A stretch of DNA of 64,000 nucleotides from Cytophagales bacterium (GTDB lineage: Bacteria > Bacteroidota > Bacteroidia > Cytophagales > Cyclobacteriaceae): assembly GCA_020402945.1 (NCBI GenBank), contig JADBYQ010000079.1, forward strand, positions 1-64,000. The letters run 5' to 3'. The notes under the pieces were generated by a model. That model searched no databases, was not told the origin of the DNA, and was given only the letters and a program-made list of their open reading frames with translations. Below, one piece after another: positions 1-64,000 of the stretch (position 1 is the first letter of the stretch; every line of letters begins with the position of its first letter). The translations under genes were made by a program, and so were the position numbers.

Positions 1-1
1 A

Positions 2-37
2 CCTAAACCGCTCACCGAACTGCTCGATGAACTATAG
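2..37 (+). CDS. C-terminal tail of a likely antitoxin (partial)
   Basis: An open frame enters from the left edge and ends at a TAG at 35-37, giving only PKPLTELLDEL. It overlaps the start of the RelE-like toxin gene by 11 bp. Overlapping or tightly coupled antitoxin-toxin gene order is typical of type II systems, so this is inferred to be the end of the cognate antitoxin. Too little remains to name the antitoxin family. Confidence 0.45.
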   Translation, partial: PKPLTELLDEL

Positions 38-356
38 CATCGTCACTATTCCTCCGTTCGACAGGCAGTTGAAGCGGCTGATCAAAAAATTCCCCTCGCT
101 GAAGAAAGAGGTGGCAAAGCTCGGGGAACTTTTGGCCGATGCGCCCACCGAGGGCACACCTTTGGGAAACAACTGTTACAAGATACGCTTGGCCATCGCC
201 TCGAAGGGAAAAGGCAAGAGCGGTGGCGCAAGGATCATCACCCACATCTACGTGGAAGGGAAGCTCGTCTACCTCCTTGCCATCTACGACAAATCAGAGC
301 ACGGGGACATCTCCGATAAACAGATACTGGGCCTGTTGGGAATCATCAAAAAATAG
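27..356 (+). CDS. RelE/ParE-like toxin of a type II toxin-antitoxin pair
   Basis: A 109-aa basic protein with the size and layout of RelE-superfamily toxins: an N-terminal helix pair (FDRQLKRLIKKFPSLKKEV), then the strand region YKIRLAIASKGKGKSGGARI and a C-terminal YLLAIYDKSE strand. Family members are usually ribosome-dependent mRNA endonucleases (RelE) or gyrase poisons (ParE). The lysine-rich loop followed by GGARI resembles the RelE-type entries seen in many Bacteroidota. The ATG lies inside the last codons of the upstream frame, which suggests translational coupling to an antitoxin cut off by the window edge. A hairpin at 378-406 follows. Whether it is active cannot be judged without the antitoxin and the catalytic residues being aligned. 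Confidence 0.8.
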   Translation: MNYSIVTIPPFDRQLKRLIKKFPSLKKEVAKLGELLADAPTEGTPLGNNCYKIRLAIASKGKGKSGGARIITHIYVEGKLVYLLAIYDKSEHGDISDKQILGLLGIIKK

Positions 357-377
357 TGGACGCCCTATAAAACAAAA

Positions 378-406
378 AAGCCCAACCGAGTTATTTGATT
401 GGGCTT
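378..406 (+). terminator. Terminator-like hairpin after the RelE-like toxin
   Basis: Perfect 8-bp inverted repeat AAGCCCAA (378-385) / TTGGGCTT (399-406) with a 13-nt loop, starting 21 bp after the toxin stop. It is preceded by an A run (374-379) and followed by CTGATTTT, so the plus-strand transcript would have a stem with a short U-rich tail. Confidence 0.6.
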
Positions 407-525
407 CTGATTTTATCAACTCCGCCAACGCGCTGCAAGCGAGGGCCAGAGAGATATTCAGTTTTTGGTCACCCTGCTAGTCAAGAAATGAATCACCCAA
501 CACCAGCCCTAAGTTTCTCCTTTTG

Positions 526-553
526 CCGCAGAGTCCGAGTTATGACTCTGCGG
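526..553 (-). terminator. Strong hairpin downstream of the RHS operon
   Basis: Perfect 10-bp inverted repeat CCGCAGAGTC (526-535) / GACTCTGCGG (544-553) with an 8-nt loop, 29 bp beyond the stop of the last minus-strand gene (583). Neither strand shows a U run after the stem, so intrinsic termination is uncertain. It could instead be an RNA-stabilising 3' stem or a repeat element. Confidence 0.4.
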
Positions 554-582
554 AGAATAAACAGATATTCTTCTACACTAAG

Positions 583-978
583 CTATTCGTCTCTATGGAC
601 ATTAATTTCTCCAGAGTAATGATGTGAGTACATATATTTTCTATTCCTATCGTAAACATTTATTGTCTGCCATCCCTTTTTATTTTCAATATCATATATG
701 ATTTTATGAATCAAAGAGACAGATGTCGAATCAATTGAACTAGACTTTAAAACCATGTTTACATAAATTAATTCGCACGGTATAGGCTCAATAGAGACAA
801 TCTTACCAAAAGAGTTTTGTACTTTAATGATTGCCTCTTTTTCATACTTTCCAAGATCTCCGCAAATCCAATTTGTCAATCTATTACAAGAAATAGTTAA
901 CGAAAAAACCACTATGAATATCAATGGATAGAAAAAATAATTCTGGTATTTATTAGTGCAACGTAGTCGGTAAACCAT
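583..978 (-). CDS. Putative immunity lipoprotein paired with the RHS toxin tip
   Basis: A 131-aa protein of unknown family. A basic start (MVYRLRCTNKYQNYF), a hydrophobic stretch and the lipobox-like LTISC around residues 27-31 suggest a type II signal peptide and a lipidated cysteine, placing it in the periplasm or outer membrane. The open frame extends upstream to 1140, but the ATG at 978 is preferred because it directly precedes the signal sequence; it overlaps the end of the RHS gene (stop at 953) by 26 bp. A small gene overlapping the 3' end of an RHS gene is the classical place for a cognate immunity protein, and lipidation would suit neutralising a toxin in the periplasm. Its DNA is clearly AT-rich (16 G+C in 661-720), unlike the RHS core. 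The immunity role is inferred from position only. Confidence 0.65.
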   Translation of the reverse strand: MVYRLRCTNKYQNYFFYPLIFIVVFSLTISCNRLTNWICGDLGKYEKEAIIKVQNSFGKIVSIEPIPCELIYVNMVLKSSSIDSTSVSLIHKIIYDIENKKGWQTINVYDRNRKYMYSHHYSGEINVHRDE

Positions 979-3900
979 GGTATGCTCTCCATTTATTAAG
1001 CCCTTCGTGATTTCGAATAACATCCTTCCACTCGTGGGCTGTTGGCCCTCCTCCCCTTGCTGGGCGATTGAACAAAGCATTCCAAAAATTTCCACTTTGC
1101 CAATCATTGATGAAGAGCCCACGAAGTTCATTAGCATCACCTATACTCATGGCAAATCCAGGCCCATATGCTTCAGCTGTAAGAAACATACCCATATGGT
1201 GCTCAAGGGTATTGAGGCGCTCTGTACTGCCTCCTTTGGCAACCCAATCATGGGTCATAATTGATAGGCTTATCGCATTTCCAAGTCTAGGGTCTTTCGC
1301 AACAAGATCTCCCATAAAACCTGATGCGTTGTGCGGAAATGCTTCAGCCGCTTTGAAAAACCAATCTGTCCCAAAATCTTTATTCTCTATATACCCAATG
1401 AAAGTATTCCAACCACCCTTCATTATATCTGCTCCAATCGCATTTAGAACAGAAGCATCGTATTTATTTTCTGATAGGTGCTCAAATCCATCAATTTTCC
1501 CCGATCCATCTATCCAACTCACTTTGCCTGTTGCAATCTCTTTATAAAAATCGAAAAACTTACCCCCATCTGGATCAACCCCACTCACCGGATTATTCCC
1601 CATTCCAACATAAGGTGAATAGAACTGCCCTGCTGGGTCTTTGCTTGTCCACCTTCCAATAACGGGATCATACTCGCGTAACTCGAAGTGATTCCAACCG
1701 GTCTCATCGTCCTTCTCTGCATACTTCCCCTGATACCCATAACGGTATTTCGCATCGAGATCGATCCACTTCTGCTCCCTCAGCACCCCGCCCCAAGCTT
1801 CATAATCCGTTGCCTGCGCCACCAATGGTTTGTGATGGATCACGCTCACATCGTCAAACCACACTTCGGTGTTTTCGCTTTCGTTGCTCACCCACACGTA
1901 GATGTAGCCCGGCTGTGCAATGGTGATAGGGCTATCAAATTTTGTCAGGTTGGCATTGGTGTAGGGGTTGTTGCGCTGCGCTTCTTCAAAGCCTGCACTG
2001 GCCGGCACCTGCAGAGCGCCACCGTTCACCACCAGGTAACTGCTGTTGAACACCACGTAGTTGATGTAGGCTCTGGGCGCATTGGGGTCGTCTTGGTTGC
2101 TGGGCACTGCGGCCAGCACACCAGAATTTAGTGCGGTGGCAGCTTGGGTTATACTCTCCAATCCATTGCTAAATACATATTGGCCTGCTAGTGCCGAGGC
2201 AATGATTGCCTTGATGGGTGCGTTGGTATAGCTGGCTTTGATTTTAAAGCGTGCCCAGGCACTTAAGTCAATCTGGTCGCCCGGGCTCACGCTCAAGGCA
2301 ATGGCCGGCCCTACGGATTTTTTATCGGGTGCGAAATTCGGATCGGGGTGGCCGGATATCCAATGTAGGTTGGCCGCACGCGAAGGGGCAGCGGTAATGG
2401 CGTTACTTGTATGGTTCATCTGCAAATCGCGCCTTTCTGTTTCAAACAGGTTTTTGAAATACACATTCTCGCGCACACGTGGGTTGGTGTAGGTGGCTGT
2501 GCCATCGTCTTCCATGGTGGCGGTGTATTCGTTAGCATGGATACGCACTATTGCACGCACGTTGCCCAGGTGGTCGGTGATCTCATACGCTGTTGAGCCT
2601 GCATCTGTATTTGACTGATCGGCTGCTATGGAATGTGCCGGGTAGTAGGTGGCCAGTTTGCCGGCTCCGTAAATGGGAACCTCCGTTTGCGTGTAAAGAG
2701 ATGAGGCATCATTCTTCTCTTTATCGAGTGTCTGCTCGTAGATGCTGAGGACATTTCCGCTGGCATCGCGGATGTACCAGGTGGTTTTGATTTCACCACT
2801 GGGCTGCGAGGCAGGCGGATAGGCCACCTTTGTCAAACGGAAGCCGCGATCATCGTAGGTATATCGCACGGTGGGTTTTGTTTTACCAACGTCTTCATAT
2901 ACCGCTACTACTTTGCCTGTTACATCGTAGTCTACCCATTGGTCTTTCTCGTTTGCATCTGTCTTATCAACGGCAATCATCTGGCCGATTTTATTGTATT
3001 CATAATTATTGGCATACCCGCTTACACTCTTCAGCTGATTGTTGTTTTTGGTGAGATCATACGTGTAAGTAAAGTTATGCTGCAGTTGCCCCTTATCGCC
3101 ATAGCGTTTAAGTGTCTTTATGTTTCCGTTAGGGTCATAGGTCATACCCGAGAGGCGGTAGTTGTTTCCATCCAGTACGTACCCATTTGCAGAAGAATTC
3201 TGTCTGGCAAAAACGGCTTCCTTTAGCTGGTATTTTTCATCGTAGTCGTAGAGGTACATGCCGCTGAGTTCGCTGTCGGTAGTGCCATAGGCTTTGTCGG
3301 TTCGCCAGCGAGCGGTGGTGATTAGGCCGTTATAGAGAACGGGTGCAGAGGTGAGGGACGATAGTTGATTGACTTGGATGGGTGCAGATTGTAATGTCAT
3401 GCCAGTGACTAACGTATTGGTCATGCTCCATCGGTAATTGCCTTCGTCCGCTGCTGTGGGGTTGCTCTTGGTAAATGTTTTTTGCGTGGCGTCTTGGTTC
3501 TGTGCATTAATGTTAAGCCATGTACCGTTAGGCAGTTGTTTTTCCCAAACAATGATGGAGTTCACTGTCAAAGGACGAGCTGGTATAGTTAAGTTAGTGA
3601 GGCCAAAGGTAATGGTTGACACATCGCTTATGTTTTTTTGAGGTGCGTAAGTGTATGCTTGTAGGCCTTTATTTACCATAGGCTCCAATGTTGAAAAATC
3701 CAACAAGTTATTTTCAACAGCCACCGTGAGGTTTGCTTTGTTGGGGTTGGTAGCCAAGTTTGGTACTGAGGTGAAGTTGTTACCCGCTAGGTTGAGGGAA
3801 GTAAGCTTGTTCCAGCCTACGAAGTAATTATTGGGCAATGCCCCAGTAAGTTGATTGTTAGCTACGAAGAGTGTTTGAATGTTGGCGGCATTCAAAAAAT

Positions 3901-6900
3901 TGGCAGGGAGAGCTCCAGAAAGTTGGTTGTTGTTTAGGTTCAAACCCGTTAAGTATGCCAAGTTTCCAATGGAAGTAGGTATTTCTCCCGTAAGCTGGTT
4001 GGTGTCAAATGAAACGCCTATGAGTGTCTGCTTGTTTCCCACCCATGCAGGTATGGATCCTGTCCGGTTGGCATACGTCATGCCAAAGTAGGCAAGGCTG
4101 GGCAGTGTCCCAATCCAATCTGGAATGGGGCCTGGAGTAAAATTGCCAGCAAGCCCAAACACACGAAGGTTGTTCAGGCCGCTATAATCAGGTATGTCCC
4201 CAGTCAAATTCGCTGAGATGACAGACAGCCAAACCAGGTTCGGGAAATTCTTGAAGTAGGTTGGCAAATTGCCAGAGACTGCGGTGTGCGAAAATTCAAA
4301 ATCTGTTAAGTTGACAAGTGTGCTCCATTGAGAAGGGATTGGACCATTGACATTGTTTGCCCTCATATTCAAAACCTTGAGACTGGTAAGATTGCCTAAT
4401 GAAGAGGGCAATAGTCCATTTAAATTGTTGCCTACAAAATAGAGCGAGGTTATATCCTGATTCTCTATACCCACTCCAAACCACGACCCCATCTCTGCTG
4501 CAGTGGCCGTGGCAGGCCAAGTGGTAGGCCAGTTGGTTTTGTTTGCCCAGTTGGCACCATTGGTGCTGGTGAATAAGTCTTTTAGTGCGCGATACTCGAT
4601 GGCATCGGGAACAGCTCCTTCAAAACGAATCACTGTCGGATAGGACTGTAGCGTTAAATTGGCAATCGTACCCTCGGTAATCGTCAACCGATATGTACCT
4701 GCATCGCCAACAGTTGCCGTGGTGCGTTTAAATGTTTTTTGGGTGGCATCCTGGTTGAGTGAATTGACATTTTGCCACGAACCGTTCGTCTGTTGCTTTT
4801 CCCAAACAAACGTACCCGTTGCTGTTGGAGATATAGTGGGCGAAATAAGCAAGCCGGAAGTTGTGACGCCAAGTGCCTTTGTATGTGATACGTTATTGAT
4901 CGTGCCATTCTCAGAATACGAAGCTGTATAAAATGAACAATCGCCAAAGAGCTTTCCCGATGAAGGGGTCAACGAAGTGTAAAACGTTACACCATTCTTT
5001 TTATACAAAATAGAAGATCCTTTGCGCTCAATTCGAAACAGGTCTCCTATTGAATATTTTATGACTGGATGGCCAACAAAAACTCCCCCCTCAAAAACAG
5101 TAAGCGCAGCGCTATTTTGAAAATAGATTGAATAGTTGGTATTGGGGAAACCGCTTGTATATGGATAGGTTCGTTTTCTTTCTACAGTAGACAAGCCGAT
5201 CATTTTGTACGTTTCGGTCTCTCCTGCCGCGAACTCGATGTATCCCTCAGCATTATCAGCAATCAGCTCCGATGAAAACGCGCCTGCATCCCAAGAATCT
5301 GTTGCACTGCCTTGGCGAGAAATAGAAGCTTTGGTTATGTTTACGTTTGTACGCTCCACCCAATTGACGGCTTGACTAACTTCCTGAGAAAAAGAAATTG
5401 ATTGCTGAGGCGTGTAGTTGAACGAAGCGAATTTGCCAACAGTCGACTTGATGCTTTCAAAGCCTAACTTGTTGTTGCTTATGTCGACCGACAAATTTTG
5501 GCGGTTGGGGTGCTGGGAGAGATCGGGGAAGGAGGTGAAGTTGTTTTGACCTAACTTTATCACGCTTAAATTCGCCATCGCGCCATATGAGCTGTTTACC
5601 TGACCTGAGAGTTGATTATTTGAAAAATCGAGTTCTAATAGATATGGGCTTGTAAAACTAGGCAACACTCCAGTGAGTTGGTTATTCGCCAAATAAATGC
5701 CGGACAGTATTGGCAGCGAACCAATTGAAGAAGGAATTTCACCAACAAAGTTGTTGTTCGAAAGGTAGATGCCGGTTAACGTTGATTTTTGAGCCAACCA
5801 ATTGGGCAGAATACCTGTCCTATTACTCGCCTGCATCACGAAATGTCGGATTTTGTTTAGGTTGTTCACCCAATTAGGAATTGGGCCTGGTTCGAAGTTT
5901 CCCTCTATCCAAAGGAAATTCAACTCGACAAGCGCTCCCAACTCGGGCATTGGCCCCGAAAAGTTATTGGATTGCAGCAATAAAGAGGTTAGACCCGTAA
6001 AGCTATTTAGATAGGCAGGAATAGGTGTAGAAATCGCTGTACCCACTAGATCAAGTGATTTGAGATTTGTAAGACTCTGCCAGCTTTGTGGGATCGTCCC
6101 AGTTAAGGTGTTGTGTCGCAGGTTAATTGTTGTCAATGACGGCAGACTACCCAATGAGACAGGAAGCGACCCGACTAGCAAATTACTTTGAAAATGCAAC
6201 CCAGTTATGTCTCCGTTCGCAACCGTCACCCCAAACCACGTTCCAAACTGTGCACTAGTTGCCGTTGCCGGCCATGTAGTAGGCCAGTTGGTTTTGTTTG
6301 CCCAATTGGCACCGTTGGTGCTGGTGAACAAGTCTTTGAGGGCATTGAACTCCACTTGGTCAGGCACATTGCCCAACTCTAGAGTTGTGACACTAGTCAC
6401 TGCTGTATAGGCAGATAATCCTGTCCCACTGTTGTTTATCGCCCGAACACGGTAAAAGTATTGTGTGCCTGCGGTAAGTCCGGTGCTGGAAAACGAAGTT
6501 ACGTTGGCAGCCGTTGTAGCGACTACAGCATAACCAGTACCGGCTATCAACGAGCGTTCAATTTGAAAACCTGTTTCGTTCGCTGATGCATCCGTCCACG
6601 TAAGATTGACTTGTGTTTGCGAAGCAGCAGTGGCCGCCAGCGCAGTTGGCGCAACTAAGTTGGCAACAGCAACTGCTTCTGGCGTGTTGAGCGAACTTCC
6701 AACTCCATTGGTTGATCGGATACGATAAAAATACCTGGTACCGGCTGTGAGACCTGTATTAGAAAAAGTAGTGGCATTAGCGGCCGTTGTGTTGATCAGT
6801 GTGAACCCAGACCCACTAATAGTCGATCTTTCAATCTGAAAACCGGTTTCATTGTTCGAGGCATCTACCCAAGTTAGGTTAATCTGAGTGGTGGAAGTGG

Positions 6901-9900
6901 CTACTGCAGCCAATGTAGTTGGTATAATTGGTGCCATTGTGCTGGTAGAGAACTCTGATGAGTTGTTTGAGCTACCTACCGCATTGACGGCTCGCACCCG
7001 GTAGAAGTAGGATGTGTTTGCTGTAAGTGCCGTATTTGAAAAAGAAGTGGCATTCGCAGCAGTGGTTGTCACTAGCGTATAGCCAGAACCTGAAGTAGTG
7101 GATCGCTCTACCTGAAAGCCAGTCTCATTGTTGGATGCGTCAACCCAAGTAAGATTGATCTGAGTAGATGAAAAGGCTGATGCATTTAAAGTAGTTGGCG
7201 GTAATGGTGCGGATGTGCTGGCAGTAGCTTGTGGCGCATAGCCTGAGGTGATCGATCCATTGATTGCACGTACGCGGTAGAAGTAAACGGTATTAGCGGT
7301 CAATCCAGTATTGGAAAACGTAGTCGCGTTGGCAGCAGCCGTGGAGATCAAAGAAAACCCAGAGCCGGAAGTCAATGAGCGTTCAATTTGAAACCCGGTT
7401 TCGGAAGTAGATGCGTCCACCCATGTTAAATTTATTTGTGTGGATGAAGCAGCTACGGCTGTCAACATTGTGGGTGCAGCAGGTGCTGACGTTAGTGCGC
7501 TTGCTTCAGCTGTGGGGACAGAAGTACCAACGGCATTCACCGAACGAACCCGATAAAAATATCTGGTGTTTGCTGTTAAACCTGTATTTGAGAATGAGAC
7601 CGCGTTGGCTGCAGTAGTAGTAATCAACACAAAGCCAGTGCCCGAGGTGGTCGATCTTTCTACTTGAAAACCAGTTTCATTTGTAGACACATCGGACCAT
7701 GTCAAATTGATCTGGGTTGCTGACGCAGCAACGGCTGCCAGTGTAGTCGGGGCGACTAGGCCAGCGATGGCATTCGCTTCGGCCGTATAGGCAGAGTTCC
7801 CTGTGGCGTTGACAGCGCGGATGCGGTAGAAGTATTGGGTGCCTGCGGTAAGCCCAGTGTTGACGAACGACACTGCGTTTGCAGCGGTGGTGCCCACCAA
7901 CGTAAAGCCTGTCGAAGTTGTCAGCGACCGCTCTACCTGAAAACCCGTTTCGTTTGTGGACACATCAGCCCACGTCAAATTGATCTGGGTTGGTGATGCA
8001 GCAACGGCTGTCAGCGCGGTCGGGGCAACCAAACTCGTGGTGGCATTTGCCTCAGCCGTATAGGCAGAGTTGCCTGAGGCGCTGACAGCGCGGATGCGGT
8101 AGAAGTATTGGGTGCCTTCAGTAAGCCCTGTGTTGGCGAACGACACTACATTAGCTGCGGTTGTGCCTACCAACGTAAAGCCTGTCGCGGTTGTCAGCGA
8201 CCGCTCTATCTGAAAGCCCGTTTCGTTTGTGGACACATCAGCCCACGTCAAATTGATCTGTGTTGCTGATGCAGCAACGGCTGCCAGCGTGGTTGGGGCG
8301 ACTAAGCCAGCGATGGCATTCACTTCGGCCGTATAGGCAGAGTTCCCTGTGGCATTGATCGCGCGGATGCGGTAGAAGTATTGGGTGCCTGCGGTAAGCC
8401 CTGTGTTGGCGAACGACACTACATTAGCTGCGGTGGTGCCCACCAACGTAAAGCCTGTTGCGCTTGCCAGCGACCGCTCGATCTGGAAACCTGTTTCGTT
8501 TGCCGAGGCATCGACCCAAGTCAAATTAATTTGAGTCGCTGATGCAGCAACGGCTGCCAGCGCGGTCGGGGCAACCAAACTCGTAGTGGCATTTGCCTCA
8601 GCCGTGTAGGCAGAGTTGCCTGTGGCGTTGACAGCGCGGATGCGGTAGAAGTATTGGGTGCCTGCAGTAAGCTCTGTATTGGCGAACGACACTACATCAG
8701 CTGCGGTTGTGCCTACCACCGTAAAACCTGTTGCGCTTGCCAGCGACCGCTCGATTTGGAAACCTGTTTCGTTTGCCGAGGCATCCACCCATGTTAAATT
8801 AATTTGAGTCGCTGATGCAGCAACGGCTGCCAGAGTGGTTGGGGCAATTAAGCTCGCGGTGGCATTTGCCTCGGCCGTGTAGGCAGAGTTGCCTGTGGCG
8901 TTGATCGCACGGATGCGGTAAAAGTATTGTGTGCCGGCTGTAAGCCCTGTATTATCGAATGACACCACATTAGCAGCAGTTGTGCCTACCACCGTAAAAC
9001 CTGTTGCGCTTGCCAGCGACCGCTCGATCTGGAAACCTGTTTCGTTTGTGGACACATCAGCCCACGTCAAATTGATCTGGGTCGCTGATGCAGCAACGGC
9101 TGTCAATGTGGTTGGGGCAATTAAGCTGGTGGTGGCATTTGCTTCGGCCGTGTAAGCAGAGTTACTTGTGGCGTTGATGGCACGGATGCGGTAAAAATAA
9201 CGTGTGCCTGCTGTAAGGCCGGTGTTGGAAAATGATACCACATTGGCAGCAGTTGTGCCTACCAACGTAAAGCCAGTAGCTGTTGTTAGAGATCGCTCGA
9301 TCTGGAAACCTGTTTCGCTTGTGGATGCATCCACCCAGGTTAAATTGATTTGTGCAGTTGATGCTGTAGTGGCAACTAAAGTGGTGGGTGGTATTGGGCC
9401 ACCCGCGGCTATTGTTGCCATGCTGGACTCCGCAGTATAGGCAGACGTACCATCGGCATTGATAGCCCTCAGGCGATAGAAATAAGTAGTGCCTGCCGTG
9501 AGGCCTGTATTCGAAAAGGAAATCGCATTTGCGGCTGTTGTAGTGACCAAGGTGAAGCCTGTCCCCGTTGTCAACGAACGCTCTATTTGAAAGCCAGTCT
9601 CATTAATTGAGCCATCCGCCCAAGTTAAATTAATCTGAGTGGTATTGACAGCCGTTAGTAGCAATGAAGTGGGCACCATCAGGCTCGTGGTCGCACTTCC
9701 CTCGTTCGTGTAAGTAGAAATACCTGTCGCGTTCACTGCACGTACTCGATAGTAATATTTAGTACCGGCCGCAAGGCCAGTATTTGAATAGGATACCGCA
9801 TTGGCTGCGGTTGTAGCTAACAACGTAAAGCCTGTACCGCTAGTAAGTGATCGCTCTATCTGAAAGCCTGTCTCGTTACTTGAACCATCCACCCATGTTA

Positions 9901-12007
9901 AATTGAGCTGGGTAGTTGATGCCGTAACTGCTGCCAATATGGTCGGAGCGATCAGGCTGGCAGTAGCATTCGCTTCTGCGGTGTAAGCAGAGTTGCCATT
10001 GGCATTGGTAGCGCGTATGCGGTAGAAGTAACGTGTCCCCGCTGTAAGGCCGGTGTTGGAAAAAGTGGTTGCATTGGCGGCCGTGGTGGCAACTAGGGTA
10101 AACCCTGTTGCTGTTGTCAGTGAGCGTTCGATTTGATAGCCTGTTTCGCTGGAAGAAACATCTGCCCATGTCAGGTTAATCTGTGTCGTAGAGGCGGGCG
10201 TAGCTGTTAGCGTAGTTGGTGCCTGTTGGGTGGTGGTCGCATTCACCTCGGCTGTGTACGCAGAAGTGCCCGTGGCATTAATTGCACGGATGCGGTAGAA
10301 ATACTTAGTGCCATCCGTCAGGCCGGTGTTTGAAAAAGATACCGCATTAGCGGCTGTAGTCGTTACCAATGTAAACCCTGTCGCGGTTGTCAGCGACCGC
10401 TCGATCTGGAAACCTGTTTCGTTTGCAGAGGCATCGACCCAAGTCAAATTAATTTGAGTCGCTGATGCAGCAACGGCTGCCAGTGTGGTCGGGGCCTGTT
10501 GGGTGGTGGTCGCATTCACTTCGGCTGTGTACGCAGAAATGCCCGTGGCATTAATCGCACGGATACGATAGAAATACTTTGTGCCATCCGTCAGGCCGGT
10601 GTTTGAAAAAGACACCACATTAGCGGCAGTAGTCGCTAACAATGTAAACCCTGTTGAGCTTGTCAGCGAGCGCTCAATCTGGAAACCCGTTTCGTTCGCT
10701 GACGCATCGGCCCATGTCAAATTGATCTGAGTCGGTGATGCCGCAACAGCTGCCAGCGTGGTCGGGGCAATTAAGCTCGCGGTGGCATTCGCTTCGGCCG
10801 TATAGGCTGAAGTACCACCCGCATTGATGGATCGAATCCGATAAAAATATTGGGTGCCCGCGGTAAGGCCGGTGTTGGAAAATGATACCGCATTGGCTGC
10901 CGTAGTCGTGATGAGTGCAAAGCCACTGCCTGCCGTTGTGGACCGCTCTACCTGAAAACCCGTTTCGTTTGTGGACGCATCCGCCCACGTCAAATTGATC
11001 TGGGTGCTGGAGGCTGCTGCTGCTACTAACGTAGTAGGCGCTGCCGGAGCAGCAACCTCTGTGGTGGCATTTGCCTCGGCCGTGTAGGCTGAAGTACCAC
11101 CCGCATTGATGGATCGAACCCGATAAAAATATTGGGTGCCCGCGGTAAGGCCGGTGTTGGAAAATGATACCGCATTGGCTGCCGTAGTCGTGATGAGTGC
11201 AAAGCCACTGCCTGCCGTTGTAGATCGCTCTACCTGAAAACCTGTTTCGTTTGTGGACGCATCCGCCCATGTCAAATTAATCTGTGTGCCGGAGGCTGCT
11301 GTTGCAACTAACGTAGTAGGCGCTGCAGGCGCAGCAACCGCTGTGGTGGCATTCGCTTCGGCCGTGTAGGCTGAAGTACCACCCGCATTGATGGATCGAA
11401 CCCGATAAAAATATTGGGTGCCAGCGGTAAGGCCGGTGTTGGAAAATGATACCGCATTGGCTGCTGTAGTCGTGATGAGTGCAAAGCCACTGCCTGCCGT
11501 TGTGGACCGCTCTACCTGAAAACCCGTTTCGTTTGTGGACGCATCCGCCCACGTCAAATTAATCTGGGTGCTGGAGGCTGCTGTTGCTACTAACGTAGTA
11601 GGCGCTGCAGGCGCAGCAACCGCTGTGGTGGCATTCGCCTCAGCCGTGTAGGCTGAAGTACCACTCGCATTGATGGATCGAACCCTATAAAAATATCGGG
11701 TGCCCGCGGTAAGCCCTGTATTAGCGAACGACACCGCATTAGCTGCAGTTGTACCTACCAACGTAAACCCTGTTGCGCTTGTCAGCGACCGCTCGACCTG
11801 GAAGCCCGTTTCGTTTGTGGACGCATCGGCCCACGTCAAATTGATCTGGGTGGACGAGTTCGTTGTGGCAGAAAGCCCTGTCGGAGCTGCAGGCACTTGA
11901 GCATACAGCACTGATGAATAAAAAAAAGAGAAAATGCCAACGATCAGCGCTGTCAACTGATGCCGCTGCAACGGGAACTTCCCGAAATAAAAAATCGCGT
12001 GCTTCAT
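953..12007 (-). CDS. Giant RHS-repeat protein: 20 FN3 repeats, two LRR blocks, RHS core, variable C-terminal tip
   Basis: A 3684-aa exported protein. Residues 1-36 are a signal peptide ending near VLYAQ. Residues ~38-1870 are 20 fibronectin type III repeats with the motif TQINLTWxDASxNETGFQ(I/V)ERS. Two leucine-rich-repeat blocks follow (~1875-2150 and from ~2465), each opened by ALKDLFTSTNGANWANKTNW; between them lie a lectin-like segment and an Ig-like module. RHS/YD repeats begin near 2889 (WRTDKAYGTTDSELSG), with TDHLGNVRA further on and the core box YDPVIGRWTSKDPAGQ near 3445, ending in GVDPDGG near 3478. The last ~205 residues differ from the core and are the expected toxin tip; I do not recognise its fold, but it has clustered H, D, E and N residues (THDW, EHHMG, GDANE, INDW). 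The FN3 and LRR arrays suggest surface display or target binding. The stop overlaps the immunity-like gene. It is probably the last large component of the three-protein RHS operon. Confidence 0.9.
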   Translation of the reverse strand: MKHAIFYFGKFPLQRHQLTALIVGIFSFFYSSVLYAQVPAAPTGLSATTNSSTQINLTWADASTNETGFQVERSLTSATGFTLVGTTAANAVSFANTGLTAGTRYFYRVRSINASGTSAYTAEANATTAVAAPAAPTTLVATAASSTQINLTWADASTNETGFQVERSTTAGSGFALITTTAANAVSFSNTGLTAGTQYFYRVRSINAGGTSAYTAEANATTAVAAPAAPTTLVATAASGTQINLTWADASTNETGFQVERSTTAGSGFALITTTAANAVSFSNTGLTAGTQYFYRVRSINAGGTSAYTAEANATTEVAAPAAPTTLVAAAASSTQINLTWADASTNETGFQVERSTTAGSGFALITTTAANAVSFSNTGLTAGTQYFYRIRSINAGGTSAYTAEANATASLIAPTTLAAVAASPTQINLTWADASANETGFQIERSLTSSTGFTLLATTAANVVSFSNTGLTDGTKYFYRIRAINATGISAYTAEVNATTTQQAPTTLAAVAASATQINLTWVDASANETGFQIERSLTTATGFTLVTTTAANAVSFSNTGLTDGTKYFYRIRAINATGTSAYTAEVNATTTQQAPTTLTATPASTTQINLTWADVSSSETGYQIERSLTTATGFTLVATTAANATTFSNTGLTAGTRYFYRIRATNANGNSAYTAEANATASLIAPTILAAVTASTTQLNLTWVDGSSNETGFQIERSLTSGTGFTLLATTAANAVSYSNTGLAAGTKYYYRVRAVNATGISTYTNEGSATTSLMVPTSLLLTAVNTTQINLTWADGSINETGFQIERSLTTGTGFTLVTTTAANAISFSNTGLTAGTTYFYRLRAINADGTSAYTAESSMATIAAGGPIPPTTLVATTASTAQINLTWVDASTSETGFQIERSLTTATGFTLVGTTAANVVSFSNTGLTAGTRYFYRIRAINATSNSAYTAEANATTSLIAPTTLTAVAASATQINLTWADVSTNETGFQIERSLASATGFTVVGTTAANVVSFDNTGLTAGTQYFYRIRAINATGNSAYTAEANATASLIAPTTLAAVAASATQINLTWVDASANETGFQIERSLASATGFTVVGTTAADVVSFANTELTAGTQYFYRIRAVNATGNSAYTAEANATTSLVAPTALAAVAASATQINLTWVDASANETGFQIERSLASATGFTLVGTTAANVVSFANTGLTAGTQYFYRIRAINATGNSAYTAEVNAIAGLVAPTTLAAVAASATQINLTWADVSTNETGFQIERSLTTATGFTLVGTTAANVVSFANTGLTEGTQYFYRIRAVSASGNSAYTAEANATTSLVAPTALTAVAASPTQINLTWADVSTNETGFQVERSLTTSTGFTLVGTTAANAVSFVNTGLTAGTQYFYRIRAVNATGNSAYTAEANAIAGLVAPTTLAAVAASATQINLTWSDVSTNETGFQVERSTTSGTGFVLITTTAANAVSFSNTGLTANTRYFYRVRSVNAVGTSVPTAEASALTSAPAAPTMLTAVAASSTQINLTWVDASTSETGFQIERSLTSGSGFSLISTAAANATTFSNTGLTANTVYFYRVRAINGSITSGYAPQATASTSAPLPPTTLNASAFSSTQINLTWVDASNNETGFQVERSTTSGSGYTLVTTTAANATSFSNTALTANTSYFYRVRAVNAVGSSNNSSEFSTSTMAPIIPTTLAAVATSTTQINLTWVDASNNETGFQIERSTISGSGFTLINTTAANATTFSNTGLTAGTRYFYRIRSTNGVGSSLNTPEAVAVANLVAPTALAATAASQTQVNLTWTDASANETGFQIERSLIAGTGYAVVATTAANVTSFSSTGLTAGTQYFYRVRAINNSGTGLSAYTAVTSVTTLELGNVPDQVEFNALKDLFTSTNGANWANKTNWPTTWPATATSAQFGTWFGVTVANGDITGLHFQSNLLVGSLPVSLGSLPSLTTINLRHNTLTGTIPQSWQSLTNLKSLDLVGTAISTPIPAYLNSFTGLTSLLLQSNNFSGPMPELGALVELNFLWIEGNFEPGPIPNWVNNLNKIRHFVMQASNRTGILPNWLAQKSTLTGIYLSNNNFVGEIPSSIGSLPILSGIYLANNQLTGVLPSFTSPYLLELDFSNNQLSGQVNSSYGAMANLSVIKLGQNNFTSFPDLSQHPNRQNLSVDISNNKLGFESIKSTVGKFASFNYTPQQSISFSQEVSQAVNWVERTNVNITKASISRQGSATDSWDAGAFSSELIADNAEGYIEFAAGETETYKMIGLSTVERKRTYPYTSGFPNTNYSIYFQNSAALTVFEGGVFVGHPVIKYSIGDLFRIERKGSSILYKKNGVTFYTSLTPSSGKLFGDCSFYTASYSENGTINNVSHTKALGVTTSGLLISPTISPTATGTFVWEKQQTNGSWQNVNSLNQDATQKTFKRTTATVGDAGTYRLTITEGTIANLTLQSYPTVIRFEGAVPDAIEYRALKDLFTSTNGANWANKTNWPTTWPATATAAEMGSWFGVGIENQDITSLYFVGNNLNGLLPSSLGNLTSLKVLNMRANNVNGPIPSQWSTLVNLTDFEFSHTAVSGNLPTYFKNFPNLVWLSVISANLTGDIPDYSGLNNLRVFGLAGNFTPGPIPDWIGTLPSLAYFGMTYANRTGSIPAWVGNKQTLIGVSFDTNQLTGEIPTSIGNLAYLTGLNLNNNQLSGALPANFLNAANIQTLFVANNQLTGALPNNYFVGWNKLTSLNLAGNNFTSVPNLATNPNKANLTVAVENNLLDFSTLEPMVNKGLQAYTYAPQKNISDVSTITFGLTNLTIPARPLTVNSIIVWEKQLPNGTWLNINAQNQDATQKTFTKSNPTAADEGNYRWSMTNTLVTGMTLQSAPIQVNQLSSLTSAPVLYNGLITTARWRTDKAYGTTDSELSGMYLYDYDEKYQLKEAVFARQNSSANGYVLDGNNYRLSGMTYDPNGNIKTLKRYGDKGQLQHNFTYTYDLTKNNNQLKSVSGYANNYEYNKIGQMIAVDKTDANEKDQWVDYDVTGKVVAVYEDVGKTKPTVRYTYDDRGFRLTKVAYPPASQPSGEIKTTWYIRDASGNVLSIYEQTLDKEKNDASSLYTQTEVPIYGAGKLATYYPAHSIAADQSNTDAGSTAYEITDHLGNVRAIVRIHANEYTATMEDDGTATYTNPRVRENVYFKNLFETERRDLQMNHTSNAITAAPSRAANLHWISGHPDPNFAPDKKSVGPAIALSVSPGDQIDLSAWARFKIKASYTNAPIKAIIASALAGQYVFSNGLESITQAATALNSGVLAAVPSNQDDPNAPRAYINYVVFNSSYLVVNGGALQVPASAGFEEAQRNNPYTNANLTKFDSPITIAQPGYIYVWVSNESENTEVWFDDVSVIHHKPLVAQATDYEAWGGVLREQKWIDLDAKYRYGYQGKYAEKDDETGWNHFELREYDPVIGRWTSKDPAGQFYSPYVGMGNNPVSGVDPDGGKFFDFYKEIATGKVSWIDGSGKIDGFEHLSENKYDASVLNAIGADIMKGGWNTFIGYIENKDFGTDWFFKAAEAFPHNASGFMGDLVAKDPRLGNAISLSIMTHDWVAKGGSTERLNTLEHHMGMFLTAEAYGPGFAMSIGDANELRGLFINDWQSGNFWNALFNRPARGGGPTAHEWKDVIRNHEGLNKWRAYHGLPTTLH
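6390..11895 (-). repeat. Tandem array of 20 FN3-encoding repeats
   Basis: Direct DNA repeats inside the giant RHS gene. Near the N-terminus the unit is 282 bp: GAAGTACCAC (window strand) recurs at 10809, 11091, 11373 and 11655, spaced exactly 282. In the middle the unit is 273 bp: AGAAGTATTG recurs at 7828, 8101, 8374 and 8647. Units towards the 3' end of the array are more diverged. The very similar neighbouring units indicate recent expansion by recombination, so copy number may vary between strains or be collapsed in short-read assemblies. Confidence 0.92.
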
Positions 12008-12079
12008 ATAAGGCGACTATTCTCTTTAGCTAACCATTCTTTTACTTCTAAAACGCGTTGATCTAATCTCACACTATTT

Positions 12080-12490
12080 TTAAGGTGTCATAAACTCATA
12101 ACCACTACAGCTCAAATCAAAGATTGACCTCGATGCGCCTTCCAAAATAATCATCGTGATAAAAAGCTTTCCGCCTGTCCTCTTAAAAATAAGTTGTCCT
12201 TTTTGTGCCCCCGACTCAATCTTTAGTGTAGCCCCGCCATCTTGATCTATGTTATCCCAACTGCCATTGCTTCCCACCACCGCGATTGATGCTGCCAATA
12301 CACCATTCTTTGAAATGAAATCAACCTTTGTTGGAGTCGAAATCAGTTCTTTGAAGTGATCCGTTGGCCTGCCAGCTACGACATCCTGAACACCACTCAC
12401 TTTCCATTTTATGGTGCGTGTTGAAATCTGCGCTGTAGAGACTACCAGACTGATAAAAAAAAGAAATAGTGTGATAATGCTTGCTTTCAT
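12080..12490 (-). CDS. Small secreted protein between two RHS genes
   Basis: A 136-aa protein with a clear signal peptide (MKASIITLFLFFISLVVSTAQ) and no family I recognise. The mature part is predicted to be mostly beta strand, with repeated hydrophobic/polar alternation, a DNIDQDGGA turn and a single Cys near the C-terminus. The gene starts 9 bp after the stop of the 1894-aa protein and ends 72 bp before the 3684-aa RHS gene, so it is almost certainly cotranscribed with them. Its position between two halves of an apparently split RHS protein suggests an accessory, chaperone or bridging role, which is inference only. Confidence 0.7.
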   Translation of the reverse strand: MKASIITLFLFFISLVVSTAQISTRTIKWKVSGVQDVVAGRPTDHFKELISTPTKVDFISKNGVLAASIAVVGSNGSWDNIDQDGGATLKIESGAQKGQLIFKRTGGKLFITMIILEGASRSIFDLSCSGYEFMTP

Positions 12491-12499
12491 AATTAAAAA

Positions 12500-15400
12500 T
12501 TATTGCCCACCCCCCGATCCACCACTTATCACAGCACTTCTATTCATGTCCCTTAGCCCCTCAATTCCATGCCGCATACTTGCCCGGTATAGTTCAATGG
12601 GATCCATCATCACAGCTGTCTGGACGGTGGCAGCGTCTTGTGCATTTGGTATTTTGATTTTATGGAACTGATTCGGATCAAGTGATGCTGTAGTAGGGAT
12701 CATCGTTCGTTCGTAATACTCCAGCACCATACCGAATACATCCTTGCGAACTGAACTTCCACTCCCCCCATCATTTCCCGGATCCTTGCTGGTCTCAGGA
12801 TGATTGATTTGAGTCAACCAGCCGTGGATGTTGTAGACAAAGTCGATTCCTTGTAGGTTGGTGGCGAGTACCACGCGCTTTAGCGGGCCATGCAGATAAT
12901 AAAAATATTCTGCCTGCAGTGTTTTCTTGTTGCCATCTAAACTGGTATAGACTTTTAACAGCCGTTTGTTTTTGTCGTATTCATAATGATGGAAGAATGC
13001 ATCACGAGAAGTACTGCCGCTGTATGCCTTGGTAGAGGTAGTCAACACATTACCTAGAAAGTCATATACATATTGAGTGACAAAGGCATAGGGAAATGTG
13101 GTAGGCTGTTGCGCCATCCATACGACACGACCAAGTTCGTCATAACTATACCAAGTTTTGGTGTTCGCATTCTTTGTATAGGAAACGGCTCCTCTCACAT
13201 ATGTTTGCGCAAATCCTGGAATGGGTGAAAAGTCTGGAGTGGTAACTGGGAAATCATAACCTGTTTGTACCCAATCTTTTTTTACAGCACCCGTGCCCAT
13301 CCAAACAGAACCGATGGACTCTAAATTGACTTTCAGATCATTGAAGTTAGCCGTTTGGTAACTCGACTCGCCCGATTCAATAGGCCGTCCGAGATCATCA
13401 TAATTGGTGTAAGAATATTTCTTGGTGAGCAACTGCTCGGCATTTTGCGAGAAGCGAATCTTGCCATCTCTGCGGTAGAGATAGTTGGTCGTGCCTGCAT
13501 CTTTCTCAGTCATAGACAGCAACCAGCCTTGGTGGTTGTAAGTATGGGTACTCTTATCAATCGTTGGGTAGGCCGCTATAGCTTTTAAGTTATTCGGATC
13601 AGATGTCCCTATGGCGGCATGCCACTGCTCATACCCATTCGGAGAAACACTTACCACCAATCTGCCCGCATCGTTGTAAAACTGATAAGCGATATCGGTG
13701 AAGTAATTAGTGTACGAAACTTTAACCGTGCCGGAAGTTGGCAATACGCGATAATAGCCCGCCTGCAAATTGTATGTGTGCGGAAGTGGCGAAGTAAGTT
13801 TCGGTACAGTTGTGTTACTAATGGTATTCTCCAGAGCATAATCAGAAGTGCCATTAATAGTTACTGATTGGGTAGTTGCATTAGGCGCACCTAACACATA
13901 GAAGTAAGACATCTTATCTGATGAAATTGAAGAGGGGAAATCATCCGTCAGCTTTGTTCCCTTCCTTGCCGTCATCAAAACTTTGCCGGATTTATCTGTT
14001 ATGCTGACAACGAAGCGTTCGTTTTCATCGCGTACCACCGTTTGCACACCTTCGATTTTCTTTAATGCGCTACCTCCAAAAATGATGGCACGCTTATTCA
14101 AATAATCGGTTAGCTCATTGTCTTCCCCGGATGCATCGCTATTCCCAACTGGGAAAGTTCCCTTCAGTACTTCTCTGCCCGATCCAATAAAATGTGTATC
14201 ACCAGGCTGTGCAGACTTGCGCTCCTCCCCTGTTCCGTCTTCATAAAAATCGGTACGGGAAAATAAACGCTTGGCGTTTGGCACATCCTTCTCGTTCCAT
14301 TGGTTTTGCGCGCTATAATAATTACCGAGTGTACCTTTTTTATCGATGCTCAGTGGAGCCGCCTTATCAAAATCAGTGTAGGTGAGAGGCTTGCCCTCGG
14401 TGTTCAATGCAAACCCTGAGCTGTATCTAAAATCCGGCAATGCGATAGGTGCCGACAATGTACCACCCACTGTTCTGTCGTACTTATCTTTCAAAGCTTG
14501 CGAGGCAAACACATAAGGTCTGTATACATCTGTGCTCGTTTGCTTATGGAAGGTTTTTGTTTGCGACTGCAGGGATTGGCCTCGCTGGTCAAAATAGCTT
14601 TTGCTTTCCGATAAGACATTGGTTACGGACGAGCCAAGGCCATCATAACTTTTAGTATGAACCCAATTCAAGTCGTTGTCTCCCCGAAATAGAATGGTTA
14701 ACGGCAATATTGGGCCCCATGTTTGACTGGCGTTGTCGATACCCCGGATGAAAACCGTTTTTTCTTCGTACATAGAGCTTTTATCCAAAAACGTGCTAAG
14801 AACACTGCCGCTTGCCGTAACAAAATGATAGGTGGCCAATTGCCTGATTCGCTCGGCATCATCGTTGGTGAGGTACAATTCGTTGTACCCAAACCTTTTT
14901 ATCTGAGATATTTTGGCAAGTGGAGGAGCAACACCCACTTGCACCTGAAGCACGTTGGAAGGGGACGTCCAGCAGCCAGTCGTGCCTGTAATGGCTGGGG
15001 GCAAATATGATCGGATATAATAGTAGCCTGAGGCGTTCGCGCTGTAGGGCTCCACTACGGAGAGCAGTGGCATGTCAGTAGCGGTGCCATTGAGGCTACT
15101 CGCATTGGGGGCTATTTGCCAATAATGACGCTGAAAGTCATTGCCTTGCGCCTGAACGATTATCTTTGAATTGCGGTATTCTCCATTGGTTACCCTCAGC
15201 GGGCTAACGTTGGTGTTGTACACTTCAATTGTTTTTTCGGCCGGTAAAATACAGATGTTAGCATTCTCCAAAATGAATTTTGTGGTTTGGGTTAACCCGT
15301 TTGCTTGAAGGCTGGCGCCAGTGCCGTTGAATCGGGAATCAGCAGGAACAGATCTCCAGCGGTATTGTTGCTTTATATGATCTAGAACTGCGCCTAATGC

Positions 15401-18184
15401 CGGAGCTGATAGCGTTACGCTGCCTCCATCGCACAAGGCGTTCGCAGAGGAGGATAAATCTAACGCAGGCAAAAGTTCTCCTACAGCAATCGTTCGGGTA
15501 ACACGGCACCATTCACTTCTGGAGGCGGTCGTCACTTGTGATTGGCCTGGAATTCGATTGACTCCATCCCTACCACCACCATCTCCTCCACCGCTAGGGT
15601 CAAACGCAACTTCCAAATCATGAAACCCACTCGTGGAAAAAGTTAGTGTTACAACACTGTTATCGTTCCCGATACGAGCCCCATTCAAAGACCAGGTGTA
15701 CGAACCACCGTTTTGGTTAGAATAAAAAGTGTACTCCCTTCCCACACAAAAATTGTTAGCATCAGTTTCAATAGAGCAGGGTGGATCTGAATAAGTAACG
15801 GTCAAACCTGATCCGGGGGAAAAGCAGCCGTTGCCGGTGTAACTCAGGTTGAATGTGGTTGTACTGCTCACGTAAAAATCCACGATAGCGCCTGTTTTTA
15901 TTTGTCCAGTACTTGACGTCCACTTAAGATATTGTTGTTGATCAGCAGGGATAGAAGCGGCATCTGGAGTTGAGAGCGTTACAGTGCCAGGCCCAACTTT
16001 GTTTGTTGTAGAGGCTTCAACCCTAATAGGGCTAGTATTGCTGACCGATACTGCAATATCCTGCGGGGTGCAACTTGTGAAGATGCTTTGCGCACCCAGT
16101 CTTGCAGTATTTCTTACTTTGCCACCACCATCTCCTCCACCAGAGTCTTCAATTAATTCTACTGAAATGGTCTGGGTTCCAGCCCCAGTAAATGTAATTG
16201 ACGCAGTCGAGTTAATGTTTTTACCAGTGTTAATATTCGAAACGGAAGTTGTTGTGCCGGTGGCGGTATTAGTCACATACCAAGCATAGGTATAAGGGGC
16301 TCCAGAAGTGCTTGTGGCAGAGGTGCTAAAAGTGTATGGTTTGCCTACACAAAACGCAGTGGAGCTTGTTGTAATCGGGCAAGGGGGTGGCTCTACTGAA
16401 ACATACACCTGTGAGCCGAGATAACACTCCGGGCCACTGTAATCAAGATAAAAAGTGGTGGATGCCCTAAGGTTAGTAGCTGTAAATGTACGGACGGGAG
16501 CATAATACCCTGACGGGGTCGAGCGCCAACTCAGGTAAGTATCAGGCACTGGAGCAGATGTTGACAAGTCAACACTTCCCCCTTCATAGATGACTGTTTT
16601 TGAGGCCTCTGCCTGTAAAGGAGAACTTTGATTTACGTTGACGGTCAGGGGCTGTGGCACGCATCCCAGACTCGAAGCCGTGGTAGCCACCAGCCTATTT
16701 CTGCCACCGCCCCCCCCTCTACCTCCATCCCCTCCATCCCCACCATCATTGTTTGCTTCAAACGAGATTGTGAATGTGCCAGATCTTGGAAAATTTATTG
16801 AAGCAGAAGAAGAACTAGTGTAGCCAGGTACATCAACGCCATCTATTTTCCATCTGAAAGCGCTTCCGTTTGCAGAAGTTTGAAAGTTATACGTTTTTCC
16901 CGCACAAAATGAGGTGACATTCGATGAAATGGTGCAAGGTGGGTCGGTGTAATTTACCGTTATTGACTGCCCAGTATAGCAGCCAGAACCGATATAAGAT
17001 AAAGTAAAAATTGTGGTTTTGTCGACATAAGCATCTACACCTGTTTGACCAGCTGGAAGGGAATGGTTTTGATTGGATGTCCATCTCAGGAAACTCGTTT
17101 CACTTCCCGGAATATTTGTTGGGGTAAATAAACGAACAGTACCTGGTCCAACTTGGTTTGTTGTAGAGGCCTGTGCTGAGAGAGTGGTTGCATTGTTGAC
17201 AGTAACGGTAATCGCTTGAGGAGTGCAGTTGAGGCCGGTGCTTTGTACAGCAAATTGTGCGATACTCCTGACATCACCACCACCACCGCCACCACCACCA
17301 CCATCACCACCACCACCGGTGTCTTCGATTGGGATTACTGAAATGGTCTGGTTTCCAGCTAGAGCCTGAGTAAAGGTAATGGATGCAGACGACCCGGTGT
17401 TATAGCCTGTGGCAACGTTAGTTACTAGTACCCCCCCCACATACCAACGATAGGTATAAGAGGAACCCGTGGCTGAAGTATCAAACAAATAGGTATTGCC
17501 CACACAAAACGAAGTGGCGTTGGTTGTAATAGGACAAAGGGGTGGCTCTACTGAAACATATACCTGTGAGCCTAAATAACACTCCGGGCCATTGTAGTCT
17601 AAATAGAATGTGGTGGATGTGGTGATGCCTGTAGCAGTAAATGTGGGGCCGGATGCCCAATTGCCGATTGGATTGGAGCGCCAGCTAAGGTATTGATGTT
17701 GATCGGCAGGCACCGCAGTGTTTGTGGATAAGGTGACATCGCCCAATCCATATAAAACGGATGTTGACGCGGTAGCTTGCCATGGAGAATAACTACCCGA
17801 TACATTTACATTGATGGCTGGTGGAGTGCAGTAGTCAGTAAAAAACCTCACAGCTTGTAATTGTAAACCTCCACGGCCACCCCCATCTCCGCCATCTCCT
17901 CCTCCCCCATTGTCACCACTGACTGCTACAGATACCTGATAAGACTGGTTACCAGAAGTGTTGGGGAAGGTGATATAGGCAAAGGAACTGGTGTAGCCCG
18001 GCACAGGAGTGCCATTCAAATACCAGGTGAAAACACTACCATCCGAATCGGTACTAAATCCATAAGTCTTACCTGCACACATGGTGGCGGAACTTGGCGT
18101 GATCGTGCATTGGGCCAACGTGTCAGGGGAAAGACCCGCTATCAAAAGGGCTACCGCAAAGGAAAAAAAGATATTTGCTCTCAT
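12500..18184 (-). CDS. Large exported protein: Gly/Asp-rich Ig-like modules, DUF6443-like region and RHS repeats
   Basis: A 1894-aa protein. The ATG at 18184 overlaps the upstream stop as ATGA and is preceded by GAGAAAGG; an in-frame ATG at 18205 would put seven residues before the signal peptide (ending DTLAQ). The N-terminal ~900 residues are repeated modules of Ig/PKD type, each starting with a Cys and CxGKxYxFxT followed by a GSxFTWYLNG-like strand; five of them contain Gly/Asp-rich loops such as GGGGDGGDGGG. From ~1180 comes a region like DUF6443 (HTKSYDGLG..., FDQRGQSLQSQTKTF), then YD-type repeats (YDELGRVVWMAQQ, YEYDKNKRLLKVY). The end has NIHGWLTQINHPE and DVFGMVLEYYE, motifs that in single-chain Bacteroidetes RHS proteins lie just before the part found at the RHS start of the 3684-aa protein. 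It therefore looks like the front half of a split RHS shell. Two G8 tracts lie in the gene. Confidence 0.87.
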   Translation of the reverse strand: MRANIFFSFAVALLIAGLSPDTLAQCTITPSSATMCAGKTYGFSTDSDGSVFTWYLNGTPVPGYTSSFAYITFPNTSGNQSYQVSVAVSGDNGGGGDGGDGGGRGGLQLQAVRFFTDYCTPPAINVNVSGSYSPWQATASTSVLYGLGDVTLSTNTAVPADQHQYLSWRSNPIGNWASGPTFTATGITTSTTFYLDYNGPECYLGSQVYVSVEPPLCPITTNATSFCVGNTYLFDTSATGSSYTYRWYVGGVLVTNVATGYNTGSSASITFTQALAGNQTISVIPIEDTGGGGDGGGGGGGGGDVRSIAQFAVQSTGLNCTPQAITVTVNNATTLSAQASTTNQVGPGTVRLFTPTNIPGSETSFLRWTSNQNHSLPAGQTGVDAYVDKTTIFTLSYIGSGCYTGQSITVNYTDPPCTISSNVTSFCAGKTYNFQTSANGSAFRWKIDGVDVPGYTSSSSASINFPRSGTFTISFEANNDGGDGGDGGRGGGGGRNRLVATTASSLGCVPQPLTVNVNQSSPLQAEASKTVIYEGGSVDLSTSAPVPDTYLSWRSTPSGYYAPVRTFTATNLRASTTFYLDYSGPECYLGSQVYVSVEPPPCPITTSSTAFCVGKPYTFSTSATSTSGAPYTYAWYVTNTATGTTTSVSNINTGKNINSTASITFTGAGTQTISVELIEDSGGGDGGGKVRNTARLGAQSIFTSCTPQDIAVSVSNTSPIRVEASTTNKVGPGTVTLSTPDAASIPADQQQYLKWTSSTGQIKTGAIVDFYVSSTTTFNLSYTGNGCFSPGSGLTVTYSDPPCSIETDANNFCVGREYTFYSNQNGGSYTWSLNGARIGNDNSVVTLTFSTSGFHDLEVAFDPSGGGDGGGRDGVNRIPGQSQVTTASRSEWCRVTRTIAVGELLPALDLSSSANALCDGGSVTLSAPALGAVLDHIKQQYRWRSVPADSRFNGTGASLQANGLTQTTKFILENANICILPAEKTIEVYNTNVSPLRVTNGEYRNSKIIVQAQGNDFQRHYWQIAPNASSLNGTATDMPLLSVVEPYSANASGYYYIRSYLPPAITGTTGCWTSPSNVLQVQVGVAPPLAKISQIKRFGYNELYLTNDDAERIRQLATYHFVTASGSVLSTFLDKSSMYEEKTVFIRGIDNASQTWGPILPLTILFRGDNDLNWVHTKSYDGLGSSVTNVLSESKSYFDQRGQSLQSQTKTFHKQTSTDVYRPYVFASQALKDKYDRTVGGTLSAPIALPDFRYSSGFALNTEGKPLTYTDFDKAAPLSIDKKGTLGNYYSAQNQWNEKDVPNAKRLFSRTDFYEDGTGEERKSAQPGDTHFIGSGREVLKGTFPVGNSDASGEDNELTDYLNKRAIIFGGSALKKIEGVQTVVRDENERFVVSITDKSGKVLMTARKGTKLTDDFPSSISSDKMSYFYVLGAPNATTQSVTINGTSDYALENTISNTTVPKLTSPLPHTYNLQAGYYRVLPTSGTVKVSYTNYFTDIAYQFYNDAGRLVVSVSPNGYEQWHAAIGTSDPNNLKAIAAYPTIDKSTHTYNHQGWLLSMTEKDAGTTNYLYRRDGKIRFSQNAEQLLTKKYSYTNYDDLGRPIESGESSYQTANFNDLKVNLESIGSVWMGTGAVKKDWVQTGYDFPVTTPDFSPIPGFAQTYVRGAVSYTKNANTKTWYSYDELGRVVWMAQQPTTFPYAFVTQYVYDFLGNVLTTSTKAYSGSTSRDAFFHHYEYDKNKRLLKVYTSLDGNKKTLQAEYFYYLHGPLKRVVLATNLQGIDFVYNIHGWLTQINHPETSKDPGNDGGSGSSVRKDVFGMVLEYYERTMIPTTASLDPNQFHKIKIPNAQDAATVQTAVMMDPIELYRASMRHGIEGLRDMNRSAVISGGSGGGQ
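16710..16717 (-). repeat. G8 homopolymer in the coding strand of the 1894-aa protein gene
   Basis: Eight consecutive C on the window strand, so eight G in the coding strand, in a Gly-rich linker. Gain or loss of one base would truncate the protein. Such tracts are known slippage sites and also sequencing-error sites. Confidence 0.85.
17431..17438 (-). repeat. Second G8 homopolymer in the same gene
   Basis: Eight C on the window strand, encoding the GG of the segment YVGGVLVTN. It lies about 720 bp upstream (in coding direction) of the other G8 tract; the frame is intact at both in this sequence. Confidence 0.85.
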
Positions 18185-21100
18185 CGCCTTTCTCTCGTTG
18201 AACAACCCGAATTATTTGAATTGGTACAATCATTCACTGTATTTCTTATGTCGTCCGGGAGCTGGGACTTAATCCTTAAGCCCGGCTCTCGTACGAAGAT
18301 TCCACATTCGTTACTCCAAGTGGACAAGATGTACATACCAGTATAACATTCACCGTCCATCTCACAATCCGCCTGGTGAAGGATCAAAGGAGCAGGTTCA
18401 GGGCCTTCAAACTCTGCCTTCACGGTGTGATCGCCTTGTACACCAGTGAGTTTACACACGCCTCCATCTATGTAGGCTTTGGCTCCATCGTAAAGTGTAA
18501 CCATAGAGCCGTAGGTGTTCAAAAGCAATTTGCCATCTGCATAGAAGCGCGTGGTCAGGTTGTCGCATCGATTGGTTGCGCTAATGGTGGCATTACCACC
18601 CTGCAATACTTGCACAGTTGGGCTTATCACCCCACTGCCGCCTATTTGTGGAACTCCTGAAGTATTGGTCGCCACCTCTGTTGAAATGGTAACTTTGAAA
18701 GGCGTGGCATTCTTCAATCCATAATTGTAATTGATCTCACTAATCTTAGACACACCCTGAGTATTGGCTTGAAAACTTTCTTTATATGTTTCCGTCAACC
18801 GACCCATGCCATCGTATTTATACTCAGTATAAAGGTTGTTGTTGTCTAAGATGTATGTAAGCTCGCCCCAATTGTTGTAGACGTAGCTGGTCATAGCGGC
18901 CTGGTAAGGATGGATGCGGAAGTCATCGAAATAAACGGTACTTGATGCACCAACGTTTGAGATATACAAAGAAATGTCATTGTATGATTGTGGAACAGAA
19001 ACTAAGAGTTGTAGCTGATACCAGTCGCCTGCTTTTTTTGTAGCAACGGCCTGCACTTCGTTCAATGCACCGTCAGCGGAAGCGCCAAACTTTGCTGTAG
19101 GCAAAACTCCATTGCTATTCTTTAACCAAATAGTAGCCTGATAAACGCCACTCGCTTTCAATTGCCCTGACGAAGCATGATGAAGGATAACAGCGTCTCC
19201 GTTTTGTACGGCTATACTTTTACTACCTGTGTGGGCGATGCCAGTAGCTATAGAATAGGTTCCTGCCAATGAAACACCTCCCCCAAAGTAATCATTAACT
19301 GGTGTGTCCTCCGCATTTAAAGCAACAGCCTCCCAATAGCTGGCATTGGCCGCAGTGGCTACTACTTGTGTTTGATCTGCCGACATGTAAGAAGCCGCGA
19401 AATGCCCGTTGATATCTTTTGCCTCTAGTGCGTGAGAGAAGTAATCATATTTAGTAATCTCTCCATTTTTCTGCCAGCCCGAAGGCACGATAGCATTGCC
19501 ACTCCATGCATTGAAAGGAGTAAAAGCCGTCATAGGTTGTAGTCCATCACTATTTGTAGCAAGGGGTACATTTTGATCTCCACCAATAAAACTAAAGCTT
19601 GATTTCATTCGCCAGATGCCTGCCTGCTTTAAATTATCAGTACCTAAAACATAAGTCTGATCTGACCATGTTTGGGCGTTGGCCGAGACGAGGGCGAGTT
19701 TGTTGGCATCGGTCTGGTTTGTCCTGTAATTTGAATTGACTTTATACGTAAGGCTGCCTGCTGATTGCGTAAGCATGTTTTTGTTTTTGGGGTTATTTAC
19801 TTTCAATCCCATTCCAGAAAAGTTACCAGCTATTTGAGACGCTGTCATCCCTGAATATTCTGGTATTGAGTAGGCGGGAATGGTTTCAGCCACGTAATAA
19901 TTTCCATATCCATCTGTTGACAGAACTTTTGTGGGATTACCAGTATAAAAATCAAATGCTAGATTCTCTGTAGATGTGGTGATGCCTGTTTTATAATCCC
20001 TACTTTCTTGCCCTATAGAAACCAATGGGTATTCATCGCGCCTGCTCACAATTGGCATGGCGACATCATCGGCAATCCTGTATTCGCCAAAAACCTGCGA
20101 GACTACACCTTGATTTTTGAATTTAGATTTTAGATCAGACGCAAATTGATCTGTTGTTTTATTGTCATGGAGATAACGGTTCTCTACTTCACTCAAAATT
20201 TGATTGTTTGCTCCGTAGGTAGTGACTTTTTTCAATGCACCTACCCAAGCGGAAAAATCCTTAAGTGTTAATGGAGAAAGAGCTCTTGATGGAACAACAC
20301 CACAACCTATCTGATTTCCATATTGGTCAAAACACCGGAAAGGCGGCACTGATCCACTTGGGCAACCTGTGCCAACCGATTGACCTGTAACCACGGAAAC
20401 ACAATTAGCAGTGTAAGGTGGATCTTGCAAAGAAGTAATCCCTATACGTTTGATAAATTCTTCATCAAATGTTTGAAACTCGTAGACTTTCCTTCCAGGG
20501 ATTTTGGTGGGAATGGTCTCTCCTTCATTGAGGATTTCTTCCTCCACGACAACTGTACTATAGATAACACCTGGAGCTGGGATTTCACGGGCTAAATGAA
20601 TCAGCTTCGAATAACTACCCTCGTTAAGAGCCTTTAATCGAGCTCTCGTACTAGTCGCATAGCCTTGATTATCTCTTAAAAAATCAGGGTTTACAATGGG
20701 CGGTAATATCCCGAATGGCTCGTAAGGTGTTACCCCATTTAGATAATGATAATTCGAACTGGTCTCAAGATTCTTAGCTGAGTCATTGATCTTGATGGAC
20801 CTTACTCTAAGACCTCCCCCGAAAATCTCAGTCCTTGGCGTAAAGATATTTCCACCAACAAAATATGCCGGCCATCTATTTGATGAACCGTTATAGGTAA
20901 AAGTGCAAGCAATTTGTTGAACTTGGCAGTCTCTCCATGGGCCGTTCTTCGCAGTCACTCCACTAAATTCTTTTTCAGAATTCAATTTGTTTAGAAAATC
21001 TAAGTCATCAACAATAATTGACTTTGAACTTAGCTGAACCTCAACAATCTTAGATCTCAGAGAAAAGTAATAAGGCAGATAGGCAGAAGGACTATAGTTG

Positions 21101-23937
21101 AAGGGAGTACATGGCGAACATGACACAGAAGATCTATCATTTGTTTTATAGTTACCAATAATAGACATGTCAATGTAGTAATTTTGCTGGAGATATGGGT
21201 TTAAAGGATCTAGGCTATCAAAAAATTCAACTTTAAACTGTGAGCCACCTTGATGAATCACATTTTTTATTCTAGCTAAATGATTCCTTGACAATCCAAC
21301 GGTTGAATAACTATCTGATTCATATCTTACTGACACTTGGGAACCAGTGCTCAAGGCAATTTGAGACAACGACCAAGCATCAACATTTAATGACGAGTTG
21401 GGGGTAACTAAGTTTTTTAAGTTATCATTTAGACCCGTAACAAAATCAGATTTATAATGTCCCCAAATATCATAAGCATCCTTATTAAAAGCAGGGTTTT
21501 TCTCGTACTGAAAACTCATGGGCGGGATTAGGTCAGCCCCTGACTTCCCCCTGAACTTCACAGATTTTAAAGCGAGTTTACCAAACTTGGCATTGACGTT
21601 ACTATTTGAAAAACTGTTTGTTGTGCCAGGTGCCAGGGAGTAATCGGTACCTAACTCAATTGTCCTAATGGCTTTGGTTGCGCGCGCTAAAAAGCTTTCA
21701 TTGTCATCATAATCACTTCTGTTTAACAAATAAATTCGGTCGAGTTTTTTTGTTGTTGCGGGGTATGTGTAACAAGTCGAACTGCAATTGACCGTTCCGT
21801 TCTCGTCAACCACCGCACAGTTGCATGGATATGATTTAGGATTGAAACCACCTAATTTGCCATCAATGACCCCTCTACCATCCAATCTTGTACTAGTTTC
21901 AAAATAGGCTACGTGTGTACTAGTTTCTACCGTGCTCAAATAATACAACTCCTTTTTACCATAAGAATAGCTCTCAACCTCTTGATCGATATCTTTATTC
22001 GTGCCTTCGATAGGATTCCTCCAGATATAATCTTCTGCCTGATTGTAATATGCCGATTGATTATAATCAGAGTGCTTGCCATAAGCAAATTTTACCCAAT
22101 ACCCCCAATCATCTCTACTTATCGTGCCATCTCCTGCTGAATTTCTATTCACATAGTCAGGGCCTGTAACGGCTGTCAAGTACCAAGTATAAGCATAAGG
22201 ATGGTTTTCGGTATTTGTTTGATATTCCGAATTTTCTTTTCCTGTTTTAAAATACTTACTCTCTTGTCCATATGCATAAACGGGCAGTGCGTAATGATAA
22301 GAAACACCACTTTCGTTGGTGACCATAAAACCGCCAATTTGATTCGAAATGTCAAATGTGCCATTGCCTAAGTAGCTTACGGTGACTCTTTCGTTTTGTG
22401 GCCTTACATCGAGAAAACCTCTATCTTTCGCATATCCATCTCTTATCTGTTTAGTAGTAAAATATTCTACGTGCTTTGACCCTGCGAGATGAGATGTCCC
22501 TGCATTATAGCCTTCAGCAGGCGTAACAGTCTGTTCTGTCTGCACTGCGATCCCACCAATTGAATTAATCCTTAAGTTGGCAGATTCATAACTTAGAGAA
22601 TTTGAAAAATCATTTTTGAAGCGAAATTTCACAGGGTTGTTGAATTCAAAATAATTTGTCGCTGACGGACCCAAAAATTTGATAATATACCCTGGACCAC
22701 TTGACTTTTTTAGGTTCTGCCTGAACAAGGTACCTTTGTCAAAAATATACGGTTGAATGCTTCCTCCAAGCCCCTGCGCATTTACTTGGTAAGAATCGTA
22801 CGCGGGAAAACTGCCGCCTTTTGATTTGTCTGGGTCGTTGTTCTTGATCACGCCCCCCTCAGCATCTGGGTCTAAAAGAGCATAGGAGTCAAAGGACCAA
22901 TCATCGGGATTTTTTCCATTTGTGCTGGAAGCGTTCAAGGTGCCAATTACATTCACGTTGTTGGTTTCATCAGAATAATAGCGAACGTAGTTATAGCCCA
23001 ATGTCAACGTAAATGGCCCAATCGGGATTGGGGGAGTTGAGATGCCCCAACTTTCTGTAGTAACATTTCCCGCACGGCTGTTATTTGTTTGTATGGAATA
23101 TCCTGCTACACTCAACGAAGCTTTCAACCCATTTGATGAAATCGAAACACCAGTTGTGCCATTAGAAAGACCTGCAAAACCGCCTACAGTTTGAAAGTTA
23201 GTTGACACACCCACCGATGCGCTATTAGTACCTTTCGCTACCGTTAGGCCTATTTGACCCTGGGCGCCATTAGTGCCAAAACCAATGCCTCCACCCCATC
23301 CCTTGCCCCCAAACGTAGCACCCGCATTTGCATCTCCATACTCATACGAATTTCCATAGCCATCATTTCCGGCACCGACCGATGCATTTATTCCTATTCC
23401 CCCATGCTTACCGCCTACACCAAATGAAGTGCCAACGCTCATAGAGGTTCCAACGCCTAGCCCTAGATTACTGTCATTCGAAATTGATAGATTGAATGTT
23501 GCCCCAGCCACACCAACACCAACAGAGAATGTGCTTCTCTCACTACCGGCATTGTAATCGTTTCTTTTTCTTACAGCACCCAACTGATCATCCGGGTAGC
23601 CATTTACCGATCTACTTATTGCCCCAGGATTCAGCGTCCAACCCAACCCCACCCAACTAGCATCTTCATTGGGTTGTATGCCAGCATGATAGGATAATGA
23701 TAAAGGATACCCACCCGCAGGGCCTGGTACTTCGAGCAAAGGAACATTGTACGTAAAATCACCTGTAGCTAAGTTCACCATATCCGTAGTATCAACTGGC
23801 TCAAAACTAGTAGCTTCAGGAGCAGTAGGCCCAGAAGTCAAGGCCAATGAAATCGTAGGTGCTAAAACATTGAGAAGGTTGGCAAGAATAAATACAACAG
23901 CCCAAGGGCGCGCTAGTTTGCGGAGTGAGGAAATCAT
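18181..23937 (-). CDS. Large exported RHS/Tc-toxin-B-like N-terminal component
   Basis: A 1918-aa protein with a long hydrophobic signal sequence (residues 1-33) starting at ATG 23937. Residues ~48-118 hold the block typical of the first part of Bacteroidetes RHS and SpvB/TcB-like proteins: VNLATGDFTYNVPLLEVPG, LSYHAGI, WVGLGWTLNPGAISRSVNG. A Gly/Ser-rich stretch (~120-290) follows, then a long beta-rich region. Around residues 1540-1672 is a galactose-binding-like carbohydrate module ending VYFDDFRIHPY, then YD-type motifs (NNWGELTYILDNNN, YKYDGMGRLTETYKE). The last ~60 residues are Cys-rich. It is the first large gene of the RHS operon and couples to the next through an ATGA overlap. By analogy with TcB/SpvB and RHS proteins it probably forms part of a hollow beta-strand cocoon; that role is inferred. 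Confidence 0.85.
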   Translation of the reverse strand: MISSLRKLARPWAVVFILANLLNVLAPTISLALTSGPTAPEATSFEPVDTTDMVNLATGDFTYNVPLLEVPGPAGGYPLSLSYHAGIQPNEDASWVGLGWTLNPGAISRSVNGYPDDQLGAVRKRNDYNAGSERSTFSVGVGVAGATFNLSISNDSNLGLGVGTSMSVGTSFGVGGKHGGIGINASVGAGNDGYGNSYEYGDANAGATFGGKGWGGGIGFGTNGAQGQIGLTVAKGTNSASVGVSTNFQTVGGFAGLSNGTTGVSISSNGLKASLSVAGYSIQTNNSRAGNVTTESWGISTPPIPIGPFTLTLGYNYVRYYSDETNNVNVIGTLNASSTNGKNPDDWSFDSYALLDPDAEGGVIKNNDPDKSKGGSFPAYDSYQVNAQGLGGSIQPYIFDKGTLFRQNLKKSSGPGYIIKFLGPSATNYFEFNNPVKFRFKNDFSNSLSYESANLRINSIGGIAVQTEQTVTPAEGYNAGTSHLAGSKHVEYFTTKQIRDGYAKDRGFLDVRPQNERVTVSYLGNGTFDISNQIGGFMVTNESGVSYHYALPVYAYGQESKYFKTGKENSEYQTNTENHPYAYTWYLTAVTGPDYVNRNSAGDGTISRDDWGYWVKFAYGKHSDYNQSAYYNQAEDYIWRNPIEGTNKDIDQEVESYSYGKKELYYLSTVETSTHVAYFETSTRLDGRGVIDGKLGGFNPKSYPCNCAVVDENGTVNCSSTCYTYPATTKKLDRIYLLNRSDYDDNESFLARATKAIRTIELGTDYSLAPGTTNSFSNSNVNAKFGKLALKSVKFRGKSGADLIPPMSFQYEKNPAFNKDAYDIWGHYKSDFVTGLNDNLKNLVTPNSSLNVDAWSLSQIALSTGSQVSVRYESDSYSTVGLSRNHLARIKNVIHQGGSQFKVEFFDSLDPLNPYLQQNYYIDMSIIGNYKTNDRSSVSCSPCTPFNYSPSAYLPYYFSLRSKIVEVQLSSKSIIVDDLDFLNKLNSEKEFSGVTAKNGPWRDCQVQQIACTFTYNGSSNRWPAYFVGGNIFTPRTEIFGGGLRVRSIKINDSAKNLETSSNYHYLNGVTPYEPFGILPPIVNPDFLRDNQGYATSTRARLKALNEGSYSKLIHLAREIPAPGVIYSTVVVEEEILNEGETIPTKIPGRKVYEFQTFDEEFIKRIGITSLQDPPYTANCVSVVTGQSVGTGCPSGSVPPFRCFDQYGNQIGCGVVPSRALSPLTLKDFSAWVGALKKVTTYGANNQILSEVENRYLHDNKTTDQFASDLKSKFKNQGVVSQVFGEYRIADDVAMPIVSRRDEYPLVSIGQESRDYKTGITTSTENLAFDFYTGNPTKVLSTDGYGNYYVAETIPAYSIPEYSGMTASQIAGNFSGMGLKVNNPKNKNMLTQSAGSLTYKVNSNYRTNQTDANKLALVSANAQTWSDQTYVLGTDNLKQAGIWRMKSSFSFIGGDQNVPLATNSDGLQPMTAFTPFNAWSGNAIVPSGWQKNGEITKYDYFSHALEAKDINGHFAASYMSADQTQVVATAANASYWEAVALNAEDTPVNDYFGGGVSLAGTYSIATGIAHTGSKSIAVQNGDAVILHHASSGQLKASGVYQATIWLKNSNGVLPTAKFGASADGALNEVQAVATKKAGDWYQLQLLVSVPQSYNDISLYISNVGASSTVYFDDFRIHPYQAAMTSYVYNNWGELTYILDNNNLYTEYKYDGMGRLTETYKESFQANTQGVSKISEINYNYGLKNATPFKVTISTEVATNTSGVPQIGGSGVISPTVQVLQGGNATISATNRCDNLTTRFYADGKLLLNTYGSMVTLYDGAKAYIDGGVCKLTGVQGDHTVKAEFEGPEPAPLILHQADCEMDGECYTGMYILSTWSNECGIFVREPGLRIKSQLPDDIRNTVNDCTNSNNSGCSTRERR

Positions 23938-24021
23938 TTAGGGCTTCGGCTTTTGGTAAAGCAATAAAATAAAACTCCATTAAATTAATAGGTTAAACTT
24001 TGCCAAAAAGGTACACAAAAC

Positions 24022-24627
24022 TTACATGTCTAAAAGTGTTAACTTAGGGCAGCCCTCTAAATCTTTGACTTTGAACCGCATACGGCTATTGCCCAGGTTC
24101 ATGCCAAATTCATTGAGATTAAATTGAACCCATTTTTGATCTATGGTTTTCTCTTTATTAAAGACCACGAGTACATCTGTTGAGCTGCTTAATCCGTAGG
24201 TGCGGTTCAAAATAAAATCGGCTACAGGTATGGTGTCACTGGTACTGGTGGTCATGTTTACAAACTCCGGCACCCTAAAGGAAAGTTGTTGCACCATTTC
24301 GCTGTACTGGCCAAAGCCCTGCGATTGATCGAGTGCTTCTTTACCCGATTTAGAGAGGCTAAGTATGAAGTAATAGTAGTTTTGGTATTTACTCCTTGCT
24401 TTTTCAATGGCTTCTTTCGCGGGCTTCTCCCCTACCTCTTGTTTGATCAACAAATCGGTAGGGCGGTAGGTAACAGCTACTTTATAATCGCCCACTTCGT
24501 TGGTAATTTTCAATCCATTGCTTTCATCCTGTATATATGCGATCAATTCTTTCTCGGTCGAGAAGGTTTTGTGTTTGCAGCCAGCCAATAGTGCTATCAG
24601 TAAAAATAGCGTTACCTTACTTATCAT
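24022..24627 (-). CDS. Lipoprotein of unknown function upstream of the RHS genes
   Basis: A 201-aa protein with a lipobox at LLAGC (Cys17), so probably a lipidated envelope protein. I recognise no family. The mature chain starts with a helix (STEKELIAYIQDESNGL) and continues with strands such as YKVAVTYRPTDLLIKQEVG and FVVFNKEK-like segments; it ends in a short C-terminal strand (MRFKVKDLEG). The gene is on the same strand as the RHS genes, 84 bp before the 1918-aa protein gene, so it could belong to the same transcription unit. It may be a surface or periplasmic accessory factor for the RHS proteins, but this is positional inference. Confidence 0.75.
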   Translation of the reverse strand: MISKVTLFLLIALLAGCKHKTFSTEKELIAYIQDESNGLKITNEVGDYKVAVTYRPTDLLIKQEVGEKPAKEAIEKARSKYQNYYYFILSLSKSGKEALDQSQGFGQYSEMVQQLSFRVPEFVNMTTSTSDTIPVADFILNRTYGLSSSTDVLVVFNKEKTIDQKWVQFNLNEFGMNLGNSRMRFKVKDLEGCPKLTLLDM

Positions 24628-24641
24628 TTGTGGATTACTTA

Positions 24642-24679
24642 GTCGGTCGATAGTTCATGGTCGATAGACGATAGTCATT
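24642..24679. repeat. Short low-complexity repeat (TCGATAG units)
   Basis: The intergenic DNA between the lipoprotein gene and the OmpH-like gene contains GGTCGATAG twice (24645-24653, 24659-24667) followed by ACGATAGTC. It looks like a degenerate short tandem repeat rather than coding sequence. Confidence 0.5.
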
Positions 24680-24710
24680 GGAGTGTAGATAGAGGTTGTA
24701 ATCCGCTTGG

Positions 24711-25250
24711 TCACTTTCCCTGGTATTCCGAGTTAAGACCCTCCAACACTTCTTCTGTAATGTCCATATCGTCTTCGGCATAGGCAATATTGCCATAGTC
24801 TGTAGCCGCGAAGATGATGCGGTATCCTTTCTTCTTCCCATACTTTTTTAGATACGCATTGATTTGGGTAATCACTTGTGTGGTCATCTGCCCATCTTCT
24901 TGTTGTGCTTTGGTATTCATTGCTTGTTGAAATTCTCCCAACTGCTTTTGTTTTTGTCTTAGAAGCTCTTGTGACAAAGATTTCTCTTTAGGGGTCATAG
25001 TCCCTACCTCTTTTTCATACTTCATGATGGCCGCCTGGAGTTCTGACGTGAGCGTATCGACATTGGCTTTCCATTGAGTGGCCTTTTGTTGGTATGCTTT
25101 TTTGGCGTCTTGCATGCCTTTGTAGCCATTGACCAATTTATTAGAATCGACATATACCATCCTATCGCGGCTGTTGAGAAACCAGGCAATTAAAAGGCTA
25201 ATGATCAAGACATTTACTATCCCTAAACCAATGTTTACCCTGTTCATCAT
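24711..25250 (-). CDS. OmpH/Skp-family periplasmic chaperone-like protein
   Basis: A 179-aa protein with an N-terminal hydrophobic segment (residues 7-26) acting as signal anchor, then VYVDSNKLVNGYKGM, the start typical of OmpH/Skp proteins, a long charged coiled coil (~residues 45-125, rich in K, Q and E), and a C-terminal strand region (GYRIIFAATDYGNIAYAEDDMDIT). Skp-type chaperones are trimers whose coiled-coil tentacles hold unfolded outer-membrane or secreted proteins in the periplasm. The uncleaved-looking N-terminus suggests it is membrane-tethered. It is the first gene of the minus-strand run leading to the giant RHS proteins, so it may help these very large exported chains cross the periplasm; that specific link is inference. 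Two adjacent ATG codons are possible starts. Confidence 0.75.
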   Translation of the reverse strand: MMNRVNIGLGIVNVLIISLLIAWFLNSRDRMVYVDSNKLVNGYKGMQDAKKAYQQKATQWKANVDTLTSELQAAIMKYEKEVGTMTPKEKSLSQELLRQKQKQLGEFQQAMNTKAQQEDGQMTTQVITQINAYLKKYGKKKGYRIIFAATDYGNIAYAEDDMDITEEVLEGLNSEYQGK

Positions 25251-25275
25251 ATGCTTCCCTTTTTTTTATCGGCTG

Positions 25276-25283
25276 CAAAGATG
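25276..25283 (-). promoter_or_regulatory. Possible -7 element upstream of the OmpH-like gene
   Basis: On the minus strand this reads CATCTTTG (within TACATCTTTG), one base from the Bacteroidetes -7 consensus TAnnTTTG, about 26 bp before the start at 25250. No clear -33 element was identified. Confidence 0.35.
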
Positions 25284-25373
25284 TAGTAGAATGAGGGAGA
25301 TAAGCAAATGGGTGGGGGTCAGATGGTGCACAGAGCGATTTTTCCTTGCTGGTTCAAATTCCTATCGCTATGA

Positions 25374-25407
25374 AAGAATCAAATCAAGCTAAGAATCAAA
25401 TCAAGCT
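25374..25407. repeat. Perfect 17-bp tandem duplication
   Basis: AAGAATCAAATCAAGCT occurs twice without spacing (25374-25390 and 25391-25407) in the intergenic region between the XRE regulator and the OmpH-like gene. It could be a pair of binding sites or simply a slippage duplication. Confidence 0.7.
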
Positions 25408-25457
25408 TGACGCACAACAAAGCTACCCAACCTAAAAATTTCTTTTGAAGTAGCGAG

Positions 25458-25847
25458 TCAACTCTTAACTCGATGTTTTACATTTCTTCTTCTCTTTTGC
25501 TGAAGCTTCCATAATTGAATTGGGCTTATTTCTATGGGAAGAGGTTTCATCGGCTCGATCAGGTGAAGGTATTTGTACGTTCGAAGTAACTGAACGAGTG
25601 TTGACAGAGTTGCGCCAGCACCTCCTTTAATCTTTGAAACAGTATTTCTGTGAAGCCCTGAGAGACGGACAGCTTCCAGCTGAGTAAAATTATTCTTGAC
25701 CCTGACATTATGGAGAAACTGCCCAATCTGGCTTTCTAGGGCGGGACCTTTTTTCGGTACATTTGTTTTTCTAGTCGTCCGTATCGACAGTGAGCCAGGC
25801 AGATTATACACCTTAGATCGCACGTTTTGACATTTAAATTTGTCCAA
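25458..25847 (-). CDS. XRE-like helix-turn-helix regulator (start uncertain)
   Basis: Residues ~39-95 match a Cro/C1 (XRE) helix-turn-helix: IGQFLHNVRVKNNFTQLEA, then LSGLHRNTVSKIKGG as recognition helix and turn, then LSTLVQLLRTYKYL. Such proteins usually bind DNA as dimers and often autoregulate or serve as antitoxins. The C-terminus is basic (KLQQKRRRNVKHR). There is no in-frame ATG anywhere before the HTH: the frame is open from the TAG at 25896-25898, and the first candidate start is a TTG at 25847. Real initiation may be at TTG, GTG or CTG, or the gene may have lost its start. No toxin partner is visible beside it; the nearest same-strand gene is OmpH-like, 207 bp downstream. Confidence 0.6.
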   Translation of the reverse strand: MDKFKCQNVRSKVYNLPGSLSIRTTRKTNVPKKGPALESQIGQFLHNVRVKNNFTQLEAVRLSGLHRNTVSKIKGGAGATLSTLVQLLRTYKYLHLIEPMKPLPIEISPIQLWKLQQKRRRNVKHRVKS

Positions 25848-26028
25848 AAAGTTTCGAAATTTGAATAATTTCAGACTTTTGGTCTTGAAAGTAAACTAAC
25901 TAAGGACATATTTGTCAGTCAGTTACGTTGGCCTACTCCGTCCAAATAAGCCTTTTTACACTTCAAATACCTGGTTTTATAGCAACCTCGCTTCCACCTG
26001 CGCTTCTCGCAAACAAAAATCAAATCCT

Positions 26029-26036
26029 TATCTTTG
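26029..26036 (+). promoter_or_regulatory. -7 promoter element for the fatty acid hydroxylase
   Basis: TATCTTTG matches the Bacteroidetes -7 consensus TAnnTTTG exactly. It lies 28 bp before the ATG at 26064, and it overlaps the upstream TTG that would otherwise be read as a start, which argues that translation begins at 26064. A good -33 TTTG is not evident. Confidence 0.5.
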
Positions 26037-26063
26037 TCATCAAAAAGAGATCACACGTGGCGT

Positions 26064-26687
26064 ATGAAGAACTTCGTTTCTAACTCAACAGAATCAACCC
26101 GCATGTTCAAAAGCGGATTTTTAGAGATTTTTTCAAAGGTGCATTTCTCGGTACCCTTGTTTATCTATATCCCGACAATAGCATTCTTCGGTTGGAAGGG
26201 CTTCTCTGTTAAAGATGTGTCTGCCTTAGAGATCATTCTTTCGATTACAGCCGGCTTACTCTTCTGGACGTTGACTGAATACGTACTGCATCGGTTCATT
26301 TTCCACTACATGCCCAAGTCAAAGTGGGGCCAGCGGTTGCACTTTATATTCCATGGTGTACACCATGATTACCCTAACGATGCACTACGCCTAGTGTTGC
26401 CCCCCTCGGTGAGTGTTCCATTGGCGGTGCTTTTTTACTTCCTGCTTAGCCAGGTGATACCAGCCCCTTACCTCCCCACTTTTTTTGCTTCATTCCTTTC
26501 GGGCTATTTGTGCTACGACATGTTTCACTATGCCTTCCATCACGGCAATTTTTCCAATCCTATTTTAAAGAAGTTAAAGCAGCACCACATGCTTCACCAC
26601 TATACTGACTCCGACCATGGATATGGCGTTACGTCTGTGTTGTGGGATATTATCTTCAGGTCTGAGATCAAAAAGACCAATTCTTAG
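26064..26687 (+). CDS. Fatty acid hydroxylase / sterol desaturase family membrane protein
   Basis: A 207-aa integral membrane protein with the His-box pattern of the fatty acid hydroxylase superfamily: HRFIFH (H76, H81), HxxxHxxHH (H93, H97, H100, H101), HYAFHH (H155, H159, H160) and HHMLHHY (H174, H175, H178, H179). These histidines bind a di-iron centre that hydroxylates a lipid C-H bond using O2. The length and box spacing resemble FA2H-type fatty acid 2-hydroxylases, which make 2-hydroxy acyl chains for sphingolipids, but carotenoid hydroxylases share the fold. Two hydrophobic pairs flank the boxes. The ATG at 26064 is chosen over the TTG at 26034 because the latter overlaps a -7 element. 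It is convergent with the deacetylase-family gene, with only two bases between stops. Confidence 0.82.
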   Translation: MKNFVSNSTESTRMFKSGFLEIFSKVHFSVPLFIYIPTIAFFGWKGFSVKDVSALEIILSITAGLLFWTLTEYVLHRFIFHYMPKSKWGQRLHFIFHGVHHDYPNDALRLVLPPSVSVPLAVLFYFLLSQVIPAPYLPTFFASFLSGYLCYDMFHYAFHHGNFSNPILKKLKQHHMLHHYTDSDHGYGVTSVLWDIIFRSEIKKTNS

Positions 26688-26689
26688 AC

Positions 26690-27592
26690 TCAGAAGAAAA
26701 TCTCCTGGGCTAATCGGAATGTATTGGCGTGCGCTTCTATAATATCGCGAAAATCGGTTGAGTAGCCGCCACCCATACTTGCCACCAAGGGTATTCCACT
26801 CTGTTTAGCGGCCTGTAATACAATGCGATCCCGTTCTTTACACCCTTCCCTACTTACACTCAACTTCCCCAACTTATCCGTCTTTAAAATATCCACACCT
26901 GATAAAAAGAAAATAAAATCGGGTCGTACTTGATCCATTAAAAGATCGAGGTTGATGCGCAGCGTATTTAAATAAAAATCATCATTGGTAAAATCGGCTA
27001 GTCCAATGTCCAAGTCAGACTGCTCTTTATGTAACGGGTAGTTGTTTTGGCCATGCATGCTGAATGTGAAGACGCGAGATTCTTCATGAAAAATCTGAGC
27101 TGTTCCGTTTCCCTGGTGCACGTCCAAGTCAACCACCAATATTTGTTTGGCTAATCCCTCGTCTAATAAATAACGTGCAGCAATGGCGATATCGTTCAAA
27201 AGGCAGAACCCCTCTCCTTTATAAGTAAACGCATGATGTGTACCGCCAGCGATGTTCATCGCTATACCATGTTGCAGCGCAAAAAGTGAGCACTGAATTG
27301 TTCCATTTGCGATTGTAATTTCTCGGCTAACCAATTCCCCGGTGAGTGGAAATCCAATCCGTCTGATTTCGGCTGGCTCAAGTGTCAGTTGCTCTAGCCG
27401 ATTCCAATAGTCTACGTCATGCACAGCCAGAATGCGGTTGCGCTCCAGTGGCTGCGGCACAAAAAAGTTTTCTTGAACAAGAGTTCCCTCGTGGAGCAAC
27501 TGCTGCGGCAACACTTCATATTTGCTCATTGGAAACCGGTGATTGGCCGGCAGTGGCAACACATACGATTGTGCCCAAGCAACCTTTAGCAT
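26690..27592 (-). CDS. Histone deacetylase family (AcuC/HdaH-like) zinc hydrolase
   Basis: A 300-aa protein spanning the whole arginase/deacetylase fold. Visible residues: the His dyad in GGTHHA (H119, H120), the zinc-binding DxH in VVDLDVHQGNGT (D157, H159) and the second Asp in SGVDILKTDKLG (D234); GGGYS near 274-278 closes the active site. Bacterial members deacetylate small molecules (acetylpolyamines) or proteins such as acetyl-CoA synthetase. The protein is cytoplasmic, without signal peptide. It appears to stand alone: the upstream minus-strand gene is separated by a terminator hairpin (27617-27636), and downstream it converges with the hydroxylase gene. The substrate is unknown. Confidence 0.88.
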   Translation of the reverse strand: MLKVAWAQSYVLPLPANHRFPMSKYEVLPQQLLHEGTLVQENFFVPQPLERNRILAVHDVDYWNRLEQLTLEPAEIRRIGFPLTGELVSREITIANGTIQCSLFALQHGIAMNIAGGTHHAFTYKGEGFCLLNDIAIAARYLLDEGLAKQILVVDLDVHQGNGTAQIFHEESRVFTFSMHGQNNYPLHKEQSDLDIGLADFTNDDFYLNTLRINLDLLMDQVRPDFIFFLSGVDILKTDKLGKLSVSREGCKERDRIVLQAAKQSGIPLVASMGGGYSTDFRDIIEAHANTFRLAQEIFF

Positions 27593-27605
27593 ATCGTGTT
27601 TTCTA

Positions 27606-27636
27606 GAAAAAGAAAACGGGTTGAAAAATCAACCCG
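27606..27636 (-). terminator. Intrinsic terminator of the His-tailed lipoprotein gene
   Basis: Perfect 8-bp inverted repeat CGGGTTGA (27617-27624) / TCAACCCG (27629-27636) with a 4-nt loop. Read on the minus strand the stem is followed by TTTTCTTTTTC, the expected U-rich tail, 28 bp beyond the stop at 27665. Confidence 0.82.
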
Positions 27637-27664
27637 CTTCTGGTTTGGTATTGGTAATGATAGG

Positions 27665-28120
27665 TCAATGCTCTTCATGTTCATGTTTCTCTGCTCCTCC
27701 GTGCCAGGCCTCCATGATAGAGTGAAAGCTGTCATGCAGCGCGTTTAGTGATGAGCCAATAACGGCATCATCCGCTCCGCTCTTGATAAGGTCGGCTAAT
27801 GCCCTTGTGTCTGTCTTTAATTTTTGCAAGTTCTCCTTTACCGCATCGGTGTTTACTTTTTCAGGTAACTCTGCGGCTGCCCATTTTTCCGCCTCAGCGG
27901 CCATCTCTTCAGCAAGCTTCTTGGCAGGTGCTAAATTGGTCGAGTCCTTGTAGGGGTGGAAGGCTTCGGCCATTATCATATGAAAAGAATCCATCTCTTT
28001 CCACTCTTCCGAATCAGCGGAAGATGATTCAGTTGCTTCGGTGGTTTCTGTCTTGGAAGTGCAGCATAGCATGCCGCAAAACATCAGTACTAAAAAGTAC
28101 GATAACTTACTAATTCTCAT
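27665..28120 (-). CDS. Small lipoprotein with His/Glu-rich tail
   Basis: A 151-aa protein. The ATG at 28120 is chosen because it directly starts a lipoprotein signal (MRISKLSYFLVLMFCGMLCC); the frame extends 15 codons further upstream. A Ser/Thr/Glu-rich linker follows the lipidated Cys, then a mostly helical domain with EEWKEMDSFHMIMAEAFHPY, KKLAEEMAAEAEKWAAAELP and a conserved-looking HDSFHSIMEAWHGG. The C-terminus ends in HEHEEH. Several His residues spaced along helices suggest metal binding in the periplasm or outer membrane, which is inference. A terminator follows, and the ABC transporter gene lies 69 bp upstream on the same strand. Confidence 0.75.
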   Translation of the reverse strand: MRISKLSYFLVLMFCGMLCCTSKTETTEATESSSADSEEWKEMDSFHMIMAEAFHPYKDSTNLAPAKKLAEEMAAEAEKWAAAELPEKVNTDAVKENLQKLKTDTRALADLIKSGADDAVIGSSLNALHDSFHSIMEAWHGGAEKHEHEEH

Positions 28121-28189
28121 AGTTGGTATTTTCTTCAAAGATAACAGGCAACTGGCAAATGGCAATGTGATTAAAACTAAAAAATCGTC

Positions 28190-31100
28190 TCATCCTTTGC
28201 CTTTATACTTTCTGCGCATCTCGAGGCTGTGGATGGCTTTTTTCAACAAGTCAAAATACAATGTTATAAAAAGGAATATGGTCATCGCCCAGATAACGGC
28301 TACGTTGAAATAGAGCGTGTCGTATTTCTTACCCATGAAAAGCTTCGTGGGCACATAAAAGTTTTCTCTAAAATCAAATTGATTAGCTGGGCGATGATCG
28401 TCAAAGTAGATAGGATATATTTTTTGAACCAACTCGCCTTTCCAGGATGCAATACGCACCACCGCATTTGTATTTTCTACTGAATTCGTTACAGCTTGAT
28501 TCTGGTACCGCATTCTTAGATCATCAAACGCTACTTTTTTTTCAGGCGTGTCAGTCAATTCCACAATTAGCTTCTCTTTTTCTGAAGTTGCATTTCGATT
28601 GCGAATGCCATAGTACTCCTTTAAGGTTCCCAGAAACAGGCGTACTTTTTCATACATTACAGAGTCAAACTTGCCGATTGCAATTTGTTCGACATCGGGA
28701 AACCTTTCATGACCAATCGAATTTAACTCAGCGTTTATCTCATTTCGCAATAAGTCCATCGCCTGACCTGTAGTATTCGTTGGGCTGGTGTTTCGCCACT
28801 CACTGCGGTGGTTGACAATATATGCCAACTGCGATTCCAGCTGAGGTAAGTAGTAAATTCGTTTATAGTCGGCAATGGCGCGTTTTTGGTCGAGCTGATA
28901 AAACTGTTTCTCGTAGGGGTTGTCTTTGAACTGCGTCACCATGTACGCTTCAAAAGCCCAACGCGATGCCATCAGCTCACCTACTATGGGTATTCCATTG
29001 GGGGAACCGACTTTTGGATTAAACTTGTCAAAGCTAATAACCACACCACTCAGCAACAGTTGTGGAATGATCAAAATGGGAATTATGATATAGATTGTAA
29101 CTGCCGAATCGAAGGCAGAAGAGATATTCAATCCGAGCATATTGGCAAAGCATGAGCATGAGAACAAGATTATCCAGTAGCGAATTTCACTAAAAGGTAT
29201 TTCCAGCAACCAGTTGCCAACCAGTATAAAAGTAAATGTCTGAAAACCCGATATCACAAACAAGATGATCACTTTAGACGTCAGATAGCTGCCGTTGCTC
29301 AAGTGAAGGTACTTTTCTCGTTTTAGAATTTTTCGGTCATGGAAAATCTCCTCAGCGCTGACAATCAATCCTACAAACAATGCCACCACAATGCTCATGA
29401 AAAAATAAACGGGAATATTGTCGTTGTTAAAAAACGTGTAAGAGGGATTCTCGACACCTACCGCTTCGTAATATTTCACAAAAAAACCGATGAAAAGAGC
29501 CAATGTGGGTGTCAGTAATAAGTTGAGGGCCACATACTGGCGGTTGGCAACTTTTGACAATACATCGCGAATAATAAAAACCCATAATTGCTTAAACCGG
29601 TTAGGAATCTTTTGTGTAACGGGCAAAGGATCGTTCACTTCTTCTACTTTTGGAATCCGCATCTTCTGCTTAAAGTACTGATACCACTGCCCCGGAGATA
29701 CTCTTCTGTTATGAGTAAACCGGCCGTATTCATTGACAACCCTCGTTTCTATAATATTGAAAATTTGTTCTGGATTGATGTTTCCGCACTCGGGGCAAGC
29801 GCCAGGTGTTTTATTGGCCGCATTGATGATGTCTTGAAAATAATTGACAGACTCGACCGGATTTCCGTAGTAAATTTGAAATCCGCCAACATCCAGAATG
29901 ATCAATGTATCAAACATTTTAAAAATGTCAGACGAAGGCTGGTGAATCACTACAAAAATCATTTTTCCCCTAAGCGCTAGCTCTTTGAGTAAATCCATGA
30001 TGCTTTCCGAATCACGTGACGATAGCCCGGAAGTCGGTTCATCCACGAAAAGAATAGTGGGCTCTCTCAGCAACTCGAGTCCAATATTCAACCGCTTTCG
30101 TTGTCCACCACTAATGGTTTTCTCTAAGGGAGAACCCACTTTCAAATTTCGAATCTCGGACAAGCCCAAGCTAAGCAGCACTCGCTCAACTAACTCGGCA
30201 TGTTGCTGGCGCGTGTAATGTCCGAAACAAAGACGGGCGCTGTAGTATAAATTTTCAAACACAGTAAGGTCTTCGATCAGTAAATCATCTTGTGGAATAA
30301 ACCCGACAACTCCATCCAATTTTTTTGAATGAGCGTGGATATCGTTCCCATTTATTAAAACCCTCCCACTCGAAGGTTTCTCTGATCCGTTCAACACATT
30401 TAGCAATGTCGATTTTCCCGAACCGCTCGCTCCCATCAACCCAATCAACTTGCCACCCGTTTCGGCAATGTTAATATTTTGTAAACCAGCCCGTCCACTT
30501 TTGAAATGATAAAACAAATGATCTGCAATAAAACTTATTTCATTATCGCTCTCCTCAAATAGAAATTTTCCAACCACATCGCTATAATAGATGGGCTCAA
30601 TTTTAGAACCGCGAATGGTGCTACCTGTGGGGAATACGTCAATTTTTCGACTCTTAAGTGTAACTCCATTTAGCGTCAGTGGAGTAATGCCGAGATACTT
30701 AATAAAATAGGTCTCCGTATCCTGAAGCCGAAGGATTGCAATCAATCCTGTAAGATTACGTGCTATAATACGAGGCCCAGGGTGATTTACTTCATCGGAA
30801 CCCTCGTCAATGACAAGGATATTTTTTGATGCTAACTCATCAATGTCGTAGCCTAATACAAACGACCGCATGGCCCGGAAATCCTTTGGCGAAATCTTAA
30901 GCGCTTCACTGATATAAAAAATCAAATTACTCTGACGCTCTGAAAGGCTTTCATCAGCAAAAACAAGCTCAATTATCTTGATGACCAAAACGGCTTTTTG
31001 TTGGGTCGTGAGCGCCTGGTTTACCTTTTTAGAAATCTGCATGATCTGAGCCCAATCATCCACAAATTCCTGTGTGGCTTCATCCAGATTCTCCAGAGAG

Positions 31101-31285
31101 CCATTGGCCAATCTTTTATTGTCTTTGCAGAACTCGTCAAAGAGAGACAGGTAATAGCGAGTGCCATCTTGGTTCAAATGAAGCGACAAAAATTCTTTTA
31201 TGATCGCTCTTTCATCTTCCGTGATCCGTTCTTTCGAAACGATGGCAAAAAATTGGATAACAGCTTTTAAAAGCTCTTCGCTCAT
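28190..31285 (-). CDS. ABCG-type ABC transporter with N-terminal TerB-like and FHA-like domains
   Basis: A 1031-aa fusion. Residues ~1-145 are helical and TerB-like (ERITEDERAIIKEFL, FADESLSERQSNLIFYI). Residues ~170-245 look like a small beta FHA-like domain (LTLNGVTLKSRKIDVFPTGSTIRG). The ATPase domain has Walker A GASGSGKS (285-292), signature ISGGQ (391-395), Walker B ILFVDEP (411-417) and the H-loop VIHQP; the TSGLSSRDS switch is typical of ABCG/white exporters. The C-terminal half has several TM helices (~560-760) and a last one near 985-1005, with a large periplasmic segment between. ATPase and permease in one chain suggests a homodimeric exporter, perhaps of lipids or sterol-like compounds. 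The substrate is unknown. The lipoprotein gene downstream may be linked. Confidence 0.87.
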   Translation of the reverse strand: MSEELLKAVIQFFAIVSKERITEDERAIIKEFLSLHLNQDGTRYYLSLFDEFCKDNKRLANGSLENLDEATQEFVDDWAQIMQISKKVNQALTTQQKAVLVIKIIELVFADESLSERQSNLIFYISEALKISPKDFRAMRSFVLGYDIDELASKNILVIDEGSDEVNHPGPRIIARNLTGLIAILRLQDTETYFIKYLGITPLTLNGVTLKSRKIDVFPTGSTIRGSKIEPIYYSDVVGKFLFEESDNEISFIADHLFYHFKSGRAGLQNINIAETGGKLIGLMGASGSGKSTLLNVLNGSEKPSSGRVLINGNDIHAHSKKLDGVVGFIPQDDLLIEDLTVFENLYYSARLCFGHYTRQQHAELVERVLLSLGLSEIRNLKVGSPLEKTISGGQRKRLNIGLELLREPTILFVDEPTSGLSSRDSESIMDLLKELALRGKMIFVVIHQPSSDIFKMFDTLIILDVGGFQIYYGNPVESVNYFQDIINAANKTPGACPECGNINPEQIFNIIETRVVNEYGRFTHNRRVSPGQWYQYFKQKMRIPKVEEVNDPLPVTQKIPNRFKQLWVFIIRDVLSKVANRQYVALNLLLTPTLALFIGFFVKYYEAVGVENPSYTFFNNDNIPVYFFMSIVVALFVGLIVSAEEIFHDRKILKREKYLHLSNGSYLTSKVIILFVISGFQTFTFILVGNWLLEIPFSEIRYWIILFSCSCFANMLGLNISSAFDSAVTIYIIIPILIIPQLLLSGVVISFDKFNPKVGSPNGIPIVGELMASRWAFEAYMVTQFKDNPYEKQFYQLDQKRAIADYKRIYYLPQLESQLAYIVNHRSEWRNTSPTNTTGQAMDLLRNEINAELNSIGHERFPDVEQIAIGKFDSVMYEKVRLFLGTLKEYYGIRNRNATSEKEKLIVELTDTPEKKVAFDDLRMRYQNQAVTNSVENTNAVVRIASWKGELVQKIYPIYFDDHRPANQFDFRENFYVPTKLFMGKKYDTLYFNVAVIWAMTIFLFITLYFDLLKKAIHSLEMRRKYKGKG

Positions 31286-31474
31286 TGATTAAATGATAAA
31301 CAGGTTTCTTTTGCAAATTATAGTTAAAAACGATAAGTTCTATACGGATTGTCCGGTAAGTCAGTTGTTTTGAGTAAATAATGGTGATGTTTGTTCCCTC
31401 CCAATCCGTAAAAAAGGGCGACTTATGTTGCTAACAAGCAAAGGGTAAAGTCTTCATCCGATACTGGTTACTAA

Positions 31475-31499
31475 AAAGACAAACTCAGTTCGTCTTTTC
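31475..31499 (-). terminator. Terminator of the tail-specific protease gene
   Basis: On the minus strand AAAAGACGAAC pairs with GTTTGTCTTTT (11 bp with one G-U) around a 3-nt loop, directly after the stop at 31501, and the 3' arm ends in U residues. The form fits an intrinsic terminator. Confidence 0.6.
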
Positions 31500-31500
31500 C

Positions 31501-33531
31501 TTATCCAATTCGCTTGGATAGCAGTTCCGATAGAATCAATAGACCCTCGCGTAGAAATTCGTCTTGGAGTTTGGTTAAGTCCGTTACTGGCAATCCTTCT
31601 TTGCTTACTGGAAGTTTAGTATCCAGTTTATCGGTCAGCTTTTTCTTTTCAATCTCTTCCAATTCTTTTTTGCGGGTAACTTCATTCAATGAAACCCTGG
31701 ACTGGTTAAGATTGATCTTTAACTCTTCTGTTTCACGAATGTACTTTTTTAGGGTCGTGTCAAATTTTGTACGATCCAAATACGAACGGTTGAGTTTGGC
31801 AATCGTCTTTTCATTGACATCAATGGAACGTTGAAAAGAAGCAGCTTTAATCACGTCCCATGGCAAAGCACTTGGGCTTGCACTCTCTCCAAAACGAGCA
31901 GCGTCCAATGCGCTGGGTAGCAAAATATCAGGCACGACACCTTTATGCTGGGTACTGCTTCCGGTAACCCGATAAAACTTTTGGAAGGTAATTTTTAATT
32001 CGCCTACCGGTTCTTTCTCATTTAAGAATCGATTCAAATCCAATACCGATTGAACGGTTCCTTTTCCGTAGGTTGATTCACCCACGATCACACCTCTTTG
32101 GTAATCCTGAATGGCTCCGGCAAATATCTCAGACGCTGACGCACTGAACCGATTCGTCAACACAACGAGTGGCCCATCGTAAAAAACCTCTTTATTGTCA
32201 TCGGGTAATACTTCTACACGATTGGCGGAATTTTTCACCTGCACAACAGGTCCCTCCTTTATGAATAGCCCAGTCAAGTCTACCGCCTCTTGAAGTGACC
32301 CGCCTCCATTATTTCGAAGATCCATAACAAGTCCATCAACTCCTTCTGTCTTCAATTCTCCAATTAACTTTCTAACATCGCGGGTTGTACTTCTGAAGTC
32401 TTGATCGCCTCGCTGATAAGCATCATAATCCATATAAAAACTAGGCAATGTGACCACCCCCATTTTCATATCCTTCCCATCAAGTTGATAGTTCACAACT
32501 TGTTTCTTGGCTGCCTGATCTTCCAACTTTACTTTTTCACGAACAATCGAAATTTCTTTAGAAGCGCCACTCACACCAGTTTTGGCGGCAAGTATTTGAA
32601 GACGAACCGTTGTTCCCTTTGGCCCCTTAATCAGTTTGACAACATCATCGATACGCCAGCCAATGACGTCTACCATCTCTCCGTCTTTGCCTTGCGCGAC
32701 TCCGGTGATCAGATCATTGGCAAATAAAAGTCCGGATTTATCGGCAGGACCTCCCGGGATGATCTTCGCGATCTTTGTAAAATCGTTCTCGGTTTGCAAT
32801 TGTGCTCCAATACCTTCTAAAGATAAACTCATCCCCTGTTTAAATAGATCAGAAGCTTTGGGAGACAAATAGTTGGTATGTGGATCGAAAGCCTCTGTGA
32901 TAGAATTCATATAAAGGCTAAAAACATCTTCTGAATTGAATTGCGACACTGATTTGGCTGATCGCTCATAGCGCTTCTTGAGCGTCTCTTTAATCTCATC
33001 GGGCTTCTTTCCTGCTAATTTCAAGCTTAGCGCCTGACTTTTTATCACTTTTCGCCAGATGTCGTTAAGCTCCTCAGTCGATTTTGCCCAAGGTTCTTTC
33101 TCTCTATTTGTCTCATAAAACTCATTCGCAGAATAGTCGAAGTTTGAGCCGACCAATTTATCGAGCACAACATTCATCCGCTCTGTATACCTTTTTTTGA
33201 AAACCCGATAAATCTCGAAAGCTGGTGACACATTTTCACTCTTTGTCAAGTCATCAATTATCAAACGGTATTTCTCAAATGATTTAATGTCGCTTTCCAG
33301 AAAGTAGGATTTGTTATTGTCTAATTCTGTGACAAAACGGTCAAGTATAGCTGACGACAACGAATCACCCAGTTTGATTTTCCGGTAGTGATTGGCATTT
33401 AGAATCTCAGCAATCAATTTTGCCTCTTTCCCGAAAACAGGTTTAGCGGCAATAACGGTGTCCTTTGGAACAACTTGCGAATAGGCAAAAAATGAAATGA
33501 ACGAAAAAAAGGCAAACAGCGTAAGTCTCAT
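31501..33531 (-). CDS. prc: Tail-specific protease (C-terminal processing peptidase, S41A)
   Basis: A 676-aa exported protease (signal peptide ends near FAYSQ). It has the Prc/Tsp architecture: N-terminal helical domain with HYRKIKLGDSLS and DPHTNYLSP, a PDZ domain (~225-320, IIPGGPADKSGLL), the S41 core with MDLRNNGGGS (~403-412), and the catalytic Ser-Lys pair in RFSASASE (Ser465) and YGKGTVQ (Lys490), 25 residues apart as in E. coli Prc. The C-terminal DUF3340-like helical part ends at 676. The enzyme cleaves periplasmic proteins and lipoproteins from their C-termini and, in other bacteria, limits peptidoglycan hydrolases. It follows the zinc-ribbon membrane protein gene by 36 bp and has its own terminator. 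Confidence 0.93.
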   Translation of the reverse strand: MRLTLFAFFSFISFFAYSQVVPKDTVIAAKPVFGKEAKLIAEILNANHYRKIKLGDSLSSAILDRFVTELDNNKSYFLESDIKSFEKYRLIIDDLTKSENVSPAFEIYRVFKKRYTERMNVVLDKLVGSNFDYSANEFYETNREKEPWAKSTEELNDIWRKVIKSQALSLKLAGKKPDEIKETLKKRYERSAKSVSQFNSEDVFSLYMNSITEAFDPHTNYLSPKASDLFKQGMSLSLEGIGAQLQTENDFTKIAKIIPGGPADKSGLLFANDLITGVAQGKDGEMVDVIGWRIDDVVKLIKGPKGTTVRLQILAAKTGVSGASKEISIVREKVKLEDQAAKKQVVNYQLDGKDMKMGVVTLPSFYMDYDAYQRGDQDFRSTTRDVRKLIGELKTEGVDGLVMDLRNNGGGSLQEAVDLTGLFIKEGPVVQVKNSANRVEVLPDDNKEVFYDGPLVVLTNRFSASASEIFAGAIQDYQRGVIVGESTYGKGTVQSVLDLNRFLNEKEPVGELKITFQKFYRVTGSSTQHKGVVPDILLPSALDAARFGESASPSALPWDVIKAASFQRSIDVNEKTIAKLNRSYLDRTKFDTTLKKYIRETEELKINLNQSRVSLNEVTRKKELEEIEKKKLTDKLDTKLPVSKEGLPVTDLTKLQDEFLREGLLILSELLSKRIG

Positions 33532-33567
33532 GTAAAAATGGTAAAATTCAAAAAAAGAGTTCTAAGA

Positions 33568-34458
33568 TCATGCCAACTTATCAAAATCGAATTCAGCCAG
33601 AAACTTCTGCGCTTCTTCCACTGAAGAGAATTCAAACGATTTCTTTTTGCCAAAGTTTGAGTGTAGATCGATTTTAACCAATGCCACGTTCTTTGTACCT
33701 GCCTTTACATGCAACCCTTGTGCTTTATAGTCTTCCGATTCCTTTTTAGAAACGTTAAAAACTGTGGATCTAACGTTCTCACAATAAGCACACTGATAGT
33801 GTTTTAAAAGCTCCTTTGGCGAGCCATCTTCATGCCGTTCAGTAATCTCCTCACGTTTGACCTTCATCGTGTAGAATCCACAATTATTGCATTGCAACGC
33901 AATCAAATGCCCATTGTACTTTTCAATCTTTATATCAGACGTCTTTTCATCAATCCAAACATCGTAATCCATTGAAAATAAGCTTTCTTCGGCCTGCATT
34001 CCCTCATCGAGATGAACATCTTCTTCCGATTCGCTTAGCAGCTTCATCTTGTTGCCTGTCTTAGGGTTAACTCTCGGTGAGTAGCGTAGTTTTCTAAGTT
34101 TCGCGTTTAAAACGGAGGGGTAGTAATAATCGAGAACAAGGGAGGCGACATAGCCTACCAACGTAGCCGCACACAGAGAGACAAAGAATCGTACAAAAAA
34201 CCAAAGGCCAATATCCTTATACTTTTCTTCGCCATAAAGATTAATTGCAAAGACGACTGCAATACCCAACAGGAAGTAAGACCATTTATACCACTTAACT
34301 TCATTTAAGTTAATAAAGTCATGCTTCTTCTTATTGTCTGTGAAAGACGAGACGCGCATTTTATAGACCAAATAGACAATGATTGATAATGCAACCACTA
34401 CAATCACTCCAATAGACATCACACTGTACCAAACCTTTAGGAAAGAACTCTCATTCAT
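33568..34458 (-). CDS. Membrane protein with three TM helices and a zinc-ribbon domain
   Basis: A 296-aa protein of unknown function. TM helices lie at about 9-33, 57-74 and 85-110. The cytoplasmic part has two CxxC pairs (C190/C193 in CNNC and C223/C226 in CAYC), the classic layout of a zinc ribbon, set between a strand region and a C-terminal LVKIDLHSNFGKKKSFEF segment. Zinc ribbons in this setting usually mediate protein or nucleic-acid contacts. The gene is 36 bp upstream of the tail-specific protease gene and probably cotranscribed, so a link to envelope protein quality control is possible but not shown. Confidence 0.75.
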   Translation of the reverse strand: MNESSFLKVWYSVMSIGVIVVVALSIIVYLVYKMRVSSFTDNKKKHDFINLNEVKWYKWSYFLLGIAVVFAINLYGEEKYKDIGLWFFVRFFVSLCAATLVGYVASLVLDYYYPSVLNAKLRKLRYSPRVNPKTGNKMKLLSESEEDVHLDEGMQAEESLFSMDYDVWIDEKTSDIKIEKYNGHLIALQCNNCGFYTMKVKREEITERHEDGSPKELLKHYQCAYCENVRSTVFNVSKKESEDYKAQGLHVKAGTKNVALVKIDLHSNFGKKKSFEFSSVEEAQKFLAEFDFDKLA

Positions 34459-34559
34459 AACGTTTACCCATTTTTTTTAAATATAGAGATATTTTGCTGT
34501 TGTAGTAGACTGCTATTATGTGGCAATTTGACCAAATATCGAAGGTTTTAAAAAATTGG

Positions 34560-34571
34560 TGCAATTTTGCA
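34560..34571. promoter_or_regulatory. Short palindrome upstream of the small-gene pair
   Basis: TGCAA-TT-TTGCA, 5-bp perfect arms, 61 bp before the ATG at 34632. A possible operator half of the same control region as 34609-34628. Confidence 0.3.
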
Positions 34572-34608
34572 CATTAAAGTGTTGTTTAAATTTAATAAAT
34601 TACATATC

Positions 34609-34628
34609 ATTGTGTATCAATACACAAT
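34609..34628. promoter_or_regulatory. Perfect palindrome directly before the small-gene pair
   Basis: ATTGTGTA-TCAA-TACACAAT has 8-bp perfect arms and ends 3 bp before the ATG at 34632. It could be an operator, or an RNA hairpin that covers the ribosome-binding region. Confidence 0.5.
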
Positions 34629-34631
34629 TAT

Positions 34632-34880
34632 ATGAACGATTTTGAAATGAGAAAAGTGGAAATGGAGTTAAGGAACTTCACAGCCAGGAACTTTGAGAAG
34701 CCAAGTAATTGTCGAAATGCTGCCCAGATAAGATTCTATATCAGCGAGTTATGCTCGAAGATTGAAGAGTATGAAAAGCGATTTAATTATGTGCCAGATT
34801 GGGCTTATGCCTTGCTAAACCAGTATACAATTGTACAAAATACCTTTGTACACCTTGAATTTGTGAAGTGTTACGCTTGA
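34632..34880 (+). CDS. Small protein of unknown function
   Basis: An 82-aa protein without signal peptide or TM segment and with no family I recognise. It is rich in Asn, Glu, Arg and aromatic residues, with a helical centre (AQIRFYISELCSKIEEYEKRF) cut here to its key part ISELCSKIEEYEKRF, then VPDWAYALLNQYTIVQN. It starts just behind a perfect 20-bp palindrome and is followed after 7 bp by another small gene, so the two form a mini-operon. Two Cys residues and many aromatic residues suggest a small globular helical protein. Confidence 0.55.
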   Translation: MNDFEMRKVEMELRNFTARNFEKPSNCRNAAQIRFYISELCSKIEEYEKRFNYVPDWAYALLNQYTIVQNTFVHLEFVKCYA

Positions 34881-34887
34881 GGCAGCA

Positions 34888-35115
34888 ATGAAATACATCC
34901 CCTCTCCCACCCCAATCAAATATGACTATATGTACAGTGCCACGGCCAATAAGTCGGGGCGCATGCAATATCACAAAGTGCGGCCCGGGGTGAGCAAGCT
35001 ACGAATTAGCCGTACGGAGTTTATAAAGGCCTTTAATGATTTAGGACTAATTGCTGTCAATCCTATACAACAGCGCGGACAGGATATCGTATTCCAGTTA
35101 GAATTTTTCGTTTGA
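34888..35115 (+). CDS. Small protein of unknown function, second gene of the pair
   Basis: A 75-aa protein, 7 bp downstream of the previous small gene; GAGGCAGC around 34878-34885 may serve as ribosome-binding site. It begins MKYIPSPTPIKYDYMY, has a basic middle (HKVRPGVSKLRISRTEF) and a C-terminal strand (GQDIVFQLEFFV). No family recognised and no membrane segment. It is convergent with the MazG-like gene; the stops are one base apart. Confidence 0.5.
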   Translation: MKYIPSPTPIKYDYMYSATANKSGRMQYHKVRPGVSKLRISRTEFIKAFNDLGLIAVNPIQQRGQDIVFQLEFFV

Positions 35116-35116
35116 T

Positions 35117-35584
35117 CTACTTGAGGATCTTCTCCAGATTTGCAGGTGAATAATTGATGGACTTTATCGTTTTGTTGTCGCTGGAGCGGTATACCAGCCA
35201 TTTACCCGCTTCTTCTTTATAGTAGCAATGTGTACCGTCCTTTTCTCGATAGTAATCAACCGTTTTTATTGCTTCAGCTTCCGTTAAGCACGCCTTACTC
35301 ATGTTTGACCTTTGTACCTCTTCAAACAAAGCTTTGAATTTTTCGGCAAGGCCAAACTCTAAAATTGCACCCGATAGTACATATTGAAGATCACAAAATG
35401 CATCGGCCACTTCTACAATATCGTTGTTGAGAATTGCCACCTCGAGCTCCTTCAATTCCTCGGCCAATAGTGCCACACGTAGCTTACACCTATTTTCATC
35501 TGGGATTGCTGGCGCTGGTAGAATGGGGTGCTTGAAGGTTCGATGAAAATCAGCTACAAGATTGAGCGAATCAGGTTGTTGCAT
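35117..35584 (-). CDS. MazG-like nucleotide pyrophosphohydrolase
   Basis: A 155-aa protein. The all-alpha NTP pyrophosphohydrolase fold is indicated by EELKELEVA (E42, E43, E46) and EVADAFCDLQY (E58, D61, D65), the two acidic motifs that bind Mg2+ in MazG-like enzymes. They hydrolyse (d)NTPs to NMP and pyrophosphate, either as house-cleaning or in stress control. A C-terminal extension (~92-155) with MSKACLTEAEA and DYYREKDGTHCYY is also seen in phage-type MazG-like proteins. The gene stands alone on the minus strand, divergent from tyrS across a 195-bp gap. Confidence 0.75.
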   Translation of the reverse strand: MQQPDSLNLVADFHRTFKHPILPAPAIPDENRCKLRVALLAEELKELEVAILNNDIVEVADAFCDLQYVLSGAILEFGLAEKFKALFEEVQRSNMSKACLTEAEAIKTVDYYREKDGTHCYYKEEAGKWLVYRSSDNKTIKSINYSPANLEKILK

Positions 35585-35662
35585 AGGTCGATGTGTTAAA
35601 GCATCAAAACAATGAAAAATGAATTGAATTCAAAACACGAATAATTACTTCAGTTGAATTTG

Positions 35663-35679
35663 TATAATAACTTATTATA
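35663..35679. promoter_or_regulatory. AT-rich perfect palindrome in the tyrS upstream region
   Basis: TATAATAA-C-TTATTATA, 8-bp perfect arms, between the divergent MazG-like and tyrS genes. It may be an operator or just part of an AT-rich promoter region. Confidence 0.35.
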
Positions 35680-35748
35680 TAGAGGTTTATGGGCTACCTT
35701 GATTTAAATGATTGAAGTTTAGGATGCGCTCAAGTTGCTTTTTGAGGT

Positions 35749-35756
35749 TATATTTG
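35749..35756 (+). promoter_or_regulatory. -7 promoter element of tyrS
   Basis: TATATTTG matches the Bacteroidetes -7 consensus TAnnTTTG and lies 23 bp before the tyrS ATG, implying a very short leader and no T-box-like element. No -33 TTTG at the usual 19-21 bp spacing was seen. Confidence 0.5.
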
Positions 35757-35779
35757 CCGCTCAATTTTTCTAGTAAGCG

Positions 35780-37066
35780 ATGACAAATTTTGTTGAAGAG
35801 CTCAAGTGGCGTGGGATGATCCATGACATTATGCCGGGAACGGAAGCTCAGTTAAGCCGAGGGGTAACGGCCGGATATATAGGATTTGATCCCACTGCTG
35901 ATTCACTCCACATTGGCAATCTTGTGCAGATAATGACGTTAGTCCATTTTCAGGCAGCGGGCCATAAACCAGTGGTGCTGGTGGGCGGTGCTACCGGGAT
36001 GGTTGGCGATCCTTCAGGCAAATCAGCAGAACGCAATCTTTTATCCGAAGAGCAGTTGAACCATAATGTAGCTTGTGTGAAGAGCCAGTTAGCTAAGTTT
36101 CTAAACTTCCAGGAGGGGGAAAATAAAGCTGAGTTGGTCAACAATTATGACTGGTTCAAGAATTTTCGTTTTCTTGATTTCATCAGGGACGTAGGAAAAC
36201 ACATCACCATCAACTACATGATGTCTAAAGATTCGGTTAAGAATCGACTCGAAACGGGTCTTTCATTTACTGAATTCAGTTACCAATTGGTTCAAGGATA
36301 TGATTTCTACTGGCTGTACAAGAATATGAACTGCAAGTTGCAGATGGGCGGCTCTGACCAATGGGGCAATATTGTAACAGGAACTGAGTTGATTCGTAGG
36401 AAAGAAGATGGCGAAGCATTTGCACTCACAACCCCACTCATCAAAAAGGCAGATGGGAGTAAGTTTGGGAAATCCGAACAAGGAAATGTGTGGCTAGACC
36501 CCAAGCGAACATCAGCCTACAAATTCTATCAATACTGGTTGAATGCTTCTGATGAAGATGCTGCCAACTTCATTCGAATATTCACTCAAAAAGGAAAATC
36601 GGAAATAGAACAGCTGGTAGCTGAACATCAACAGGCCCTTCATTTGCGCAAGCTCCAACAAGAGTTGGCAAAGGACATAACCATCCGAGTGCATTCACAA
36701 AGTGCTTACGAAACAGCAGTAAATGCTTCGAACATACTGTTTGGCAATTCAGCAACCGAAGATCTGCAAAAACTAGATGAAGAAACACTATTAGCCGTGA
36801 TGGAAGGAGTGCCGCTTACAAAAATCAGTCGGGCTGATTGGCAAAATTGCCCGAATGTAACCGATCTTCTTTCTGTTCACACTCAATCAATTATTTTTCC
36901 ATCAAAAGCAGAAGCACGAAAAATGATTCAGGCAGGGGGCGTAAGCATTAATAAAAACAAAGTGGCCGATCCCTCTAGTAGACCTGATTTTGAACTGCTA
37001 CACGGCAAGTTTCTACTGGCACAAAAGGGAAAGAGAAATCATTATTTGATTGAAGTAACACCCTAA
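35780..37066 (+). CDS. tyrS: Tyrosyl-tRNA synthetase
   Basis: A 428-aa class I synthetase that charges tRNA-Tyr with tyrosine. It has the HIGH-type motif HIGN (44-47) after [12 protein letters not shown], the tyrosine pocket [12 protein letters not shown] and [18 protein letters not shown] (190-198), and the KMSKS-type loop KFGKS (228-232). The C-terminal ~70 residues are an S4 RNA-binding domain ([18 protein letters not shown]). Length and order match bacterial TyrS. The PAP2-like gene starts three bases after its stop, so they are probably cotranscribed. Confidence 0.98.
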
Positions 37067-37069
37067 TTC

Positions 37070-37705
37070 ATGCCGCTCAATTGGAAAGAAGCTATCTCAA
37101 ACAGAAAGTACGTATTACTTATGTTTTTCTGGCTGGTTGGGCTTGCCGTTTTCGTGGCGGTGCTTCCCCATTTCTTCAATAATGTGCTTTTGAATAAACC
37201 GGGGCCCAGGTTGGACGATTTTGCGTTTCGGTTTTTGGCACCAAAAGATTGGTCACCCGTCATATTTGCACTGGTGTTTGGGGCTCCAGCGTTGTTCCTT
37301 TTTGCCAACTTTTCCAGTCCTGAAAAGATATTGGTGATTTTCCAGTGTTATGTTGTTGTCAATTTCTTGCGAATTATCACTTTATATCTTTTCACGTTGG
37401 AGACCCCTGAAGGAATTATTCCACTCGTTGACCCCTTTTTGGAAAAAGTGGCATATGGCGGAAATGCAGCCTATACAAAGGACTTGTTTTTCTCGGGACA
37501 CACTTCTACACTTTTCATTATTTCTTTAGCTGAAAAGAGGCTTGGCTTAAGAATAGCACTCATATTGTCTACTATTTTAATAGGAATACTGTTGGTATGG
37601 CAACGGGTTCATTACACGATAGATGTTATCGGGGCACTATTGGTGACTTTTGCTGTTTATAAAGGCATTGTGGCTCTGAATAGGTTGTCATTTGGTCGGA
37701 ATTGA
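37070..37705 (+). CDS. PAP2_C-type (sphingomyelin-synthase-like) membrane phosphatase
   Basis: A 211-aa membrane protein with about six hydrophobic segments. The catalytic signature is SGHTSTLFI (142-150, His144) and HYTIDVIGA (181-189, His181 and Asp185), the arrangement of the PAP2_C / sphingomyelin-synthase-related branch of lipid phosphatases and phosphotransferases. Members act on phosphorylated head groups of lipids at the membrane. It starts three bases after tyrS. In bacteria that make sphingolipids such an enzyme may transfer or remove a head group, and the nearby lipid-modifying genes make that tempting, but the substrate is not shown by sequence. Confidence 0.8.
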   Translation: MPLNWKEAISNRKYVLLMFFWLVGLAVFVAVLPHFFNNVLLNKPGPRLDDFAFRFLAPKDWSPVIFALVFGAPALFLFANFSSPEKILVIFQCYVVVNFLRIITLYLFTLETPEGIIPLVDPFLEKVAYGGNAAYTKDLFFSGHTSTLFIISLAEKRLGLRIALILSTILIGILLVWQRVHYTIDVIGALLVTFAVYKGIVALNRLSFGRN

Positions 37706-37789
37706 ATTTGATGGGTAACCAAACGAAATTGAGGCTTTTTTCTAACTGTAAACCTATTTCTACGTTTTACCAATTAGACAAAAATAATG

Positions 37790-37797
37790 TAACTTTG
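37790..37797 (+). promoter_or_regulatory. -7 promoter element of the PhyH/SDR pair
   Basis: TAACTTTG fits TAnnTTTG and lies 26 bp before the ATG at 37824. TTTA at 37766-37769 with a 20-bp spacer could be a weak -33 element. Confidence 0.5.
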
Positions 37798-37823
37798 GGG
37801 TTGTTTTAAGCTAATACTAAAAT

Positions 37824-38684
37824 ATGGAGGTGAATGGCGTAGCCAAGAATGGCAAGCACGCATTGACGAGTAAGAATCCTTATCCGGAATTTACTTTAGG
37901 CGAAAGTCTTACGAAGGATCAAATTGAGTTTTTTGAAAAGAATGGCTTTATCCATTTTAAGAATTTCATTTCAAAAGAAATGGTAGAGATTCTGCTAAGA
38001 GATGCAGAAAAGATTCAGGATGAGTGGGTTAGTCAAGGGTACAAAATGATAAATGGCGTACCTATCAAATACGGCACGGATATTACTGGCAAGACAATCG
38101 TTCAGCGATTTGCATTTCTAAATCAGCACAGTACTGTTTTTGCAGATTTACTGAAGGACACTCGACTAAAGGCATTATTTAGCCTGATTGGAACCGAAGA
38201 CTGCAGAATTGGTGAGACTGAGAAAGATGGTCTTGTCTTTAATCACTACATCAATACTGAGGAAAGTAATTATACCCAGCTGGGTTGGCATACGGACGCT
38301 CTTCGAGATGTGTTTCAAGGCCAAAAAATATTACCCATGCTGAATGTAGGAATACACATGGATACGTCTACTACTGATAATGGAGGCCTTCGCCTAATTC
38401 CAGGCACTCACAATCAGGGCCTAAGGACACTGCTTTTCAAAAAGTTTTATTTTATCAGTCATAAGCCTGATAAAAGCGAAATTGGATTGAATGTGGAGCC
38501 AGGAGATCTCACCGTACATGATGGGCGCCTATGGCACCGCGTTGCTAGATCTCCGTTTATTGGCGAAAAAAGTAGAAGAAGAGTGATGTACATCCCAATC
38601 ATCACAGGGAAGTTTAAGCCAAGAACAGAAAACAGTAAGCCGCTCTTTTATCAGCGATTTGCGGGTCTACTTACAAATAAGTAG
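37824..38684 (+). CDS. Phytanoyl-CoA dioxygenase (PhyH) family protein
   Basis: A 286-aa Fe(II)/2-oxoglutarate-dependent oxygenase. It shows the N-terminal block DQIEFFEKNGFIHFKNFIS, the metal-binding HxD in GWHTDALRD (H156, D158), the jelly-roll core with DNGGLRLIPGTHNQG (186-199), and the distal His in VHDGRLWHRV (probably H238) followed by a basic RRR at 251-253 that may hold 2-oxoglutarate. PhyH proteins hydroxylate lipids, amino acids or secondary metabolites. It has its own promoter-like element and is followed after three bases by the short-chain dehydrogenase gene, suggesting a hydroxylate-then-oxidise pair. The substrate is unknown. Confidence 0.85.
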   Translation: MEVNGVAKNGKHALTSKNPYPEFTLGESLTKDQIEFFEKNGFIHFKNFISKEMVEILLRDAEKIQDEWVSQGYKMINGVPIKYGTDITGKTIVQRFAFLNQHSTVFADLLKDTRLKALFSLIGTEDCRIGETEKDGLVFNHYINTEESNYTQLGWHTDALRDVFQGQKILPMLNVGIHMDTSTTDNGGLRLIPGTHNQGLRTLLFKKFYFISHKPDKSEIGLNVEPGDLTVHDGRLWHRVARSPFIGEKSRRRVMYIPIITGKFKPRTENSKPLFYQRFAGLLTNK

Positions 38685-38687
38685 CAA

Positions 38688-39464
38688 ATGCCTTACGCTT
38701 TAATAACAGGAGCAAGTGGGGGCATTGGTCTTTGCATGGCAAGAGAATTGGCCGAACGCAAAATTGATTTACTGCTCGTTGCCCGATCTCAGGATCGACT
38801 TTCAGAACTGAGCAAACAACTCGCCAGCGAATTTGGAATTAGAGTTGAATACCTATGCTTAGATTTAAGTGAAAAGGATGCTGCAATCACTCTCACCAGG
38901 TGGCTCGCTGAAAAATCATTTCCTGTAAACATATTGATTAACAATGCAGGTTATGGCCTGTGGGGCGCTGTGGAGACAACGCCATGGGATCAACTAGACA
39001 ACATGATGCAACTGAATATGAATGCAGTCGTTCAGTTGTGCCACGCAATGATTCCTGAATTGAAGCGGCATTCGAAATCGTATATTCTAAATGTGGCAAG
39101 CACAGCTTCCTATCAGGCGGTGCCAACCCTTGCAACCTATGCGGCTACAAAGGGATTTGTTGTACTTTTCACACGAGGACTAAGAATGGAGTTGAAAGGC
39201 ACTCCTATTTCAGTGACCTGCCTTAGCCCAGGTGCCACGTCAACAAACTTTATCGATAGAGCTGGAATGGAATCGATGAAAGAAAAGGCCGAAAAATTTA
39301 GTATGAAACCTGAAGCGGTTGCGAAAATAGCGATAGATGGAATGTTTAAAGGCAAGGCGGAAATACTGCCTGGATTTGTAAACTGGATATCCGTTCAGCT
39401 AACTTACTTTATGCCAAAAGCAATACCCGAAAAAATAGCAGAGGGGCTGTACAAGACAAAGTAA
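38688..39464 (+). CDS. Short-chain dehydrogenase/reductase (SDR)
   Basis: A 258-aa classical SDR. The NAD(P)-binding motif is TGASGGIG (7-14), NNAGYG (85-90) follows, and the catalytic Ser-Tyr-Lys are S138, Y151 and K155 (YAATK). The arginine after the second strand (VARSQDRL) favours NADPH. After the catalytic site comes LSPGATSTNF, then a C-terminal hydrophobic stretch (LPGFVNWISVQLTYFMP) suggesting membrane association, as in ketosphinganine or acyl-lipid reductases. It forms a two-gene unit with the PhyH-like oxygenase (three bases apart). The exact substrate cannot be told. Confidence 0.88.
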   Translation: MPYALITGASGGIGLCMARELAERKIDLLLVARSQDRLSELSKQLASEFGIRVEYLCLDLSEKDAAITLTRWLAEKSFPVNILINNAGYGLWGAVETTPWDQLDNMMQLNMNAVVQLCHAMIPELKRHSKSYILNVASTASYQAVPTLATYAATKGFVVLFTRGLRMELKGTPISVTCLSPGATSTNFIDRAGMESMKEKAEKFSMKPEAVAKIAIDGMFKGKAEILPGFVNWISVQLTYFMPKAIPEKIAEGLYKTK

Positions 39465-39488
39465 TTTAGTAAGAAGAGAGTCGTTTTT

Positions 39489-40331
39489 CTACTTGGTTTT
39501 TAGCACAAACACAATCGTTCCCTTCGAGCGTTCAGGCACTCTTCCTGACGAGGTCCGCACCAGCGAATTCTTTCGGATAACTTCTTTCAAAAGTTGCTCA
39601 GCCTTTGGGCTTAGTCCACGCTGCGTGGTCGTGATTTGAACGATCTCCCCTTCTTCATCGCATTCTATGTCAAAAACAATTCTTCCATCTTCATTGTCTG
39701 GCAGTTCTGGAATTTTTGGTTGTTCAGCCCACTCCCACCCCGACATCGACAGCGAAATGCCAACACCACCTACGCCCCCTCCTGGTTTTCCATAAAGAGC
39801 TTTCGCATCTGGTTTGCCTTGCGGACTTCCTTTATCTCCTGTTTTTCCCGGATCATCACCATGACTGGGCGTGTCCTTGCCTTTCACGGTTTCGGCAACC
39901 ACGGGCTTTGTGTCCTCTTTTTTCTCGACAGGCTGACTGACTTTCTCCGTCTTTTCAACCTTCTCTTTTGGCTTCTCAACAACGGGTTCTTTGTTCTCTT
40001 CCTTCACAACCACCGGGCTCTCCAATTTTGAAACAACCTGAGTTTCCGCTGCCTTTTCTTCAACAACTTCTTCTTTAGGGAGTGTCTCTGCTGGTTGAAG
40101 GCTCTCTGCGTTAGTCTCCTCTGAACCGGGGCGATCTTCAGGTTGCTGCTCGCCATCTCCCTGACTTTCTAATCCAAAATTGAGTTCAATTCCAAATTCA
40201 GGAAGTGGTGGATCAGGTGCTCGCCATGCGATCAGAAAAATAAAAACAATCAATAGAAGGGCATGAATACCGAATGAGGAAACGAATGCAATCCGCTTGT
40301 TTTTCTTCTCTTGATTCGTGGGGCTTAACAT
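39489..40331 (-). CDS. TonB-like energy transducer
   Basis: A 280-aa protein: one N-terminal TM helix (~residues 13-35, FVSSFGIHALLLIVFIFLI), a long Pro/Glu/Lys-rich periplasmic spacer (about 50-175, with PVVEKPKEKVEK-type repeats), and a C-terminal ~90-residue domain with GGVGGVGISLSMSGWEW, DGRIVFDIECDEEGEI and SKGTIVFVLKTK. This is the TonB/TolA architecture, with the TM His (His24) that contacts ExbD. It would transmit proton-motive force from ExbB/ExbD to the outer membrane. It is the third gene of an exbB-exbD-tonB run with gaps of only two bases, and is preceded by SPOR, barrel and TPR genes that may be its partners. Confidence 0.82.
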   Translation of the reverse strand: MLSPTNQEKKNKRIAFVSSFGIHALLLIVFIFLIAWRAPDPPLPEFGIELNFGLESQGDGEQQPEDRPGSEETNAESLQPAETLPKEEVVEEKAAETQVVSKLESPVVVKEENKEPVVEKPKEKVEKTEKVSQPVEKKEDTKPVVAETVKGKDTPSHGDDPGKTGDKGSPQGKPDAKALYGKPGGGVGGVGISLSMSGWEWAEQPKIPELPDNEDGRIVFDIECDEEGEIVQITTTQRGLSPKAEQLLKEVIRKNSLVRTSSGRVPERSKGTIVFVLKTK

Positions 40332-40333
40332 CT

Positions 40334-40723
40334 CTATTTTGGCTTGGTGGCTATCGAGACCTTTGCCTCTAACGAAGTGGCAATACCAGCTACAAAAACT
40401 AATTCTTTGGTCGGCACACTTTCATCGATATGTAAAATGACGACTCCACTGATTCCGGATAATTCTTTCTTCAACTCAGTCTCTAGCGAATTCCTGGTGA
40501 CTTTCTCTTCATTAATGAAGTACTGCAAATCTTTTGTGACGGTGATTGACACCTTCTGTACTTCAATCGTACTCGCTTTGCTGGTAGGTAAATTCACCGG
40601 CAGGCCAGAAGGCGTAACAAAAGAAGAGGTCAGCATAAAGAATATCAGCAACAAGAAAATAAGATCTGTCATCGAAGCCATGTTAAAGGCGGAATCAACT
40701 TTATTTCTTGTTTGTAAATTCAT
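40334..40723 (-). CDS. exbD: ExbD/TolR-type biopolymer transport protein
   Basis: A 129-aa protein with one TM helix (~residues 16-35) carrying the essential Asp in MTDLIFLLLIFFMLTS (Asp20), then LPVNLPTSKAS and a periplasmic domain ending with a VPTKELVFVAGIATSLEAKVS segment, key part LVFVAGIATSLEA. Together with ExbB it forms the proton channel that energises TonB or TolA. It lies two bases from the genes on either side. Whether it serves a TonB or a Tol system is not decided by the sequence, hence the symbol is by family only. Confidence 0.9.
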   Translation of the reverse strand: MNLQTRNKVDSAFNMASMTDLIFLLLIFFMLTSSFVTPSGLPVNLPTSKASTIEVQKVSITVTKDLQYFINEEKVTRNSLETELKKELSGISGVVILHIDESVPTKELVFVAGIATSLEAKVSIATKPK

Positions 40724-40725
40724 GA

Positions 40726-41394
40726 CTACCTCGGTTCTTGTAACAGATCAATAAACTCAATCGCTGAATACTCCATTTTATTCACCACTTTCGAAACACG
40801 GGTGACTAAAAAATTGTAACCGAGGTAAGCAATGATTCCTACAATCAAACCGGCAACGGTAGTAATCATAGCTGTATAAATACCATCTGCTAATAACTTA
40901 GGACTTACGGATCCTTCCTCTTGTGCGATAGATATGAAAGCTTGCACCATGCCTATTACGGTGCCTAGAAAACCCATCATTGGTGCAGCACCGGACACCG
41001 TTGCCAATACTGATAGATTTTTCTCCAGTTTAAAGAGCTCAATTTTCCCTACATTCTCGATCGATGCTTCTATATTTTTCAACGGGCTTCCGATTCGAGA
41101 GACACCCTTCTCTATCATTCTCGCCACAGGTGTATCATGCTGATTGCATAACATTTTCGCTGCTGTAATATCCCCTTTTAAGACGAGCTCTTTGATCTTG
41201 CCGATGAATGCATCCGGACTCTCGTTTGCTTTGTTAATCGTAATCACCCTCTCAACAAAAATGTAGATTGCCACGAAGGAAGAAAGTACGATGGGAATCA
41301 TCAGCCATCCACCTGCCAGAGCAAGTTCCATAATCGAAATGGTCTGATCTTTTGTAGCCGGTTGTGTTACTATTTGCGCAAGTGTCATTAACAA
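40726..41394 (-). CDS. exbB: ExbB/TolQ/MotA-type proton channel protein
   Basis: A 222-aa protein with three TM helices (~28-50, ~120-150, ~165-195). The family features are GWLMIPIVLSSFVAIYIF near the start, the cytoplasmic loop with ARMIEKGVSRIG, and the conserved LGTVIGMVQAF and ADGIYTAMITTVAGLIVGI segments that line the proton path with ExbD. It supplies the motor for the TonB-like protein two genes downstream. It is the first of the tight three-gene run; the SPOR gene is 48 bp upstream. Confidence 0.93.
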   Translation of the reverse strand: MLMTLAQIVTQPATKDQTISIMELALAGGWLMIPIVLSSFVAIYIFVERVITINKANESPDAFIGKIKELVLKGDITAAKMLCNQHDTPVARMIEKGVSRIGSPLKNIEASIENVGKIELFKLEKNLSVLATVSGAAPMMGFLGTVIGMVQAFISIAQEEGSVSPKLLADGIYTAMITTVAGLIVGIIAYLGYNFLVTRVSKVVNKMEYSAIEFIDLLQEPR

Positions 41395-41442
41395 TGTCTA
41401 AAGAATAAGTTTAAAAGAAACGTTCAAAATAGGCTGGTATTG

Positions 41443-42162
41443 CTAATACCTTATCACCCAAACGGCATCTCCATATTCAGCTTTTGCTGCATCGGCCTGC
41501 GTTTGCGCTGCTTGAAAATTATCAAAGTCAGCAATCGCCAATCGATTGAATTTCCACTTTCCAAATGGGGGAATAATCTTTGAACTGACGCCCTTAACAC
41601 TCAATTTTTTAGCGTAGTCCATCGTCAAATCCGCGTCCACCGCACTTGTTATAACCACGTAGTATCTCTTTGTTGGATTTTCTAACACCTCGATAGCGCC
41701 TTCAGCAGGTTTCGCATTTGCAGCTTCTTCTGCTGCAAGTCGCTGCCGCTCCTCTTCCTCCCGCTGTTTTGCGAGTCTAGCCTCTTCTTCCTTCGCCTTC
41801 AGTGCTTTCTCTTTTGCCAACTGCTCTTGTCTAGCTTTTTCGTTGCTAGGCACTATCACATATTTCCAAACTAAGAACCCAGCTGCTAAAACAACAACAA
41901 CAATGATCAACGCGATAAAAATCGGAGCCTTTGACTTTGGCTCTTCTTCTGCCTGGAATTTAACTTCCTCCCGAATAGTCTCTTTCTGAGAAGGTGCGGA
42001 ATCTAAAAACTCCTCCATCAAAGGAGACATCCCAGATTTAGGCTGTTCCTCTGTATTTCCTTCTAGTTTATCAAGGGGTTTATAATCAAGGTCAGGTAAT
42101 CCGAAATCATCTTCGCTTTGGCCTGAATTTTTTTTCTCCTCGTCTTCCTTATTAAATGACAT
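41443..42162 (-). CDS. SPOR-domain membrane protein
   Basis: A 239-aa bitopic protein: acidic cytoplasmic N-terminus (1-75), one TM helix (~78-103, FIALIIVVVVLAAGFLVW), a highly charged coiled coil (~112-150, rich in K, E, R and A) and a C-terminal SPOR domain (~165-239: RYYVVITSAVDADLTMDYAKK shortened to its start YYVVITS, GVSSKIIP, KFNRLAIADFDNF, YGDAVWVIRY). SPOR domains bind peptidoglycan with bare glycan strands at division sites. It sits between the barrel gene and exbB, so it may locate the energised complex to the cell wall. Confidence 0.85.
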   Translation of the reverse strand: MSFNKEDEEKKNSGQSEDDFGLPDLDYKPLDKLEGNTEEQPKSGMSPLMEEFLDSAPSQKETIREEVKFQAEEEPKSKAPIFIALIIVVVVLAAGFLVWKYVIVPSNEKARQEQLAKEKALKAKEEEARLAKQREEEERQRLAAEEAANAKPAEGAIEVLENPTKRYYVVITSAVDADLTMDYAKKLSVKGVSSKIIPPFGKWKFNRLAIADFDNFQAAQTQADAAKAEYGDAVWVIRY

Positions 42163-42223
42163 AGGCTTGAAGTTTAACTTTATATAAGTCTACAAATAAC
42201 GCAATTTCTCTCAAATAAGCCAC

Positions 42224-43918
42224 CTAGAAGCTCCAAGTTAACCCTGCCAGCGCCTGAAAGCCTCTAACGGGATAGCACAAGTACACTTGGTATTGGTTAT
42301 CCAAGATGTTATTCGCCTTTATAAAAAAGGAAAATTGATCCGATACTAAGTAGCTTGCTTTCAAATTTAAATCGGTGGCTTCCGATATCGTAATCGCTTT
42401 ATAAGTCTTTATGATCGGATCATCAATGGACAATGCTTTCATGCCGCCCTGCAAAATGAAATCCGCATCCAGCAAGATTTTATTGTAGATATTATATGAA
42501 GCCTGAAATCCAATTCGATAGGTTGGCCGATGCCATGCCTCTTTTATTTTGTCTGTTGAGTAACCAAAGTAGTCTCCCCGAACGGAAGCTCTGACTTTTT
42601 CCGCTGCTGAATAGCCTAATTCTACAAATAAGTTAACGCGCTGGGTATTCCCCTGATCAACTACTACCGCAAACTGTTGGGCTTTTGCAGAATCGTTTTG
42701 ATAAAAATAGAGGTTCTTCAAATTCGCTGCGCCAAATCCGGTATGAAAGGCAACTTTACCCCCCAATTTACCTTTGAGTCCTCCCAGAAATTCCACTGTA
42801 CGGTTGGTATGATTGAGAAGTACATTCTGCCGAATCCAGCTATTTTCACGAGACAGTGAGTGCAGCGAGACTTTGTCCATATCTCCGGTAAGGCCGGCAT
42901 AAATTTGAACAGACTGACTCAGCTCATAAATAGCTAAAAGATTCGGATAGAGGTTGACTGATTTAATGTTTCCCAACGTATCATTTTGAAAAGCAGTATT
43001 CACTCCAATCGTCAATGTCAGATTCTCTATTGGCGAAAACTGATAAGAGGGTCTGATCTTTAGCAAATGTCTTGATCTTGCACCCTGTGGTTCGAATGTT
43101 CTGGCCATTACGAAGTAATCCGCATTTAAGTTTATTCGATTTGACTTCTTGAGTTTATAAGCACTGGTAAGGTTCAAATTAATTTCGCTTTCGCTCGAGG
43201 ATAAACGATCCGTTAGGTAAGAAAATCCTCCTGCCAACTTATACTCGAAATCGGATGTGGTCAAGTTGCTAATATCGGCACCTAGACTATAAACAGTATA
43301 CGATTGAGCGGACGCATCTCCTTTAAAAACAACAGGCAGCGTGCCATAGAATTTATTGTTCCAGTTCTCAAACGAAAGGAATGCACCGGAGCTAAACGAT
43401 TTGCCAAAAGTATTGCCAAAAATTTTCACAGCCGTTGAACCACTGGAAGAATTCCCGCCATCTACCGGGCCGCTTCCAAAACTATGATGCGATACTTTAA
43501 GCCCATAATATTTATTCCTATCGCGTTTAGAGGTAAGGTAGCCCTCAATAAGCGGTGAAGCATAACTACCATAGCCAACACGCACATAATTCCCATACAA
43601 TTTTCTGATCGGCTCCGTCTTTAACTTGAGCGGGCGTATAGACGGACTAAAGTCGGGTGTTGTGAAATCCACTTTCTTAAACGAATAAGTAATTTCCGGT
43701 TTTATTGGTTCGGCAGGCCTCGGTGGAACTTTTTCAAAGTTACGATCAACCTTTGGCAGCACAATCTGTTTGTCTTTTACAATTTGAATTTCAACTTTTT
43801 CAATTTCTCCTTGATCTTGTGCTTGAGTGTTACCTGTCAAAAAGAAAAAAGACAACATAGCTAATGTAGCCTTGACAGGGTGACTTCCTCGACAAAAAAC
43901 GTGCACTAATTTCTTCAT
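42224..43918 (-). CDS. Outer-membrane beta-barrel protein (TonB-receptor-like barrel without plug)
   Basis: A 564-aa protein with a signal peptide ending near NTQAQ (residue 34). A proline-rich periplasmic segment follows (~50-80, PPRPAEPIKPEI), then about 480 residues of alternating amphipathic strands with aromatic girdles, ending in F (GLTWSF), as in outer-membrane barrels. The C-terminal half resembles the barrel of TonB-dependent receptors (INLNADYFVMARTFEP, ILLDADFILQGG, NILDNQYQVY), but I see no plug domain. It starts five bases after the TPR-protein gene and precedes the SPOR/ExbB/ExbD/TonB genes, so it probably works as the outer-membrane member of that set. Confidence 0.75.
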   Translation of the reverse strand: MKKLVHVFCRGSHPVKATLAMLSFFFLTGNTQAQDQGEIEKVEIQIVKDKQIVLPKVDRNFEKVPPRPAEPIKPEITYSFKKVDFTTPDFSPSIRPLKLKTEPIRKLYGNYVRVGYGSYASPLIEGYLTSKRDRNKYYGLKVSHHSFGSGPVDGGNSSSGSTAVKIFGNTFGKSFSSGAFLSFENWNNKFYGTLPVVFKGDASAQSYTVYSLGADISNLTTSDFEYKLAGGFSYLTDRLSSSESEINLNLTSAYKLKKSNRINLNADYFVMARTFEPQGARSRHLLKIRPSYQFSPIENLTLTIGVNTAFQNDTLGNIKSVNLYPNLLAIYELSQSVQIYAGLTGDMDKVSLHSLSRENSWIRQNVLLNHTNRTVEFLGGLKGKLGGKVAFHTGFGAANLKNLYFYQNDSAKAQQFAVVVDQGNTQRVNLFVELGYSAAEKVRASVRGDYFGYSTDKIKEAWHRPTYRIGFQASYNIYNKILLDADFILQGGMKALSIDDPIIKTYKAITISEATDLNLKASYLVSDQFSFFIKANNILDNQYQVYLCYPVRGFQALAGLTWSF

Positions 43919-43922
43919 CTAC

Positions 43923-46900
43923 CTACTGTTCATTTTCTAACGTATCAGACTTCATTTTCTGCAGTCGTTGAATTTCAATTTGATCTAACGCATTCAACTT
44001 TTCAGCAGCAGTGCGCCTTATCGTTTCAATGGGAAAATTGTCTACTAGTGATTTTAACACAGCTTTAGCATTAAAAGGGTCACCAACCGCTAAAAAGTTA
44101 TCGGACAGCAAGAGGTATGATTTGCCGACCCATTCCGGATAGTTTGCAAAATCAGTGTTAAGGCTTACCAGCGTTTCGTAACACTGCTTGTGTTCCTTGG
44201 TGAGATAGAATAGCTCGCCAAGGAGATATTTTGCTTCTGCGCCATGCTCTTCTTGGGCTGCATTTATCGTGGCGATAAATTCATCCTTTGCGGACTCAAA
44301 ATCGCCCAGCGCTTTGGCAATTTTACCCAAGTATAAAGATGCCTTGTTGATTGCTCCTGCATTGCCACCCCCACTCTGCAAGATTGTTTCTGCATATGAT
44401 TTAGCTGAGTCATATTGCTGCAAAAAGAAGTAGGATTCCATCAGCCCATTCCAGGCAACATTTTGTTCCTTTTTGTTTGAAGCGATTTTAGAAAGTCGTT
44501 GATAGGCCGGAACAGCTTTGTCAAAAGTGCCCTGCTTGAACTCTAACTCCGCAATGCGCGCGACTACTTTATTGGCGAAAGCAAAGGCTTGGTCCTGATT
44601 GATTAAGTAATAGAGGCGAAGTGCGTCTGTGAAATTTTTTAAACGATAGGTAGCCTCGGCAAGGTAATAATTGGCTTCGGTCACTCGCGGGCTCGTAGGG
44701 TATTGGTTGGTGTAGGCCGTGAGGCGTTGAATGGCTCTCGTATAGTCCTGATTGAAGTAGAGATTTTTTGCTGTTTCATATTCAACCGACTCAATGCCCT
44801 TTGTCTCTGGATTGGATTTTTTATAGTCTGCCAGATACTTGTCAAACTCTTGCGATCGACCAGCCAGGTTCAATGATTCCTGAAGTGGTAGCAATATGTC
44901 TGAACTGGCAGGATGAGTAGGATAATTTTCCAACACTGTAATATAATCATCTGATGTTTTACCAAAGTCTTTCAAGTTATAGTAACAGGCCGCTCTACGA
45001 GTAAAAGCATAGGGTGCGAATCTGGACGAGGAAAATGATGCAATAACTTTAGAATAGTTAACTACTGCGGCAGCATAATTGCCCTGCTCAAAATCCAGTT
45101 GAGCGCGTTGAAAAAGTCCTTCGTCCACGAATCTTGACTTAGGATAGTTCTTCACAAAAAAATCAAACTCTGAAAAGGCTTCATTATACTTTCTTAAAAC
45201 GCCCGAGATAACAGCCGCCTGAAGATGTGCGTAATCTGCGTCAACCGAGTTGGCAGAAATCGCCTTTTTGTATGTTGCCAACGCATCGGTATACTCTTTT
45301 GACACATAATAACAATCCGCCAGTCGCAATAGGCCATCGGCATAGTTTGACTGACTCTTGGGTGCCTTATTTACAAATTCCTTAAAATTAAAAAGTGCAC
45401 GATCGTATTGCAGCAGATTGAAATAGGAATAGCCAAGTCCGTACCTTGCTTTCAGCAAAACATCCATGTTGGAATATCCGGTTAACCCTACTACGCTTAA
45501 GTAAAAGGTTGCAGCTTGTTCGTACTGCTTTTGTAATGACAACGATTCGCCATTCCAGAAATTGGCTTCAGCCACATAGTCCTGATTAATCGGATACTGA
45601 ACTGATTTCTCCAAATAGTGACTCGCTTGGAGGTAGTCTTCTCGATTAAACAGGTCGAGGCCCTTTAGCAAGGTTGCTTTCTGATACGCTCGATCTACGG
45701 CTACACTTCGTGAAGGCAACGATTCAATATAGGCTATTGCCTTATTGTAGTTGCTGGCGTTTACATAGGCTTGCGAAAGCAATTCTCTGATTTCGTTTGA
45801 GTAGGCGCTTTGTGGAAAAGCAGTTAGCAAATTTTCAAACTCACTAATAGCTTGATCTGCCCGACCTGATTCGTAGGCAATTTTTGCAAATTGAAAAGTA
45901 GCCTCTTCCACTAGCTTTTTGTCGGATATAAACTTTCGGGCGATGTCAAATGATGTAAGAGCCATCGGCTTCTGTTGTTTCTTTAAGTAGAGAGACCCCA
46001 GGTAGTAGGCAGAATAACATCCTATTGAATCGGTATCGCTAAATGAAGATTTTAAATATCGCAGGGCGATGTCATCTTCATTTATGATAAAAGCTGCGTA
46101 GCCAGCCCGTAGCAAAATGCCTTTTTCGGCAGTATCCTCTTTGCCATTCAAATAAGTTGTGTAGGCGGCTAACGCCTCTTTGTTATTCCCTTTCTTAAAA
46201 TGGGCTTCAGCAACCAATAGCGATATATCGTCCACATTATTAACCCCTTGCCTATCGGCCAATTGAGCACTATAACTTAGTAACTCATCGTACTTTTTCT
46301 GCTTGTAATAAACGTTCGCCAATAGGTAGGGAACAATTTTGCCATATGCCTCATTTTGCTCAGCTCGTTGCAAATCTAAAAGCGCGTTTTCAAAGTCATT
46401 TTTTCCATACTCGATAAAACCGGAATAGTAGCTGGCAGCAGGGCCATACTGCCCTCCTTGCGATTTAATAAAGTTAAATTGATCAAGTGATTCAACTAAT
46501 GAACGTTGGCTAAACAAACTGTAGCCAAATCGGAATCTACCGCGGTTTTGTTGTTCAACGCTGAGTGTGGAAAAGTTAACCTTGCTGAAATAGTTGGAAG
46601 ATTTTTTGTAGTTTTTTTCGATGTAAAAAAAGTTGGCAAGCTCAAAATTCGCCACGATTGCTTTCGCATGGTTTGGATAGGCATTTACGAAATCTGAAAA
46701 TCTCTTCTCCGCATCTGAATGATATAAATTAAGAGCACAGTAAGCGATGTAGTATTCGGCATCTATAAAGCGTAGATCACCTGGCGTAAGGAGCATCTGC
46801 AATTCAGAGAAACTTTCGCGAGCCGGACCAAACTGTCCTCTGTCCATTTGGTCAATTCCCATTTGATAGGTTCTTTCTATTTTCTGCTGCGAAAGAAGGT

Positions 46901-46961
46901 CTTGTGCACCCGAAGTATGAAATAGGAATAGACTGAGAGCAAGGGCGCAAACAACTTTCAT
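43923..46961 (-). CDS. Very long exported TPR-repeat protein
   Basis: A 1012-aa protein. The ATG at 46961 starts a clear signal peptide (MKVVCALALSLFLFHTSGAQ); the frame is open to 47036 but that would place 25 residues before it. The rest is a superhelix of about 25 tetratricopeptide repeats, for example ALNLYHSDAEKRFSDFVNAYP, with TPR signatures such as NYAAAVVNYSKVIASF and YDRALFNFKEFVNKAP. It resembles the periplasmic CpoB/YbgF role of linking Tol/TonB energy to cell wall growth, but is far longer. It heads the run barrel-SPOR-exbB-exbD-tonB with five bases to the barrel gene, suggesting it scaffolds that complex in the periplasm. The function is inferred. Confidence 0.85.
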   Translation of the reverse strand: MKVVCALALSLFLFHTSGAQDLLSQQKIERTYQMGIDQMDRGQFGPARESFSELQMLLTPGDLRFIDAEYYIAYCALNLYHSDAEKRFSDFVNAYPNHAKAIVANFELANFFYIEKNYKKSSNYFSKVNFSTLSVEQQNRGRFRFGYSLFSQRSLVESLDQFNFIKSQGGQYGPAASYYSGFIEYGKNDFENALLDLQRAEQNEAYGKIVPYLLANVYYKQKKYDELLSYSAQLADRQGVNNVDDISLLVAEAHFKKGNNKEALAAYTTYLNGKEDTAEKGILLRAGYAAFIINEDDIALRYLKSSFSDTDSIGCYSAYYLGSLYLKKQQKPMALTSFDIARKFISDKKLVEEATFQFAKIAYESGRADQAISEFENLLTAFPQSAYSNEIRELLSQAYVNASNYNKAIAYIESLPSRSVAVDRAYQKATLLKGLDLFNREDYLQASHYLEKSVQYPINQDYVAEANFWNGESLSLQKQYEQAATFYLSVVGLTGYSNMDVLLKARYGLGYSYFNLLQYDRALFNFKEFVNKAPKSQSNYADGLLRLADCYYVSKEYTDALATYKKAISANSVDADYAHLQAAVISGVLRKYNEAFSEFDFFVKNYPKSRFVDEGLFQRAQLDFEQGNYAAAVVNYSKVIASFSSSRFAPYAFTRRAACYYNLKDFGKTSDDYITVLENYPTHPASSDILLPLQESLNLAGRSQEFDKYLADYKKSNPETKGIESVEYETAKNLYFNQDYTRAIQRLTAYTNQYPTSPRVTEANYYLAEATYRLKNFTDALRLYYLINQDQAFAFANKVVARIAELEFKQGTFDKAVPAYQRLSKIASNKKEQNVAWNGLMESYFFLQQYDSAKSYAETILQSGGGNAGAINKASLYLGKIAKALGDFESAKDEFIATINAAQEEHGAEAKYLLGELFYLTKEHKQCYETLVSLNTDFANYPEWVGKSYLLLSDNFLAVGDPFNAKAVLKSLVDNFPIETIRRTAAEKLNALDQIEIQRLQKMKSDTLENEQ

Positions 46962-47165
46962 GAAAAGCTTTTCCACAAAACAGTAAAATGCCGTGCTTAG
47001 TATAGTACTCCGTTTAAAAAATATCATTGCGTGCAAAAAATAATTCAGCTACACGAGTTCAAAGCTACCAATAACTTATTAATTAGTAGAACAATCGAGA
47101 GTAGATATTCAATAAAAGAAAAAATAGTTAATCGAACTTTCAGTTGATTCGAATAAAGATAACTA

Positions 47166-48188
47166 TCAGAATATCAGCTTAAAAACCAGCTCTTTTAAAA
47201 TCTGACTTTCATCTTCACTCCCCACATTTACACCTTTCAATTTTAGATCGGCTTGTTTTAGGAGCGAAACATTTCTGATAATTTGATCTGGACGAAAATT
47301 TCTCAGTGCGCTCAGATAGTCTTTAACAGCATAAGGGCTAATCTTCAATGCCGTTACGAGACCTTTCTCACTTCGATCAGGCGTTGAAACAGCAATTAGC
47401 AATTTGCTAAAAAAGGAAAACAAAAAAGCAACGAGCGGAATACCTGGGTTCTTCTTAACATTCCCCTCAAAGTAGTTTAGTACTTTGGTCAGTTGCAACG
47501 TTTCTTTGGCAATCAACGCTTTCTGCAATTCAAAAATATTGTACTCTCGACTGATGCCGACTAGCGCCATCACTTTTGCCGAAGTAATCACTTCATTGAT
47601 CGTGGCACCAATAAGAACTTTATCGATTTCGTTAGCTAATCTGTTTAAATCGTTTCCCACGTACTCTGTCAGAACCCTTATAGCTCCATCTTCCATTTGA
47701 AAGCCCTTGTCGCTAACATAAGTTGCAACAAACTCAGGCAGATGGCTTTCATATGGCTTTTTAAACGTGGCGGAAGTAGTCAATTGCTCTGCCTTTTTAC
47801 CTAATTCTTTTCTCTTGTCAAGTGTTTTGTGCTTGTGGCATAAAACCAAAATGGTGGAAGGGACTGGCCGAGAAAGGTAGTCCAGCAATAGTTTGGTTCC
47901 CGATTCCTTTTGCAAATCTGGAATATCTTGTGCTTCACGAACGATGACCACCTGTCTTTCTGCCATCATTGGAAAACGCTTAGCATTCGTCAATATCACG
48001 TTAACTGGTGCGTCTTTTCCATAGAGAACTATTTGATTGAAGCTTTTTTCACTCTCACTTAATGCATGCGCTTCGATATAATTGGAAATCAGATCAATAT
48101 AATAAGTCTCCTCTCCCTGTAACAAATACACAGGGTCAAACTTCTTCGCCTTGAGCCGATCAACTATTTTCTTTGCAGAGGCATCCAT
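47166..48188 (-). CDS. holA: DNA polymerase III delta subunit
   Basis: A 340-aa protein with the HolA order: degenerate AAA+ domain (PVYLLQGEETYYIDLI, VNVILTNAKRFPMMAERQVVIVREAQD), the PSTILVLCHKHKTLDKR region, then the lid and collar helices (YVGNDLNRLANEIDKV, ISREYNIFELQKALIAKE). Delta opens the sliding clamp within the clamp loader. The start ATG at 48188 is directly after the rhomboid gene stop on the same strand (one base between), so the two are cotranscribed. The loss of a Walker A motif is normal for delta. Confidence 0.92.
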   Translation of the reverse strand: MDASAKKIVDRLKAKKFDPVYLLQGEETYYIDLISNYIEAHALSESEKSFNQIVLYGKDAPVNVILTNAKRFPMMAERQVVIVREAQDIPDLQKESGTKLLLDYLSRPVPSTILVLCHKHKTLDKRKELGKKAEQLTTSATFKKPYESHLPEFVATYVSDKGFQMEDGAIRVLTEYVGNDLNRLANEIDKVLIGATINEVITSAKVMALVGISREYNIFELQKALIAKETLQLTKVLNYFEGNVKKNPGIPLVAFLFSFFSKLLIAVSTPDRSEKGLVTALKISPYAVKDYLSALRNFRPDQIIRNVSLLKQADLKLKGVNVGSEDESQILKELVFKLIF

Positions 48189-48189
48189 A

Positions 48190-48756
48190 TCAACGAATTC
48201 TTTTTTTGTCCGCCAAATTAAAGGCCGTTACACTTCCAACCAATGCACCGGCCAAGTGGGACTCCCAGGATATACGTGGGTCCATCGGCATAACGCCATA
48301 AAATATACCACCATAAGCAATAACCACCGCAACAGAGATAAGCAAGGACAAAAAATCCTGGCGCAAGAATCCAAAAACAATTAGAAATGCAGCTAGCCCA
48401 TAGATCAAACCACTGGCTCCAATATGGTAGGAAACGCGAGGGCTAAAAATCCAAACAAGCAGGTTGGTGAAAAGGTAGCATCGAAAGAATACGATGGCGC
48501 CAATTCTGTCATAAAAGAAAAAAAGCAAAGTGCCCAGAAATAGCAACGGAAATGTGTTCGACAGCAGGTGCATATAGCTTCCATGAATCATAGGAGCAGT
48601 TAAGATGCCAATTAGGCCGGAAAAACTCCGTGGTTTGATTCCTAAAAAACCTAAATCAATTTGGTAGAAAAATTGAATACTGAACGATAACCACATGACA
48701 AACACCAGTCTGAATGGGATAGCTGAACTATCAAAAACACTTCTATTTTGGGGCAT
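48190..48756 (-). CDS. Rhomboid-family intramembrane serine protease
   Basis: A 188-aa, six-TM protein. The catalytic dyad is Ser115 in HIGASGLIYG and His167 in ESHLAGALVG; the oxyanion-supporting His63 and Asn67 are in HLLSN. These residues fit an active rhomboid that cuts TM segments of other proteins within the membrane. It lies one base upstream of holA; that pairing is likely accidental functionally. The length is short but complete. Confidence 0.9.
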   Translation of the reverse strand: MPQNRSVFDSSAIPFRLVFVMWLSFSIQFFYQIDLGFLGIKPRSFSGLIGILTAPMIHGSYMHLLSNTFPLLFLGTLLFFFYDRIGAIVFFRCYLFTNLLVWIFSPRVSYHIGASGLIYGLAAFLIVFGFLRQDFLSLLISVAVVIAYGGIFYGVMPMDPRISWESHLAGALVGSVTAFNLADKKRIR

Positions 48757-48844
48757 TAAAGTATTTCAAAATTGACCCCGAAAAATACAAATTAGATTGT
48801 TGCCATCCTCCTTGTTACAACTTGAGAAGTTGATTGGACGTGTT

Positions 48845-49312
48845 TTATTTCTGCGTTGGGATTTTTAGCATAGGAAGGTTCACGAACCTTGCCTCTTCTT
48901 CCCCGACCGAATTGAGACCCAAAAGGCCTCCAGAAGACTCCGCTGTTTTTCTTGCAATTTCAAGCAGGCTTCGGTGAAACTCAAAGGCTAATTCCTTATC
49001 GATCTTCGAAAAAACATCATTCAAACCAGTAAGTTCATCAACAATTATTGGTTCTCGCTGGGCTGCTTTGGGCGGAAGTGACTGTATGATAACTTTCAAT
49101 TTATCCTCAAAGTCCTCAGCCATAATCCGATAGAATTCCATCATCTTTGATTTCCCGTTGCCTTGATTCTTTTGCGCCAACTGAATAGCCTTTTTGATCT
49201 CTTTTCGATCAATATCGTCATCAGCGCCCGCAATCAGAATGCAAACAAGTAACGGAGCTTTTAGCATCAAATCAACCTCGGAAGGGGAAAGCTTGTTGAG
49301 TTCTCGCGTCAT
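48845..49312 (-). CDS. TerB-like helical protein
   Basis: A 155-aa cytoplasmic protein whose helix layout and acidic turn (ILIAGADDDIDRKEIKKAI, residues ~25-42) resemble TerB/tellurite-resistance-like domains: hydrophobic helix, D-rich loop, then a charged helix. No membrane segment. The C-terminal half (GLNDVFSKIDKELAFEFHR, ARKTAESSGGLLGL) is conserved-looking but not assigned. It stands alone, divergent from the sigma-54 activator gene. TerB family proteins bind Ca2+ and are tied to stress responses; a similar domain forms the N-terminus of the ABC transporter at 28190-31285. Confidence 0.6.
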   Translation of the reverse strand: MTRELNKLSPSEVDLMLKAPLLVCILIAGADDDIDRKEIKKAIQLAQKNQGNGKSKMMEFYRIMAEDFEDKLKVIIQSLPPKAAQREPIIVDELTGLNDVFSKIDKELAFEFHRSLLEIARKTAESSGGLLGLNSVGEEEARFVNLPMLKIPTQK

Positions 49313-49406
49313 AGTATTTAGGTGTGGTTCGAATTTAGTATAAAATTTGCAACTTTTGTCTTAATAACTAAGTGTTTTCGATTACTTTTAAACAAAGAGC
49401 AACCGG

Positions 49407-50768
49407 ATGTACGAAAAAGACCCAATAAAAATTTTTGTCGTTGAAGATGACCCAACTTACACCCAATTCTTGAGGTATGTGCTATCGCTAAATCCTGATT
49501 TTGAAACAGAATTTTATGCCAGCGGCAAAGATTGCATCGATAATCTTTACAAACAGCCCTCAGTAATTACGCTAGACTACACCTTGCCTGATCTGCCGGG
49601 AGAGAAAGTGTTGAAGGCCGTTCGCGAATTCAACCCTGACATAAGCGTAATCATTATCTCGGCTCAGGATAAGATTGGCACTGCGGTTGAGCTATTGAAG
49701 ACAGGTGCTTTTGACTATATCACCAAAGACGAGGAGGCCAAAGACCGGATACTCAACTCGATCAAGAATGCGAGGAATAAAACAACGCTGATTCGTGAAA
49801 TTGGCCGTCTCCAACAAGAGATTTCTGTGAAATATGACTTCGAGAAGAGCATTATCGGAAATAGCACATCAATACAAAAGGTTTTTCAAAATATTGAAAG
49901 AGCCGTAAAAACGCTTATTACCGTTTCAATTACTGGTGAGACAGGCACCGGGAAAGAACTGGTGGCCAAAGCCATTCACTTCAATTCAAAAAGAAAGAAC
50001 AAGCCGTTCATAGCCGTCAATGTTGCTGCGATACCAAAGAATTTGATTGAAACCGAGTTATTTGGTCATGAAAAGGGAGCTTTTACAGGCGCATTGCAAC
50101 GAAGAATCGGAAAATTCGAAGAGGCCGAAGGTGGCACTTTGTTTCTGGATGAAATCGGAGAAATGGATATCAGCCTTCAGGCAAAACTACTACGGGTTTT
50201 GCAAGAAAAAGAACTTACTCGCATAGGCAGCAATCAGGTTCAGAAATTAGATGTACGCATTATAGTAGCCACCCACCGAAATCTTCAGGACGAAGTACGC
50301 GCGAAATCATTCCGGGAAGATTTGTATTACAGATTACTTGGTCTGCCTATACATCTACCCCCTCTAAGAGAACGCGGCCAAGATATCATTTTGATTGGCA
50401 AGCATTTTCTCGATCAATTTACCAGAGAGAATCAAATGCCTAAAATGAAAATAGGCGATGATGCCCGAAAAAAATTGTTGGGATATCTTTTTCCTGGTAA
50501 TGTAAGGGAACTAAAAGCAATTGTTGAATTGGCGGCAGTACTGAGCGATGGCCGGGAGCTTAAGGCAGAAGATATCTCATTTAACAGTCAGATACACACT
50601 GACAATTTTATGCAGAAGGAAATGACTTTGCAGGCGTATACCTACCACATTATTAGGAGCTTTTTGAAAAAATACGATGATAATGTGCTTGAGGTGGCCA
50701 GGCGACTAGACATTGGCAAGTCATCCATTTACAGGTACTTAAAGGAGATGGAACAAGCGGGGATATAG
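49407..50768 (+). CDS. Sigma-54-dependent response regulator (NtrC family)
   Basis: A 453-aa activator with three domains: receiver (~6-120; acidic pocket EDD at 13-15, phosphoacceptor Asp57 in [11 protein letters not shown], Lys107 in YITKDE), AAA+ sigma-54 activation domain (Walker A GETGTGKE at 177-184, GAFTGA at 224-229, Walker B TLFLDEIG at 244-251, an arginine finger region FREDLYYRL), and a C-terminal Fis-type HTH ([19 protein letters not shown]). It would remodel RNA polymerase sigma-54 at -24/-12 promoters when phosphorylated. The hybrid kinase gene starts three bases after its stop, so the two form one signalling operon. Confidence 0.95.
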
Positions 50769-50771
50769 CTT

Positions 50772-52682
50772 ATGAGTGAACTAAAAAAATACGTTAAAAG
50801 AGGAGGTTTCTTTAAGGCGGTTGTTGAAGATGGTTCAGACTTAATTTTTGTGATCGACTACAATGGTAACATTGAGTATGTAAATTCATCTGTTAAAGAA
50901 ACACTAGGTTATCGACCGAGCAGTCTCATTGGAAAGAATTTTTTCAATTTTTTATCGGTCTCCTATCTTCCAAAGTTAATCTCCATCTTTAAGAAAATCA
51001 AGCGAAAAGTCTATGCAGAGTCGATCGAATTTCAATTCTTATGCAAAGATGGAACCTATAAATACTTGGAGTTTAATTCGATAAATCTCAAGCATAAAGA
51101 AAAAATAGAGGGTCACATCCTCGACTGCCGCGACATCACACAGCGAAAAAAGGATGCTGCGGAACTACAACGGGCGCAAAAAGCCAAAGAGCAATTTCTC
51201 GCAAACATTAGCCACGAAATACGCACCCCTATCAACGGGATTTCCGGAATGGCAACGTTAATGAGTCAGCTGCCGAGCGAAACTGACCAAGCGATTTATT
51301 TAAGTGCAATCAAAAGTGCAGCGGATAACCTTAAAGTTATTATAAATGATATTCTTGATATCGCCTCGATCGAATCAGGAAAACTGAAGTTTGAACAAAT
51401 TGGCTTCAACCTGAATGATTTACTTCAGTCGTTGGTCGGTACGTTCAACCATCAAGTAAAAGAGAAAGGTATAAAGTTTCACTTTGATCTTGAATCAGAG
51501 GCAAACCAAATTTTCGTAGGCGATCCGGTACGATTGAATCAAATCCTCGTAAATCTGATTAGTAACGCCATCAAATTTACCCATACCGGTTCGATTCATC
51601 TGGGTTGCAAAGTCTATAGTCACAAAGGAAAAAAATTCCAGATCCAATTTGAAGTGACAGATACAGGGATTGGGATACCAAAAGATAAATTACATACAAT
51701 TTTTGAGAGCTTTAGTCAAGCAGATTCCAGCGTCACGAGGAAGTATGGAGGTACTGGACTCGGGCTTACTATTGTGAAACAGTTGGTGGAACTTCAAGGG
51801 GGTCGAATAAGTGTCCATAGTAAACTAGACCGAGGATCCACTTTTTCATTTGTACTCCCCTATCAAAAAGGTGACGCAAAATCCATCAATCTACCCGGCT
51901 ATACCACAAGCAACGGCACGCAACAGAAGTTTAGCGGATTGAATGTACTGCTTGTTGAAGATAATGAGATTAATGGACTTTATGCAGGGAGTATTCTAAA
52001 AATGTGGGGCTGCAAGGTACGATTTGCAGAGAACGGGGCCGCAGCGGTGGAAATTGTAAAAGCTAACTCGTTTGACTTAGTGCTAATGGATATTCAAATG
52101 CCCGTTATGGATGGGTTTGAAGCAACGAAGATAATTCGTGAGTTGAACGACTCCAAAAGTAAACTGCCCATTATTGCGCTAACGGCCAACACGACCAGGA
52201 AAGATGTAGAAAAATGCTTGGCAGCAGGTATGGACGACTGCATATCAAAGCCATTTACTCCTGACGATCTTTTTAAAGCAATTAAGCGCCAGGTGGTAGT
52301 AAGAAAATCAAAAGTTTCGGAGGTAAAAAATGTAGTTCGGCCCTCATTCGACTTGAGTTATTTAGCAAGTGTTTCGAACAATAACGAAGATTTTATGAAC
52401 GAAATGATTGACACCTATTTGAAAACCATGCCACGGATTATTGAAGAAATACGAACCTTTTCTCAACAAAATGACTTTGAGAATCTATCGCGTGCAGCCC
52501 ACAAATTAAAACCCTCTATCACTTTGTTGGGCATACATCAAGCAAAAGAATTGGCGGCTGAGATTGAAAGTATCGCTAAGACGAGGCAAGTTTTGCCAGA
52601 GTTTCATAGGTCGATCGAATCGTTTTGTCGCATACTTGAAAAAGCCACTGCCGAAATTGCAGCGTCCAAAATCCAGTTCTGA
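50772..52682 (+). CDS. Hybrid histidine kinase with PAS, receiver and Hpt domains
   Basis: A 636-aa soluble-looking sensor kinase without TM helices. Domain order: PAS (~13-125, GSDLIFVIDYNGNIEYVN), HisKA with His148 in FLANISHEIRTP, HATPase_c (~250-362; N box NLISNAIKF, G1 DTGIGIP, G2 KYGGTGLGL), receiver (~390-505; Asp440 in LVLMDIQMPVMDG, Lys493) and Hpt (~530-630; His577 in AAHKLKP). This is a full phosphorelay in one chain, ending at an Hpt domain that may pass phosphate to the sigma-54 regulator encoded just upstream. The signal is probably cytoplasmic and unknown. Confidence 0.95.
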   Translation: MSELKKYVKRGGFFKAVVEDGSDLIFVIDYNGNIEYVNSSVKETLGYRPSSLIGKNFFNFLSVSYLPKLISIFKKIKRKVYAESIEFQFLCKDGTYKYLEFNSINLKHKEKIEGHILDCRDITQRKKDAAELQRAQKAKEQFLANISHEIRTPINGISGMATLMSQLPSETDQAIYLSAIKSAADNLKVIINDILDIASIESGKLKFEQIGFNLNDLLQSLVGTFNHQVKEKGIKFHFDLESEANQIFVGDPVRLNQILVNLISNAIKFTHTGSIHLGCKVYSHKGKKFQIQFEVTDTGIGIPKDKLHTIFESFSQADSSVTRKYGGTGLGLTIVKQLVELQGGRISVHSKLDRGSTFSFVLPYQKGDAKSINLPGYTTSNGTQQKFSGLNVLLVEDNEINGLYAGSILKMWGCKVRFAENGAAAVEIVKANSFDLVLMDIQMPVMDGFEATKIIRELNDSKSKLPIIALTANTTRKDVEKCLAAGMDDCISKPFTPDDLFKAIKRQVVVRKSKVSEVKNVVRPSFDLSYLASVSNNNEDFMNEMIDTYLKTMPRIIEEIRTFSQQNDFENLSRAAHKLKPSITLLGIHQAKELAAEIESIAKTRQVLPEFHRSIESFCRILEKATAEIAASKIQF

Positions 52683-52691
52683 CTCATCACC

Positions 52692-52712
52692 ACCAATTTC
52701 CGATAAATTGGT
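52692..52712 (+). terminator. Weak hairpin after the hybrid kinase gene
   Basis: ACCAATTT (52692-52699) and AAATTGGT (52705-52712) form an 8-bp stem with a 5-nt loop, 10 bp after the kinase stop. There is no U run behind it, so termination is doubtful. The remaining ~260 bp up to 52975 show no gene I can support. Confidence 0.35.
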
Positions 52713-52974
52713 ATCCTCCCCTCGGCTACGATTGACGAATAAGACAGACCATTAGTTTAGTGTGGAGACATCAACCGGCATCGCAAAATTTGGTTTTTTA
52801 TTTCTCCATTTTTTAGACGATCACCCAGAGCAATCATCAGTTGTAGAACCTCGCTGGTGGTAATTGCGCAATCAAATTATTAGGGTATTCGCAAGATTAT
52901 GATTTTTGAATCTCGAGCAATACCACGATCTAGCGGTTAAGAGACCAAAAGGTGGACATTCCAGCAGGAAACTT

Positions 52975-53562
52975 TTATACCCGATGTAACAATCGCGCAA
53001 CATATTTTCCAACAATATCAAACTCCAGATTGACCAAACTGCCCACTACCAGCCTACTAAAATTCGTATGCTCAAAAGTATATGGAATTATAGCTGTACG
53101 GAACCGCCCAGATGCAGAGTTAAAACAAGTTAGACTAACGCCATTAATTGTGATAGAGCCTTTCTCGACCGTGACATTTCCGAATCTGGAATCATATTCA
53201 AAATCAAATAACCAACTCCCTCCTACCTCTTGCACCGATTTGCAAACACCCACTTGATCGACATGACCTTGTACAATGTGCCCGTCAAACCTTCCATTGG
53301 CCAACATGCACCGTTCTAAATTCACGACATCTCCCGGTTGGAGCGTTCCAAGATTTGACTTCTGCAATGTCTCATCAATAGCTGTAACCCAATGTTGGTT
53401 ATCTCCTATTTTTGTAACGGTTAGACACACCCCATTGTGGGCTACACTCTGATCTACTTTTAGCTCAGCACTAATTTCACTTTCAAAAAGAAAATGTTTG
53501 TTCGTTCCTTCTTCCACTATTCGTGAAAGAGTTCCTACTGATTCGATGATGCCTGTGAACAT
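52975..53562 (-). CDS. ribE: Riboflavin synthase, alpha chain
   Basis: A 195-aa protein made of two similar lumazine-binding halves. The start ATG at 53562 gives the family N-terminus MFTGIIESVG; upstream in-frame codons to 53634 lie in repetitive intergenic DNA and are rejected. Motifs include the VAHNGVCLTVTKIG strand, VNLERCMLANGRFDGHIVQGHVD and the second-half ITINGVSLT. The enzyme dismutates two 6,7-dimethyl-8-ribityllumazine molecules to riboflavin plus a pyrimidinedione. It stands alone here, without other rib genes next to it. No FMN riboswitch is visible upstream. Confidence 0.95.
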   Translation of the reverse strand: MFTGIIESVGTLSRIVEEGTNKHFLFESEISAELKVDQSVAHNGVCLTVTKIGDNQHWVTAIDETLQKSNLGTLQPGDVVNLERCMLANGRFDGHIVQGHVDQVGVCKSVQEVGGSWLFDFEYDSRFGNVTVEKGSITINGVSLTCFNSASGRFRTAIIPYTFEHTNFSRLVVGSLVNLEFDIVGKYVARLLHRV

Positions 53563-53587
53563 TGTTATCGGACTGATATTTTGTTTA

Positions 53588-53646
53588 CCGTTTCCAGTTT
53601 CTGGTTTCAAGTTCCCAGAACAAGCAACTGGCAACTAGAAACTATT
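53588..53646. repeat. Degenerate short repeat between ribE and the amidohydrolase gene
   Basis: The gap contains GTTTCCAGTTTCTGG and GTTCCCAG on one side and CAACTGGCAACTAGAAAC on the other, which together form an imperfect inverted repeat of CTGG/CCAG units. A related AACAGGCAACTGGCAAATGGCAA lies at 28142-28164. Noncoding low-complexity repeat. Confidence 0.5.
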
Positions 53647-55279
53647 TTTTCAACTTACCCACCGCTTCTACCTGATCAGGTCTTAGCGTTGGGTATTTGA
53701 TATTCAATTGCTCCAAATAGGTTTTATACTTGGCAGGATCGTAATAAAATGGTTTTAGTTTGGGTGCAAATTCTTGCATGATTTTGGTGTTGAGCGTAAT
53801 CGCTGGATTATCCTTTTCGCCAATTAAGGGAATATACTGTATCTCTTTCGTTTGCTCGGTTCTGTAGTACTCCCACGCTTTTTTCAAAACTTCTGGCTTG
53901 GTAAACAAATCTACGAGTGTCATTGCTTCCGCTTTTGCGCCAGTAACTATTCCTTTGTGCGCAATTGGTGTAGCCATTGTGATTGCATTAGACCAATGAT
54001 GGCCAGGCAAATTGGGGATGTTGGATGGATAGTTTAAGTTAATCGTTGGTAAAGACCATGATATGTCAGCGATATCATCCGATCCTCCGCCCATCATCAT
54101 CATTGGCCTACCCATTACATTTACCATTCCTACAGAGCTTGGCAGTCCGATTGTGTCAAGTTTCAATGCCAACCCATCTGTTTTTGTAGATTTCATTTCA
54201 AGTTGAGTTGCTTTTGCCAGCAACTGATCTTCGGCTGACCAGGTTGGCAAACCTACCTTTTTAATATTCTGGTACATGATTTCAGCCATTGGTTTATTGA
54301 AATGAGCAGGCCACGCAGAGCCTAATATCTCATAGGTGAACTTTGTATCGGTCATTAGTGCAGCTCCTTCTGCTGTCTTGATGCCCTTATCGAATAGTGT
54401 TTTTATGGCCGGGTAGGTACGCTCCCTAAAATAATACCAAACAGATGCTTTCGATGGTACCACGTTCGGTTGATCGCCCCCATCAGAGATCACATAATGA
54501 GATCGGTGTGTTAGCTCCAAATGTTCTCTTCTAAAGTTCCAACCTATATTCATTAACTCGACTGCATCCAACGCACTGCGACCCCTCCATGGAGCACCAG
54601 CTGCGTGAGCCGCCTGTCCTTCGAAACTAAATTTTACGGAGACCACACCGTTATAACCATTATCGCCATATCCAATTTTTAGATTGTCGCCAACATGAGT
54701 GAATATGCAAGCATCAACATCTTTAAAATACCCAGCACGTATGTAGTAGGCTTTTGTACCGACCAATTCCTCAGCAATTCCAGGCCACAACATGAGCGTA
54801 CCAGATATTTTTTCTCGCTCCATAACCTTTTTTAAGGCAAGGGCAGAAATGATATTTAACGCTTGACCTGAATTATGACCTTCGCCATGGCCCGGAGCAC
54901 CTTCCACAATTGGATCATGATAGGCTACGCCAGGTTTCTGTGAGGCCTTAGGGATACAATCAACATCCGAACCCAAAGCAATTACGGGCTTACCATTACC
55001 CCATTTGGCAATCCATGCGGTCGGTATACCGGCAACACCTTTTTCTATTGCAAAGCCATTTTTTTCCAACAGATTTGTCAGGTAGGCAAACGTCTCTACT
55101 TCTTGAAATCCGAGTTCGGAAAAACTGAAAAGCATATCATTGATTTGCTGTCCGAGCGCGGCATTCTTTTCGACTTCCACCGCTACTTCTTGCTTGAGTT
55201 TGTCGATTTTACTTTGTGAAAGTTGGGCGGTTGAGAAATGAAAGGGAAAGAGTAGAAAAGCAGTAAACAACGTTTTCAT
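53642..55279 (-). CDS. Exported M20-family amidohydrolase (AbgB-like)
   Basis: A 545-aa protein with a signal peptide (MKTLFTAFLLFPFHFSTAQ). The M20D amidohydrolase fold is shown by the metal-binding region GSDVDCIP, GAPGHGEGHNSG (metal-ligand His cluster), GIAEELVGTKA and FTHVGDN, a dimerisation domain (SVKFSFEGQAAHAAGAPWRG), and a C-terminal GHHWSNAIT. Members hydrolyse amide bonds of aminoacyl or aminobenzoyl compounds, for example p-aminobenzoyl-glutamate. Export to the periplasm and the extra C-terminal ~80 residues make a scavenging role likely. It is divergent from the six-TM/regulator locus; the 149-bp gap holds that locus's promoter and palindrome. Confidence 0.88.
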   Translation of the reverse strand: MKTLFTAFLLFPFHFSTAQLSQSKIDKLKQEVAVEVEKNAALGQQINDMLFSFSELGFQEVETFAYLTNLLEKNGFAIEKGVAGIPTAWIAKWGNGKPVIALGSDVDCIPKASQKPGVAYHDPIVEGAPGHGEGHNSGQALNIISALALKKVMEREKISGTLMLWPGIAEELVGTKAYYIRAGYFKDVDACIFTHVGDNLKIGYGDNGYNGVVSVKFSFEGQAAHAAGAPWRGRSALDAVELMNIGWNFRREHLELTHRSHYVISDGGDQPNVVPSKASVWYYFRERTYPAIKTLFDKGIKTAEGAALMTDTKFTYEILGSAWPAHFNKPMAEIMYQNIKKVGLPTWSAEDQLLAKATQLEMKSTKTDGLALKLDTIGLPSSVGMVNVMGRPMMMMGGGSDDIADISWSLPTINLNYPSNIPNLPGHHWSNAITMATPIAHKGIVTGAKAEAMTLVDLFTKPEVLKKAWEYYRTEQTKEIQYIPLIGEKDNPAITLNTKIMQEFAPKLKPFYYDPAKYKTYLEQLNIKYPTLRPDQVEAVGKLKK

Positions 55280-55379
55280 AACAGATGATTTAGGTAGTGA
55301 TGCAATGTAGTACTTTGATTTGAAGGGATCAAAATGCCTTTTTGTTGAAAAAACGAAATCAAAAAATAAAAGTGAAATT

Positions 55380-55411
55380 TTTGGTTTATATTATAAACTA
55401 CTTTATATTTG
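55380..55411 (+). promoter_or_regulatory. Promoter of the six-TM/winged-helix operon
   Basis: -33 TTTG at 55380-55383 and -7 TATATTTG at 55404-55411 with a 20-bp spacer, an exact match to the Bacteroidetes vegetative consensus (TTTG, 19-21 bp, TAnnTTTG). The ATG at 55429 follows 17 bp later, so the open frame upstream of 55429 (from 55342) cannot be the real start. The spacer contains the palindrome 55384-55398. Confidence 0.75.
55384..55398. promoter_or_regulatory. Operator candidate 1 (perfect 15-bp palindrome)
   Basis: GTTTATA-T-TATAAAC is a perfect inverted repeat that fills the spacer between the -33 and -7 elements. A protein bound here would block RNA polymerase. A near copy is at 56306-56320, and a winged-helix regulator is encoded between them, which points to autoregulation. 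Confidence 0.75.
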
Positions 55412-55428
55412 TTCCGTTATTAGCAAGT

Positions 55429-56004
55429 ATGCAAACACAAAACGAAAAGCTGAGCCCGCAGCAAAGCCTCGATTTGATCCAAGCGATGATCAACGAGGCA
55501 AAGGGCAACGTGCGCGACAATTCCTTTTATTACCTCTTTTGGGGTTGGGTATTGATAGTCGCTCACATCGGAAGTTTCACCTTAATCAAGATACAGTTTG
55601 ACTACCCGTTTGCGGTATGGCTAATTGTGATACCTGCGTGGATCATCTCATTTGTTTATGGATCACGGCAAAGAAATAAGCAGAAACGCACGACTACGCA
55701 CCTCGAAAGGGTCAACATTACGTTGTGGGTTAGTTTTGGGGTGCTGGCCGTTGTCATTCCATTTTTTGGCAGCTTCATCAATTATCAAATCAATCCGATC
55801 ATTCTACTGGTTGGAAGTATGGCAACATTGGCTTCGGGAGTTATTCTAAAATTTAAGCCGTTGATGATCGGTGGAGTTATCTTCTTTGTTTTCGGCTTAT
55901 CTTGTTTCTTCGTTTCAAATGAGTATCAATCGCTTCTTTCCGCGTTAGCGATCACGTTGGGTTATCTTGTTCCGGGTTACTTGCTAAAATCACAGAAGCG
56001 ATAA
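55429..56004 (+). CDS. Six-TM membrane protein cotranscribed with a winged-helix regulator
   Basis: A 191-aa protein with a polar, helical N-terminus (MQTQNEKLSPQQSLDLIQAM) and six hydrophobic segments (about 34-54, 58-77, 92-113, 117-137, 140-158 and 163-184). The family is not one I can name functionally, though pairs of such a protein with a small winged-helix regulator occur in Bacteroidota. The start at 55429 is set by the promoter at 55380-55411. The regulator gene begins two bases after its stop. It may act as membrane-bound sensor or sequester of the regulator, which is inference. Confidence 0.8.
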   Translation: MQTQNEKLSPQQSLDLIQAMINEAKGNVRDNSFYYLFWGWVLIVAHIGSFTLIKIQFDYPFAVWLIVIPAWIISFVYGSRQRNKQKRTTTHLERVNITLWVSFGVLAVVIPFFGSFINYQINPIILLVGSMATLASGVILKFKPLMIGGVIFFVFGLSCFFVSNEYQSLLSALAITLGYLVPGYLLKSQKR

Positions 56005-56006
56005 CT

Positions 56007-56288
56007 ATGTTCAAAGAACTTGATCCCCTACTCCACTCACAACTCCGGCTTGGCATCATGTCGTTGTTACTTGGATTAGATTCTGCTGACTTTGTTTTTC
56101 TGAAAGAAAAGACAGACTCTACTGCAGGTAATTTGAGTGTGCAACTGGATAAACTCTCGGAGGCTGGGTACATACTAGTCGAAAAATCATTCAAGGGAAA
56201 AAAGCCATTGACTACCTGCCGGATCACGAAGAAAGGCATTAAAGCATTTGAAGACTATGTCGACTCACTAAAAACCTATATCAAATAA
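56007..56288 (+). CDS. Small winged-helix transcriptional regulator (HTH_34/MarR-like)
   Basis: A 93-aa single-domain regulator. The winged-helix pattern is helix 1 LHSQLRLGIMSLLLGLD, helix 2 FVFLKEKTDST, recognition helix AGNLSVQLDKLSEAGYI, then the beta wing VEKSFKGKKPLTTCRITKKG and a C-terminal dimer helix. Such proteins bind palindromic sites as dimers and usually repress. Two near-identical 15-bp palindromes flank the gene (55384-55398 in its own promoter, 56306-56320 before the next operon), the most likely targets. There is no ligand-binding domain, so the signal may come through the six-TM partner. Confidence 0.85.
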   Translation: MFKELDPLLHSQLRLGIMSLLLGLDSADFVFLKEKTDSTAGNLSVQLDKLSEAGYILVEKSFKGKKPLTTCRITKKGIKAFEDYVDSLKTYIK

Positions 56289-56305
56289 TTTTTTTTGTTC
56301 ATTTA

Positions 56306-56320
56306 GTTTACATTATAAAC
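56306..56320. promoter_or_regulatory. Operator candidate 2 (near-perfect copy of operator 1)
   Basis: GTTTACATTATAAAC differs from operator 1 by a single base (T to C in the left arm). It ends 12 bp before the ATG of the TPR-like gene at 56333. No good -7 element follows within the remaining space, so the promoter may lie upstream of the operator and be blocked from downstream, or transcription may read through. Confidence 0.7.
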
Positions 56321-56332
56321 CTGTTTACAATT

Positions 56333-57067
56333 ATGAAAAAGTTAATCGTTTCAATTTCATTATTCATCATTTCCACACTCATTAGCGCAGCTACGATGAG
56401 CCAACCCGTCAACGACCTGATGTACCAGGCCTACATCAAACAGAAAAAAGAACTATGGAAAAAGAGTGTAGAACTCGCCACAGTTGAGTTCAAACAAAAA
56501 CCAACGGACGTTCATGCGCACCTTAAGTTAGGAGTGGCTCATTATGGGTTGTTGCTAAGTACGATGAGTACTGAAGATAAAGATTTATTCGATGAGTATG
56601 TTTCGGCTACCAAAGATCGGCTCAAAGAAATCATTGAACTTCCTTCAACCGCTGCTGAAGGCAAAGGATTGTTATCGGCCGTTTTAGGATTGCAAATGGC
56701 CTATAGTCCAATGAAGGGAATGTTGTTGGGTGGTAAAAGCAGTAATCTCGCAGCAGAAGCGAAGGAACTGGCACCGACCTCTCCCCTAGCCTGGCGGTTT
56801 TATGGAATCAACAAGTTTTACACACCTTCCACTTTTGGAGGTGATATCAAAGAAGCCATTGTTGCATTGGAAAAGTCGATTGCATTGTTTGAGTCAACTT
56901 CCATCTCAAAAAACTGGTTGTACTTAGATACCCTCGCGCTGCTGGGGCAAGCCTACACCAAGGCGGGTGAAAAGTCAAAGGCAATTGCTACGTTCGAAAA
57001 AGCCATTGCGGCTGAAGCGGGCTTTACCTACGCCAAGTCGTTGCTCACTAAAGCAAAAAATAGCTGA
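56333..57067 (+). CDS. Secreted TPR-like protein (first of a pair flanking a TonB receptor)
   Basis: A 244-aa protein with a signal peptide ending near AATMSQP. The mature part is helical, with TPR-like units at the N-terminus (KELWKKSVELATVEFKQKP, HAHLKLGVAHYGL) and C-terminus (DTLALLGQAYTKAGEKSKAIATFEKAI, key part LGQAYTKAGE). In the middle is YGINKFYTPSTFGG, a motif also found in the 59321 gene. It is the first gene after operator 2 and is followed by the TonB-dependent receptor gene after 49 bp, so it probably serves that receptor as a periplasmic or surface partner. Confidence 0.78.
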   Translation: MKKLIVSISLFIISTLISAATMSQPVNDLMYQAYIKQKKELWKKSVELATVEFKQKPTDVHAHLKLGVAHYGLLLSTMSTEDKDLFDEYVSATKDRLKEIIELPSTAAEGKGLLSAVLGLQMAYSPMKGMLLGGKSSNLAAEAKELAPTSPLAWRFYGINKFYTPSTFGGDIKEAIVALEKSIALFESTSISKNWLYLDTLALLGQAYTKAGEKSKAIATFEKAIAAEAGFTYAKSLLTKAKNS

Positions 57068-57116
57068 TTCCCGACAACTCTTCCACTCAACCTCAGTCAA
57101 TCATAACTAAAATACC

Positions 57117-59267
57117 ATGCGGCTACTGATCTCATTTCTGCTGTTCATCATCGCTAGTCTTGATTGTGTGAGTCAATCAACCATAACTGGAAAGGTTACC
57201 GATCAGCTGGGCAACTCCCTTCCAGGTGCGAGCATCTACATTCTTAATACACTGGATGGCGTTTCCGCGAATGCCGAAGGAACCTATACGCTCGTTACTT
57301 CTGAAAAAGGAAATCAGGTAGTGGTAGTTTCAAGCATTGGCTTCGAACGCATCAACCAATCCATTACACTTGAAAACAAAATATATACCCTCAATCTCAA
57401 ATTGAAAGAAGCAGTAAGTGAGTTGGATGAGGTCGTCATCTCTGCGGGAACAATAGAAGCTACCAACGACCGCAAGGTAGCCGTGCTCCGCCCGTTGGAT
57501 ATTGTAACCACCGCAGGTGCTGCGGGAGATATCATTGGCGCCATACAAACACTACCCGGCACTACGCGAGTAGGTGAACAAACAGGTTTGTTTGTGCGTG
57601 GTGGTGATGCCAGCGAGGCAAATGTGATCATTGACGGCATGATTGTGCAAAACTTCTTTACTAGTGATGTACCTGGCATTGCCCAACGAAGTCGCTTCTC
57701 TCCTTTTCAATTCAAAGGCACCTCATTTAGCAGCGGTGGTTACAGTGTGCGGTATGGTCAGGCGTTGTCGTCTGTGCTGGAATTAAGCACCAACGACATG
57801 CCTGCTAAAAGCAACGTGAATGTTGGCCTTAACATGTCGGGGCTATTTGGCTCGGTGGCAAAAGTGTTTGAAAAAAATTCGTTGGAGGTAACGGGAAGTT
57901 ACATCAACGTGGCTCCATTCTATAATCTGGCGAACACCAATTTCGATTTCTACAAAGCACCCGAGGGTGTTTCCGGCTCAACGCGATGGGTACACAAAAA
58001 CGGAGATAAGAGTATCTTCAAGTTGTTGTTCAGTCATGGTGGATTTAGCAGCGGAACAGAGATACCAGACATCAATAACGCGAGTCAGCGTTCTCGTTTT
58101 GGAATCGAAAACAATAATACCTACTCCAATGCTTCTTATTTCGAAAACATAAACAACAAGGTGTATTCCTTTTCGGCTGTTTCGTTCGGTAGAAATGTAG
58201 ATGACGTAACCTTCGGAACAACTCCTTCTAAAACGGAAGAATGGCGTTTGCAAGGCCGGACGGAGTTAGGTTTTGAAATCAACAACAATCTTCAACTCCT
58301 TTCCGGAGCAGAGTGGCAACGTTTTAGCGTGCAACGAAGATTTGATGCGTTCAACTCAGGATTTGACGAAACGCAAACAGCCATCTATACAGAGCTTGAG
58401 TGGAAACCTTCGCGCAAATTTGGCGTGAAGTCGGGCTTGCGTGGAGAGCACAGCAATCTGCTCAATCAATTTGCACTCAGCCCCCGTTTGTCGGCTGCGT
58501 ATAAAGTGGGTAAACAAAGTCAGGTATCTGTTGCCAGTGGTGTTTTTTATCAGAATCCGAACAACCGATATCTACTCGCAAACAAGTCCGCAGATTTTCA
58601 GCAGGCCATCCACTACATCGCCAACTATCAGTGGATTACAGACAAGCAAACGTTTCGAGTAGAAGGGTATTACAAATCATATGATCGTCTGGTGAGAGAG
58701 TTGAACGTGCCGTTTAATCCAAATGCCTTTCGATTCATCTCGGGTGACATTGACAATTCCGGAAGTGGTTTTGCACAAGGTATTGATGTCTTTTGGCGAG
58801 ATCGTAAACTGGTGAAGAACCTCGACTACTGGATTTCATATAGTTGGGTGGACACTCAGCGGCTATTTGAAAATTTTACTGCCCGTGCCACGCCCACGTT
58901 CATATCTGATCACAACCTCAACGTGATTGCCAAGTACTTTATTGAACCACTGAAAGTAAACATAGCAGCCACGTACACCTACGCAACCGGCAGGCCCTAC
59001 TACAACCCCAACAGCACTGAGTTTCTGAATGATCGTGTGCCGTATTTCGAAAATATCTCTTTGAATATAAGCTATGTTACAACCATCAAAAAAGTGTTTG
59101 CGGTGTTCTATGCAGGTGTAGATAATGTGACCAATCGCAAGAATATTTTTGGTTATCGCTATTCGACCGATGGCACTCAGCGGTTTCCGATCGAGCCTGC
59201 ACTCTACCGCTCCGTTTTTGTGGGAATGAATTTTTCGCTCTCTGCCTTTAACCGAGATGAACTTTAA
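57117..59267 (+). CDS. TonB-dependent receptor with carboxypeptidase-like domain
   Basis: A 716-aa outer-membrane receptor. Signal peptide to ~residue 20; CarboxypepD_reg-like domain (~22-95, ITGKVTDQLGNSLPGASIYI, TYTLVTSEKGNQVVVVSSIGF); plug (~120-230, DIIGAIQTLPGTTRVGEQ, GLFVRGGDASEANVIIDGM); 22-strand type barrel to the end (GMNFSLSAF). Receptors of this kind bring in ligands such as siderophores, cobalamin or oligosaccharides, or export-coupled peptides, using TonB energy. There is no SusD-like partner, which argues against a glycan system; instead two related TPR-like proteins flank it. The substrate is unknown. Likely controlled through operator 2. Confidence 0.93.
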   Translation: MRLLISFLLFIIASLDCVSQSTITGKVTDQLGNSLPGASIYILNTLDGVSANAEGTYTLVTSEKGNQVVVVSSIGFERINQSITLENKIYTLNLKLKEAVSELDEVVISAGTIEATNDRKVAVLRPLDIVTTAGAAGDIIGAIQTLPGTTRVGEQTGLFVRGGDASEANVIIDGMIVQNFFTSDVPGIAQRSRFSPFQFKGTSFSSGGYSVRYGQALSSVLELSTNDMPAKSNVNVGLNMSGLFGSVAKVFEKNSLEVTGSYINVAPFYNLANTNFDFYKAPEGVSGSTRWVHKNGDKSIFKLLFSHGGFSSGTEIPDINNASQRSRFGIENNNTYSNASYFENINNKVYSFSAVSFGRNVDDVTFGTTPSKTEEWRLQGRTELGFEINNNLQLLSGAEWQRFSVQRRFDAFNSGFDETQTAIYTELEWKPSRKFGVKSGLRGEHSNLLNQFALSPRLSAAYKVGKQSQVSVASGVFYQNPNNRYLLANKSADFQQAIHYIANYQWITDKQTFRVEGYYKSYDRLVRELNVPFNPNAFRFISGDIDNSGSGFAQGIDVFWRDRKLVKNLDYWISYSWVDTQRLFENFTARATPTFISDHNLNVIAKYFIEPLKVNIAATYTYATGRPYYNPNSTEFLNDRVPYFENISLNISYVTTIKKVFAVFYAGVDNVTNRKNIFGYRYSTDGTQRFPIEPALYRSVFVGMNFSLSAFNRDEL

Positions 59268-59320
59268 AACATTTAAGCAACCGCCAAACAAATCAATATC
59301 CACTTTAACTGTTTAACACT

Positions 59321-59950
59321 ATGAAAAAGCTAATGATCTTACTATTTCTCGCACTCACAACGATGGCCTACTCACAAACTATCGAAGAAGCGATTCAAAC
59401 AACGCTAAGTCAGTTTAACCCCGGAGATCGTACCGCTACAATGGCGGCAGTCAATCGCTTTGATCTGATTGCCAAAAAGTGGAATACCGATTGGGTATCG
59501 CATTACTATGCCGCCTATGCCAAAACATTAGCCGGTGCTACTGAGACGGACGTAGCGAAGAAAGCTCAGTTTTTTAACGAAGCGGAAAAGAGTCTAGAGG
59601 CAGCCAAAGAAAACGGAGCTGCCGAGAACGATGAAGTCTACGCACTACTGGCGATGATCTCGAGCAATCGCATTGGACTCGATCCCGAGGCGTGGCAAAA
59701 ACACATGGAAGTGTACAATGCCAACCTACGCAAGGCCAAGCAACTTCGAAAAGAAAATCCCAGAATCTATTACATCGAAGGCATCAGTAAGTTCTATACT
59801 CCCGAAGCATATGGAGGCGGCAAAAAAAACGCACTCATCTATTTCGAAAAAGCGGAAGAGTACTTTAAGAACGAAAGCAAGAATGATATACGAAAACCGT
59901 ATTGGGGACAAGAGCATAACGAAGCGATGCTAAAAGACTGTAGCGAGTGA
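59321..59950 (+). CDS. Secreted TPR-like protein (second of the pair)
   Basis: A 209-aa protein with a signal peptide ending near TMAYSQ. It is helical, with YYAAYAKTLAGAT, FFNEAEKSLEAAKENG and YNANLRKAKQLRKENP. The segment EGISKFYTPEAYGGGKKNALIYFEK parallels the GINKFYTPSTFGG region of the 56333 protein at the same place in the chain, so the two are probable paralogues. It lies 53 bp after the TonB receptor gene in the same orientation and probably in the same transcription unit. Confidence 0.78.
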   Translation: MKKLMILLFLALTTMAYSQTIEEAIQTTLSQFNPGDRTATMAAVNRFDLIAKKWNTDWVSHYYAAYAKTLAGATETDVAKKAQFFNEAEKSLEAAKENGAAENDEVYALLAMISSNRIGLDPEAWQKHMEVYNANLRKAKQLRKENPRIYYIEGISKFYTPEAYGGGKKNALIYFEKAEEYFKNESKNDIRKPYWGQEHNEAMLKDCSE

Positions 59951-60016
59951 GATCAAAACGAGTTTATTTCCTCTGACTATCAAAAAAAGTGCTTATTTTT
60001 AAAGCTTTAACAGTTA

Positions 60017-60205
60017 GTGAAATACGCACTTATTCTTTTACTGATACTCGCGTCTTGCGCTTCATCATCAAGCAAAAAGGTGGTCAAACCCCGCTATCAT
60101 CACGTGTGGGCAAAAGGGAATAAGTATCGTATAGATATTCCCATCGGCAATCGGCATATTCGTTTGCTAGAGCGCAAGAGAGTGAAGGCCACCCGGATGA
60201 AATAA
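60017..60205 (+). CDS. Small basic lipoprotein (GTG start)
   Basis: A 62-aa protein starting at a GTG that follows TTA and has MKYALILLLILASC, a lipobox with Cys14. The mature part is strongly basic and ends KRVKATRMK. Short basic lipoproteins with a YHHVWAKGNKYRI-type segment occur in some Cytophagales, but no function is known. It is 66 bp after the TPR-like gene and convergent with the TetR gene; the stops are six bases apart. The GTG start and small size make it moderately certain. Confidence 0.5.
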   Translation: MKYALILLLILASCASSSSKKVVKPRYHHVWAKGNKYRIDIPIGNRHIRLLERKRVKATRMK

Positions 60206-60211
60206 TTGTTC

Positions 60212-60841
60212 TTAACTCAGTCCTTTCAGCAGAGTCTCCACATTCTTACGGAAAAACATCTTGGCTGGATTTACTTGATTAATATAGGCGTTAATAATCG
60301 ACCCATAGAAGAGCGCCATAAATGCGTTGGTTATATCGCGGGTAGATGTTGTTTTGGTTATTTCCTTCTTGAAGATGGCCTCCAAAGAAAACTTCTCGAT
60401 CATCTGATCCAGCGATTGTAACTCAATCAACTGAATATCTTTTACTTCAGGAAACAATAGTTTTTTCTCTTCTGCTTTTAGCGGAAATGGTTTTATCGTT
60501 CTTCCCATATCCGAGAGATAGCCCACCCAACTTAAAATAATGCCTGGGTGAGCTTCAAAGTCTTCACTAATTTTATCAAACAAAAATTGAATACCAGCCA
60601 AGCCCTCTCGCGGCTTCTCCTTTAGCTCCACTAAGCGCCTTAAACTCCAGACTCTAAAATAGTACAAAAGCAGATCTTCCTTTTGTGGAAAGTACTTAAA
60701 GAGAGTTACTTTAGATATTTTTGTTTTCTTGCAAATCTCATCGACATGAATTTTGTCAAACGATTTAGTTCCAATCATTTTGATGGTGTGATCCAATATG
60801 GCCAGTTTTAAGATGGCTGCTTTTTCTTTTCGTAGACTCAT
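60212..60841 (-). CDS. TetR/AcrR-family transcriptional regulator
   Basis: A 209-aa protein. The ATG at 60841 is preferred over 60868 because it directly starts MSLRKEKAAILKLAIL. The TetR HTH is in residues ~10-55 (FDKIHVDEICKKTKISKVTLFKYFPQKEDLL), with the typical KVTLFKYFPQKE recognition region; the rest is the helical ligand-binding and dimerisation domain. It is divergent from ggt across 55 bp, so it may control ggt and itself. The effector is unknown. Confidence 0.9.
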   Translation of the reverse strand: MSLRKEKAAILKLAILDHTIKMIGTKSFDKIHVDEICKKTKISKVTLFKYFPQKEDLLLYYFRVWSLRRLVELKEKPREGLAGIQFLFDKISEDFEAHPGIILSWVGYLSDMGRTIKPFPLKAEEKKLLFPEVKDIQLIELQSLDQMIEKFSLEAIFKKEITKTTSTRDITNAFMALFYGSIINAYINQVNPAKMFFRKNVETLLKGLS

Positions 60842-60896
60842 AGTAAAGTTCGATCCGAAATAATACATTTAAACTACAAAACCAAAATCTAAATCC

Positions 60897-62597
60897 ATGA
60901 AGAGCCTGTATTTCTTGCTAGTCACCTCTCTGTTCGTTGCGTGTCAAAAACCAAAAGAAGATCAACCGCGGATAACAGGAGTAATGGCAGATTCCGCGAT
61001 GGTTGTTTCGGCACATCCGTTAGCTTCAGAGGTGGGAGTTGCCATTATGAAAAAAGGAGGAAATGCTGTCGATGCGGCCATTGCCACCCACCTGGCTCTT
61101 TCAGTCGTTTTTCCGGCCGCAGGAAATATTGGCGGAGGAGGCTTTATGGTGGTACGATTAAAGGATGGGACAACGGCTACACTAGACTTTCGTGAAAAGG
61201 CACCAGCAGCTGCAACGACTAATATGTATTTGGATGAAAAAGGCGAGGTCATTCCTGATTTAAGTTTAAAGGGGCACTTGGCATCGGGCGTGCCCGGCTC
61301 AGTAGATGGTATGGTAGAGGCCCATAAGAAATTTGGCACATTACCCTGGAAAGACCTGGTTCAGCCTGCCATCGATCTGGCAAAGAAAGGATTTCCCCTC
61401 ACAGAACGTGAAGCCAGTTGGTTCAATCAGGCAAAAGAAAATCTTGAAAAATACAATTCGATAAAGCCCGGTTTTCTTATTCGAGATAATTGGAAAAGTG
61501 GAGACACCATTCGTTGGGAGGCAATGGCTGCTACGCTTGAGCTAATTCGTGATAATGGAAGAGCGGGATTTTATGAAGGCAAAACCGCTGAACTTCTGGT
61601 AGCCGAGATGAAACGAGGAAAAGGATTGATCACACTTGAAGATTTGAAAAACTACCACTCCTCTTGGCGCGAACCATTGATTTCAAATTATAAAGATTAC
61701 AAAGTTATTTCAATGCCGCCTTCGTCAAGTGGTGGAATTTGCCTGCTGCAGTTGTTAAAATCGGTAGAGCCCTTCCCACTAAAAGAATGGGGCTTTCATT
61801 CTGTAAAAGCAATTCACTTGATGACTGAGGCTGAACGAAGAGTATTTGCAGACCGTGCTAAGTTTTTGGGTGATCCTGATTTTTTCAAAGTGCCAAGCAC
61901 GGAAATGTTGTCACAGGATTATATCAACAGCCGGATGAAATCCTTTGATCCTGAAAAGGCCACGCCTAGTTCAGAAGTTAAATCAGGCTCCATCCCGGGC
62001 TATGAATCAGAAGAAACAACACACTTCTCCATCGTTGATCCAAACGGCAACGCAGTTGCGGTTACGACTACCTTAAATGGTTGGTTCGGCTCCTTTGTGG
62101 TCGTGGATGGCTCAGGATTTTTTATGAACAATGAGATGGATGATTTCAGTATGAAGCCAGGAGTACCAAACATGTATGGAGCCATTGGTGGTGCCGCGAA
62201 CAAAATCGAACCCAATAAAAGAATGCTCAGTGCAATGTCGCCCACCATTGTTGAAAAAGATGGAAAGCTCTTCATGGTGGTCGGAACGCCCGGTGGCACC
62301 AAAATCATCACGGGGGTTTTTCAAGCCATCTTGAATGTGATTGAGTTTGATATGACAATGCAGGAAGCCGTAAACGCAAAGCGCCTGCACAGTCAATGGC
62401 TGCCTGATGCCATTCTTCCAGAAAAAGGCGCGCTCAATGAAAAAGATAGCCTAATGCTAGCCGGAATGGGGCATCGATTTACGTTTATAAAGGGAACTGG
62501 CTTTGGACGGGTGGATGCCATTCTTGTAAGAAAAGACGGAAAGCTGGAAGGCGCTGCTGATTATACCCGGGGAGATGATAAGGCCGTAGGTTATTAA
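60897..62597 (+). CDS. ggt: Gamma-glutamyltranspeptidase, predicted lipoprotein
   Basis: A 566-aa Ntn hydrolase. The lipobox LFVAC (Cys16) predicts lipid anchoring. Conserved blocks include [15 protein letters not shown] (54-68), [10 protein letters not shown] (77-86), FREKAP (98-103), and the autocleavage site [10 protein letters not shown] with catalytic Thr374, followed by [14 protein letters not shown] and MSPTIV. It cleaves the gamma-glutamyl bond of glutathione and related peptides in the periplasm. After self-cleavage, large (1-373) and small (374-566) subunits are expected. The divergent TetR gene may regulate it. Confidence 0.96.
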
Positions 62598-62652
62598 TTT
62601 GTTGCCATTTATCGCTTGATAAATTAATAATATATTCGCCAAAATTTTAACA

Positions 62653-63501
62653 ATGAGTTTACCCAATATTCAGCAACTCGAGAGAACCGCATCCCAAATC
62701 AGAAGAGACATTGTGCGTATGGTACATGCTTGTCAGAGCGGGCACCCAGGCGGATCATTGGGTTGCACCGATTTTTTCGTGGCGTTGTATTTCCATCACC
62801 TACGTCATAACCCAAGTTTCAAAATGGATGCCCAAGGAGAAGATTTGTTCTTTCTTTCGAATGGTCACATATCTCCGGTTTGGTATTCCACGCTTGCTCA
62901 TGCAGGTTATTTTGACAAGAAAGAGCTAGCCACATTTCGATTCTTGAATACTCGACTACAAGGGCACCCTGCTACTCATGAACACCTGCCGGGCATTCGT
63001 GTCGCCTCGGGCTCATTGGGTCAGGGACTTTCTGTAGCATTAGGGGCTGCGCAAACCAAAAAGTTGAATAAGGACAACCATCTGGTGTATGTGCTGATGG
63101 GCGATGGTGAACAGCAGGAAGGACAAGTCTGGGAAGCAGCTATGTATGCCGCTCATAACCAGATGGATAATGTAATTGCTACCATTGATTATAATGGTCA
63201 ACAGATTGATGGACCTGTGGATAAAATTCTTTCTTTGCTAAGCCTCAAGGCAAAGTGGGAGTCTTTTGGCTGGACAGTGTTAGAATTTAATGGCAACAGT
63301 ATGCAGGATGTGGTCAATGGCCTTTCGTTGGCAAAGACGCTGGCAGGGAAAGGAAAGCCGATTTTGAATTTGATGAAGACGGAAATGGGTTTTGGTGTAG
63401 ACTATATGATGGGCTCACACAAATGGCATGGCGTAGCCCCCAATGACGAAGAGTTGGCAAAAGCATTGGCTCAGTTAGAGGAGACGTTGGGAGATTATTA
63501 A
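62653..63501 (+). CDS. Transketolase, N-terminal (TPP-binding) subunit
   Basis: A 282-aa protein corresponding to the N-terminal third of a transketolase: SGHPGGSLGCTDFFVALY near the start, HISPVWYSTLA, GSLGQGLSVALGAA and the TPP/Mg2+ motif GDGEQQEGQVWEAAMYAAHNQ... with the conserved N. A split transketolase (separate N and C subunits) is common in Bacteroidota and archaea. The C-terminal subunit gene normally follows, but here a repeat-rich gap and pdxH on the other strand follow, so it must be encoded elsewhere. Role: pentose phosphate interconversion. Confidence 0.9.
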   Translation: MSLPNIQQLERTASQIRRDIVRMVHACQSGHPGGSLGCTDFFVALYFHHLRHNPSFKMDAQGEDLFFLSNGHISPVWYSTLAHAGYFDKKELATFRFLNTRLQGHPATHEHLPGIRVASGSLGQGLSVALGAAQTKKLNKDNHLVYVLMGDGEQQEGQVWEAAMYAAHNQMDNVIATIDYNGQQIDGPVDKILSLLSLKAKWESFGWTVLEFNGNSMQDVVNGLSLAKTLAGKGKPILNLMKTEMGFGVDYMMGSHKWHGVAPNDEELAKALAQLEETLGDY

Positions 63502-63635
63502 TTGCAGAGTTACCCAGTAGCCATTTCATTGCCACAGATTCACAAATGGGCACTAATAAATACGGCAAAAAATTCAAGGTAATTTGCTTAATTGGAAGGC
63601 TATCTTTTTTTGCTACTATCGAGTCCTATTTCATC

Positions 63636-63693
63636 GCCACTAATACACGAATAAGCACCACAAAATATTCGTGTAAAATCGTGTATTAGTGGC
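63636..63693. repeat. Palindromic repeat element, copy B
   Basis: Perfect 15-bp arms GCCACTAATACACGA (63636-63650) and TCGTGTATTAGTGGC (63679-63693) around a 28-bp centre containing ATTCGTG. It can fold as a long hairpin on either strand and could also terminate both converging genes. Confidence 0.8.
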
Positions 63694-63724
63694 AGACATT
63701 AAAATCCTCAAAAGCCTCGCCTTA

Positions 63725-63796
63725 TTGCCACGAATTCACGAATAGGCACAAATAGATACGACAAAAAATTCGTGTTGATTTGCGAATTCGTGGCAA
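63725..63796. repeat. Palindromic repeat element, copy C
   Basis: Perfect 13-bp arms TTGCCACGAATTC (63725-63737) and GAATTCGTGGCAA (63784-63796). The centre GGCACAAATAGATACGACAAAAAATTCGTG shortened here matches the centre of the damaged copy (GGGCACTAATAAATACGGCAAAAAATTC) closely in order; key shared part: GATACGACAAAAAATTC vs AATACGGCAAAAAATTC. Confidence 0.8.
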
Positions 63797-63848
63797 GTTT
63801 GTTTTATCAGGCAACGTCACACCTCTTGAAACGCATTTCGAATCATCA

Positions 63849-64000
63849 CTACGGTGCAAGTCGGTGAATTGTCCATTTCTCATCGGCTAAGTAATAGACA
63901 ACCCGATCGTGCAGCCTACTTGCTCGCCCTTGCCAAAATTCAATTTCAACTGGTGTAATCGAAAATCCGCCCCACTGCTTTGGTTTGGGTAACAGACTCA
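63849..64000 (-). CDS. pdxH: Pyridoxamine 5'-phosphate oxidase, C-terminal part (partial)
   Basis: A reading frame on the minus strand enters from the right edge and stops at TAG (63851-63849). The decoded tail contains [31 protein letters not shown] and a final WTIHRLAP, the C-terminal signature of PdxH (RLHDR binds the substrate phosphate and FMN region; the RLxP end is invariant). The enzyme oxidises pyridoxamine or pyridoxine phosphate to pyridoxal 5'-phosphate. Only about 50 residues are inside the window. Confidence 0.9.

What the first reader, a model, noticed from the sequence alone, without database searches (positions are those of the whole stretch)
953..23937. RHS shell apparently divided over two or three separate exported polypeptides
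Seen: three giant genes in one direction, the first two joined by an ATGA overlap. The 1894-aa protein ends with NIHGWLTQINHPE and DVFGMVLEYYE. The RHS part of the 3684-aa protein opens with YNGLITTARWRTDKAYGTTD. Known: in single-chain Bacteroidetes RHS proteins these two motifs lie next to each other. Inference: the chain was cut at this point, 20 FN3 repeats and two LRR blocks were placed in front of the second half, and a small secreted protein was put between the two genes. The halves would have to assemble after export, unlike the one-chain RHS or the two-chain TcB-TcC cocoon.
Basis: partly seen in the sequence, partly recalled or inferred. Interest (0 to 1): 0.78.

Follow-up and report, generated by a model that had tools for sequence, protein, structure and literature searches.

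The report
Toxin shell split between two genes
A Bacteroidota bacterium carries a toxin-enclosing protein shell, usually made as one chain, as two chains that look separately exported and would have to join outside the cytoplasm, which offers a natural test of how such shells are exported and assembled.

Summary
Observation confirmed. On a profile built only from ten single-chain relatives, B (1894 aa) covers positions 22-568 and the RHS part of C (3684 aa) 581-1145: adjacent, no overlap. The break recurs in L003, L004 and L046; 56 of 63 fetched ORFs with a complete B half run through the junction in one frame, including a paralog in the same genome, and 3 are cut by contig ends. Two single-chain relatives carry a 510-680-aa LRR insert at this spot, related to the LRR block of C, so the cut lies in a looped-out insert. 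In the solved relative SGS1 the spot falls in a stretch holding an exterior inserted domain. Gene A is separate wherever recognised; whether it is shell is not shown. The small gene S precedes the toxin-bearing gene in all six loci where it was found, fused or split, so it was not added at the cut. An Skp/OmpH-like chaperone and a lipoprotein gene precede A in 18 of 29 loci, this one included. Separate export rests on signal-peptide-like N-termini; pairing after export is inferred. The shell's structure prediction failed.

The parts
24711..25250 (-). Skp/OmpH-like periplasmic chaperone gene (179 aa) at the head of the cluster
   Evidence: PF03938, E 1.1e-25; relatives near A in 18 of 29 loci, this one included
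24022..24627 (-). Conserved lipoprotein-like gene (201 aa; lipobox-like LLAGC seen by eye)
   Evidence: No Pfam match; relatives near A in 21 of 29 loci, this one included
18181..23937 (-). A: large exported-looking protein, 1918 aa, weak DUF6531 match at its start and weak RHS repeat near its end
   Evidence: no match in the PDB beyond one at E 0.43
12500..18184 (-). B: 1894 aa, signal-peptide-like start, Ig/PKD-like domains, first half of the RHS shell region, 69-aa tail
12710..14686 (-). Shell half on B (profile positions 22-568)
   Evidence: 504 bits on the single-chain profile
12080..12490 (-). S: small exported-looking protein, 136 aa
   Evidence: Relatives in L003, L004, L042, L054, L147, each directly upstream of the toxin-bearing gene
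953..12007 (-). C: 3684 aa; signal-peptide-like start, FN3 array, LRR blocks, second half of the RHS shell region, RHS core, variable tail
6383..11890 (-). Array of 20 FN3 domains of C (limits approximate)
   Evidence: PF00041, 20 stretches
5348..6376 (-). First LRR block of C (about residues 1878-2220)
   Evidence: related to the in-chain insert of L047, E 3.6e-49
3665..4612 (-). Second LRR block of C (about residues 2466-2781)
1565..3361 (-). Shell half on C with the RHS core (about residues 2883-3481; the match continues to position 1145 of the profile)
   Evidence: 465 bits on the single-chain profile; TIGR03696
956..1564 (-). Variable C-terminal tail of C, presumed toxin
   Evidence: No Pfam match at E 1; position after the RHS core; inferred
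583..975 (-). Candidate immunity gene overlapping the end of C (start chosen by eye)
   Evidence: no family match; inferred from position

Best explanation
B and C are the two halves of one RHS toxin shell whose gene is split inside a looped-out domain insert. Each chain has its own signal-peptide-like start, so B and C would cross the inner membrane separately, be kept from misfolding by periplasmic chaperones (an Skp-like gene heads the cluster) and pair in the periplasm or at the surface into one shell around the C-terminal tail of C, which is a presumed toxin. The FN3 and LRR modules of C would then hang outside the shell as an arm for contact with target cells or surfaces. Shown here: the split, its place on the shell profile, its recurrence, the relation of the LRR block to an in-chain insert, the conserved neighbours. 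Inferred: export, pairing in trans and where, the arm, toxicity of this tail, and the roles of S and A.
For: B and C cover adjacent, non-overlapping parts of a profile of single-chain relatives. The same split occurs in L003, L004 and L046, which form one clade with the window on the B half (100/98). Separate C genes of the window, L004 and L046 start with hydrophobic signal-peptide-like stretches, while two orphan C pieces checked do not. L047 and L048 carry a related LRR block in the chain at the same place. In SGS1 the junction falls in 2205-2486, which holds the inserted exterior wedge domain 2225-2304/2326-2465. Split locus L046 has a Tox-GHH tail and a SUKH-1 neighbour, so a split gene can carry a typical toxin and immunity pair. 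Skp-like and lipoprotein genes are conserved neighbours of A.
Against: No structure: the model of a fused relative had mean pLDDT 36. The B half alone matches no solved structure at E 0.1, and the B part of the SGS1 match is weak (i-Evalue 2.9e-4). LRR blocks resemble each other easily, so the relation may be inflated. In the C-half tree the insert form L047 lies among the split rows (98/71), so split-from-insert is not established against re-fusion or exchange. Signal peptides were judged by eye and hydropathy only. No match identifies the window's tail as a toxin. The outer-membrane export route is unknown.
Confidence: 0.62

Rival explanations
1. B and C do not form a common shell. C is an adhesin-like toxin that keeps a remnant RHS half needed for core cleavage, and B is an accessory or decaying protein.
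For: The B half alone finds no solved relative. Orphan pieces with a C half and no B half exist in other genomes (L072, L074, L086).
Against: Both halves are open and full length on the profile in window, L004 and L046, and the B halves keep many invariant residues shared with the in-chain insert forms. The orphan pieces checked lack signal-peptide-like starts.
Confidence: 0.17
2. Three-chain shell: A, B and C are successive segments of one very large shell, all exported separately; in most relatives it is a two-chain shell A + BC.
For: A directly precedes B or BC in many loci; weak DUF6531 match at its start in 4 of 12 members and weak RHS repeat near its end in 3 of 12. A genes are themselves cut in some loci (L065, L067, L078, L084).
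Against: No solved RHS structure matches the profile of A, and A against BC by profile gives only 41 columns at probability 10.8%. L006, L057 and L079 have long single chains without a recognised A.
Confidence: 0.3
3. The split is an artefact of assembly or a recent frameshift.
For: The window genome is a draft in 136 contigs.
Against: S and about 8.6 kb of FN3/LRR sequence lie between the shell halves, all open; A-B-S-C order recurs in L004 and, up to the contig end within C, in L003; B and C are also apart in L046.
Confidence: 0.01

Closest known systems
Single-chain Bacteroidota RHS proteins (DUF6443 type)
   Same: Same shell region and RHS core; ten of them built the profile that both halves match; 6 of 10 match DUF6443
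   Different: One chain instead of two; most lack the LRR block at this place
TcB-TcC (BC part of Tc/ABC toxins)
   Same: Two-chain RHS shell with core and variable tail on the second chain (PMC8765631, passages)
   Different: Cut elsewhere: YenC2 has about 600 residues before its core, the C half about 480 profile positions including an extra domain of about 190 (estimate). No TcB domain was reported in A, B or C. Signal-peptide-like start on each chain here
SGS1, mosquito salivary protein with an RHS shell (PDB 8fjp)
   Same: Best solved match of the single-chain profile, E 1.8e-44; domains inserted in the shell sequence and shown outside (PMC9935623, passages)
   Different: One chain of 3364 aa; a wedge domain, not an LRR block, in the stretch of the junction
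RhsA of Pseudomonas protegens and Tse5 (T6SS RHS effectors)
   Same: Matched by the single-chain profile (7q97 E 2.5e-33; 8cp6 E 1.7e-20)
   Different: One chain; delivered by T6SS (RhsA: PMC8765631, abstract and passages; Tse5: recalled); no PAAR domain was reported here
Bacterial teneurin-like proteins
   Same: Matched by the single-chain profile (9pt5, 9ifo); exported by signal peptide (PMC13018210, passages)
   Different: One chain; not known from this clade by any search made here

Membership tests
RHS toxins (shell, core, variable tail) | RHS-associated core TIGR03696 above its cut-off | tested here: met
   C 3402-3481, 55.9 bits against 32.5
RHS toxins (shell, core, variable tail) | Complete shell region in one chain | tested here: not met
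   Shared by B (h22-568) and C (h581-1145)
RHS toxins (shell, core, variable tail) | Toxin tail with immunity gene | tested here: inconclusive
   No family match for the window's tail or next gene; split relative L046 has Tox-GHH and SUKH-1
RHS toxins (shell, core, variable tail) | Hollow shell fold | tested here: inconclusive
   Model of a fused relative pLDDT 36; sequence match to solved shells for the BC profile
Tc toxin BC (TcB-TcC) | TcB domains on the partner chain | tested here: not met
   None reported by Pfam for A, B or C at E 0.1, nor for A relatives at E 0.01
Tc toxin BC (TcB-TcC) | A TcA translocator gene in the genome | not tested
   No search was made for TcA
DUF6443 RHS proteins of Bacteroidota | PF20041 match at the start of the shell region | tested here: not met
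   Not reported for window B at E 0.1; 6 of 10 single-chain members match at E 0.01
T9SS cargo | C-terminal T9SS sorting domain | tested here: not met
   Not reported on A, B, S or C in Pfam or NCBIfam at E 0.1, though the genome has SprA

The most novel reading that the evidence does not exclude
Bacteroidota have a segmented, separately exported RHS weapon: A, B and C are shell pieces that cross the inner membrane one by one, are kept unfolded by a dedicated Skp-like holdase, and close around the toxin only in the periplasm or at the surface, held there through A or the conserved lipoprotein. Breaking the chain where exterior domains are inserted would then be a general way to build such shells: a second cut site (h256|260 in L066) and cut A genes (L065, L067, L078, L084) would be further cases.
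Probability: 0.3. Interest if true: 0.8.

Novelty: new variant of a known kind. Interest (0 to 1): 0.6.

Why it matters
If the halves are exported separately, the toxin-bearing chain travels without a complete shell, and the shell has to close outside the cytoplasm. That bears directly on how large RHS proteins of Bacteroidota leave the cell, which is open here: no PAAR or T9SS sorting domain was reported on these proteins. The split also marks a place on an RHS shell where long domains can be hung, and the conserved Skp-like, lipoprotein and S genes are candidates for export or assembly factors that can be removed and tested.

Tried and rejected
Structure: AlphaFold2 on the fused relative L005 (1199 aa, 7 rows) gave mean pLDDT 36; S (3 rows) gave 51; neither was used for a fold search. 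The B half alone against the PDB: nothing at E 0.1. The profile of A against the PDB: one match, E 0.43, unrelated. A against BC by profile: 41 columns, probability 10.8%.

An outer-membrane barrel in A residues 131-330: strong two-residue alternation (0 of 2000 shuffles), but only 13 of 28 A genes have their best such segment there, and control proteins of the BC set reach 0.53 against 0.31-0.61 in those 13. Kept as a weak lead only.

Promoter and terminator scan of 10500-19000: not above shuffles. Rejected: assembly artefact (recurrence) and 'same region twice' (no overlap on the profile).

Counting. The 63 B-complete ORFs: 51 single-chain and 7 B-only ORFs (one duplicate gene, L068, dropped), plus 5 single-chain judged from the listed ranges. 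Of the 7 B-only, 4 are the split loci and 3 end at a contig end (L048, L067, L077). The sample was chosen by likeness to B or C and is no census; ten of the single-chain rows built the profile, one of them the own-genome paralog. ORFs with a C half but no B half other than the split ones (L072, L074 twice, L086, and L122 at a contig end) and many short fragments were left out. All non-own places listed were fetched, 20 of 46 listed places were fetched afresh, and a few others lay in stretches already held, loci of 5 of the 6 other genomes with a match were fetched.

Literature: searches. No listed title or abstract start describes an RHS shell split in this way; most papers were seen only in these listings. 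Passages only were seen of PMC13018210, PMC8765631, PMC3482391, PMC9935623 and PMC7861908. Preprints and most subscription papers are not in the library.
Full report
What is there. Four genes run on the minus strand: A (18181-23937, 1918 aa), B (12500-18184, 1894 aa), S (12080-12490, 136 aa) and C (953-12007, 3684 aa). A's stop and B's start share ATGA. C has 20 FN3 stretches and LRRs and an RHS core at 3402-3481 (TIGR03696, 55.9 bits against a cut-off of 32.5), followed by about 200 residues without a Pfam match.

Is the shell region really divided? I built a profile (BC, 1155 positions) from ten relatives that carry the region as one chain, none of them split. Window B matches 22-568 (504 bits) and window C 581-1145 (465 bits): adjacent and not overlapping. 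L004 (Cyclobacteriaceae MAG) gives 22-581 and 578-1116; L046 (genome G074) gives 18-573 and 585-1127. L003, a close relative (B 96% identical), has A, B, S and the start of the FN3 gene before its contig ends.

How common is it? Among the fetched loci 63 ORFs hold a complete B half: 56 run through the junction in one frame, 4 are split (window, L003, L004, L046) and 3 end at a contig end. The single-chain ones include a paralog in the same genome (L042:6738-12653, 1971 aa) and a locus in another genome of the same genus (L147). In a sample of 148 genomes of the family, 28 had a match to the B half; all listed places were fetched and, besides the window, only G074 showed this split. Twenty loci from an order-wide search with the junction region of L004 C showed none. 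A phylum-wide search with the C half at E 1e-30 matched 7 of 395 genomes; loci from 5 of the 6 other genomes were all single-chain. These searches score only the best few candidates per genome, so this is no census.

Where is the cut? L047 and L048, both from genome G019, are single chains with about 510 and 680 residues inserted at 569|588 and 570|586 (L048 is cut by a contig end beyond position 664). These inserts resemble the LRR block of window C (E 3.6e-49 and 1.7e-43), of L004 C (7e-27 and 3.4e-64) and of L046 C (5.5e-19 and 1.3e-16). LRRs resemble each other easily, so the E-values are generous, but place and order agree. The gene break therefore need not cut any shell strand. The single-chain profile matches the solved mosquito protein SGS1 (8fjp, E 1.8e-44): residues 1737-2204 (weak, i-Evalue 2.9e-4), then 2487-2647 and 2647-2741 (strong). 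The junction, about 573|595 in the numbering of that profile as read from the printed alignments, falls in the unmatched stretch 2205-2486. In the SGS1 paper (passages) the wedge domain, 2225-2304 and 2326-2465, is one of four domains inserted in the shell sequence and displayed outside. This suggests that the junction is a surface place that tolerates inserts. It is an inference from sequence: my own model failed (pLDDT 36).

Direction of change. On the B half the four split rows form one clade (100/98). On the C half the three split rows group with the insert form L047 (98/71), L047 being beside L046 (92/88). A link between split and LRR insert fits, but whether an inserted chain was split, or a split pair was fused, or halves were exchanged, cannot be told.

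Export. All four proteins begin with a hydrophobic, signal-peptide-like stretch (by eye and hydropathy), as do the separate C genes of L004 and L046; two orphan C pieces checked do not. No T9SS sorting domain was reported on A, B, S or C, although the genome has SprA; a weak NCBIfam match of S to a T9SS sortase N-terminus (13.6 bits against 40) covers only its signal-peptide-like start. Before A lie a lipoprotein-like gene (24022-24627) and an Skp/OmpH-like gene (24711-25250, PF03938, E 1.1e-25). Of 29 A genes with at least 1300 bases held upstream, window included, 18 have the Skp-like gene, 21 the lipoprotein, 18 both. This cluster is wider than the split and was not in the finding. It fits large chains crossing the periplasm unfolded; that the chaperone serves them is inferred from position.

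The small gene S. S relatives were found at six loci: between B and C in the window, L003 and L004, and between A and fused BC in L042 (same genome), L054 and L147. In all six S lies directly upstream of the toxin-bearing gene (in L003 that gene is cut before its core). The L054 match was weak when found (20 bits). So S is an old companion of the toxin-bearing chain, perhaps its chaperone or a plug, and was not added at the cut. Its model (pLDDT 51) says nothing reliable.

The third gene. A is separate wherever recognised: no ORF of the loci scanned and 65 matches both profiles, nor any. Its start matches DUF6531 in 4 of 12 members and its end the RHS repeat in 3 of 12; for the window protein both are below the curated cut-offs. 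No solved RHS structure matches its profile. Whether A is shell is open.

Toxin. In split locus L046 the tail of C matches Tox-GHH (E 1.4e-17) and the next gene SUKH-1 (E 1e-6), a toxin and immunity pairing listed in PMC3482391 (passage). The window's own tail and next gene match nothing, so toxicity here is inferred from architecture. Two other contigs of the genome carry RHS-core sequence like that of C joined to other tails: C61 (74% DNA identity over 215 bases) and C12 (88% over 189 bases).

Known relatives. By core and shell sequence it is an RHS toxin, in two chains. TcB-TcC is also two-chain, but the cut is elsewhere: YenC2 has about 600 residues before its core, the C half about 480 profile positions including an extra domain of about 190 (an estimate), and no TcB domain was reported in A, B or C. 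That some lectin-like domains lie embedded among RHS repeats is noted in PMC3482391 (passage).

Verdict. The split is real, recurrent and precisely placed. That B and C pair after export into one shell is the best reading (0.62) and is not shown. The three-chain reading overlaps with it (it adds A), so the listed odds are not exclusive.

Noticed in passing
L066:7278-11606 (-) and L066:2992-7086 (-): A second kind of split in genome G022: first ORF covers profile positions 21-256, second 260-823 and on, and the second starts with a signal-peptide-like stretch. Many single-chain relatives carry roughly 700-1400 residues inserted at this place.
   Followed up: partly
L065:2-4690, L067:8764-14999, L078:2-5563, L084:3-4585: A-type genes that are themselves cut at about profile position 1247|1270, the second ORF with a signal-peptide-like start; in L067 the second ORF opens with an LRR-like block (seen by eye).
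   Followed up: partly
window 24022-25250 (-): Lipoprotein-like and Skp/OmpH-like genes upstream of A, conserved beside A in many Bacteroidota loci.
   Followed up: yes
L043:2123-2971 (-) and L044:85-962 (+): Other toxin-tip-like pieces in the same genome on contigs C61 and C12: RHS-core sequence like that of C joined to different tails, with a small gene behind each.
   Followed up: partly
L042:13880-14488 (-) and L044:1528-2118 (+): Two similar small genes that look like REP-associated transposases (recalled motif, not tested) lie near two of the RHS tips of this genome.
   Followed up: no
L072, L073, L074, L088: Arrays of repeated short ORFs, each with the end of the RHS core and a different tail, as in tip arrays.
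   Followed up: no
window 22948-23547 (-): Gly-rich segment of A (residues 131-330) with strong two-residue alternation; 13 of 28 A genes have their best such segment in this part, but controls reach similar values.
   Followed up: partly
L042:2417-12653 (+): Paralogous cluster in the same genome with order A', S', fused BC' (1294, 144 and 1971 aa).
   Followed up: yes
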